DNA of 49,394 bases from an uncultured beta proteobacterium (GCA_903864505.1 CAIPGC010000006.1:1-49394); one strand, 5' to 3'; positions 1 through 49,394 are shown, counted from the first letter of the stretch. The notes: generated by a model not told the origin, from the letters alone. Translations and numbers: made by a program.

Positions 1-1
1 A

Positions 2-181
2 CCCCAGGCCGCCGCAATCCGGGCCAGGAATGTGCTGCAACTCATTGCTGCGGGCGGCAACGCCTATTACCTGGCTAAATTTGCCGGGATTTTTGGGTTG
101 GACATGCAAGACATTGGCGCCCAACAAACCGGCATGACCAAAGACCAGTTCAAGGCCAAACTCGTCGCGGCCGGCCGCTAA
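2..181 (+). CDS. C-terminal fragment of LigA-like small (alpha) subunit of a class III extradiol dioxygenase (5' end outside window)
   Basis: Open frame from window start: PQAAAIRARNVLQLIAAGGNAYYLAKFAGIFGLDMQDIGAQQTGMTKDQFKAKLVAAGR*, LigA-like, directly upstream of a LigB-like gene. Confidence 0.75.
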   Translation, partial: PQAAAIRARNVLQLIAAGGNAYYLAKFAGIFGLDMQDIGAQQTGMTKDQFKAKLVAAGR

Positions 182-209
182 TGTTCCTAACACTTATACA
201 GAGGCAGAC

Positions 210-1061
210 ATGGCAAAACTTATAGGCGGCATCGGAACGTCCCACATCCCGGCCATTGGCGGGGCAATTCATAAAGGGCTCCAGCAGGATCCCTACTGGA
301 AACCGTTCTTTGACGGCTTTCCGCCCATCCGTCAGTGGCTGGGCGAGAAGAAGCCGGATGTGCTGGTCATTTTTTATAACGACCACGGGCTCAATTTTTT
401 TCTCGACAAGATGCCAACCTTTGCGGTGGGTGCTGCGCCGCTGTACGTCAACTCTGACGAAGGTTGGGGCATCCCTTCGCTGGAACCACTGCGTGGCGAG
501 GTCGACCTGTCATGGCACATCATCAACACCCTGATCGAGAAGGAATTTGATGTGGTGAGTTGCCAGGAGATGCTGGTGGACCATGCCTGTTCCCTGCCAT
601 TGAAGCTACTGTACCCCGACGGCAACTACCCGGTAACGGTGGTGCCGGTGTGCATCAACACGGTGCAGTTTCCGTTGCCCAAGGCCAGCCGTGTGTACGC
701 TCTGGGCAAGGCGGTGGGGGAAGCCGTTGCCGACTGGGACAGCAGCAAGACGGTGGCGGTGATTGCCTCGGGCGGTTTGTCACATCAACTCGACGGCGAA
801 CGTGCCGGTTTCATCAACAAGGACTTTGACCTGAAGTTTCTGGAAAGCCTGATCAGCAATCCTGAGTGGGCCACGCAATTCAGCATTCATGAGTTGGTCG
901 AAAAAACTGGGACCCAGGGCGTTGAACTGCTGATGTGGCTTGCCATGCGCGCCGCGCTTTCCGCGGGCGAGGGCGCCGGTGTGCGCCGAGTGCACAGCAA
1001 CTACCACATTCCGATTTCCAATACCGCGACGGGATTGTTGGCCCTGGAAAAAACAGACTGA
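210..1061 (+). CDS. LigB-like beta subunit of class III extradiol dioxygenase (protocatechuate 4,5-dioxygenase family)
   Basis: GIGTSHIPAIGGAIHKG, FYNDHGLNFF, VDHACSLPL and GLSHQLDGERAGFINKDFDLKFL motifs match the LigB family. Confidence 0.85.
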   Translation: MAKLIGGIGTSHIPAIGGAIHKGLQQDPYWKPFFDGFPPIRQWLGEKKPDVLVIFYNDHGLNFFLDKMPTFAVGAAPLYVNSDEGWGIPSLEPLRGEVDLSWHIINTLIEKEFDVVSCQEMLVDHACSLPLKLLYPDGNYPVTVVPVCINTVQFPLPKASRVYALGKAVGEAVADWDSSKTVAVIASGGLSHQLDGERAGFINKDFDLKFLESLISNPEWATQFSIHELVEKTGTQGVELLMWLAMRAALSAGEGAGVRRVHSNYHIPISNTATGLLALEKTD

Positions 1062-1111
1062 ATCTCAGGGTGATTAAACTTCGTCAGATGGGCGCACGAT
1101 GCCCCTCTTGA

Positions 1112-3625
<2,514 letters not shown>

Positions 3626-3631
3626 TCAAGT

Positions 3632-3686
3632 CGCTATCAATTTGGAAGCGCTCTACGCTGACTGTACGGGGGCTACAAGCCAAAAT
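3632..3686 (+). repeat. Copy A of the 55-bp dispersed repeat, intergenic
   Basis: cgctatcaatttggaagcgctctacgctgactgtacgggggctacaagccaaaat; 39/55 hand-counted identity with copy E, 35/55 with copy C. Confidence 0.7.
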
Positions 3687-3706
3687 CATATCAAATGGAA
3701 TACCTC

Positions 3707-4519
3707 ATGCATTTTGAAACCCTGAACGTGGCGCTGGAAGACCACATTGCCACCATATGTCTGAACCGGCCCGAGAAGGCAAATGCCATGAACGCCACCA
3801 TGTGGCAGGAAATTCGCAAGGCGTTCTCCTGGGTGGATGAAACCCCCGAAGCCCGTGTCGCAGTGTTGCAGGGAGAGGGCAAGTTGTTTACCGCTGGCAT
3901 TGACTTGCAACTGATGATGGGTCTGGGCTCACAAATCCAGAACGAGTGCGATGCGCGTACCCGCGAGGCGCTGCGCCGTGTCATCCTGGACCTGCAGGAC
4001 ACCCTCACCAGTCTTGAGCGCTGCCGCAAACCGGTGCTGGCGGCCATCCACGGTGCCTGCGTGGGCGGTGGCATGGACCTCATCACCTGCGCTGACATGC
4101 GCTACTGTTCGCCGGATGCCTACTTCACCATCAAGGAAATTGACATCGGCATGACCGCCGACGTGGGCACATTGCAGCGCCTGCCCAAGCTGGTGGGCGA
4201 GGGCATCGCGCGCGAGTTGGCCTATACCGGACGCAAGTGCGAAGCGGACGAGGCGCAGCGAATCGGGTTGGTGAACCGTGTGTTCGATTCCCGCGAGGCG
4301 CTGTACGCCGGGGTGCGGACGATTGCGGCCACCATTGCCGCCAAGTCACCGCTGTCGATCCGTGGCACCAAGGAAATGATCACCTATGCACGCGACCACT
4401 CGGTGGCCGACAGCCTGAACTACATCGCCACCTGGAATGCGGCGATGCTGATGAGCAAGGATTTGACCGAGGCCATGACCGCCAATCTGACGAAAAGGGC
4501 ACCCGCGTTCAAGGACTGA
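3707..4519 (+). CDS. Crotonase family, ECH1-like delta(3,5)-delta(2,4)-dienoyl-CoA isomerase
   Basis: HGACVGGGMDLITCADMRYCSPDAYFTIKEIDIGMTADVGTLQRLPK matches the ECH1 D-E-D active-site arrangement. The upstream ATG at 3695 is an alternative start. Confidence 0.75.
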   Translation: MHFETLNVALEDHIATICLNRPEKANAMNATMWQEIRKAFSWVDETPEARVAVLQGEGKLFTAGIDLQLMMGLGSQIQNECDARTREALRRVILDLQDTLTSLERCRKPVLAAIHGACVGGGMDLITCADMRYCSPDAYFTIKEIDIGMTADVGTLQRLPKLVGEGIARELAYTGRKCEADEAQRIGLVNRVFDSREALYAGVRTIAATIAAKSPLSIRGTKEMITYARDHSVADSLNYIATWNAAMLMSKDLTEAMTANLTKRAPAFKD

Positions 4520-4544
4520 TGGCGCAGTCGGTCGGGGACTAAAA

Positions 4545-5018
4545 CTAACGCGATTTTTTCTTGCCCTGGACCGACTCGGTTGCCGAAGCACCAGTTTTGA
4601 TTGCTGAGAGTACCGCGCTTTCGACAGCGGAGGCGGCAACTTTCATGCCTTTGGCGATAGGTGCAAAGGCATCCGGTGCAGGGTGACGTTCCTGCAGCAG
4701 GTCAACACCGGCGTTGAATTGCTCCACGCTCAACTCCGTGACTTCCTGCAGGTGTTTGGTCGATAGGGCCATCACCCGTTGTGCACTGGACTTGAATGTT
4801 TCAAAGGCGGCTTGCGGCTCCCGGACGGCCTTGATGTCCTCGACAGTCTCCATGGCCGAAGTCTGTAAGGCCTGGGCCTGTGCTTGTGCCAGATCACCCC
4901 ACATGCGCAGATTGTCCATCATCAGTTTGGCCGCATCTTGCGCTGCATCCGGCGTCAATTTGCTGGTGCCAGACATGAGTGTTTTGGTGATGGATTCAAA
5001 CGGATTGTTGGTAAACAT
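4545..5018 (-). CDS. Phasin family protein
   Basis: MFTNNPFESITKTLMSGTSKLTPDAAQDAAKLMMDNLRMWGDLAQAQAQALQ; phasin-type helical protein; GGAG ribosome-binding site just upstream of 5018. Confidence 0.75.
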   Translation of the reverse strand: MFTNNPFESITKTLMSGTSKLTPDAAQDAAKLMMDNLRMWGDLAQAQAQALQTSAMETVEDIKAVREPQAAFETFKSSAQRVMALSTKHLQEVTELSVEQFNAGVDLLQERHPAPDAFAPIAKGMKVAASAVESAVLSAIKTGASATESVQGKKKSR

Positions 5019-5102
5019 GGCATCTCCTCGTGTGTGTTGGAATGCCTGATTATGGTACCAACGACGCACCAACTACCGCACGGCCCCAAGGCCGCAAGGG
5101 CA

Positions 5103-5840
5103 TCAGGTGCTCCGGTAGGCGGACAAACCCAAGGCAAAGAGTGAACTGCTTGAGTTGCTGACGGCTGCTGCATTCTGTTGCAATGAGGACAGCGTGGCCT
5201 GCTGTGACTTCAGCATTGAGGAGCGCTGGTTCAGTGTGGTCATTGACACGCCAACGTTGCCATCTGCCGCCAACTCTTTAGCAGCAACCTGGCCCACTTG
5301 CTGGCCCAGCCGATTCAGCGCGTCTTTCACTGCGCCTGGATTGGCTTTTTGTGCAGTGTCGAACTTGTTACTGTCAACTACCACCTTACCGCTGGTGTTC
5401 AGGCTGATGCCTACTTGCTTCAGCGCTTGCGCCGTGGCGGTGTCTGCGGCCACCGTGCGCTGCAAATCGTTGCTTACTCTGCTGGCGCTCTGGTTGGCGG
5501 CGGTGTCGCCAGCAACACCGGACGTTGTTCTGGCTGCGGCTACTGCGCCATTGAAGGCATTGACAAAGTTGGTGGCGGCAGTCTTGACATCGGTGTTGCT
5601 GGTCGCGCTTGCCAAATGGGTCAGGGCTTTGGCGCCAATCTGCGCGTCCGACACCGCTGACTTCAGTTTGCCAAACGAAGACAATTGGGCCGACGTGGTG
5701 TCGACTTGCGACTGAATGCGTTGATCGGCCTTTTGAAGACCTTGAGCAACTCCGCTGGTGCCGTAAACGGACTGCGTTGCGCTACTTGTTCTGAGGTAGT
5801 TGCTTGCTGCATTCGCTTTTACCAGATCGGTGATGTTCAT
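5103..5840 (-). CDS. Short FliD/flagellar hook-associated-like protein
   Basis: LSSFGKLKSAVSDAQ near the N-terminus, VSNDLQRTV, GISLNTSGKVVVDSNKFDTA and a coiled-coil C-terminus, FliD-like. Confidence 0.6.
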   Translation of the reverse strand: MNITDLVKANAASNYLRTSSATQSVYGTSGVAQGLQKADQRIQSQVDTTSAQLSSFGKLKSAVSDAQIGAKALTHLASATSNTDVKTAATNFVNAFNGAVAAARTTSGVAGDTAANQSASRVSNDLQRTVAADTATAQALKQVGISLNTSGKVVVDSNKFDTAQKANPGAVKDALNRLGQQVGQVAAKELAADGNVGVSMTTLNQRSSMLKSQQATLSSLQQNAAAVSNSSSSLFALGLSAYRST

Positions 5841-5857
5841 GGCGTGGCAACCGTTGC

Positions 5858-5885
5858 TTATCGGAATTCCATCATCTTCCCGTTA
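5858..5885 (-). promoter_or_regulatory. Candidate sigma-28 (FliA)-type promoter upstream of the FliD-like gene
   Basis: Minus strand TAAC-N16-TCCGATAA (-10 is 7/8 to GCCGATAA; -35 weak, spacer one base long), just upstream of ATG 5840. Confidence 0.35.
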
Positions 5886-5953
5886 TACGCAAGAGTCAAG
5901 CGTGGTAGCGAAACTTCGGATGTGTAAAAAAGTACTACTAAAAATATAGCATC

Positions 5954-7204
5954 TTGGCTAAACTATTGTTCAGTCTGAGTTTGGCTACAAGGTTGATGCG
6001 TCCGTCCATGGAGTCCAAACAGGGGGGATTTGTGAAACTGCTAAGACTTCCGGCTTCTAAGGTCCGCCTGGGCATGTCCTTGCCATGGAATGTTCGTGAC
6101 GAGCACTGTGAATTGTTGCTGTCAAAGGGACATTTGGTAATAGATCAGCACATGCTCGATGCTTTACTGTTGCGCGGGGCATTCGTCGATGAAGAGGAAG
6201 TCAGGGCAACAGTGGCCGAAGCGGCGGCGCAGAAATTATTGATATCCGGTGGCGATCCCGTCAAATCGATGGGGACGGTAACCAGCGTGTTCGAACTGTG
6301 GGATCAGACCACCGATGCGTTGAAAGTATTGCTGCATGACACAGCAAATCAAGCGGATTTTCCCGATCGCATGCAGGCTTTTGCATTGCATTTGGTGAAA
6401 ATATTTGATCTTGATCCTGACATCGCGATTTACCGCTCGGTGCGTCAGGACAATGCACAGCACTTTTACTATGGCTATACCCACGCGGTGCTCACAGCCA
6501 TGTTGTGCATCCTGATCTCTCGCCACTTGAATTGGCCAACGGATTCAATCATGAGCCTGGTTAAAGCGGCACTGACCATGAACATGACGATCTTTGAACT
6601 GCAGGGTCAGATGGCCAGCCAGGACTTTCCGATGCGTGACAAGCAACGCGCCGCATTGCAGATTCATCCAGCCCAAGCGGTGGAAGTTCTGGAAAAAAGT
6701 GGAGTTGTGGATGTCGATTGGCTTACTGCCGTGGCACAGCATCATGAGCGTTCAGATGGAACAGGTTACCCGACTGGTTGCAAAGACATCTCCGAGTTCG
6801 CTAAAGCGCTACGAATTGCCGATGTCTTTATGGCAAAAGTCACACCACGCACGCTGCATATTGCCGTTGCACCCAAAGAAGCGATAACCCAACTGTATCG
6901 TGACGACAAGGGAGGGCCACTGTCGACTGCCATGATCAAGGAGTTTGGAATATATCCCCCTGGAGATTTTGTGAAACTCGCTTCGGGAGAATTGGGAATT
7001 GTGGTCAAGCGAACCGAGAACGCTCGCGCACCAATAGTGGCCTCGATTACCGACACCGCAGGTCATCCCGTTGCCAAGACGGTGCGACACGATACTGGGC
7101 AGACGCAGTACGCGATTGTGGGTGAGGCCATGGACAAGATATTGCTCAAGCGCCTTGCGCCCGAGCGTCTGTACGGATTTGCTTCGGCGCCGAAGCAGGT
7201 TTAG
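5954..7204 (+). CDS. HD-GYP-related protein with degenerate HD motif
   Basis: HHERSDGTGYPTG and IRIADVFMAK are HD-GYP-like; N-terminal DUF3391-like region (LPASKVRLGMSLPWN). Start may be 5996 or 6008. Confidence 0.75.
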   Translation: MAKLLFSLSLATRLMRPSMESKQGGFVKLLRLPASKVRLGMSLPWNVRDEHCELLLSKGHLVIDQHMLDALLLRGAFVDEEEVRATVAEAAAQKLLISGGDPVKSMGTVTSVFELWDQTTDALKVLLHDTANQADFPDRMQAFALHLVKIFDLDPDIAIYRSVRQDNAQHFYYGYTHAVLTAMLCILISRHLNWPTDSIMSLVKAALTMNMTIFELQGQMASQDFPMRDKQRAALQIHPAQAVEVLEKSGVVDVDWLTAVAQHHERSDGTGYPTGCKDISEFAKALRIADVFMAKVTPRTLHIAVAPKEAITQLYRDDKGGPLSTAMIKEFGIYPPGDFVKLASGELGIVVKRTENARAPIVASITDTAGHPVAKTVRHDTGQTQYAIVGEAMDKILLKRLAPERLYGFASAPKQV

Positions 7205-7225
7205 TCGGGCACTTACAATGGATTT

Positions 7226-7489
7226 TTGAGACACGACTTGCAGCAAAACTCATCGCTCTCCAGTAAGCACATCCGCATTGGGTCGGGCTTGCTGGTAGGC
7301 GCCCTTGCGTCCATTGGCCTGACGCTTTGGGTCACCTGGCAACTCGAGGGCGGTGCGGCGGCGGTCATTGAAGCCGGGCGCATGCGCATGCAGACTTGGC
7401 GGCTGGCCAGCGCAGTGCAGGCTGAACGCCCCGGACTGGAAGTGCTGGGGCCCTTTGTGCCAGCAACGGTTTCAGGATCTGGTAACTGA
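7226..7489 (+). pseudogene. Truncated N-terminal remnant of a NarX-type nitrate/nitrite sensor kinase
   Basis: TTG start; ALASIGLTLWVTWQLEGGAAAVIEAGRMRMQTWRLASAVQAER resembles the NarX TM1/P-box region; stop after about 87 aa and no kinase domain follows. Confidence 0.55.
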
Positions 7490-7521
7490 AGGCCATCGTC
7501 CAAAAACACCGGGAGGACTCC

Positions 7522-9480
7522 ATGGGCTCATTCATTCGGAATCTGAGGTTTGCACACAAGTTTTTGCTGATTTCAGTGATTGCCCTGCTGATGCTGGCGG
7601 TGCCCACTGCGATCTTTGTGCGGGTCAACCTTGAAAATATTCAAACTGCGCAGCGCGAGGTTGGCGGACTGGGCCCCATTCAGGACCTGATGAGGCTCAC
7701 CCAACTGTCGCAGCAGCATCGCGGATTGTCGGCTGTAGTGCTGACCGGAAATGAGGCGCAGTCTGCAACACGGCAGAGCAAGGAGGCGGAGGTCACGCAG
7801 GCCCTCGCCAAGGCGCAGGCTTCGGTAGGCGCATTAGGAGTTTCCGCCCTTGATGCGGCAGTTGGAAAAATTGCGACTGACTGGAAAGCCCTGGCCTCCG
7901 CGGTGGCTGGCAAGGGCATCAAAGGGCCGGACAGCTTTGCACGGCATACTGGTCTGATCGCGGAGCAACTGTCACTGTCCGAAGACGTGATCAATGCTGC
8001 CGGCATCAGTCTGGATCCGAACGCAGCGGGATACCACCTACAGGTTGCAGTATTGCAGCACATGCCCCGTGTCACCGAGGGGCTGGGACAAATTCGTGCG
8101 CGCGGGTCCGCCTTGCTGGGGCGAGGCAGCGCCGCGCCGGAAGACAAGATTCGGATTGAAGCCTTGGGGAGTGCAATTCGATCCAGTATGGCGGGTGCCC
8201 GAAAATCCTTTAATCTCGCGGCGGCTGCGAATCCAGCGCTCAAGGTCGGTTTGGGGGATGCCCTGGCCAAGGCAGTTGCGGCAACCGATGAGGGCCTTCT
8301 TCTGGCCGACGATAAGATTGTGCGTGCGGAGGTGCTGACCCACCCGTCTACAGAGTATTTTGCTGCGATGACACGCACCATTGATGTGGAGTTTGTGCTC
8401 ATCAATGCAGCGTTTGATGCGTTGCGCAGTCAACTGCAACAAACCGTGGCAGACGCTCAACGCCAATTGGTGTGGGGTTGCACGCTGGTAGCGGGCTTTC
8501 TCGCAACCGCAGTTTGGATCATGGTGCTCATTACCCGCACCACAACGACATCAGTGCGCAAGGCGCTTGATGTTGCACGTGCAGTGGCATCGGGTGACCT
8601 CAGCGGACAGGTGGAAACCCGTGGACGCGACGAAATTGGCGAATTGCTGCAGGCATTGGATGCAATGCAGACGAGCCTAATTGAGGTGGTTTCAAAGGTG
8701 AGGCAGGGTTCTGACTCAGTGGCCAATGCCAGCGCAGAGATCGCCCAGGGAAACAGCGACATGTCGGCTCGCACCGAGTCGCAGGCCAGCGCGCTGGAGC
8801 AAACGGCGGCATCCATGGAAGAACTCAATGGTGCAGTAAAACAGAATGCGGACAGCGCCCGCGAGGCCAACCAGCTTGCCATGAATGCAGCCACGGTAGC
8901 AGTAAAGGGCGGTACAGTGGTAGGGCAGGTGGTCGAGACCATGAAGGGGATCAACGAATCCTCGCGCAAGATTTCCGACATCATCGGGGTCATTGATGGC
9001 ATAGCCTTTCAGACCAACATCCTCGCCTTGAACGCTGCCGTAGAAGCGGCGCGTGCGGGTGAGCAGGGTCGTGGTTTTGCCGTCGTGGCCAGCGAAGTGC
9101 GTTCGCTGGCGGGTCGAAGTGCCGATGCGGCGAAAGAGATCAAGAGCCTTATCAATGCCAGCGTCGACCGGGTCGAACATGGAACTGCATTGGTGGACCA
9201 GGCCGGAGCGACGATGACAGAATTGGTGGATGCGATCCGCCGGGTTACCACCATCATGGGAGAAATCAGCACAGCGAGCAGCGAGCAGGCCCTGGGTGTT
9301 TCGCAGGTGGGAGAAGCTGTTTCCCAAATGGATGAGGTGACCCAGCAAAACGCTGCCCTGGTGGAAGAAATGGCTGCTGCTGCGAGCAGTCTGAAAAATC
9401 AGGCGAGTGATCTGGTGGATGCCGTGAGCGTTTTCAAGCTTCACGCAGACCATGAATTGGCCGGTTTGCCGCGGATGTAG
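7522..9480 (+). CDS. Methyl-accepting chemotaxis protein
   Basis: TM-sensor-TM-HAMP-MCP signal domain; hairpin tip [48 protein letters not shown]. Confidence 0.95.
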
Positions 9481-9809
9481 GTCTGCTGCTGACATATCTT
9501 TGGCTAAGGGTTAACCCTTGGCGTGAGCTGAACGTAAAAACATATTTTTTTGGCACAAAGTTTGCTGAGACCTTGCCATTTTCCGGAGATTCTCAGACTA
9601 CCAGGACCGTGAGCCATGTTTCATGCGCAGAGCAAGCTATAAATTGCATAGCGGCTGTGGACGGAATTGAAAGACACGACTGCTGTTTTGATAGCGCCTT
9701 TTTGGAAAATGTGTCGCAGCATTCGATACGATTCCAATCTGGCTTGCGCCACCCAAATTCCCAGCACCAGATGCCCTGCCCTGGTCGGTTCAACCCAAGA
9801 AACGATGCC

Positions 9810-12281
9810 ATGAAACGAGACAAGATTACCAACGCCCCCTTGACGATCGCGACCCAACCTATCAGCCGGGACGTTCTGCAGGAGAAATATCTGAAATCGG
9901 GCGAGTCCAGCGTCGACGATCTCTACCGCCGCGTGGCGCGCTCACTGGCCTCGGCGGAGTTGGAGGCGGATCGGACCAAGTATGAAGCCATTTTTCTGGA
10001 GAACCTGTATGCCGGGGCCATAGGAGCAGGGCGCATCATGAGCGCCGCAGGAACTTCCATCCAGGCTACTTTGATCAACTGTTTTGTGCAGCCAGTGGGT
10101 GACTGCATTCAAGGGGTAGATGCTGACGGTTTTCCAGGCATTTATGAGGCGTTGCGCGAGGCGGCAGAAACGATGCGTCGGGGCGGTGGCGTTGGCTACG
10201 ATTTTTCGCGTATTCGTCCGCGTGGTGCCGAGGTCAAGGCGACCGCCTCTATGGCATCGGGCCCGTGTAGCTATATCAATGTGTTTGACCAGTCTTGCTC
10301 CACGGTGGAGAGTGCCGGCGCGCGGCGCGGTGCGCAGATGGGTGTGCTGCGCATTGACCATCCCGATGTGTTGGAATTCATAACCGCCAAGCGCACGCCC
10401 GGTCGATGGAATAATTTCAACGTATCAGTGGGTATGTCTGACGCATTCATGCGCGCACTCGATGCCGATCAGACCTGGGAGCTGGTGCACCGTGCCAAGC
10501 CGGGCGCTACTTTGATGGCCAACGGTGCGTTCCAGCGCGCCGACGGCATGTGGGTGTACAGGACGCTTCCAGCTCGCGAGTTGTGGGACACGGTGATGCG
10601 CTCCACTTACGATTTTGCCGAACCCGGAATCCTGTTCCTGGACCACATGAATCGGGACAACAATCTGCACTATTGCGAGGCCATCGAGGCGACCAATCCC
10701 TGCGGCGAGCAGCCGCTTCCACCGTATGGTTGCTGTGACCTTGGTCCCATCATCCTGCCGCGTTTTGTGCGCAACCCGTTCGGCTTCGATGGATTGCCCT
10801 CGTTTGATTTTGAGGCTTTCGAAAAGTCGGTGGAAATTCAGGTGCGTGCCCTTGATAACGTGCTGGACGTGACGTTTTGGCCGCTACCACAGCAGCACGA
10901 AGAATCGGCCGCCAAGCGTCGTATCGGTGTCGGGTTTACCGGCATGGGCAATGTGCTTTCCATGCTGTGCCTGCGTTACGATGCCACAGAGGGTCGCGAC
11001 ATGGCTGCACGCATCGCGACCAGCATGCGTGATGCGGCTTACGCTGCTTCGGTCGCGCTGGCACAGGAAAAAGGTGCTTTCCCGAAGTTTCATGCGGATG
11101 GTTACCTGGCTGCGGGAACCTTCGCCAGTCGCCTGCCAGAGGCGCTCCAGCAGTCCATTCGTGCGCATGGCATTCGCAACAGCCATTTGCTGTCGATCGC
11201 TCCCACAGGCACCGTGAGTCTGGCCTTTGCGGACAACGCATCCAATGGGATCGAACCACCTTTCTCATGGATGTACCGCCGTAAAAAGCGCGAAGCCGAT
11301 GGCAGCACGTCCGAGTACGCCGTAGAGGACCACGCCTGGCGCATGTACCGCGAATTGGGTGGCGATGTGGCAAAGCTGCCGCCCTACTTTGTCTCGGCAC
11401 TCGATATGTCGGCCACGGACCACATCGCGATGATGGAGGCGGTGCAGCCTTTTGTAGATACTGCCATCTCCAAGACGGTCAACGTTCCGGCAGACTATCC
11501 CTACGACGATTTCAAGGGCCTGTACCAGCAGGCTTGGCATGCACGACTCAAGGGTTTGGCCACCTACCGCCCCAACGCGATTCTGGGCTCGGTGCTGGAC
11601 ACGGGTCCGGCCAAGGTTGAGCCTGCCCAGGTAGCCCCGCCTCTGCCAGTGGACCCGATGCGCACCGTCATCGCGCGCCGCCCCAAGGGCGGGCTATCGG
11701 CAGTTGCGGAAAAGATAGACTACTGGACCCAGGAAGGTCACAAGACGCTGTACCTGCTGGTTTCATTCCTGCCAGTTGCGACTGCAGACGGCAAGGCAAC
11801 GGTAGACCGCGCGATCGAGTTCTTTATGCCGGTGGGGCAAAGCGGCGAGTCGCAACAATGGATCACGTCGAGCATGCGTCTTTTGTCACTTGCAGCGCGT
11901 GGTGGCTTTCTGGAGCGTGCATTGAGCGACATGCGCAAGGTGGCCTGGGACCGGGGTCCGGTGCGCTTGGGCACCCACCAGAAAGAAGACGGCACCTTGG
12001 TGCCGATGTGGCACGATTCGGAAGTGGCGGCGGTGGCCTACGCCATCCAGAACATTCAGGCCCAGCGCATCAGCGCGCAAACCCACGATTACAACCGCCG
12101 CGCCACCGACAGCCAAGGCGAATCCGAGGGATTGCTGCCTCAGCAGGAGACCGCACTTGCTGCGGCACCGCTGCCGGTCATGGCGGGCAAGAAGTGTGGA
12201 GAATGCGGCGCACATGCAGTGATTCGCAAGGATGGCTGCGACTATTGCACCCAGTGCGGTCACATAGGTTCCTGCGGTTGA
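9810..12281 (+). CDS. nrdJ: Adenosylcobalamin-dependent (class II) ribonucleoside-diphosphate reductase
   Basis: GGGVGYDFSRIRP, ATNPCGEQPLPPYGCCDLG, SIAPTGTVS; C-terminal KKCGECGAHAVIRKDGCDYCTQCGHIGSCG. ORF extends to 9573 but the FadH-unrelated 79-aa extension looks non-coding; MKRDKITNAP at 9810 is the likelier start. Confidence 0.9.
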   Translation: MKRDKITNAPLTIATQPISRDVLQEKYLKSGESSVDDLYRRVARSLASAELEADRTKYEAIFLENLYAGAIGAGRIMSAAGTSIQATLINCFVQPVGDCIQGVDADGFPGIYEALREAAETMRRGGGVGYDFSRIRPRGAEVKATASMASGPCSYINVFDQSCSTVESAGARRGAQMGVLRIDHPDVLEFITAKRTPGRWNNFNVSVGMSDAFMRALDADQTWELVHRAKPGATLMANGAFQRADGMWVYRTLPARELWDTVMRSTYDFAEPGILFLDHMNRDNNLHYCEAIEATNPCGEQPLPPYGCCDLGPIILPRFVRNPFGFDGLPSFDFEAFEKSVEIQVRALDNVLDVTFWPLPQQHEESAAKRRIGVGFTGMGNVLSMLCLRYDATEGRDMAARIATSMRDAAYAASVALAQEKGAFPKFHADGYLAAGTFASRLPEALQQSIRAHGIRNSHLLSIAPTGTVSLAFADNASNGIEPPFSWMYRRKKREADGSTSEYAVEDHAWRMYRELGGDVAKLPPYFVSALDMSATDHIAMMEAVQPFVDTAISKTVNVPADYPYDDFKGLYQQAWHARLKGLATYRPNAILGSVLDTGPAKVEPAQVAPPLPVDPMRTVIARRPKGGLSAVAEKIDYWTQEGHKTLYLLVSFLPVATADGKATVDRAIEFFMPVGQSGESQQWITSSMRLLSLAARGGFLERALSDMRKVAWDRGPVRLGTHQKEDGTLVPMWHDSEVAAVAYAIQNIQAQRISAQTHDYNRRATDSQGESEGLLPQQETALAAAPLPVMAGKKCGECGAHAVIRKDGCDYCTQCGHIGSCG

Positions 12282-12299
12282 TCGGGTAAAGTCGGGAGC

Positions 12300-13481
12300 G
12301 TGGGCTCCCCTAACGATCAAGCAATACTGGCGGCAGCGCTGCTGCAGTCGCGCCGGACCATTTTGCCTAAGCGGCTGGTTGCTCCTGGGCCGGATGCGGA
12401 GCAACTGCAACTGATTTTGAATGCGGCGGCCAGTGCGCCAGACCATGGCCAGCTCTTGCCTTGGCGTTTTGTAGTGGTTCCAGCCACGGCACGTACTGCG
12501 CTGGCAGATGTGTTTTCCGTCGCACTGCGGGAGCGCGACGCACAGGCTACACCGGAGCAAATGGCGCAGGCCCAAGAGAAGGCGCATCGAGCTCCGCTAT
12601 TGATGCTGGTAGTGGTGGACGCGCTGAAGGGGGACCCCCAGATTGATGTGAATGAGCGCATTGTGTCGGCAGGCTGCGCCATTCAGAACATGCTGCTGAT
12701 GGCGACGGCACTGGGTTTTGGCTCGGCACTCACCAGCGGCAAGGCCCTCAAGGCTTCGGGACTACGCAGCCTGTTTGGATTGGGAGCGGGAGAGCAGGCA
12801 CTTTGTTTCGTGAGTGTGGGGTCAGTGCAGTCGAGCAAGGTCACCCGCCTGCGGCCTACACCGGATGACTACGTCAGCACCTTGATGGCGACTCAGCACA
12901 ATCCGGGTGCCCAGGCCGCGAAGGCCTTAACCAGTGCGATTGCATTTCCCGGTCACCGGGCACCGGCAGCCGGACTGGAGTCGCCCTTTGAAATGCTGGT
13001 GGCTTGTCACGAACGTGTGAACCGTAGCCTGGACGTGCTGGACAGACTGCAGCAGCACGTGGCGGCAAAGGGTTTGGACGAGGAGGCACGGCAGGCAGCT
13101 CGTGACGTGATGCGCTACTTTGACCAAGCAGCACCGCTGCATCACCAGGACGAGGAACTGCACGTGTTCCCCCCCCTGCTGGCTGGGTCGGACACACAGA
13201 TGCATGATCTGGTGAGGAAGCTGATGCAAGACCATCGCGAAATGGAGTCTTGCTGGACTGCAGCGCGTGAGGTTCTGCGAGGAATAGCTGATGGACACCC
13301 TTCGCTGGCGATGGAACTTGCACCGGTTCAGGCGGACGTCCTCCATCGTTTTTCTGCGCTGTATGGCCAGCATATTGCCGACGAAGAAGATACGGTTTAT
13401 CCACAGGCGCGTTCAGTTCTACCAGAAGAGGGTCTGCAGGCCATGAGCCAGGACATGATGCGCCGAAGGGGTGTTGTTTGA
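12300..13481 (+). CDS. YdjA-like nitroreductase fused to C-terminal hemerythrin (HHE) domain
   Basis: GTG start; RRTILPKRL..AASAPDHGQLLPWRFVVV and SAGCAIQNMLLMATALGFGSALTSG (YdjA-like); C-terminal HHQDEELHVFPPLL, DHREMESCW and HIADEEDTVYP (hemerythrin-like iron ligands). Confidence 0.8.
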   Translation: MGSPNDQAILAAALLQSRRTILPKRLVAPGPDAEQLQLILNAAASAPDHGQLLPWRFVVVPATARTALADVFSVALRERDAQATPEQMAQAQEKAHRAPLLMLVVVDALKGDPQIDVNERIVSAGCAIQNMLLMATALGFGSALTSGKALKASGLRSLFGLGAGEQALCFVSVGSVQSSKVTRLRPTPDDYVSTLMATQHNPGAQAAKALTSAIAFPGHRAPAAGLESPFEMLVACHERVNRSLDVLDRLQQHVAAKGLDEEARQAARDVMRYFDQAAPLHHQDEELHVFPPLLAGSDTQMHDLVRKLMQDHREMESCWTAAREVLRGIADGHPSLAMELAPVQADVLHRFSALYGQHIADEEDTVYPQARSVLPEEGLQAMSQDMMRRRGVV

Positions 13482-14710
13482 ATCCAGACGCCGAAAAACT
13501 TTGGCGTGCACCGCAGTGGGCCTTTGCCATTTTGCTCGCCACGCTGGGCATGCTGGGACCTTTTTCCATTGACACCTATTTGCCCGCGTTTGCCGACATT
13601 GCGATGTCGCTGGACGCGACACCGGTGCAGATGCAGCAGACCCTGTCGGCCTACCTGCTGGGCTTTGCGTTCATGAGCCTGTTTCATGGCGCCATCTCGG
13701 ACAGCTTCGGTCGTCGACCGGTGGTGCTGTGCGGGCTTGCTGTGTTCACGCTGACGTCTATTGGCTGCGCACTCTCGAACAGCATTGGCATGCTGATTTT
13801 CTTCCGTGGCGTGCAGGGACTCTCCACCGGGGCCGGGATCGTAGTGTCGCGTGCCGTGATCCGAGACATGTTCCCTCCTTCGCAGGCGCAGAAGGTAATG
13901 AGCCAGGTGACCCTTTTCTTTGGCGTGGCTCCGGCCATTGCGCCCATGGTTGGCGGCTGGATGCTGGTGCATGTGAGCTGGCAAGGCATCTTCTGGTTTC
14001 TGACCGGTGTCGGGATCATCCTGTGGGTAGCCATTTACCGCTTGCTCCCGGAAACACTGCACGCCAGCCAACGCCAGCAATTTCATCCCCGGCATCTGAT
14101 GGCGGGTTACTGGAAGCTGGGTTCCGACCCGCGCTTTTTTCTGTTGTCACTGGCCAGCGGTGTGCCGTTTAACGGGATGTTTTTGTACATTCTCAGTGCC
14201 CCGGTGTTCCTGGGCGAGCATTTGCAGTTGGCACCCCAGCAGTTCTTCTGGTGCTTTCTCGTGACCATTGGCGGCATCATGTGCGGCGCGATGGTGAGCG
14301 GTCGACTGGCTGGCAAGATCGCGCCGAAGCGGCAAATTCGCCACGGCTTTGTGATCATGCTGGTAATTGGTGTCATCAACCTCGTGGCCAACTTTTTCTT
14401 CAAGGCGCATGTTAGCTGGGCATTGATTCCTCTGGGTATTTTTTCCTTTGGATGGGCGCTGATGGTGCCGGTGGTGACCCTGCTGGTGCTCGACCTCCAT
14501 CCCGAGCGCCGGGGCATGGCATCGAGCCTGCAGATGTTTGTAGGCTCGACCGCCAACGCGCTCGTCGCAGGTGTGATTTCTCCACTGGTGATGCATTCGA
14601 CGGTGGGACTGGCAATCGCGTCGCTGCTGATGATGGGTGTGGGGCTGCTGTCGTGGACCTACATTCGCCGACGTTGGAGCGCCATTGGCAATATCATTGC
14701 GCATGGCTAA
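13478..14710 (+). CDS. Bcr/CflA-type MFS multidrug efflux transporter
   Basis: TTG start overlapping previous stop; FSIDTYLPAF, FHGAISDSFGRRPVVLCGL, RGVQGLSTGAGIVVSRAVIRDMF. Confidence 0.88.
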   Translation: MNPDAEKLWRAPQWAFAILLATLGMLGPFSIDTYLPAFADIAMSLDATPVQMQQTLSAYLLGFAFMSLFHGAISDSFGRRPVVLCGLAVFTLTSIGCALSNSIGMLIFFRGVQGLSTGAGIVVSRAVIRDMFPPSQAQKVMSQVTLFFGVAPAIAPMVGGWMLVHVSWQGIFWFLTGVGIILWVAIYRLLPETLHASQRQQFHPRHLMAGYWKLGSDPRFFLLSLASGVPFNGMFLYILSAPVFLGEHLQLAPQQFFWCFLVTIGGIMCGAMVSGRLAGKIAPKRQIRHGFVIMLVIGVINLVANFFFKAHVSWALIPLGIFSFGWALMVPVVTLLVLDLHPERRGMASSLQMFVGSTANALVAGVISPLVMHSTVGLAIASLLMMGVGLLSWTYIRRRWSAIGNIIAHG

Positions 14711-16772
14711 ACCGGGGTGGTTCATTGCGTTCGCGTTCATCGTGCTTCTTTGGGGGCACGCCGATGTTGCGGCCCAGCAAAGTGCCGTGGAGCAGATCGA
14801 CGCGATTTACGTACAGTCAGAGCATGACAATGCGCAGGCGCTGTCCCGTCTGCTGGAATTGGGGCAGTCGTTTGACACGCGCACACCCTATGTCGTCCGC
14901 CGCGAATTTCTCAAGGTAAGCACTTTCCTGGAAATTGATGCCGGGAATGTCAAAGATGCTGCACGGTCCACTGCCCAACTGAAATTCCTGGCAAAGGAAC
15001 AGAATGATGTGTCTGGCCTCGCGTTGGCCACGGCACTCGAGGGGGGCTTGCTGGTACAGGATGGCAAGTCGAGCGCCGCGCTGGCCAAACTGGTTGAACT
15101 TGAACCGGTAGCAGTAAAAGATGCCGACGTTGAAGTCCTCTGGCATCTCTACTTCTTTTTAGGCAAGGCGCAATTGGCGGTGGGCCGGTTTGAGCCGGCG
15201 CTGGAGAGTTTGCTCAAATGCCTTCAGTTTTCAGAGCAGCAAAAGAAGCATCCAAAGATTGAACGGTTGAAGGCGCTCAATCGACTGAGCCATGTGTACA
15301 TCGCTATGAAGAACTGGGACAAGTCGCTCGATGTCATTCGGGAGGCATTGGTGCTGGCCAAAGAAATCGACTCCCAGAAGATGCTGGCCACCTTGTACCT
15401 GAATCAGGGGGTTGTGTATTCGTCCCAGGCGCGACTGGACGATTCGGTCACGGCCAACAACCAGGCGTTGAAGATTGCGCGGCAGAGCGGTTTTACCGGG
15501 ATCGAGGCCACACTGCTACTCAACACCGGTGACATCTATTTGCGCAATCACAGCTATACCTTGGCTGAGCGTTGGTCACGTCAGGCATTGGTCAAGAACA
15601 AGGAAGCGGGTGATCAGGTTGGCGTGGCGATTGCGCATGGCAACATTGGCATTGCGCTGATGGGACAAGGGAAAATTGCCGAAGGCGTGGCGCAGGCGCG
15701 CGCTGGGATCAAGATCAGCCACGACAACGAGGCCACCTCCGATGAAGAAGACCAGTTGGCGGAATTGGGAAGAATGTACGAGCAGGCAGGCATGTACCGC
15801 GAGGCGGTCGCGACGATTCGTGAGCAGCAGCAACTCAGCGATCAGTTGTTTCGGGTGGCACGCGAGCGCGCGGTCGCGTCCTTGCAGGAGCAGTTTGATG
15901 CGGCGCAGCGGCAGAAGCAAATCGAACTTCTGGCGCGCGAAAACTCGCTCAAGGATGCCGAAATTCGCAACCACAGCCTGCAGCAAATAGTCTCGTTGCT
16001 GGCGACCCTTGTTGCCATCATGGCTGGAGCGTTCCTCTTCCTGATGTACCGCCGCGTTCGCCACACCAACCAGCGACTGGTGGAGGTGAATCAGCAACTG
16101 GAGTTTCATTCGGTGCGCGATCCGCTGACTGGCCTCTACAACCGGCGCTCATTTCTTGAACTGATGAAACGCCGACCCTCTGCCAGTGTGGGCGAGCGGC
16201 GAGAAGACCTGCTCGAATTTCCAGATGGACTGATGATTCTGGACATTGACCATTTCAAGCCGATTAACGACTCATTGGGCCATGCGGTTGGCGATGCCGT
16301 GCTGGTCGAGGTGGCAAGGCGTCTGCGTGCGACGGTGCGTGATTCGGACATGGTGATGCGCTGGGGCGGTGAAGAGTTTCTGGTGTTCTCACCCAAAACC
16401 AACGCCTCGCAGTTGAAGGGTCTGGCCGAACGGCTCCTCCATGCGGTGGGGGAAAAGCCGGTGGTGGTGGGCAGCCAAACGATCCCGGTCACTGTGACCG
16501 GTGGGTTCCTGTCATTGCCGTTTTCAGGGTTGACCGAAGTTGAGTGCAGCTGGGAAAAGGCGATGCAGATTGCTGACCTGGCCTTGTACCTTGGGAAGGT
16601 GCATGGGCGCAATCGCGCCTACGGGCTGACGCGGTTGCTGGCCCCCTTTGCACAGGCGATGCCGGTACTCGAGCATGATCTGGCGGCGGCTCTGCAAGCC
16701 AATCTGGTGGAATTGATTGAAGTGGTCGGGCCGACTCCGTCGGTAAACCTTGCGTCGCCGACCCACATCTGA
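14703..16772 (+). CDS. Diguanylate cyclase with signal peptide, TPR-type sensor region, TM and GGDEF domain
   Basis: RDPLTGLYNRRSFLELM, DIDHFKPINDSLGHAVGDAVL, MRWGGEEFLVF; upstream TPR-like repeats; ATGGCTAA overlap with preceding stop. Confidence 0.9.
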   Translation: MAKPGWFIAFAFIVLLWGHADVAAQQSAVEQIDAIYVQSEHDNAQALSRLLELGQSFDTRTPYVVRREFLKVSTFLEIDAGNVKDAARSTAQLKFLAKEQNDVSGLALATALEGGLLVQDGKSSAALAKLVELEPVAVKDADVEVLWHLYFFLGKAQLAVGRFEPALESLLKCLQFSEQQKKHPKIERLKALNRLSHVYIAMKNWDKSLDVIREALVLAKEIDSQKMLATLYLNQGVVYSSQARLDDSVTANNQALKIARQSGFTGIEATLLLNTGDIYLRNHSYTLAERWSRQALVKNKEAGDQVGVAIAHGNIGIALMGQGKIAEGVAQARAGIKISHDNEATSDEEDQLAELGRMYEQAGMYREAVATIREQQQLSDQLFRVARERAVASLQEQFDAAQRQKQIELLARENSLKDAEIRNHSLQQIVSLLATLVAIMAGAFLFLMYRRVRHTNQRLVEVNQQLEFHSVRDPLTGLYNRRSFLELMKRRPSASVGERREDLLEFPDGLMILDIDHFKPINDSLGHAVGDAVLVEVARRLRATVRDSDMVMRWGGEEFLVFSPKTNASQLKGLAERLLHAVGEKPVVVGSQTIPVTVTGGFLSLPFSGLTEVECSWEKAMQIADLALYLGKVHGRNRAYGLTRLLAPFAQAMPVLEHDLAAALQANLVELIEVVGPTPSVNLASPTHI

Positions 16773-16921
16773 GCCACTGCGCTGTTGCCTGTACCCGCTC
16801 GGTCAGGGGCACAGGGGCCTTGGATAGGGATCACAGTACTGCGAGCATTCGACACTTTCGAGTTGATTTTGCAAATAAAAATATAAATTAACTCAAATTA
16901 GTACCATTAAAATGCAAAAAG

Positions 16922-16936
16922 TGATAATATTTATCA
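16922..16936. promoter_or_regulatory. Candidate Fur box (7-1-7) TGATAATATTTATCA
   Basis: Centre of the perfect 7-3-7 palindrome GTGATAA-TAT-TTATCAC (16921-16937); one mismatch to TGATAATNATTATCA; 40 nt upstream of ATG 16976. Confidence 0.45.
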
Positions 16937-16975
16937 CAGAAGAGCATTTCACTACTCTTCGGTATTTGAGACGCC

Positions 16976-19594
16976 ATGTTGTACAGGACCTTGCCTGTTT
17001 CTGAGTTGCGCCAGCTTGCGGAGTTTGGCGTTCTGGGTAGGCCTGACTGTGAAGCGCAGTTCACGCTGGGACAGAGATATGCCCGAGGCATCGGGGTTCA
17101 CAAAAATGAGGAAGAGGCGGCCAGGTGGTTTTCGAAAGCCGCCGACATGCGACACCAGAAGGCGCAACGGTATCTGGCGTTTGCGTTTTTGCACGGCCGA
17201 GGAGTGAAGAAGGACGAACAAGAAGGACTGCGAAGACTTCGCCTCGCCGCAAAGTCGGGTGACGCACCATCGCAGCGGCAAATGGGGTTCCATTTTGCTA
17301 CCGGCACCGGTGTTGGTTTAGATGCTGGCGAAGGCATGCGCTGGTTCTTAATGGCCGCAGAGCAGGGTGACTATCTTGCACAGTACAACGTCGCCATTGC
17401 ATATGCAAATGGGAGTGGCGTGGCAAAAGATCCATCGGTGGCGTTGCACTGGTACGAACTTGCTGCCACTCAGGGAATGCCAGAGGCACAGTGCGCCCTA
17501 GGTCTGGCGTACGAGCACGGTCTTGGTGCCCCGGTGGACTATGAAAAAAGCGCCTATTGGAATCGGCTTGCAGCAGACAAGAACTACGCCGAAGCCTGCA
17601 GCAACTTGGGGTGGCTGTACGAAAACGGTCTGGGTGTTACTCAGGATCTGGAGCACGCTCGCAGGCTTTACGAATTGGCAGCGCGCCAGGAGTATTCAGA
17701 AGCCAAGATGCGCCTTAGCAAGTTGCGTGAACGCCACAGCACCGAGCCACCCGTATCGGATCAACATGTAAACACGGATGAATCCATCAAGTCCTACATC
17801 GATGCGGCATTTGATGGACTGATCGGGCTTGAGGTGGTGCGCCAGGAGGTTTTCCGACAGGCCAGCTATATCCACATACAAAAGCTTCGCGCTCAACAGG
17901 GGCTGCGCGTGCCCCGTTGGCCGTCGCGGCATCTGGTGTTCCTTGGCAATCCCGGCACAGGCAAGACAACCATAGCCAGAATCTTTGCCGGACTCTACAA
18001 GCGTCTGGGAATCCTGAAAACCGACAAGGTGGTTGAGACTGACCGCGCCGGTCTGGTTGCGCCGTATATTGGACAGACGGCACTTAAAACCAAGGCCGTG
18101 GTCGAGAGCGCGCTGGGTGGAGTTCTGTTTATTGACGAGGCCTATGCGTTGGCCCGGGCGGGACCACAGGACTTCGGCAAAGAGGCAATTGAAACGCTGC
18201 TGAAGATGATGGAAGACCATCGCGACGACCTGGTGGTCATCGTCGCGGGCTATACGGCAGAGATGGAAGCATTCATTGAATCCAATCCTGGCTTGGCATC
18301 GCGCTTGAACCGCTACGTTCACTTTCCCGACTACTCACCCGCGGAATTGCTCGACATATTGCTCAATTTTTGCTCAGCACATTCCTATGAATTGAAAAAG
18401 GAAACCCACGCCGGATTGCTTAAGGTGTTTGCCCGCGAAATCCTGGTTCAGCGTGAGCGGTTTGGCAACGCGCGCTATGCGCGAAACCTGTTTGAGAAAA
18501 TCATCGAGGCGCAGGCTCAGCGCGTATTCGCTCTGCAAAGTCCTTCGATACCGGACTTGCAATTGATCCTTGCCGAAGACGTGGAAGCCGGGCTGGGAGA
18601 GGCCTTGCCAGGAGCCGGCGGCTCGGTCGGCAGTTACGAAGAAGTGCTCGCAAAGCTCAATCAACTGGTGGGCCTTGAACGCGTGAAGAAGCAGGTTCAA
18701 AGGCTGTTCGACTTTGTTCACATTCAGCACAAACGTGAAATGGCAGGCAACAAAATAGCCAAGGGCTTCTCGCAACATTTGATTTTTACTGGCAACCCGG
18801 GAACTGGCAAGACAGCGGTTGCACGCATCGTTGCCGATCTCTATTACAGCCTGGGCATCATTGCCTCCAACCGTGTGATTGAAGTAGATCGCTCGGGTCT
18901 TGTCGCTGGATATGTAGGCCAGTCAGCGATTAAGACACAAGAGGTCTTGCAGTCGGCGTTAGGGGGAGTTCTCTTCATAGATGAGGCATACGCGCTCTCA
19001 TCGACGGGTGGCGAGAGTGATTTTGGAGGGGAGGTCATTGACACTCTGTTGAAGGCGATGGAGGACCACCGCGATGAGTTGGTGATTATCGTGGCCGGTT
19101 ACGCACAGCCCATGACCAAGTTCATTGACAGCAACCCGGGACTTCGCTCACGCTTCAATCACACGATTGAATTTGACGACTATGTGCCCCAGGAACTTCT
19201 GAGAATCTTTGATTCGTTCTGCAAGGAGTCCGAGTATGTTCTGTTCGAGTCTGACCGGGCGTTTCTGCTTGAGCGGTTCAACGCTCTATTCCAGGCCGGC
19301 CGGACCAATGCAAACGGTCGCCTGGTACGCAATATCTTCGAGCGCAGCATTGAAGTGCAGTCGGGCCGTGTCTCGAACCTGGGTTCGTGGAATGACTCGG
19401 ACTTGAATGTTCTGACCCGAGTCGACTTCTCAACTGCCATCGACGAAGTTTTGGTGGAGCAATTTGGCTTTGCTGATTCAGTCGATCAAGTCTTTGACGG
19501 CGGAAATGAGTCAGATTCAATGCAGTTCAGGCAGCTAACAAGGCGCACCCAAGAAGTGCCCGCCCACAACATCGCCTGTCAATTGTCTCAATAG
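16976..19594 (+). CDS. Sel1-repeat protein with two CbxX/CfqX-type AAA+ ATPase domains
   Basis: About 6 Sel1-like repeats (e.g. AQCALGLAYEHGLGAPVDYEKSAYWNRLAA); two Walker A/B sets: GNPGTGKTTIARIF..GGVLFIDEAYAL and GNPGTGKTAVARIV..GGVLFIDEAYAL. Confidence 0.88.
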   Translation: MLYRTLPVSELRQLAEFGVLGRPDCEAQFTLGQRYARGIGVHKNEEEAARWFSKAADMRHQKAQRYLAFAFLHGRGVKKDEQEGLRRLRLAAKSGDAPSQRQMGFHFATGTGVGLDAGEGMRWFLMAAEQGDYLAQYNVAIAYANGSGVAKDPSVALHWYELAATQGMPEAQCALGLAYEHGLGAPVDYEKSAYWNRLAADKNYAEACSNLGWLYENGLGVTQDLEHARRLYELAARQEYSEAKMRLSKLRERHSTEPPVSDQHVNTDESIKSYIDAAFDGLIGLEVVRQEVFRQASYIHIQKLRAQQGLRVPRWPSRHLVFLGNPGTGKTTIARIFAGLYKRLGILKTDKVVETDRAGLVAPYIGQTALKTKAVVESALGGVLFIDEAYALARAGPQDFGKEAIETLLKMMEDHRDDLVVIVAGYTAEMEAFIESNPGLASRLNRYVHFPDYSPAELLDILLNFCSAHSYELKKETHAGLLKVFAREILVQRERFGNARYARNLFEKIIEAQAQRVFALQSPSIPDLQLILAEDVEAGLGEALPGAGGSVGSYEEVLAKLNQLVGLERVKKQVQRLFDFVHIQHKREMAGNKIAKGFSQHLIFTGNPGTGKTAVARIVADLYYSLGIIASNRVIEVDRSGLVAGYVGQSAIKTQEVLQSALGGVLFIDEAYALSSTGGESDFGGEVIDTLLKAMEDHRDELVIIVAGYAQPMTKFIDSNPGLRSRFNHTIEFDDYVPQELLRIFDSFCKESEYVLFESDRAFLLERFNALFQAGRTNANGRLVRNIFERSIEVQSGRVSNLGSWNDSDLNVLTRVDFSTAIDEVLVEQFGFADSVDQVFDGGNESDSMQFRQLTRRTQEVPAHNIACQLSQ

Positions 19595-19654
19595 TCAGCA
19601 ATCCGGAAATTCACTCCCGATTCGGGGAAGCTGTTTTTCGGAATTGGCGCTAAC

Positions 19655-19674
19655 ATATGGGTATTCATACAGTA
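19655..19674. promoter_or_regulatory. Weak candidate LexA/SOS box ATATGGGTATTCATACAGTA upstream of imuA
   Basis: Matches the CAGTA half of TACTG-N10-CAGTA; lies just before the preferred imuA start (19686). Confidence 0.35.
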
Positions 19675-19685
19675 ATTCCGCATGT

Positions 19686-20459
19686 ATGGAGCCTGTTGAA
19701 TATTTCCCGATTGTTCAATTACTCGTTACGCCCATTGTTGTGCCCCACTCTAAGCGATCTTCCCTGTTACCCGGTTTGCCGGCAGCGGTCTGGCGTGCCA
19801 ACAACCTGGCAACTTCAGTGGGCGCCAGGGTTCCCACTGGCGACGCCGCGCTCGATGCGCAATTGCCCGGCGGCGGCTGGCCGCTGGGCGCCTTGACTGA
19901 AATTCTGCAATCGCCAGGCGTGCACGGCGAGTGGAATCTGCTGCTGTCGGCGCTGGTGCGCTGTGGCTCGGCTGACGTGGTGCTGGTGGAACCGCCCCAG
20001 ATACCGTTTAGCCCGGCGCTGGCGGCTCGGGGACTCGATGCCAGGCGTTTGCTGTGGGTGCGGGCTTCAAGTGCGTCCCAGCGTCTGTGGGCGGCCGAGC
20101 AGGCGCTGCGCTGCGCCGGGGTCGATGCCGTGCTGGCCTGGTTTCCGCAGGTGGGTTCAAGCCAACTGCGTCGTCTTCATATGGCGGCCGCAGAGTTCAA
20201 CAAGCTGCTGTTTGTCATGCGCACAGCCTCTGCCGGCAACGAGTCATCCCCTGCCATCCTGCGTTTGCTGCTGGAGCCGGGGCTGACCCTCGGGGCCGCG
20301 ACCCTGCAGGTGCACATACTTAAACGCCGAGGCCCACCTTTGTCCCAGCCCATTGTCTTGCAGGCGTGCGCGCCTGTGTTGGCGCGATTGCTGGCAGCGG
20401 CGCAGCCGGTCGTTCGGGAAGGTCCGTATGTACTGGATCGCGCTGCAGCCCTCGTCTGA
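19686..20459 (+). CDS. imuA: ImuA, translesion synthesis-associated RecA/SulA-like protein
   Basis: VPTGDAALDAQLPGGGWPLGALTEIL; overlaps an imuB-like gene; start moved from the track ORF (19644) because of the candidate operator. Confidence 0.85.
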   Translation: MEPVEYFPIVQLLVTPIVVPHSKRSSLLPGLPAAVWRANNLATSVGARVPTGDAALDAQLPGGGWPLGALTEILQSPGVHGEWNLLLSALVRCGSADVVLVEPPQIPFSPALAARGLDARRLLWVRASSASQRLWAAEQALRCAGVDAVLAWFPQVGSSQLRRLHMAAAEFNKLLFVMRTASAGNESSPAILRLLLEPGLTLGAATLQVHILKRRGPPLSQPIVLQACAPVLARLLAAAQPVVREGPYVLDRAAALV

Positions 20460-21786
20460 CGCAACCTGTTCGGGCGATGTGCTGGTTGATGCCCACACGG
20501 CACTGGCCTGGTGGGCGCTGCAGTTCACCCCGCTGGTGGCACGGGTCCAGGACGCGCTGCTGCTGGAGGTGTCAGGCAGCGAGCGGCTGTTTGGCGGAAG
20601 GGCTGCCCTGGTCGATCATATTTACATGAAAAAAAAGCCGGTAGCCCCCGTGGAGTGTGCGCATGGAGCTACATCTTTGATAGCGCTTGGACGCTTGTGG
20701 AGCGACTCCAAAAACTTGTTTCCTGATGCTTTGCCGGTGCACAACCTGCTTGCGGCACGTCCCTGGTTGCCTACGCTGACGCGGCTGGGATGCACCACCT
20801 GGGGCCAACTGCGTGCCTTGCCCCGTTCCGGGCTGGTGCGGCGTTTTGGCGCGGAACTGGTTGACGCACTGGACCGCGCCTATGGAATGCAGCCCGAGCT
20901 CTATCCCTGGCTGAAAATGCCGGAAAGCTTTGACGCTTCTCTGGAGTTGTCTGCCAGCGTGGAGTTGGCACCAGCGCTGTTGTTTGCTGCACGCCGATTG
21001 CTGGCCCAGTTGCAGGTGTGGCTGCGGGCACGCCAGCACGGGGTACTTGCCCTCGAGTTGTTGTGGGAGCTTGACGCCAGGCGCTCCAACGCATTGCAGG
21101 TCGATGCCCACCACCGTGGCGGCTCTTTTGGGCAACTGCTGTTGTGTACGGCACAGCCTACGCAGGACATGCAGCATTTGCAGCGCTTGCTGGCCGAGCA
21201 ACTGGCGCGCGTGACGCTGCCTGCGCCCGTGTTGCAGCTGCGCCTGCGCAGCGTGCAGACGCAGCCGATGCCCGGAGAAAGCCGCAGCCTCCTGCCCCAG
21301 GACCTCCGCGCCGGTGACGAGCTGCACCAGTTGCTGGAGCGCCTGAGCGCACGTCTGGGGCCGCAACAGGTGCAGCGTGCCACCCTGGCAGCAGACCACC
21401 GGCCCGAGCGCATGCAGCGCTGGCACGCAGCCACTGAAAACGCTACCAAATCAGGAGCTGCTTACGCAATACTGTCGGGCGCCGCAGCCCGAAACGGCTT
21501 TCAACTGGCAAGCCCCTGCGGGCTCTACCCGACCTGGTTGCTGGCAGAGCCCCGGCGTCTGCTGGTGCAGCATGACATGGTGCAGTACCAGGGTAGTCTG
21601 GATCTGCTGGCCGGCCCGCAGCGACTGGAGTCGGGCTGGCTTGAAGGCCATGCCGATTGCGCGCTGCGGGACTACTTTGTGGCGCGCAGTCCCGGGGCGG
21701 GTTTGGTGTGGGTATTTCGCGAGCGCTTGAAAACCGTGGGGGAAGGTCGCGCGCCGCTCTGGTATCTGCACGGGCTGTTTGCCTGA
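20428..21786 (+). CDS. imuB: ImuB, Y-family DNA polymerase-like protein
   Basis: WWALQFTPLVARVQDALLLEVSGSERLFGG, LLAARPWLPTLTRLGCTTWGQLRALPRSGLVRRFG, CGLYPTWLLAEP, C-terminal WYLHGLFA. Confidence 0.85.
   Translation: MYWIALQPSSDATCSGDVLVDAHTALAWWALQFTPLVARVQDALLLEVSGSERLFGGRAALVDHIYMKKKPVAPVECAHGATSLIALGRLWSDSKNLFPDALPVHNLLAARPWLPTLTRLGCTTWGQLRALPRSGLVRRFGAELVDALDRAYGMQPELYPWLKMPESFDASLELSASVELAPALLFAARRLLAQLQVWLRARQHGVLALELLWELDARRSNALQVDAHHRGGSFGQLLLCTAQPTQDMQHLQRLLAEQLARVTLPAPVLQLRLRSVQTQPMPGESRSLLPQDLRAGDELHQLLERLSARLGPQQVQRATLAADHRPERMQRWHAATENATKSGAAYAILSGAAARNGFQLASPCGLYPTWLLAEPRRLLVQHDMVQYQGSLDLLAGPQRLESGWLEGHADCALRDYFVARSPGAGLVWVFRERLKTVGEGRAPLWYLHGLFA
20631..20685 (-). repeat. Copy C of a 55-bp dispersed repeat, inside imuB
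   Basis: Reverse complement cgctatcaaagatgtagctccatgcgcacactccacgggggctaccggctttttt aligns without gaps to copy A. Confidence 0.7.
21441..21495 (+). repeat. Copy D of the 55-bp dispersed repeat, inside imuB
   Basis: cgctaccaaatcaggagctgcttacgcaatactgtcgggcgccgcagcccgaaac aligns without gaps, more diverged in its 3' half. Confidence 0.5.
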
Positions 21787-21808
21787 ACCCGCAACTCCAG
21801 CAAGGGGT

Positions 21809-22777
21809 TCAGGACGGGCTGGGGTAGCGGTGGATCTCGATGGTGGAGTGCACGATCTCTTCGTGTTGCGCCAGTTGTGTGCGTACCTGCTGCGCTGTCA
21901 GTTGCGGGTCCTGGGTCACCAGCGTGAGTGCACAGGAGTAGGTTTGCTGGCCCACGCGCCAGACGTGCAGGTCGGTGATGCGGGTCTCCCGGCCCTGCAC
22001 AGTGCAAGCCACCACCTCCCGGATCTCATCAACCACCGGGTGGTCCATCTCGCGGTCGAGCAGCACCTTGCTGGTCTCCTGAATCAGGTTTTTGGACCAC
22101 ACCGCCACCAGCACTGCGCCCACCACCCCCATCACCGGGTCCAGCCACGACCAGCCATAGATCCAGCCCCCCACCAGGGCCACGATTGCCAGCACCGACG
22201 TGGCGGCATCCGCAATCACATGCACGTAGGCTGACTTCAGGTTCAGGTCGTGGCGGTGATCGTGATGACCATGGTCGTGTTCGCCATGCGCGTGGCCGTG
22301 TCCATGGCCATGACCGTGGTCATGCGCGTTGCCCAGAATCAGCGCACAGACCAGGTTCACCGCCAGGCCCAGCACGGCGATGACAATGGCTTCCTGGTAA
22401 TGGATGGCCTGAGGCGAGAACAGCCGTTCCACCGAGCCCACCACCATCAGCGTGGCTACCCCCAGCAAAAAAATGGCACTGGCAAAGCCGGCCAGGATCT
22501 CAATCTTCCAGGTGCCAAAGGCAAAGCGCGGGTCGTGCGCGTAGCGCCGCGCGGCGGCGTAAGCAAAGGCGCTCAGGCCAATGGCTACGGCGTGCGAGCT
22601 CATGTGCCAGCCATCGGCGAGCAGGGCCATGGAGTTGAACCACCAGCCCGCCACGATTTCCACCACCATGGTCAGCGCCGTGATCCACATCACCAACCGC
22701 GTGCCGCGCTCGGCCGAGCGGCTGCCTTCGTCAAACACATGGTTGTGAATCCAGTGGGTGAGTGGGTCATTGCGCAT
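21809..22777 (-). CDS. Cation diffusion facilitator, DmeF-like Co/Ni efflux transporter
   Basis: CDF fold, SMALLADGWHMSSHAVAIGLSAFAY; His-rich loop HDHGHGHGHGHAHGEHDHGHHDHRHD. Confidence 0.85.
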   Translation of the reverse strand: MRNDPLTHWIHNHVFDEGSRSAERGTRLVMWITALTMVVEIVAGWWFNSMALLADGWHMSSHAVAIGLSAFAYAAARRYAHDPRFAFGTWKIEILAGFASAIFLLGVATLMVVGSVERLFSPQAIHYQEAIVIAVLGLAVNLVCALILGNAHDHGHGHGHGHAHGEHDHGHHDHRHDLNLKSAYVHVIADAATSVLAIVALVGGWIYGWSWLDPVMGVVGAVLVAVWSKNLIQETSKVLLDREMDHPVVDEIREVVACTVQGRETRITDLHVWRVGQQTYSCALTLVTQDPQLTAQQVRTQLAQHEEIVHSTIEIHRYPSPS

Positions 22778-23356
22778 TCAGAACCCCAGACTCTTTCCGG
22801 CTCCGGCCAGTGTGGCCAGGCCCAGCAGCGCGAAAATGCCTGCGGCAATGCTGTGCACCAGTTTCATTGGAATTCTGGAAGCAAACCGGTCGCCCACAAA
22901 GACCGCCGGCACATCGGCAATCAGCATCCCCAGTGTGGTGCCAGCCACCACCACCCAGGGGTTGGGGAATTGGGCCGCCATGGCCACCGTGGCAATCTGG
23001 GTCTTGTCGCCCATCTCGGCCAGAAAGAAGGTAATGAGCGTTGCGCCAAACACGCCGAACTGTTGTGCCACCTGGGTTTCCTCCTCTTCGATCTTGTCCG
23101 GGATCAGCGTCCAGACGGCCATGGCAATGAAAGACAGGCCCAGCACCCAGCGCAGCACTTCGGGCGTGATGGCCGACGTAATCCAGGCCCCCAGCGCTCC
23201 GGCCAGTCCATGGTTGAAGACGGTGGCCAGAAAGATGCCCGCAATGATGGGCAGCGGCTTCTTGAACCGGGCCGCCAGAATAAAGGCGAGCAACTGGGTC
23301 TTGTCGCCGATTTCGGCCAGGGCCACCACTCCGGTGGAAATGAGAAACGCTTCCAT
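22778..23356 (-). CDS. TMEM165/GDT1 (UPF0016) family cation exporter
   Basis: Duplicated E-x-GD-(K/R)-T(S) motifs: ALAEIGDKTQLLAF and FLAEMGDKTQIATV; stop abuts the dmeF-like start (TGAATG). Confidence 0.9.
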   Translation of the reverse strand: MEAFLISTGVVALAEIGDKTQLLAFILAARFKKPLPIIAGIFLATVFNHGLAGALGAWITSAITPEVLRWVLGLSFIAMAVWTLIPDKIEEEETQVAQQFGVFGATLITFFLAEMGDKTQIATVAMAAQFPNPWVVVAGTTLGMLIADVPAVFVGDRFASRIPMKLVHSIAAGIFALLGLATLAGAGKSLGF

Positions 23357-23413
23357 GAAAGGGATTGGATCCTGTGCGAAAGAAAGGCTTGAGCTTACCC
23401 TAGCATTGCCCTC

Positions 23414-23503
23414 GGAGCCCGGGCGGCAGAGCGCTCTGCTTCGTGTCCCCCGGCCTACGGCCTCCTCCTTTACCTTCGCAGCGCGCTCTGCCGCCCAGGC
23501 TCC
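23414..23503. repeat. Long imperfect inverted repeat (26-bp arms, 38-nt loop with inner GGCC-TAC-GGCC hairpin)
   Basis: GGAGCCCGGGCGGCAGAGCGCTCTGC (23414-23439) pairs with GCAGCGCGCTCTGCCGCCCAGGCTCC (23478-23503), 2 mismatches. Confidence 0.8.
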
Positions 23504-26077
23504 TCAGGTGATGCGCCATCCCTGGGGCAGCAGCGTGGAGTAGCCCAGGCGCTTGAGCGTCTCCAGCAACAGTGTGCTGCACAGTCCCACGGCGAGCGCC
23601 ATGCCCAGCAACGCCAGCGACAAAGCTTCAAAGTGAAACAGCGCGCGCAGCACCGGAATACACAGTGCAGCCGCCAGCAAAGCGATAGTGGCTAGCAAGA
23701 CGCGCACCAGTGCCGGGTTGGGCCGCAGCAGGGTACGCAGCGAAGAGGCGCCGAAGGACCGGTTCACCGCAATCAGCCCGAAGTTGGCCAGCACCAGCGC
23801 AGCAAAGGTGGTGGCACGGGCCTGAGACTCGGGAATAGACTGACCCAGTAATGTGACAAACAGCAGCCCGGTGCAAACCAGGATGGCCCCGCCCTGTGCC
23901 AGACTCCAGCCCATCAGGCTGTTGCTAAACAAGGGGGCCTGTGGGTCGCGCGGCGGGCGCTCCATGATGTCGCGCTCCTCTTTCTCCGCCTCAAATACAA
24001 ACGATCCGACCGGGTCGATGACCAGTTCCAAAAACGCAATGTGTACCGGCATGAATATCACGGGCAACCCGAACAACAGCGGCAACAGCGACAAACCGGC
24101 AATCGGCACATGCACAGCAAGCACAAACGCCATGGCCTTGCGCAGGTTGTCGTATATGCGCCGCCCCAACCGGATGGCACGTACGATGGAACTGAAGTCA
24201 TCATCGAGCAGCACCAGCGCCGAAGCTTCGCGTGCCACATGCGTGCCGCGCAGTCCCATCGCAATGCCAATATGTGCGGCTTTCAGTGAGGGTGCGTCGT
24301 TGACCCCATCGCCCGTCATTGCCACCACTTCACCACGGCCTTTGAGCGCGTTGACGATTCGTAGTTTTTGCTCCGGTAACACGCGGGCAAAGACGGTGGT
24401 CTGTTGCACGCGTTCCTGCAGCGCTGCATCACTCAGCGTGGCAATTTCGGCCCCGGTCAGAACGCCACCGCTGGGGTCCAGCCCCGCCTGTGCCGCCACG
24501 GCCTGTGCCGTGGTTGCGAAATCCCCAGTCACCATGGCCACTGCAATCCCCGCTGTGCGGCACTCGCCAATGGCCTGTGTGACCCCCGGACGCAGCGGGT
24601 CGGTCAGTGCAATCAAGCCCAGGAAAGCGAAGTCAAAATCATGCTGTTGCTGCGGCCAGGCGTGGGTCTCAAACCTTGCGCGGGCCACACCCAGCACCCG
24701 CAGTCCCCGCTGCGCCATATCCTGTGCGGTGTCGAGCAACCTGCTGCGCTGCGCTGCGTCGAGGTGGCACAAATCCGCTATTGCTTCGGGCGCACCCTTG
24801 ACCGCCACCACATGGGTTTCCTGCTCGGCAGGAACTTCCCATACATGCGACATGGCCAGCATCTGGTTGCTCAGGCTGTACTCGCGAATCAGTTCCCATT
24901 GCGGGTGCCGCCCCTGCGAGGGAAGATGCGAGTACCCCAGGGCATGGATGGCTTTTTCCATCGGATCGATGGCATCGATCTCGCTCGCCAGAATGCCCGT
25001 ATCGAGCACTTCAAAAAAGTCGTCAGGCAACGCTCCGGCCTCAACTTTCCAGCACAGCATGCCGTCCGGTGTTGCAAGTCCAAGCTCGACCACCGTCATG
25101 TGGTTCTGTGTCAGCGTCCCGGTCTTGTCGGTGCACAGCACGGTGGCAGAACCCAGGGTTTCGATGGTGGCAGAGCGCCTCGCCAGCAGGTGCTGATGCG
25201 CCATGCGCCAGGCCCCCATGGTCATGAACACGGTCAGAATCAGCAGAAACTCCTGCGGCAGCATCGACATGGCCAGTGTGATTCCGGCCAGCACACCGCC
25301 CAGCCAGTCGTGGCGCAGCGCTCCATAGAGCGCGATGACCGATATGCTGAGCAGCAGGCCCACGATGGAAAACACGCGCACCAGACGTCGGGTTTCGAGG
25401 TGCAGCGGGGTTGGCGGAGTCTGCACTGCATTGAGGGTGGTGCCAATGCGACCAATCTCGCTGCGCGGGCCCGTGGCCATGACCCGTGCCAAACCCTGTC
25501 CACCCACCACCACGGTGGCAGCAAACACAAACGGCAGACCGTCGCCGCCCGGGCGTACGATGGGTACCTCGCCTGTATCAGCCACCTTGCGCACCGGGAT
25601 GGCTTCACCCGTGAGCAGCGACTCGTCGGTGAGCAGGTCATGCGCCTGCAGCACTTGGGCATCTGCGGCGACGCGCTCACCTTCACTCAGCACCAACAGG
25701 TCGCCGCAGACCACGTCGCTGCCAAGAATCGTGACCGTCTGGCCACCACGAACGACGGTTGCACGGGGACTGGTCATTTCGCGCAGTGCTTCAAGCACAC
25801 GCTCGGTACGCTGCTCCTGCACCAGCGTAATGGACATGATCACCAGCACAAAGCCAAGCAGCATCAATGCCTCGCCCCGGTCGCCCAGCAACAGGTACAC
25901 CGCGGCGGCGGCTACCAGCAACTCGAACATCGGCTCACGCACGATCTCCAGCGCGATGTGGCGCCAGGTGCGACTTTGGGTTTGCGGCAACGCGTTTGGT
26001 CCATCTTCACGAAGACGCTGCGCCGCTTGCGTCTGGGTCAGCCCAGAAAAGCCGGAAGTGTTGCCAGGGTCGCTCAT
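23504..26077 (-). CDS. Cation-translocating P-type ATPase
   Basis: LCTDKTGTLTQNHM, VKGAPEAI, VAMTGDGVNDAPSLKAAHIGIAMG; M4 region MSMLPQEFLLILTVF. Track ORF extends to 26176; MSDPGNTSG at 26077 preferred. Confidence 0.92.
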   Translation of the reverse strand: MSDPGNTSGFSGLTQTQAAQRLREDGPNALPQTQSRTWRHIALEIVREPMFELLVAAAAVYLLLGDRGEALMLLGFVLVIMSITLVQEQRTERVLEALREMTSPRATVVRGGQTVTILGSDVVCGDLLVLSEGERVAADAQVLQAHDLLTDESLLTGEAIPVRKVADTGEVPIVRPGGDGLPFVFAATVVVGGQGLARVMATGPRSEIGRIGTTLNAVQTPPTPLHLETRRLVRVFSIVGLLLSISVIALYGALRHDWLGGVLAGITLAMSMLPQEFLLILTVFMTMGAWRMAHQHLLARRSATIETLGSATVLCTDKTGTLTQNHMTVVELGLATPDGMLCWKVEAGALPDDFFEVLDTGILASEIDAIDPMEKAIHALGYSHLPSQGRHPQWELIREYSLSNQMLAMSHVWEVPAEQETHVVAVKGAPEAIADLCHLDAAQRSRLLDTAQDMAQRGLRVLGVARARFETHAWPQQQHDFDFAFLGLIALTDPLRPGVTQAIGECRTAGIAVAMVTGDFATTAQAVAAQAGLDPSGGVLTGAEIATLSDAALQERVQQTTVFARVLPEQKLRIVNALKGRGEVVAMTGDGVNDAPSLKAAHIGIAMGLRGTHVAREASALVLLDDDFSSIVRAIRLGRRIYDNLRKAMAFVLAVHVPIAGLSLLPLLFGLPVIFMPVHIAFLELVIDPVGSFVFEAEKEERDIMERPPRDPQAPLFSNSLMGWSLAQGGAILVCTGLLFVTLLGQSIPESQARATTFAALVLANFGLIAVNRSFGASSLRTLLRPNPALVRVLLATIALLAAALCIPVLRALFHFEALSLALLGMALAVGLCSTLLLETLKRLGYSTLLPQGWRIT

Positions 26078-26139
26078 GGGACCCATATTACGCGCCGTTG
26101 TGGCACCTGAACAGCACGTTTCAGTGACAGAATGATGCC

Positions 26140-26394
26140 GTGTCCGGCACCATGCAACCACCCCCAGCGCAAGCACGCAACCCGCTGCACGGCATCACGC
26201 TGGAGCGCATGGTGACGGAATTGGCGCAGCACTACGGCTGGGAAGACCTGGGCCAGCGCATTGCGGTACGTTGTTTTACCCATGACCCCAGCGTGGCCTC
26301 GAGCCTGAAGTTTCTGCGCCGGACACCCTGGGCGCGCGAGAAGGTGGAAGGTCTGTACCTGTTTATGTTGCGTGAAATTCGGCGTCGACAGTGA
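26140..26394 (+). CDS. VF530 family small DNA-binding protein
   Basis: NPLHGITLERMVTELAQHYGWEDLGQRIAVRCFTHDPSVASSLKFLRRTPWAREKVEGLY; GTG start (or ATG at 26152). Confidence 0.85.
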   Translation: MSGTMQPPPAQARNPLHGITLERMVTELAQHYGWEDLGQRIAVRCFTHDPSVASSLKFLRRTPWAREKVEGLYLFMLREIRRRQ

Positions 26395-26400
26395 GCAAAA

Positions 26401-26455
26401 TGCTATTTTATTGGTAGCTGCCTGCGCATATTCCGCGAGCGTTACAGGCATTTTC
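26401..26455 (+). repeat. Copy B of the 55-bp dispersed repeat, intergenic between convergent genes
   Basis: tgctattttattggtagctgcctgcgcatattccgcgagcgttacaggcattttc aligns without gaps with copies A, C and E. Confidence 0.65.
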
Positions 26456-26465
26456 CACCCAAAGC

Positions 26466-27611
26466 CTAGTCTTTAAAGTACCAGTAACCGGCATTCACCC
26501 ACTGCGTCAGGGCGCGGACAAAGTCGGGTTGTTTGATCGCGCTGCGCAGCAGCGTGGTGGTGAGCACGTCGTGGTCGCACAGGGCCTTGATGCCTGCCTT
26601 GGCATTGGCCCCGAAGGCGTGGCGTTCGCCGTCGACGTAGCACACGCCTTGCTTTAGTGTGGTGTCCAGATAAAAGCAGCGCAGACCGCCGGTGCGCACC
26701 AGGGGCTGCGTCTTGAGGTTGACCAGCAGATCGGCAGCGTCCATCGGTTCGTCGAGTTCCTGCAGGTCAAGCTGGCATTTGGTTCGGGACAGAAAACTGC
26801 CGGCAAAGTCGGCCACCAGGGCATCGTCGTCCAGCAGCGACTGCAGTTGCGCCCTGATGCGCGCGAAGTCGCTGGCGTTGATGTGGCCCTGGTGCTGGGC
26901 GATGGGTCGCTTGGGGTCGCTGAAAAGGGTGCTGCCACGCTCCTTGTCGATCACGTAGTCGGCAAAGCCGCTGAGCATGTCGCATGCGGACTTGCCCCGA
27001 AAGCCCACCGAATAGCTCAGCGAGGTTTCCAGCGACACACCGTCGTGTGGAAAGCCCGGCGGGATATAGAGGATGTCGCCCGGAAGCAGTTCCACGTCGA
27101 TGATGGCCTCGAAGGGGTCCACGTGCAGCAGCGCGGCGTGCGCAGCAAACTGGCGGTGTTCACCTCGGTCGCCCACGCGCCACTGGCGTCGCCCCGAGCC
27201 CTGGCAGATGAACACGTCGTACAGGTCAATGTGCGGACCGACACCGCCGCCCGGGCGGGAGTAGCTGATCATCACATCGTCGAGCCGCCACTTCGGGATG
27301 AACGCAAAGGGCGGCACCAGTTGCGCCACCCCGGGCGACCAGTGGTTGACGGCCTGCACGATCAGCGACCAGCCATTTTTGCCCAGATGGTCGTAGGACT
27401 CAAACGGACCATTCTCGGCCTGCCATTTGCCGCGCTTTTTGTAGACCAGGCGCGAGTCGATGTCTTCCTCGCAGGCCAGGCCGGCCAGTTCTTCGGGGCT
27501 GATCAGGTCTTTGAAATCTTTAAAGCCCTGGCGCAGAACCACCGGCTTTTGCTGCCAGTAGTGCTGCATGAAGTGTTCAATGGAGAAATCGGAAAGCGTG
27601 AGCTCGAGCAT
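26466..27611 (-). CDS. Cupin/JmjC ribosomal oxygenase, YcfD/RoxA-like
   Basis: KPVVLRQGF, VMISYSRPGGGVGPHIDLYDVFICQGSGRRQWRVG, LLPGDILYIPPGFPHDGVS; start at ATG 27611, not the 28370 ORF start. Confidence 0.85.
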   Translation of the reverse strand: MLELTLSDFSIEHFMQHYWQQKPVVLRQGFKDFKDLISPEELAGLACEEDIDSRLVYKKRGKWQAENGPFESYDHLGKNGWSLIVQAVNHWSPGVAQLVPPFAFIPKWRLDDVMISYSRPGGGVGPHIDLYDVFICQGSGRRQWRVGDRGEHRQFAAHAALLHVDPFEAIIDVELLPGDILYIPPGFPHDGVSLETSLSYSVGFRGKSACDMLSGFADYVIDKERGSTLFSDPKRPIAQHQGHINASDFARIRAQLQSLLDDDALVADFAGSFLSRTKCQLDLQELDEPMDAADLLVNLKTQPLVRTGGLRCFYLDTTLKQGVCYVDGERHAFGANAKAGIKALCDHDVLTTTLLRSAIKQPDFVRALTQWVNAGYWYFKD

Positions 27612-27719
27612 AGGTGACCCTTGGCGCTGCTTGGGCGCAACGCATGCGGCAATGGTAATCCACGCCGGTTGCGGACCGCCCCTGACCCTGACTACACTTG
27701 CATGCAAAGGAGCGCCGAC

Positions 27720-28424
27720 ATGATTACCCTGTATCAGTTTGAACCCGCCCTGGGCCTGCCCAACGCCAGCCCGTTTTGCATGAAGGTGGAAAACTACCTG
27801 CGCATGGCGAAGTTGCCCTACCAGGCACCGCTGGTGTCTCTGTTTGACTTTGGCAAGGCCCCCAAGGGCAAGATGCCCTATATCGACGACGACGGCAAAG
27901 TGGTGGCCGATTCGAGTTTCATCATCGAGTACCTCAAGCAGACCCATGGCGACCCGCTCGATGGCTGGCTCAGCCCTGTGCAACGTGCGCAGGCGCTGGC
28001 GTTGCAGCGTCTTATGGAAGAAGACCTGTACTGGGCGGTGGTGCACACCCGCTGGATCGACCCGGTGGGCTGGGAACTCACACGCGAGGCGTTTTTCGGC
28101 AAGCTGCCGGTGCCACTGAAATGGGTGGTCGCGCCGCTGGCGCGCCGGGGCATGGGCAAGCAGTTGCATGGCCACGGCATGGGCCGCCACAGCGCACAGG
28201 AGATTGCCGCCATTGGCGCGCGCGACATCACGGCGCTGGCCGACTTTCTGGACGACAAGCCCTATTTCATGGGCGACGCGCCCTGTTCGCTGGACGCCAT
28301 TGCCTACGCGTTTCTGGCCAATCTGGTCTGGGTCCCGCTGGAGTCGGCGCTGAAGCGCCATGCCCTGCAATACCCGCAGTTGCTGGCCTATTGCGAGCGC
28401 ATGCGGGAGCGCTATTACGGCTAG
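27720..28424 (+). CDS. Glutathione S-transferase family protein
   Basis: MITLYQFEPALGLPNASPFCMKVENYLRMAKLPYQ and KGKMPYIDDDGKVVADSSFIIEYL. Confidence 0.88.
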   Translation: MITLYQFEPALGLPNASPFCMKVENYLRMAKLPYQAPLVSLFDFGKAPKGKMPYIDDDGKVVADSSFIIEYLKQTHGDPLDGWLSPVQRAQALALQRLMEEDLYWAVVHTRWIDPVGWELTREAFFGKLPVPLKWVVAPLARRGMGKQLHGHGMGRHSAQEIAAIGARDITALADFLDDKPYFMGDAPCSLDAIAYAFLANLVWVPLESALKRHALQYPQLLAYCERMRERYYG

Positions 28425-28461
28425 CGCAAGCGCAGGGCCACCTGGATCGTCGGGAGCTGTT

Positions 28462-28626
28462 TCAGGTCATGTGCCGACCGATGATTTCCGTTCTTGAACT
28501 GGCATCACCGGGGTGCCACCCGAACGTATACGGAATCCAGATGAATGTCGTGACCACCAGAGGCAGCAATGCAATGGCCACGACGCGAAGGTATATTCCG
28601 ATGAAGGTCTTGAGAGAATGATCCAT
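28462..28626 (-). CDS. Small membrane protein candidate, 54 aa (below track length cut-off)
   Basis: MDHSLKTFIGIYLRVVAIALLPLVVTTFIWIPYTFGWHPGDASSRTEIIGRHMT*; GGAG located 7 nt upstream of ATG; one hydrophobic segment. Confidence 0.45.
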   Translation of the reverse strand: MDHSLKTFIGIYLRVVAIALLPLVVTTFIWIPYTFGWHPGDASSRTEIIGRHMT

Positions 28627-28756
28627 TGCCTACTCCAACTGGTTGCTGTCACGGGGTCATGATAGGAATGCATTCTTAAAATTTTCTGATCTCACTACCA
28701 GACCCTTAGGTAGCGCCTGTTCCCCGGACCCTTTAGCGGACCGAATGTGCGTCAAC

Positions 28757-28795
28757 ACACGGTGTCGTGATTGGGCTATGGTTGGCGCACCGTGT
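28757..28795. repeat. Inverted repeat ACACGGTG-N23-CACCGTGT
   Basis: Perfect 8-bp arms at 28757-28764 and 28788-28795. Confidence 0.55.
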
Positions 28796-28818
28796 TCAGC
28801 GCCTCTGTGAACTCATCG

Positions 28819-30126
28819 TCAGCGCAACCAGACAGCATCCAGGGAGATGCCACCCCATGGATCGGGTTCGGTGGAAAACTTTCCACGCGAGAGCAGGGTC
28901 TGGTCGCGCGCTTTGGCGTACGGATGCACTGCCGTACCACCCTCCTTCAGTTGCTCGGCATCGAGGGCATCATCGTGCAGCGTCAGGAAAATTCGGTGTG
29001 GATCACTGCGCAAACTCAGCCCGACCCGGCCCACCGCTTCGCATTCTGCAAGTACGCCGAATGCACTCTCTACCACCCGAAAAATAATGACCCGCAGTGA
29101 GTCGGGAATGTCCGTCTCGATCAGGTCGAACGAGGTTTCGAGCCCAATGTGTTGATACTTTTCTCCAAATTCGCGACACATTGCACGCAAAGCCGAAATC
29201 AATCCCAGGTCGTTGAGGATCGGGGGGTGCAGGCCCACAGCGACCGAGCGCACTTCGCGGGTTGCCGCCTGCAGTGGACGAATGATCCCTTCCAGCATGG
29301 GCAATACCTTTCCGTTATCTGCGTTGCACGCGTGGGATGCGTTTTCGATGGCAAAGGTAACTGCCGCCAGCGTCTGCGCGACACGTTCGTGCAGTTCAAA
29401 AGCGATGTGCTGCTTCTCGTTTTCCTGGGTGTTGAGCATGCGTGCGGAAAGGGCGCCAATCAGCTCGGAGTGCTCGCGCAAATCCGCTTCAGCGCGCTTG
29501 CGTTCGGTAATGTCGCGCAGGAAGACAAAGCACTGGCCCTCGCCATTATCGCGATAGCTTGCACTGGCTTCCACATGCCATAGCGATCCATCCTTGCGCC
29601 GATGCATTGATTCAAACTGACCGCTGCCTGTAGAGATGATTTGCTGCATGGACGCCTCGGTCGCCGCTGCGGTTTCTGGTGCCTCCAGATCGGTAAGCCG
29701 CATACCGAGCAGTTCCCCACGCGTGTAACCGGACTGACGCATATACCTGGTGTTCACCTCGCGCAGTCTGCCATTCACATCAACAATGCAGAATCCATCG
29801 AGTGTGGTTGCCAGGATGTGGCGATGCGCTTCGTCGCTTTCTCGGAGTGCCTGCTCGGCCAATTCGCGCTCGGAAATGTGCCTGGTCAAGGGGCGAAAGA
29901 CGAAATAGAACAGGACGGGGGCAACCATGAGGGAGAGCAGGGTCGAATCGAGCAGTGCGTCTCTCCACCCGGTAACACGCGGAAACATATCGAGAAACAA
30001 CATGACCATCGTCTCGCCGACGAAAATGGAGCACGCCAGAATGACAAAAAGGCGCCCGGGCGATTGCGCTACGGTTGGTCTGACAGTCATTGATGAGTGG
30101 CCTTCGAAGCGCGAAGAGTTGTCCAT
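28819..30126 (-). CDS. PAS domain protein with HisKA_3-type phosphoacceptor region and degenerate ATPase domain
   Basis: Two TM segments, PAS (ATTLDGFCIVDVNGRL..), HIAFELHERVAQTLAAVTFAIE H-box; C-terminal region lacks recognisable N and G boxes. Start may be 30090. Confidence 0.75.
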   Translation of the reverse strand: MDNSSRFEGHSSMTVRPTVAQSPGRLFVILACSIFVGETMVMLFLDMFPRVTGWRDALLDSTLLSLMVAPVLFYFVFRPLTRHISERELAEQALRESDEAHRHILATTLDGFCIVDVNGRLREVNTRYMRQSGYTRGELLGMRLTDLEAPETAAATEASMQQIISTGSGQFESMHRRKDGSLWHVEASASYRDNGEGQCFVFLRDITERKRAEADLREHSELIGALSARMLNTQENEKQHIAFELHERVAQTLAAVTFAIENASHACNADNGKVLPMLEGIIRPLQAATREVRSVAVGLHPPILNDLGLISALRAMCREFGEKYQHIGLETSFDLIETDIPDSLRVIIFRVVESAFGVLAECEAVGRVGLSLRSDPHRIFLTLHDDALDAEQLKEGGTAVHPYAKARDQTLLSRGKFSTEPDPWGGISLDAVWLR

Positions 30127-30295
30127 TGACGATGATTCAGTAAGCCCATCGGTACTCGGTAGCCAGCAATTCTGTCACACCAGTCGCCTGGGAAGGCGAG
30201 GCACTCGGGTCCGAGCGTCCGCAACGGGTCCGGTTGGCCGAAAATCTCCGCAGGCGCTGTCACGCAAGCCTTCGTAGGCAGGGGCTGCGGCGCTA

Positions 30296-30315
30296 TACTG
30301 GTGTTTTAACCAGTA
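30296..30315. promoter_or_regulatory. Candidate LexA/SOS box TACTGGTGTTTTAACCAGTA
   Basis: Perfect outer palindrome TACTGG/CCAGTA with E. coli-like TACTG-N10-CAGTA spacing; ends 13 nt before the dnaE2 ATG. Confidence 0.65.
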
Positions 30316-30328
30316 TGACTAGCCACCC

Positions 30329-33300
30329 ATGGCAGAGCCTGTCTACGCCGAACTGCATTGCCTCTCCAGTTTCAGTTTCCAGCGCGGTGCGTCGCAGCCG
30401 GAGGAACTGGTGGCGCGCGCGGTCAAGCTCGGCTACCACGCACTTGCGATCACCGACGAATGTTCGGTCGCCGGCGTGGTGCGTGCGCACCAGGAGGCCA
30501 AGGCTTGCGGCCTGAAACTGCTGCTGGGGGCCGAGTTTTGGGTGGACGAGGGCTTCACGGTGGTAGTGCTGGCCCACCATCTGCAAGGCTGGGGCAACCT
30601 GTGTGAGTTCATTACCGCGGCACGGCGCGCTGCACCCAAGGGCAGCTACCGGCTAGGGTGGACGGGGCCGCAGAACCAGCAACTTTGGGCACGCCTGCTC
30701 GGGTGCGAACTGCTTTTGGTTTTTCCAGTTGCTATCACTATGGAAGCGGCCTGCGCTGTATCTACGAGGGCTAGAGACCTATTTGGCATCCATTTGTGGT
30801 TGGCCGTGGCATTGCAGCTGGGTCTGGACGATGCCTTGAAGAGCTGCCGATTGCAACAAATCTCCCAACTCACCGGCGTGCCGCTGGTAGCGGCAGGGGA
30901 TGTGCGCATGCATGTGCGCTCACGCAAACCCCTGCACGATGTGCTCACCGCGGTGCGCCTGGGCCAACCCGTCTCTGCGTGCGGTTTTGCCTTGCAGCCC
31001 AACGCCGAGTCGCATCTGCGCTCACGCGACCGGCTGGCAGCACTGTATCCACCGGCGTGGCTGGCGAACACGCTGGTGGTGGCCGACCGATGCACCTTTG
31101 TGCTCGATGAACTGCGCTACCACTATCCGCTGGAGTCGGTCCTGCCCGGCATGACACCGGCACAGACCCTGCGCCACTACTGCCAGGCGGGCGGCTCGGA
31201 GCGCTATCCGCAAGGGATTCCCTCAGCGGTGTGCAAGACGTTGGGCAAAGAGCTCGATCTGATTGCCGAACTGGCCTATGAGATGTATTTCCTCACGGTG
31301 CACGACATCGTGCGTTTTGCGCGCAGTCAGGGCATTCTGTGCCAGGGCAGGGGATCGGCCGCCAATTCGGTGGTGTGCTACTGCCTGCACATCACCGAGG
31401 TCAACCCGGTAGGGGGGCACCTGATGTTTGAGCGCTTCATCAGCCGCGAGCGCAACGAGCCTCCCGATATTGATGTCGACTTCGAGCACCAGCGCCGCGA
31501 GGAAGTGATTCAGTACATCTACCAGAAATATGGCCGTGAACGTGCCGCCATAGCAGCCACTGTCATCAGCTACCGCCCGCGCAGCGCCTTGCGCGATGTG
31601 GGGCGGGCGCTGGAAATACCAGAGCGGCTGATCACGGCGATGGCCAGGGAACACCCGGGCATGTACAGCCGCGAGATCCTGGGCCAGCGCCTGGCCTGTG
31701 CGCTGGAGCGACTGGGGCCCGACTTTCATGCGCCAGCGCCGCTACGCCTGCAGCAGTGGCTGGGTTTGAGCACGGAGTTGCAGCGTTTTCCGCGCCACCT
31801 GAGCCAGCATGTGGGCGGCTTTGTTCTCACGCAGGGGTTCTTGACCCGGCTGGTTCCTGTCGAAAACGCCGCCATGCCCGAGCGCTCCATCATTCAGTGG
31901 GACAAGGACGACCTGGACGCGGTGGGACTGATGAAGGTCGATGTGCTGGCGCTGGGCATGCTCAGCGCGATTCGCCGTTGCCTGGCGCTGGTGACACAGC
32001 TGCGCGGTCTGGGCGCACCGATGCGCATGCAAGACATTCCCCGCGAAGACCCGGCCACCTACGCCATGATTTGCCAGGCCGATACGGTAGGCGTGTTCCA
32101 GATCGAGAGCCGTGCCCAGATGAGCATGCTGCCCCGGCTCAGGCCCCGTTGCTTCTACGACCTGGTGGTGCAGGTGGCCATTGTGCGTCCGGGGCCGATC
32201 CAAGGCGGCATGGTGCATCCCTACCTGCATGCGCGCAAGGACCGTGCAAACGTGAAGTATCCTGGCCCGGCCCTGGAGCAGGCGCTGGAGCGCACCCTGG
32301 GGGTTCCGATCTTTCAGGAGCAGGTGATGCAGATTGCCGTGCTGGCGGCCGGCTTTACCCCGGGCGAGGCCGATGCCTTGCGCCGCTCCATGGCGGCCTG
32401 GAAGCGCAGTGGCGGGGTTCATAAATTTCGGTCCCGCTTTCTGACTGGCATGGAGAAGAACGGCTATGCGCCGGAGTTTGCCCAGGCCATCTTCAAGCAG
32501 ATGGAGGGCTTTGGCGAGTACGGCTTTCCGGAGAGCCATGCTGCCAGTTTTGCCCTGCTGGTGTACCTGAGCTGCTGGCTCAAATGGCACGAGCCTGCGT
32601 GCTTTCTGGCGGCCATGCTCAACAGCCAGCCGCTGGGGTTTTACGGTCCTGCGCAACTGGTACAGGATGCACGTCGCCACGGTGTGGAGGTGCATCCGAC
32701 CGATGTGTCCCTCAGCGATTGGGATTGCACGTTAGAGCAAAACGGGGCAGTCCGCCTGGGTCTTCGCCTGGTCTCCGGCCTGCGCCAGGAGGTTGCCCAC
32801 CGCATCGCTGCCGAACGCAGCAAAGCGCCATTTCAAAGCACCCAGGACCTTGCCCTGCGCGGCATGCTCAACGCAGCCGACTTGCAAACGCTGGCAAGTG
32901 CCGATGCCCTGCAGTCTTTGAGCGGCCACCGCCGCCAGCAGGTGTGGGATGCCTCGGCGCTCAAGCCCGCACCTGAACTCCTTCAAGGCGTCCCCATCGA
33001 CGAAGCCCCGCTTACGTTCCATCCCGCCAGAGAAGGCGAGGAGGTCACCTTCGACTACTCCGCACTTGGGCTGACTTTGCGCTCGCATCCCTTGCTGCTG
33101 TTGCGTGAGCAGCTATCAAAACAGAAGCTGCTCACGGCCGAGCAGATGCGCCACTACCCCAGCGGCAGACTGGTGCGAGCCTGCGGCATCGTCACCATGC
33201 GACAGCGCCCCCAAACTGCCAAGGGGGTGGTTTTTGTCACACTGGAGGACGAAACTGGCAGCGTGAATGTGATTGTGTGGAAGTCCGTGAAAGAGCATTT

Positions 33301-33460
33301 CCGCCAGGAGGTGTACCAGTCGCGCCTGCTGGCGGTGTATGGGGTGTGGCAGCGCGATCACGATAGTGGCGGCGAGGTGCGCCATGTTATTGCCAAGCGA
33401 CTGGTGGACCTGACGCATCTTCTGGGTGAACTGGCAACGACGAGCCGGGATTTCCACTAG
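30329..33460 (+). CDS. dnaE2: Error-prone DNA polymerase III alpha subunit DnaE2 (ImuC)
   Basis: PHP-type start YAELHCLSSFSFQRGASQPEELV, PPDIDVDFEHQRREEVIQYIY, FQEQVMQIAVLAAGFTPGEADALRRSMAAWKR, C-terminal OB fold. Confidence 0.95.
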   Translation: MAEPVYAELHCLSSFSFQRGASQPEELVARAVKLGYHALAITDECSVAGVVRAHQEAKACGLKLLLGAEFWVDEGFTVVVLAHHLQGWGNLCEFITAARRAAPKGSYRLGWTGPQNQQLWARLLGCELLLVFPVAITMEAACAVSTRARDLFGIHLWLAVALQLGLDDALKSCRLQQISQLTGVPLVAAGDVRMHVRSRKPLHDVLTAVRLGQPVSACGFALQPNAESHLRSRDRLAALYPPAWLANTLVVADRCTFVLDELRYHYPLESVLPGMTPAQTLRHYCQAGGSERYPQGIPSAVCKTLGKELDLIAELAYEMYFLTVHDIVRFARSQGILCQGRGSAANSVVCYCLHITEVNPVGGHLMFERFISRERNEPPDIDVDFEHQRREEVIQYIYQKYGRERAAIAATVISYRPRSALRDVGRALEIPERLITAMAREHPGMYSREILGQRLACALERLGPDFHAPAPLRLQQWLGLSTELQRFPRHLSQHVGGFVLTQGFLTRLVPVENAAMPERSIIQWDKDDLDAVGLMKVDVLALGMLSAIRRCLALVTQLRGLGAPMRMQDIPREDPATYAMICQADTVGVFQIESRAQMSMLPRLRPRCFYDLVVQVAIVRPGPIQGGMVHPYLHARKDRANVKYPGPALEQALERTLGVPIFQEQVMQIAVLAAGFTPGEADALRRSMAAWKRSGGVHKFRSRFLTGMEKNGYAPEFAQAIFKQMEGFGEYGFPESHAASFALLVYLSCWLKWHEPACFLAAMLNSQPLGFYGPAQLVQDARRHGVEVHPTDVSLSDWDCTLEQNGAVRLGLRLVSGLRQEVAHRIAAERSKAPFQSTQDLALRGMLNAADLQTLASADALQSLSGHRRQQVWDASALKPAPELLQGVPIDEAPLTFHPAREGEEVTFDYSALGLTLRSHPLLLLREQLSKQKLLTAEQMRHYPSGRLVRACGIVTMRQRPQTAKGVVFVTLEDETGSVNVIVWKSVKEHFRQEVYQSRLLAVYGVWQRDHDSGGEVRHVIAKRLVDLTHLLGELATTSRDFH
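30730..30784 (+). repeat. Copy E of the 55-bp dispersed repeat, inside dnaE2
   Basis: tgctatcactatggaagcggcctgcgctgtatctacgagggctagagacctattt; 39/55 identity with copy A, no gaps. Confidence 0.65.
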
Positions 33461-33513
33461 CGATTCTGGGGTGATCGCCGCATGCTGAGCATGTTTTCCA
33501 TTGCCCGCCCATA

Positions 33514-34107
33514 ATGCCTCGCATGTCAATCAAACACACCCTTGCTTCGTGGTCCATGGGCTTTTTTCTGGCCACTGGGCTGGGCACCGGTGCCTCGGCC
33601 CAGACTGCGCCGGCGCCGGCTTGTCCTGCACTGTTGCAGCAGGAGTTCCCTCGCTTGCAAGACGACGCACCCCAAAACCTGTGCCAATACGCTGGCAAGG
33701 TGGTGCTGGTGGTCAATACCGCCAGCTACTGCGGTTTCACCAGTCAGTACGAGGCTTTGGAGGCGCTGTACGCCAAGTACCAATCCAAAGGTTTGGTAGT
33801 ACTGGGATTCCCATCCAATGACTTTGGCAAGCAGGAACCAGGATCGTCGAAGGAAATTGCCGACTTCTGTTTCAACACCTACGGCGTAAAGTTTCCCATG
33901 TTTGCCAAGAGCGCGGTGGTAGGTGCTACGCGCAATGCCATGTACGAAGCGCTTTTTCAGGCGACCAAATCGCCACCCAGGTGGAATTTTCACAAGTACC
34001 TGATTGATCGCAATGGCAAGGTCGCTGCGACCTACCCCAGCAACGTGCCTCCAGACAACGTCAATGTCGTGACCGCTATCGAAAAGGCGCTCGCTCAAAA
34101 GTCGTGA
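33514..34107 (+). CDS. Glutathione peroxidase with signal peptide
   Basis: VVNTASYCGFTSQYEALEALYAKY and GFPSNDFGKQEPGSSKEI; hydrophobic N-terminus ending ASAQ. Confidence 0.9.
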   Translation: MPRMSIKHTLASWSMGFFLATGLGTGASAQTAPAPACPALLQQEFPRLQDDAPQNLCQYAGKVVLVVNTASYCGFTSQYEALEALYAKYQSKGLVVLGFPSNDFGKQEPGSSKEIADFCFNTYGVKFPMFAKSAVVGATRNAMYEALFQATKSPPRWNFHKYLIDRNGKVAATYPSNVPPDNVNVVTAIEKALAQKS

Positions 34108-34116
34108 GAAAGTGGC

Positions 34117-36840
<2,724 letters not shown>

Positions 36841-36927
36841 GGCAAGCTCCTTAAGTAGACCGACAGCCTCCTTTCAATTTAGTCCTCCTGCACCGGGGGG
36901 GTGCTGATCCACATCAATCCTTGCTGT

Positions 36928-37491
36928 TTACTTCGCTGCGTCCTTGGCGTGCATCTGCTGGAGTTGCGTGCGCCACGATGTCCAGTCCTGCGCTTGCCCG
37001 GATTCGAATCGGCTTTGCAGATTCTTCAGCACATAAGGCCAGGCCTTTTCGAAATAGGCTTTGGCTTTGGGCCATTCGCCGGTGCTTCCCCAGCCCAGAT
37101 GGGTGAGCGTCAGTCGGGTGGTCTCACCTTCCGGCGCAAAGCGAAGTATGACGACCGTGCGTTGCTCCCGCGCTTGTGCCAGATGGGGTGGTGCGTTCCA
37201 GGTGAACGACAGCAATTGTTCAGGCTCGACCGCCAGCACCTGCATCGTGTCAGCGCCCTTCAGTCCGGGTCTCGCATAGGGGTCCATGTGGACATGAAAC
37301 GCGCCGTCCGGGCGAGCGTCGATTTCCGCTTCAGGTGCAAAGAAGCTGGTGATTCCTTGGCTGCTGGTCCAGGCCTCCCAGACCGCACTGACGGGAGCCT
37401 TGACCAAGACGGAAATTTCAATGGCAGGCTCACCCGCGTGGGTAACACCGGTTACAGCCAGGGCGGTGGATAAAAGCACTTCTTTCAGCAT
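36928..37491 (-). CDS. SRPBCC/AHSA1-like protein with signal peptide
   Basis: IEISVLVKAPVSAVWEAWTSSQGITSFFAPEAEIDARPDGAF; start at MLKEVLLSTALAVTGVTHA preferred. Confidence 0.8.
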   Translation of the reverse strand: MLKEVLLSTALAVTGVTHAGEPAIEISVLVKAPVSAVWEAWTSSQGITSFFAPEAEIDARPDGAFHVHMDPYARPGLKGADTMQVLAVEPEQLLSFTWNAPPHLAQAREQRTVVILRFAPEGETTRLTLTHLGWGSTGEWPKAKAYFEKAWPYVLKNLQSRFESGQAQDWTSWRTQLQQMHAKDAAK

Positions 37492-37730
37492 GGCAAATTC
37501 CTCGCGTCCGGATCGGGTCACGCGAGGATAGTTGGATGGCCCGGGATGTCAAGCGACTCGGTAGCAGGCAGGGTTGCCCGCAATATGCATGACAATGTCC
37601 GGTTTCAGCACTGCTGCGCAACAGAGTCTGCGATTTGGGCCAGGTGCAACCCCTAAAGGGCCGGACCCCTGCGTCGATTCAGCTCGGGAGTGGAGAACAT
37701 CGCAGGCGATGGTTTAACCAGAAATTTCAT

Positions 37731-38363
37731 ATGACGCTCACTACCTGGTGGTTGTTTGTACTGATGACGTTCGTCGTCTCCGCCACGCCCGGCCCCAACA
37801 TGCTGCTTGTGATGAGCAGCAGTGCGCGCTACGGTGTGCGCGCAGCAGTGCTTACCATGGCCGGCTGCATGACCGCCTTGCTGGCAATGATGAGCGTTTC
37901 GGCCGCCGGACTGGGTGCGTTGCTGCACGCCTTTCCTGCCGTCTTTGATGCCATGCGTCTGTCAGGCGCGGGCTACCTGGCCTACTTGGGGGTCAAGAGC
38001 TGGCGTTCCCCGGTGCCGGACGACCAGATGCCCGGTTCGAGCAGCACCAGCGAGCCTGCGGTCCGACCCGGGGTACTGTACCGGCAGGGATTTTTGGTGG
38101 CTGCCAGCAATCCGAAGGCGATTCTTTTTGCGGCCGCGTTCCTCCCGCAATTCATCGATCCGGAGTTGGCACAGTTGCCGCAGTTTGCGATTCTCCTCAT
38201 CACCTTTTCCATCATCGAAGTAGCCTGGTACTTTGTCTATGCCGTAAGCGGCAAGCGGCTGTCGGTGTACTTGCAGCGCGCCAACGTCTTACGGGTATTC
38301 AACCGTGCCACCGGCGGCGTGTTCGTTGGATTCGCCGTGTGGATGGCATTTGCGCGGGAATAG
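37731..38363 (+). CDS. LysE family translocator
   Basis: MTLTTWWLFVLMTFVVSATPGPNMLLVMSSSARYG and GFLVAASNPKAILFAAAFLPQFI. Confidence 0.9.
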   Translation: MTLTTWWLFVLMTFVVSATPGPNMLLVMSSSARYGVRAAVLTMAGCMTALLAMMSVSAAGLGALLHAFPAVFDAMRLSGAGYLAYLGVKSWRSPVPDDQMPGSSSTSEPAVRPGVLYRQGFLVAASNPKAILFAAAFLPQFIDPELAQLPQFAILLITFSIIEVAWYFVYAVSGKRLSVYLQRANVLRVFNRATGGVFVGFAVWMAFARE

Positions 38364-38434
38364 GCGCGAAGAGGTGCGATCCGCACCCATAATGGTGGCA
38401 CTTTTGTGGAATTGGAGCCTGGAGTTCGGCCCGT

Positions 38435-39259
38435 ATGCATCTGGATGATTTGCTTGATTCGCAGCTTGCGCTGCCCAGTATTCCCCGCGTCATCGCGCTG
38501 GTACTCAGTGAGCTCAACCGCGAGGAGCCCGATCTGCGCAGAATCAGCCACGACATCAACACCGATCCCGGGCTGGCCGCGCGCCTGCTGCGGCTGGCCA
38601 ACTCGGCGCAGTTTCAGTTGACGAACAGGATAGGTGGCGTGTCCGAGGCACTTGCGGTGTTGGGGCTGGACCAGGTTCGAACACTGACCATGGCGGCAGG
38701 CGTGGCGGGTGTCTTCAAGAAGGTGCCGGGAATGGACATGCACCAGTTCTGGCGCTACAGCCTGGACGTGGCCAAACTCTCACGCAAACTTGCGCGTGAA
38801 ATTCGTGGCAACCCGTCGAATGCGTTCACCGCGGGTCTGATGCACGCCGCAGGTGAATTGGTAATGCATCTGGGCATGCCCGAACAAATGTACTTTCTCA
38901 ATGACCAGGCCAAACCTCTATCGCCTATGCGTGCCCGAGCGGAGCACCGGTTGCTGGGGTACAACTACGCCGATGTGGGCGGCGGTTTTGCAAGAAACTG
39001 GGAATTCCCGCAAGCCATCATTGACGCTATCGAACACCAGTTGGCGCCCTTTGCCGAAGCGGTTTACGAGCCGCTGGCGGGCATCGTGCACCTGGCTGCC
39101 TGGCGGGCCCGGGCGCGTGAGGAGGGGATGGGCGAAGGTGCTATGGCCGATAGCTTTCCCGCCGAAGTGGCGCTGACGTTGGGCATCGATATCGACCACG
39201 TGCTGACACAGGAAGCGGTGGAGTGGACCACTGGGCAAGAAGCCGCAGCAATGACTTGA
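38435..39259 (+). CDS. HDOD domain protein
   Basis: LPSIPRVIALVLSELNREEPDLRRISHDINTDPGLAARLLRLANSAQF and MHAAGELVM. Confidence 0.88.
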   Translation: MHLDDLLDSQLALPSIPRVIALVLSELNREEPDLRRISHDINTDPGLAARLLRLANSAQFQLTNRIGGVSEALAVLGLDQVRTLTMAAGVAGVFKKVPGMDMHQFWRYSLDVAKLSRKLAREIRGNPSNAFTAGLMHAAGELVMHLGMPEQMYFLNDQAKPLSPMRARAEHRLLGYNYADVGGGFARNWEFPQAIIDAIEHQLAPFAEAVYEPLAGIVHLAAWRARAREEGMGEGAMADSFPAEVALTLGIDIDHVLTQEAVEWTTGQEAAAMT

Positions 39260-39274
39260 ACGTCGCCCCGACCC

Positions 39275-40171
39275 CTAGCGGCCGGTGTCCAGCGCGAATC
39301 TGCGCACCCTGGGCCACAGCAAATTCACTGCCAGCCCTCCCATCACCAGCGCCGCCGCCATTAGCTTCCAGGGCTGCAGCGGCTCGCCCAGCCACAGCGC
39401 CGAGGCACCCATGCCGAACACGGGCACCAGTAGCGCCATGGGGGTGATCGTGGCTGCCGGGTGGCGTGCCAGTAGCCAGCCCCAGGCGGCGTAGCCAAAC
39501 AGGGTGTTGCCCCAGGATTGCCAGGCCACTGCCACCCAGGCTTGCCAGTTGGCGTGCAGCACCGCTGCGGAGATGGCGCTCCAGCCCTCCAGCGCAAACG
39601 AGAGCACGAACAACGGAGGCAGTGAAAAAGCGCTGGCCCACACCACGTAGGACAGCATATTGCTTGGTGCTGCTTCCTTGGCCGCAATATTGCCGCCGGC
39701 CCAGGACAGTGCTGCAAACAGCACCAGCACCAGGCCCAGCACGGTGGTCGTACCATCGGTGTGCGCGGCGATGGTGGCAATGCCTGCGCCCGCCAGCACC
39801 AGTGCCAGCCACTGGAAGGGCTGCACCCGCTCACCGGAGAGGCGCATCGACAGGCCGATGGTGAAGAACACTTGGGTCTGCACCACCAGCGACGCAATGC
39901 CCGGCGAAATGTGGCCGTTGATGGCCAAGTACAACAGACCGAACTGGCCCACACCGATGAGCATGCCATAGGCCGCCAGATTGCGCCAGCCCACGTTCGG
40001 GCGTGGCAGGAAGAACATGGCGGGAACAAGTGCCAGCGTAAACCGCATTGCGGCGAACAAAATTGGTGGCAACTGGCCCAGTGCCAGTTTGATCACCACA
40101 AAATTGGTCCCCCAGACGATGACGACAGCCATTGCGAGGAGAAAGTGTCGCAGGGACAGGTGTGCGGGCAT
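39275..40171 (-). CDS. EamA/DMT family transporter
   Basis: HFLLAMAVVIVWGTNFVVIKLALGQLPPILFAAMRF plus repeated EamA helices; start moved to MPAHLSLRHF. Confidence 0.88.
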   Translation of the reverse strand: MPAHLSLRHFLLAMAVVIVWGTNFVVIKLALGQLPPILFAAMRFTLALVPAMFFLPRPNVGWRNLAAYGMLIGVGQFGLLYLAINGHISPGIASLVVQTQVFFTIGLSMRLSGERVQPFQWLALVLAGAGIATIAAHTDGTTTVLGLVLVLFAALSWAGGNIAAKEAAPSNMLSYVVWASAFSLPPLFVLSFALEGWSAISAAVLHANWQAWVAVAWQSWGNTLFGYAAWGWLLARHPAATITPMALLVPVFGMGASALWLGEPLQPWKLMAAALVMGGLAVNLLWPRVRRFALDTGR

Positions 40172-40248
40172 GCCCCATTGTGCCTTGGACACCCGACACC
40201 TTGGAGCCCACACTGCTCGAACGCAGCGACAGACACTAAGATAGATGC

Positions 40249-41424
40249 ATGCAACTCAACCCACTCCTGCTGCGTGCGCTGTTGACCGTCCTTGCAAGTG
40301 TGGTGATCGGGGGCGTGGACTGGTGGCTGCGACCAGTCGCTCCAACCCCTTCACAGGCTGTGTGGCCGCAGGTTGGTGCTGCCACCGCGGTTGCGCGGTG
40401 GACATCCGTGGCAAGCGGAACCATTCCCATGCCCGAGGGTGCTGCCGCAGCGCACGCGAGTACCCTGCTGGTCATGCCCGAGGGTAGCGCAGCCGTGCTG
40501 ACGGCCTTCTGGTTTGCCGGCGACCGCGAGAGCGCTGCCAATGTGCAGATCGCTGCCTCGCAATGGGAGCGCGCCACCCAGCGGTGGTCGGCGGCACGCT
40601 TGGTGGTGAACCGCGAAGCGCTGGGGACTCAGTTGGGCTGGGGTGTTCGTCGCCTGGGTAACCCTGTGGCCTGGCTGGATGGGCAGTCGCGCATGCATCT
40701 GTTTGTGGTCGCAACCGGGTGGGGTGGCTGGGCCGCCTCGCGCATCTTGCATCTGCGCCAGACCAGCGCAAGCACCGGTCTGGCTGAACTCCGCTTTGAG
40801 CCGGTGCGCGTGCTCCCGCTTTCGTGGCTGTGGAACACCAGTTTTCTGGTACGCAATGCGCCACTGCCACTGGTAGACGGCGGCATGGTGCTTCCGGTGC
40901 ATTTTGAGTTGGGAATTAAGTACCCGGTGGTGCTGCGCTTTGACCGGGACGGAGGGTTCAAGGGCATGGCCCGGATGTCCAACCGCCACCATGCCTTGCA
41001 GCCCACGTTGCTGATGCAGTCCCCGCACAAGTGGTTGGCGCTGCTGCGCGATCAGCGAACCGACGGCAAGGTGGGGGTGGTGGGCACAGCAGACGGTGGC
41101 GTGCGCTGGAGTGACTTGCCGGATCTGAAACTGGACAACCCGGACGCTGCGATCGCGGGTCTGGGACTGGGAACCGGCCAGATGGTGCTGGCGCACAACC
41201 CGTCCACTACTTCACGCAACACGCTTGCATTAAGCCAGTCGAGCACGGGCGATGCCTGGGCGCTGGTGAAGGTACTGGAGCAGGGTTCAGACGGTGAGGA
41301 GTACTCCTACCCTTCGCTGGCCTGGGCTGAAGGGCAACTGTGGGTGAGCTATACCGCAAATCGAAAGCGTATTGCATGGCAGCGTCTGGCACGCAGCACT
41401 AGCAGCACAGGGAACGCACCATGA
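40249..41424 (+). CDS. Membrane-anchored sialidase/neuraminidase-like (BNR-type) protein
   Basis: N-terminal TM; FELGIKYPVVLRFDRDGG, TLLMQSPHKWLALLRDQR, VGVVGTADGGVRWSDL, NTLALSQSSTGDAW, EYSYPSLAWAEGQLWVSYTANRKRIAW. Confidence 0.65.
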   Translation: MQLNPLLLRALLTVLASVVIGGVDWWLRPVAPTPSQAVWPQVGAATAVARWTSVASGTIPMPEGAAAAHASTLLVMPEGSAAVLTAFWFAGDRESAANVQIAASQWERATQRWSAARLVVNREALGTQLGWGVRRLGNPVAWLDGQSRMHLFVVATGWGGWAASRILHLRQTSASTGLAELRFEPVRVLPLSWLWNTSFLVRNAPLPLVDGGMVLPVHFELGIKYPVVLRFDRDGGFKGMARMSNRHHALQPTLLMQSPHKWLALLRDQRTDGKVGVVGTADGGVRWSDLPDLKLDNPDAAIAGLGLGTGQMVLAHNPSTTSRNTLALSQSSTGDAWALVKVLEQGSDGEEYSYPSLAWAEGQLWVSYTANRKRIAWQRLARSTSSTGNAP

Positions 41425-42107
41425 ACACTGGGATGGCGGTCAGTGTGGCGCAGTGGTGGGCTACCGATGCACCAGTCCTTCCCTCGCCATGGGCGTTGGC
41501 GTGGGGACTGCGCCTGGGGTGGAGCGTGGTGTTGGCCTGGCTGGGGTTTTGGCTGGCAGGTCGATTCAGGGTGGGGGGAACGGTTCAACTGGGCATTGCG
41601 CTATTGCTTGCAGTGTGGACGTGGATGCCGGGCCCGTACGCACTTGCGTATTGGCTGGGGCTGGCTTTTCAGCTTCCAAGCATCTCGCTGGTAGTCTTGA
41701 GCGGCGTGCTGCTGGCTCGCAGTCTGCTGCATGCGCAGGCTTCACCGAAAGCTTATGTGCCAGAACCACGAACGAGGCCGGTTTGGATAGTTTCTGGCGT
41801 GTTGCTTGGGTGGGTCTTGCTGCTCGACACGCTGGCGGTGTTTCCCTTATCGTTGTACGTATGGGGGTGGAGTCCGATGGCGGTTTCTCTGGTGGCGCTG
41901 TGTGCCGGAATGCCGTGGCTGTTGCAGGTACGAAAAGTGTCAGTTGCGCTGGAAGCGTGGGTGCTTGTTGTCGTGGTCGGGCTGTTCGTCGTCACCCGGC
42001 TACCGACAGGAAATCTGTGGGACGCATTGCTGGACCCCTGCTTGTGGGTGGTGCTGCATGTTCTGCTCGTGCGGCATCTGGTGAATTGCTACAGGAAGAG
42101 AAGCTGA
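41421..42107 (+). CDS. Polytopic membrane protein of unknown function
   Basis: ATGA overlap with previous stop; about 6-7 hydrophobic segments; no family recognised. Confidence 0.7.
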   Translation: MNTGMAVSVAQWWATDAPVLPSPWALAWGLRLGWSVVLAWLGFWLAGRFRVGGTVQLGIALLLAVWTWMPGPYALAYWLGLAFQLPSISLVVLSGVLLARSLLHAQASPKAYVPEPRTRPVWIVSGVLLGWVLLLDTLAVFPLSLYVWGWSPMAVSLVALCAGMPWLLQVRKVSVALEAWVLVVVVGLFVVTRLPTGNLWDALLDPCLWVVLHVLLVRHLVNCYRKRS

Positions 42108-42113
42108 ACGCGC

Positions 42114-43895
42114 CTATTTTCCGTGGCTCCCAGCACTCTTTGTCACCAACCACTCCTTGCGGAACAGCCACTGCTGCGGGTACCACAGATTGGTCAGCGT
42201 CACCTCACCACTCTTGTGGCGGCTCTTGACGTGCCAACGCCATCCCAACAGGGTGCATTGGGGAAGGCACGAGGGCTGAAACTGGTCCAAACGGTCCTGG
42301 TACCAGACTGCCGCGTCAAACTGGTTTAGCAGGTAGGGTAGCCGCTCTGCGCCCGGCATGTCGGGGCTGAACGCGCCGGTGTTGCGGCCTTCGGCGTCGT
42401 AGGGAACCAGATGGTTACCTGGCAGCACAAATTCGTAGCGTTCGTACTGGCCCGGAAAACCATTGGGCACGGCAATGCGCTGGCCCTGCATATGGCGGAG
42501 CACCGCCGTGCTGTAACCCGCCTCAGGTGTGCTCAGTGGTGCGACCATGCAGCCAAACGCCGCGTATACCGCCAGGCAGGCGCACAGGGTCGCAGCGCGG
42601 CACCGTTCCTTGGAATGAAAACCGGCTGCAACGCACGTCAAACCTGCACAGGCAGCTATCAAAGTCATAGTAGTCTGAGCGGTGTTTGCCATCTGTAAAT
42701 CACCCATAACCCAGGCCACGCGCGCCAGCATCACCAGCGCAGGGGCCAGCACGGCCAGCGTGAGCCAGAACCAGATGCGCCCCAACCGGTCCCAGTCAAG
42801 CGCCATCAGCATGGCCAGTGCCGGCATTGCGGGAATGACGTAACGTGCCTCGCGCTGGCTGGGAATGCTGAACGCCACCAACCACACCACCAGCCACACC
42901 AGCAGCACCCGCTGCGGTGCACCCAGAGTTGCGTAGGTCGGGAGCCGCCACGCCCCGCGCAGGCTGGACAGCAGAAAACCCAGGACGGTGAAAACGAGCA
43001 GCCCCGCGTTGATGGGGTAAGCGAACAACTGCGTCCACAGTGGGTAGTCGCCGAAAAAGGCCGCGTGCCAGTAGCCCTGTTTACCCGAGAGCTTGCCTGC
43101 GTTCTCGCCCACCACAAATTCGCGCCACACGGCGCCCGGGTCGGGGTCCAGCACAAACCACAGGCCAAAAACACCCAGGGCCAGCAGCGCGCTCCAGGTC
43201 AGTCCTGCGCTGGTTCTCAGTGTGCTGCGCCAGTTCCAGGCAGGTGTGGTCCACAGCAGTGCCAGCCACAGGGTTGCGCTGGCCGGTGCCAGCAGCGCAA
43301 ATGATTTGTAGGCCATGCCGATGCCCATGCTCATGCCCATGAGCGTGTAGACGCCAAGGCCCGCCTCTGGCGGAATGTCAGCCCGCGCCGGGTGTGGCAG
43401 ACGCAGCCACAGCAGCCAGAACAGGGGCAGGGCAAACCAGAAGGTTTCTGGCGCAGAGGTCAGATAGACGCGGCCATAGCGAAAGGTGGAGAAGAACAGC
43501 AAGTACAGGGCTGCAGCGATGCAGGCGCTGCGCAGGCGCCCACTGATGCGCAAGGTGAGCCAGGCCAGCAGCGCCGTGGTCATAAAGGTATAGGCCACGC
43601 TGGGCAGGCGCAGCGCCAGCAGCGACCACTGCTGTCCCCAGTCGCCCGCAAGCACGGCCTGCCAGAACAGCAGGGGTGGCTTGGTGTTGCGCATGTTGGC
43701 AAGGTCCGATACCAAGGGAAGCCAGTGCCCGGACTGTGCCGTCAGGCGGGCGATGTGGATGTACACCATCTCGTCGCCGTTGGTGGGCGCGTAGGGGCTG
43801 CCCAGGCCGAACAGATACACCGCAGCGGCTCCCAGCACCAGCGCCAGCCAAAACCAGGGAACAGCAGTGCGTGCGCAGGGGGGATGGTCGGCCAT
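42114..43895 (-). CDS. Glycosyltransferase family 39 / ArnT-like membrane glycosyltransferase
   Basis: YAPTNGDEMVYIHIARLTAQSGHWLPLVSDLANMRNTKPPLLFW; multiple TM segments. Confidence 0.85.
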   Translation of the reverse strand: MADHPPCARTAVPWFWLALVLGAAAVYLFGLGSPYAPTNGDEMVYIHIARLTAQSGHWLPLVSDLANMRNTKPPLLFWQAVLAGDWGQQWSLLALRLPSVAYTFMTTALLAWLTLRISGRLRSACIAAALYLLFFSTFRYGRVYLTSAPETFWFALPLFWLLWLRLPHPARADIPPEAGLGVYTLMGMSMGIGMAYKSFALLAPASATLWLALLWTTPAWNWRSTLRTSAGLTWSALLALGVFGLWFVLDPDPGAVWREFVVGENAGKLSGKQGYWHAAFFGDYPLWTQLFAYPINAGLLVFTVLGFLLSSLRGAWRLPTYATLGAPQRVLLVWLVVWLVAFSIPSQREARYVIPAMPALAMLMALDWDRLGRIWFWLTLAVLAPALVMLARVAWVMGDLQMANTAQTTMTLIAACAGLTCVAAGFHSKERCRAATLCACLAVYAAFGCMVAPLSTPEAGYSTAVLRHMQGQRIAVPNGFPGQYERYEFVLPGNHLVPYDAEGRNTGAFSPDMPGAERLPYLLNQFDAAVWYQDRLDQFQPSCLPQCTLLGWRWHVKSRHKSGEVTLTNLWYPQQWLFRKEWLVTKSAGSHGK

Positions 43896-43915
43896 GGCGC
43901 TATCCGTGCCGAAGG

Positions 43916-44410
43916 TTAATCCTGGTGGCGCTTGAAGGTCCAGCGGTCATTGGCAAGAAAGTTGCTGACACTTGCCGCAATGATGGCAATGACGTTGGCC
44001 ACGCGATAGTCCATGCTGCCCGACAGCAAAAGCGTCAGAACATACTGCAAGGAACTGCCAAAACCCGAGGCCGCTGCGTACTGGCCAAACTCCATTCCCA
44101 GCAGACGCAGGCTCAAATGGCCCTGTCCTTCTTCCGCTTCCAGGTTCTTGACCCGGTCCGACCAGGTCCACAAGCGGTTCCAGGTGAAGTTGTTGATGGT
44201 TGCCAGGGTGATGGCCAGCGCCAGCGAAAGGTAGGGTTTGTTGTAGCTGGCCTCCATCGCGTTGAACAGGTACTCATGGCCCAGGTGCAGCATGACCAGG
44301 TTTACCACCGTTCCACTGGCTCCGACGATGCCGAACTTGAGGTAGCGGTAGCGTTCAATCCAGCCCAACGCCCACAAAACTGCGCGTTGTAGCGCAGAGG
44401 TGGTGCTCAT
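43916..44410 (-). CDS. GtrA family membrane protein
   Basis: YLKFGIVGASGTVVNLVMLHLGHEYLF and NNFTWNRLWTWSDR. Confidence 0.88.
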   Translation of the reverse strand: MSTTSALQRAVLWALGWIERYRYLKFGIVGASGTVVNLVMLHLGHEYLFNAMEASYNKPYLSLALAITLATINNFTWNRLWTWSDRVKNLEAEEGQGHLSLRLLGMEFGQYAAASGFGSSLQYVLTLLLSGSMDYRVANVIAIIAASVSNFLANDRWTFKRHQD

Positions 44411-45645
44411 GCTGGAGTTGCGCTGCCATTGCGCAGAAAAGCCAGTGCCTGGACCAGCACCGGATCAGGCGCGATGCGCTTGAGACACTGGTTGTTTCCA
44501 TCGCAAAAAGTCATACGGTGGTTGTAGGCCGACAGACAGGGAGAACAGGCAATGCCGGACTCCAGCACGGCACTGCGAGATCCCAACGGGCCATAAAGTT
44601 TACCGGTTTCTGGACCAAAAAACACCATGGTCTGAATCGGTGTGAGTGTGGCGAAATGGCCGGGGCCGCCGTCATTGGTGATCAGCAGGTCCGCAGCATG
44701 AAACAACATCAGCAACTCCCGAATGCTGCGGGTGTAGCCGGTGAGGTTGACGCAGGCTGTGTCGTCAACCTTTTTCATCAAATCCTGGGCCAGCAAGGCA
44801 TCGTCTTTCAGGCCAATCAACCCCACTGCATAGCCGGCGGTACACAGACCCGTTGCCACACTCGCGTAGTGACCGACCGGCCAGGCCCTCTCAGGCAAGA
44901 TGCCGCCACCGGCATACATCAGTACCACTTTGCGCCCGGCAATGGTGGGGTGATCTGCCCGCACCTTGGCACGGTAGCCGTGCAACTCGTCTTCGGAAAA
45001 TTCTACCGAGAGCTCGGTCGTCTGCGGAATGGCGCGAATGGCGGCTGCCTTGTTGCGCGGCACGCTCCCGGCAGAATCAAGCGCATCCACCAGCGACAGA
45101 AATTGTTTGCTGATGTGCTGGTAGGGGTTGTAGGGAATGGCGTGGTTGATGAAACTGCCTCGGTATAAACCCTCCTGGGTGTGCGCCGTGAAGCCCGCCC
45201 GCACCGGTGCCCCACAGGCAAACGAGAGCAGGGCGCTGACGCGAGAAAAAAGCTCGCAATCGATCACTGCGTCCACACCCAGGCGATGCATCTTCTGGCT
45301 GACCCGCAGGATGTCCGACACGAGTGAGATACCCGAACTGTCGTCCAGCGTGTGCATGAACTCCGACTGCGTTAGTTGAAGCAGCTTGGAAACTTCCTGA
45401 TTCTTCTTGAGCTGCAGGATATGGATGTTGACCCCGGGGTAGGTACGGCGCAAGGCGGCAAACATGGGACCGGCCAGCACAATGCTGCCCATCTCCGAGA
45501 GCAGGATCACCAGAATGTGGCGTGGTTCCTTGCATGGTCCGACGCTTGCGCGAAAAAGGCGGGTGAACCGAACCCATGCAGACACCACACCGCAAAGAAG
45601 CTGGCCCGCCCAGCGATCAATGAAGCGTTGCGTCTGCAGTTTCAT
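44407..45645 (-). CDS. Glycosyltransferase family 9 (heptosyltransferase-like)
   Basis: ILVILLSEMGSIVLAGPMFAALRRTYPGVNIHIL, LLITNDGGPGHFATLTPIQTMVFFGPETGKLYGP. Confidence 0.85.
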   Translation of the reverse strand: MKLQTQRFIDRWAGQLLCGVVSAWVRFTRLFRASVGPCKEPRHILVILLSEMGSIVLAGPMFAALRRTYPGVNIHILQLKKNQEVSKLLQLTQSEFMHTLDDSSGISLVSDILRVSQKMHRLGVDAVIDCELFSRVSALLSFACGAPVRAGFTAHTQEGLYRGSFINHAIPYNPYQHISKQFLSLVDALDSAGSVPRNKAAAIRAIPQTTELSVEFSEDELHGYRAKVRADHPTIAGRKVVLMYAGGGILPERAWPVGHYASVATGLCTAGYAVGLIGLKDDALLAQDLMKKVDDTACVNLTGYTRSIRELLMLFHAADLLITNDGGPGHFATLTPIQTMVFFGPETGKLYGPLGSRSAVLESGIACSPCLSAYNHRMTFCDGNNQCLKRIAPDPVLVQALAFLRNGSATPA

Positions 45646-45656
45646 GCGTACCTGGC

Positions 45657-46838
45657 TTACAGTCCGGCCGCGGCCCGTAGCGCCTGGGCCTTGTCGGTGC
45701 GCTCCCAAGCAAATTCAGGCTCTTCGCGGCCAAAGTGTCCGTAGGCGGCTGTCTTTTCGTAGATCGGCCGCAGCAGGTTGAGCATCTGGATGATGCCTTT
45801 GGGGCGCAGATCAAAGTGCAGGTTTACCAGGGCGGCAATTTGGTCATCGGGGATTAGGCCGGTGCCTTCGGTATAGACGGTCACGTTCATGGGTTTGGCC
45901 ACGCCAATGGCGTAGGCCACCTGGATCTGGCACTGGCGTGCCAGTCCTGCTGCCACCACGTTTTTCGCGACATAACGTGCTGCATAGGCCGCGCTGCGGT
46001 CCACTTTGCTGGGGTCTTTACCCGAGAATGCGCCACCGCCATGGGGGCAGGCACCACCGTAGGTGTCCACAATAATCTTGCGCCCGGTCAGGCCGCAATC
46101 GCCTTGCGGGCCACCCACCACAAAGCGACCGGTCGGGTTGATCAGGTACTTGGTGTCGGCAGTCAGCCACTCCTTGGGCAGCACTGGCTTGATGATCTCT
46201 TCGCGAACCGCTTCGTAAAACGCATCGGTCATGCGGTTGCCAAGGCTCATTTCTGGGCTGTGCTGGCTGGACAGTACCACCGTGTCAATGCTGTGCGGCT
46301 TTCCGTCGACATAGCGCATGGTGACCTGGCTTTTCGCATCCGGGCGCAGGAAGGGCAGGCGACCATCCTTGCGCAGTTGGGCTTGACGCTCCACCAGGCG
46401 GTGCGCGTAATAAATGGGGGCCGGCATCAGTTCGGGCGTCTCGTTGCAGGCGTAACCAAACATCAGGCCTTGGTCGCCGGCACCCGTATTCAGGTGGTCA
46501 TCGGACGCGTGGTCCACACCCTGCGCAATGTCGTTGGACTGCTTGTCGTAGGCTACCAGGACGGCACAGCCCCTGTAGTCAATGCCGTAGTCGGTGTTGT
46601 CGTACCCGATGCGTTTGAGCGTGTTGCGCGCTACCTGAATGTAGTCCACGTGCGCGTTGGTGGTGATTTCACCCGCGAGCACGACCAGGCCGGTATTGCA
46701 CAGGGTTTCCGCAGCCACGCGGGATTTCGGGTCCTGCTCAAAAATTGCGTCAAGGATTGCGTCAGAGATCTGATCGGCGACCTTGTCAGGGTGGCCTTCA
46801 GAAACAGACTCGGATGTGAAAAGAAAATCGTTCGCCAT
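45657..46838 (-). CDS. metK: S-adenosylmethionine synthetase
   Basis: [71 protein letters not shown]. Confidence 0.97.
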
Positions 46839-46930
46839 AGTGTTAGCTCCAAAAATAAACATCAAGTCGCGTTGCTTGGGCTTTTGGGGCTCTAGCGAAC
46901 GCTTTAGCAGATTCCTCGTTGTGGACAAGG

Positions 46931-46964
46931 CACAATGGCAGGCTGTTGTTGCAAGCCCATTGTG
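46931..46964. other. Stem-loop in the metK/acyltransferase divergent intergenic region
   Basis: CACAATG-gca-GGCT-N9-AGCC-CATTGTG (7-bp and 4-bp paired segments with a 3-nt bulge). Confidence 0.5.
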
Positions 46965-47021
46965 TGCGTCGCCCTGCAAGTAGTTCCGTAACTCAGCGAC
47001 GCGCGAGATTTTATCCCAGTC

Positions 47022-47852
47022 ATGCCGCAGTTATTCAAATTGCTTTCCTTTCTGCCTTTGTGGCTATTGCACGGGGTGGGCTGGGCGCTGGGTTGGGCGG
47101 CATTCTTGGCATCGACCACTTACCGCAGACGGTTCCTTGCGAACGTGCATCAGGCGGGTTTGTCTCGTGGCGATTGGCTCGCGGCGGTTGGCTCGGCCGG
47201 GTGCTTGGTCGGCGAACTGCCACGTCTGTGGATGGGGCGCCCCGTTCCGGTGCTGTGGGACGGTGCGGAACATGTGGAGGCATCACTCCAGTTGGACCGG
47301 GGCATCATCTTCCTCACACCGCACCTGGGCTGCTTTGAAGTGACCGCCCAGGCCTATGCCGCACGCTACGGGGTTCACGCGCATCCCATGACGGTGCTGT
47401 TTCGGCCACCGCGGCAAAAATGGCTGGCACCTCTGGTGACTTCATCGCGTGCCCGGCCCGGTCTGCAGACGGCACCTACCACCTTGGCCGGCGTCAAGCA
47501 GATGATGAAGGCGCTCAAAGCCGGTCATTGCGTAGGCCTGCTGCCGGATCAGGTTCCACCTGTGTCGCTGGGCGTATGGGCACCATTCTTCGGCAGGAAT
47601 GCTTACACCATGACCCTGTCGACCCGTCTGGCGGCGCAGACTGGGGCTACCGTCCTGATTGCCTGGGGTGAGCGGCTACCCTGGGGCAAGGGCTTTACCG
47701 TACATGTGCGACCTCTGCTTGAGCCGCTGGCTTCGGATGTGCAAGTGGCGGCAGGGCAAATCAACGCCGCTATGGAGGCGCTGATACATGCGGCACCTGG
47801 CCAGTACCTGTGGGGGTATGCGCGCTACAAGACTCCGAGGGAGTTGGCGTGA
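47022..47852 (+). CDS. LpxL/HtrB-type lipid A acyltransferase family protein (first of tandem pair)
   Basis: [21 protein letters not shown] (HX4E), [20 protein letters not shown]. Confidence 0.88.
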
Positions 47853-48712
47853 CACGCTTTGGATTGGTGTTGATGCGGCTGATGGCCGTGTTGCCACTGC
47901 CCTGGGTGCGTGCGCTGGGTGTGCTGTTGGGGATAATGTTGTATGTTCTGGCCGCGTCCAGGCGCAAGGTGGTGTGGACCAATTTGCAACTTTGTTTTCC
48001 CAATCTGTCCCGCAGTCAGGTGCGCTCACTGGCCTTTCGGAGCGTAGTGTGTTTTGCGAAAAGCTGGCTGGACCGGGGATGGCTTTGGCACGGAACACCG
48101 CAGCTAACGAAGGGGCGCCTGCTGTTGACAGGGGCTGTGGAAGAACTGGCGGGCCAGGCGCCCACGGTGCTCTTTGCACCGCACTTTGTCGGGATGGATG
48201 CCGGGTGGACGGCACTGAGTCAGCAGGTGCCGCGGCACTTTTCAACCATCTACACCAACCAGGCCAACAAGATTGCAGATGGCTGGATATTGGCGGGGCG
48301 GAGCCGGTATGGCCGCACGAGCCTGTATGGCCGCATTTATGGGGTCAAGCCACTGATCGCCGGGCTGAAGCAGGGTGAGCCCCTGTATCTATTGCCGGAC
48401 ATGAACTTCGATCCAAAAGAATCTGTGTTTGTGCCGTTTTATGGTGTGCAAGCGGCCACGGTCCCCTCCCTTGCGCGCTTTGCGCGCTTGGGTCGAGCCA
48501 AAGTCGTTCCAGTGATTTCGCGCATGACCGCTGACGGATATGAGATACAGGTGTTGCCCGCGTGGAAAGACTACCCCAGCGGAGACCTGGTCGCCGACAC
48601 CGCCAGAATGAACCGGAGTCTGGAGAGCTATATCGACACGATGCCGGAGCAGTACTACTGGGTGCACAAGCGCTTCAAGGACCGACCCGAGGGCGAGACG
48701 GCACCTTACTGA
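47849..48712 (+). CDS. LpxL/HtrB-type lipid A acyltransferase family protein (second of tandem pair)
   Basis: GTG start overlapping previous stop; FAPHFVGMDAGWTAL (HX4D), YLLPDMNF, PEQYYWVHKRFKDRPEGE. Confidence 0.88.
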   Translation: MTRFGLVLMRLMAVLPLPWVRALGVLLGIMLYVLAASRRKVVWTNLQLCFPNLSRSQVRSLAFRSVVCFAKSWLDRGWLWHGTPQLTKGRLLLTGAVEELAGQAPTVLFAPHFVGMDAGWTALSQQVPRHFSTIYTNQANKIADGWILAGRSRYGRTSLYGRIYGVKPLIAGLKQGEPLYLLPDMNFDPKESVFVPFYGVQAATVPSLARFARLGRAKVVPVISRMTADGYEIQVLPAWKDYPSGDLVADTARMNRSLESYIDTMPEQYYWVHKRFKDRPEGETAPY

Positions 48713-49365
48713 GCGGGGGATGCTTGGTCCGGTTGGGTGGAGGCCACTTGTGGATGGGCCCACTTCCAGAGCAATTCGGCCACCTCGTCGATCCCCTTGC
48801 GTTTGGTGGCCGAAAACAGCATCACTTCGCCACCCCCCGCCTGCAACTTGGTAATCGACAGGATTTTGGTCGCCTCGCTTCGGGTCAGTTTGTCCGATTT
48901 GGTGAGAATGATCAGGAATTTCAGACCTTCCTGAACCCGAGGCCGAATAATGTCGAGCAATATCTCGTCAAGCTCCGTCAGACCATGGCGCGGGTCACAC
49001 ATCAGCACGATTCCCTTGAGGTTTTGCCGGGTAACCAGATAGTTTGCCATGACCTGTTGCCATCGAATTTTGTCCTGTTTTGGTACCGCCGCGTACCCGT
49101 AACCCGGCAGATCCGTGAGCACGGCATCGGTGATGCCTTGCTTGCCCAGGGCGAATAGATTGATATGTTGCGTTCGTCCGGGCTTTTTGGAGGCAAATGC
49201 CAATTGCTTTTGCTGCGTCAGGATGTTGATGCAGGTGGACTTGCCTGCGTTGGAGCGACCCACAAACGCGATTTCTGGCACGTCCAGCGCTGGCAAAAAG
49301 TGCAACTGCGGCGCGGTAGTGAGAAATTTGGCGGTATGAAGCCAGCCCAGGGCGATGGCGGACAA
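48706..49365 (-). CDS. engB: EngB/YihA ribosome-biogenesis GTPase
   Basis: IAFVGRSNAGKSTCINILT, KKPGRTQHINLF, DLPGYGYA, TKSDKL. Confidence 0.95.
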   Translation of the reverse strand: MSAIALGWLHTAKFLTTAPQLHFLPALDVPEIAFVGRSNAGKSTCINILTQQKQLAFASKKPGRTQHINLFALGKQGITDAVLTDLPGYGYAAVPKQDKIRWQQVMANYLVTRQNLKGIVLMCDPRHGLTELDEILLDIIRPRVQEGLKFLIILTKSDKLTRSEATKILSITKLQAGGGEVMLFSATKRKGIDEVAELLWKWAHPQVASTQPDQASPAQ

Positions 49366-49394
49366 AGTTTTCGCTCCGTTGGTGGGGTCCGATG

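Follow-up and report, generated by a model that had tools for sequence, protein, structure and literature searches.

The window analysed here, a 49,394-nt stretch taken as a whole, carries several copies of a long Comamonadaceae motif that recurs ~500 times per genome in many relatives of Rhodoferax. The repeat is very probably a dispersed signal kept as DNA, and neither a mobile element nor a protein insert. By analogy with known systems, its function may be that of a recognition signal of the DNA-uptake type, most like the DUS of Neisseriaceae and the USS of Pasteurellaceae, an assignment that we hold with confidence somewhat short of even.

A sequence-only reading of the window had proposed five copies, and all of their coordinates and strands proved correct, as did the hand-counted identities of 39/55 between copies A and E and 35/55 between A and C. 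Copy A (3632–3698, plus strand) consists of a 55-bp core (3632–3686) followed by an AT-rich tail, and sits between the stop of an OYE/FadH-type oxidoreductase gene 7 bp before it and the start of an enoyl-CoA hydratase gene 9 bp after it. The second intergenic copy, B (26401–26467, core 26401–26455, plus strand; 44.1 bits against the profile, E = 8e-12), lies near the 3′ end of a JmjC/ROXA-like gene. Two copies fall within imuB, where C (20619–20685, core 20631–20685, minus strand) is antisense and D (21441–21507, core 21441–21495, plus strand) is sense and occupies a hypervariable linker. Copy E (30730–30796, core 30730–30784, plus strand) lies in the sense orientation within the PHP-domain region of dnaE2. 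Degenerate copies had also been suspected at two places: the one near 42656–42682 is a genuine new copy, F (42606–42672, core 42618–42672, minus strand), in the sense orientation within a PMT/ArnT-like glycosyltransferase gene (42114–43895, minus strand), with 37/55 identity to B and a profile E of 1.5e-7; the one near 9641–9700 gave no profile match. A weak match near the end of dnaE2 (33086–33128, minus strand; E = 0.003) is possibly a decayed copy. Within 19644–33460, imuA-imuB lies ~8.5 kb from dnaE2, genes that are usually adjacent, with a P-type cation ATPase gene, the JmjC/ROXA-like gene and a PAS histidine kinase gene between them.

The chance baseline was set with 60 dinucleotide-shuffled windows, in which the best match to any copy averaged ~29/55. 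Since these windows reached 33/55 at most, copies A, B, C and E are above chance pairwise. Copy D matches the others at only 28–31/55, within the chance range, and joins the family by its profile score (33.1 bits, E = 2e-8). The earlier impression that copies are concentrated in SOS genes did not hold up: the window has average density, and the excess in imuB and dnaE2 is weak and post hoc (P = 0.034 for at least three copies in 5.4 kb).

The dispersed family itself is real. The host genome belongs to Rhodoferax, to judge by the named neighbours of its dnaE2. Iterated nhmmer searches of the window together with 375 kb more of the same genome found 55 copies in 424 kb, versus none in the reversed-sequence control (best score 7.4 bits). 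This density, one copy per 7.7 kb, corresponds to ~520 copies per 4.04-Mb genome; a sequence-only model built from the five copies gave at least 150 matches in the host genome, all with E of 0.0012 or better. Within Comamonadaceae, matches occur in 62 of 141 sampled genera, which bears out the link to this family suggested earlier. Across 399 genomes of the order, only five outside the family match, with one or two weak matches each, and the motif is specific to Comamonadaceae. Rhodoferax genomes tend towards being either motif-rich or nearly empty, with a few intermediates; the empty genome G034 has no copies in 1.17 Mb, where ~150 would be expected. In a complete relative genome, the best 150 copies are spread uniformly with Poisson-like spacing (76 on the plus and 74 on the minus strand) and without strand or regional bias. 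A replication-polar signal was considered and rejected, given that the complete genome has no skew.

Low-GC DNA is poor in the motif. On one 800-kb contig of genome G186, the eight lowest-GC 10-kb segments hold 2 copies versus 9 expected (P = 0.006). The longest stretch free of copies spans 40 kb; an integrase, a D5-like primase and type I restriction genes lie within it. By this measure, taken on the one contig, the motif is under-represented in newly acquired DNA, as uptake sequences are. The low-GC island at L333, 2957–15052 of this genome, with its D5-like primase, integrase and type I restriction-modification genes, is free of the motif.

Literature searches and sequence-string searches across 5.39 million papers found no description of the motif; among the repeats described there, the Beta-proteobacterial repeat element (BRE; Hot et al. 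2011) alone has hosts in common with it. The BRE is reported from Bordetella and several Comamonadaceae, mostly between genes and sometimes within them; it is ~90 bp long with 69% GC in Bordetella, is often tandem, and has 8–22 copies in Bordetella (PMC3110155). Both are small dispersed repeats; going by the published description, the BRE and the motif differ in length and GC content, in whether copies are tandem, and in copy number in Bordetella. Among sampled genomes of the order, in which Bordetella is possibly unrepresented, the motif is multi-copy in none outside Comamonadaceae.

A consensus was built from 115 copies and reads TGCTATnAATTTrGTAGCTGCCTGCGCAnnTTCyACGGGGGCTACAGGCcAATTT, followed by a weaker ggCtcAAAAt; the motif is ~55–67 bp long and holds ~42 bits of information. 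Over positions 1–67, the order of its elements is GCTAY-n-WWWWW-n-RTAGC, TGCYTGCGCA, an AT tract (30–32), YACGGGGGCT-ACAGGC, AATTT and CTCAAAAT. The first element is an inverted repeat (positions 2–6 and 14–18) around an AT spacer, and a third half-site lies at 41–45. AT tracts alternate with GC cores at tract spacings of ~21, 22 and 11 bp. Columns range from invariant (T4, A16, G17 and C27) to near-random (7, 13 and 29). A and T are interchangeable at positions 9–11 (90–97% W) and 52–54, with ~87–98% A/T overall, which suggests recognition of DNA shape. Another genus carries a dialect of the motif, TGCGCTTGATGGACGGGCGCT.

A structured RNA, a terminator or a REP-type hairpin element would be in keeping with the many intergenic copies that lie shortly after stop codons. 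This reading is effectively refuted by the absence of covariation, for which the earlier reading had proposed a test. RNAalifold on the copies gave 2 pairs at −0.2 kcal/mol, with no covariation, hairpin or predicted fold, an Rfam search of the whole window returned no match, and the motif is common to sense and antisense copies.

The constraint acts on DNA. A simple gene finder put 61 copies entirely within genes, 39 of them sense and 22 antisense; 11 span a gene end and 43 are intergenic. One column profile is common to the intergenic, sense and antisense classes (r = 0.90–0.95). In the 30 main-frame sense copies, the bases at third codon positions are fixed contrary to what codon usage predicts: T4 in 30/30 versus 3.1 expected, A16 in 30/30 versus 4.5, A28 in 28/30 versus 5.6 and T43 in 27/30 versus 3.7. 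It is this shared profile, together with the third codon columns, that places the constraint at the DNA level. Coding copies lie in a tolerated frame, as the earlier reading had foreseen. In the frame that would create TAG, T at position 15 is avoided in 8/8 copies, and T is present in 35/43 intergenic copies. Because the copies were collected by motif score, absolute column conservation is inflated; the reversed sequence and G034 serve as controls.

Comparison with G186 gives a view of the same sites over time. At 22 orthologous sites, with flanks mostly 70–87% identical, the motif is clear in 14, weak in 6 and absent in 2. Across 16 verified orthologous pairs, substitutions affect 7% of high-information, 32% of middle and 53% of free columns; the corresponding differences between unrelated copies are 8, 44 and 67%. 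Between orthologous copies, drift is seen at free columns and the constrained ones are kept. Copy C has an orthologous copy in G186, copy D is common to other Rhodoferax and Polaromonas, and copy E is common to Rhodoferax, some Polaromonas and another Burkholderiaceae MAG, with dialect changes. At the copy-E site in dnaE2 of Polaromonas sp. JS666 (L161, 10001–13159), the protein pattern is similar and the DNA motif is gone, with GC-rich codons in its place, as if the motif had decayed.

How copies came to lie in genes was assessed from orthologue lengths. In alignments against G034, the length difference is 0 at many sites, including copies E and F and those in FolP and MurG, and some motif-bearing genes are shorter; insertions of +18 to +22 residues were absent from this comparison, the exception being one N-terminal start-site case of +14. 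The C-to-W span of DnaE2 is 32 residues here and in 28 orthologues, Burkholderiaceae outgroups included, and 28 or 36 residues in most other orthologues. The FolP copy aligns without gaps to solved dihydropteroate synthase (DHPS) structures, and the MurG copy aligns without gaps to 1f0k. ImuB segment C has equal length in motif-less Comamonadaceae relatives, and the motif-less counterparts of the copy-F gene in G034 and G186 are just as long. From these alignments, coding copies appear to have arisen by rewriting of genes already present, which did not become longer. The earlier idea of coding copies as inserted DNA, taken up as a protein linker, was rejected for the copies compared, as motif-less orthologues are no shorter or longer across E or C and the FolP and MurG copies elsewhere are also length-neutral; only D lies in a variable-length linker. 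Same-length residues in motif-less orthologues had been named in advance as grounds for refutation, and they tell against insertion while the repeat itself stands.

These lengths also bear on whether the motif is an old mobile repeat, of MITE or Rickettsia-palindromic-element type, that was fixed long ago and whose coding copies were tolerated in frame. We regard this as improbable, although it has some points in its favour. At intergenic site A, Rhodoferax genomes with and without the motif differ by the presence or absence of ~60 bp, so insertion is a possible route to intergenic copies; a wider test of intergenic lengths against G034 gave a median of +30 bp versus −5.5 in controls, from a sample too small to weigh (n = 8). 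Copy D within its variable-length linker and the patchy, family-restricted distribution point the same way. The lack of +18 to +22 residue insertions, bar the start-site case, and the ancestral length kept in DnaE2, FolP and MurG count against a mobile origin, as do columns that span invariant to random, unlike neutral decay. Neither subfamilies nor recent near-identical copies were found: pairwise identities are nearly matched by a column-shuffled model (SD 3.58 versus 3.26 of 55), and the sole pair at least 80% identical is a local tandem duplication with similar flanks (L023, 645–699 and 1502–1556). The motif also has no hairpin and no terminal inverted repeats. Rickettsia palindromic elements (RPEs) are palindromic insertions that lengthen proteins. 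Like them, the motif is a short repeat that occurs between genes as well as, in a tolerated frame, within protein genes; unlike them, it has no hairpin and no net insertion in its coding copies.

Equal coding length together with a common motif could also be explained by in-place overwriting, through short-tract gene conversion or single-stranded DNA recombination of partly similar stretches with existing copies. Conversion, however, predicts donor states at free columns and pairs of similar copies, and the free columns look independent, making this a quite remote prospect.

The main rival to an uptake signal is a site for a Comamonadaceae-specific chromosome-organising or other DNA-binding protein. 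Its footprint would comprise the GCTAY-N7-RTAGC inverted half-sites, the third half-site and the phased AT tracts, with selection maintaining enough sites across the chromosome. The DNA-level constraint, the long retention at orthologous positions and the scarcity of copies in low-GC DNA are all compatible with such a protein, as are the phased tracts and inverted half-sites themselves. We nevertheless judge it unlikely, if a serious contender: spacing in the complete genome is uniform and Poisson-like with no strand or regional pattern, ~42 bits far exceeds the ~14 bits needed to locate ~500 sites, and the motif is entirely missing from close relatives. KOPS, matS and parS are likewise dispersed DNA sites that tolerate coding context; they are 8–16 bp long and skewed or regional, unlike the motif, which is long, uniform and unskewed.

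A signal of the uptake type remains our preferred reading. Described USS have a core with AT tracts, are attributed to molecular drive, and are under-represented both in new DNA and where coding sequence is constrained (PMC7811141); uptake sequences also show an orientation bias within genes (PMC2346458). The motif shares with DUS and USS its genome-wide over-representation in hundreds of copies, on both strands, in coding and intergenic DNA and without regional clustering. Within genes it has a preferred orientation and preferred reading frames, and it has evolved in place in weakly constrained coding positions. It is family-specific with dialects, scarce in newly acquired DNA, and built, like the USS, of a core and interchangeable AT tracts. 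Copies would arise and persist under a bias in favour of DNA that carries the signal, most likely through biased uptake and homologous recombination (molecular drive), as for DUS and USS. Under a drive of this kind, copies would be scattered over codons with loose constraint and scarce in acquired DNA, and they would decay once the bias had gone.

Some properties of the motif sit less easily with uptake. At 55–67 bp and ~42 bits, it greatly exceeds the known DUS and USS (~10–32 bp) in length, and its density of one per 7.7 kb versus ~1 per kb is ~5–10 times lower. It also belongs to a different bacterial family, and is set apart from the described sequences by length and content (PMC7811141). 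Nor does motif presence appear to follow the known competence genes: among 20 Rhodoferax genomes, ComEC and PilQ occur in 20 and PilW in 19, in motif-rich and motif-empty genomes alike. The competence and pilus machinery alone does not account for the motif pattern, and these genes were rejected as the discriminating factor. For ComEA (TIGR00426), only below-cut-off matches were found, inside open frames of 747–880 aa.

Neisseria uptake-sequence receptors are minor pilins. Genome G186 has a low-GC, motif-free type IV minor pilin operon (L363, 11550–19623; FimT/GspH-like, PilV/W/X and PilY1), which by analogy is a candidate receptor locus. More tentatively still, Comamonadaceae may possess a third, independently evolved self-recognition (uptake) system, with a signal that would be longer than all known ones and would have changed, in place, the coding sequence of hundreds of genes, among them those for conserved enzymes such as FolP, MurG and DnaE2.

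The motif accounts for unusual "linkers" found in proteins of Rhodoferax and Polaromonas, a caution against calling them domains. Even as a protein-binding site, a ~42-bit motif that shapes the coding sequence of conserved genes at ~500 places would be unusual. If it is an uptake signal, the question of why such signals evolve would gain a third independent example, and self-recognising natural DNA exchange would reach a large and ecologically important freshwater and soil family.
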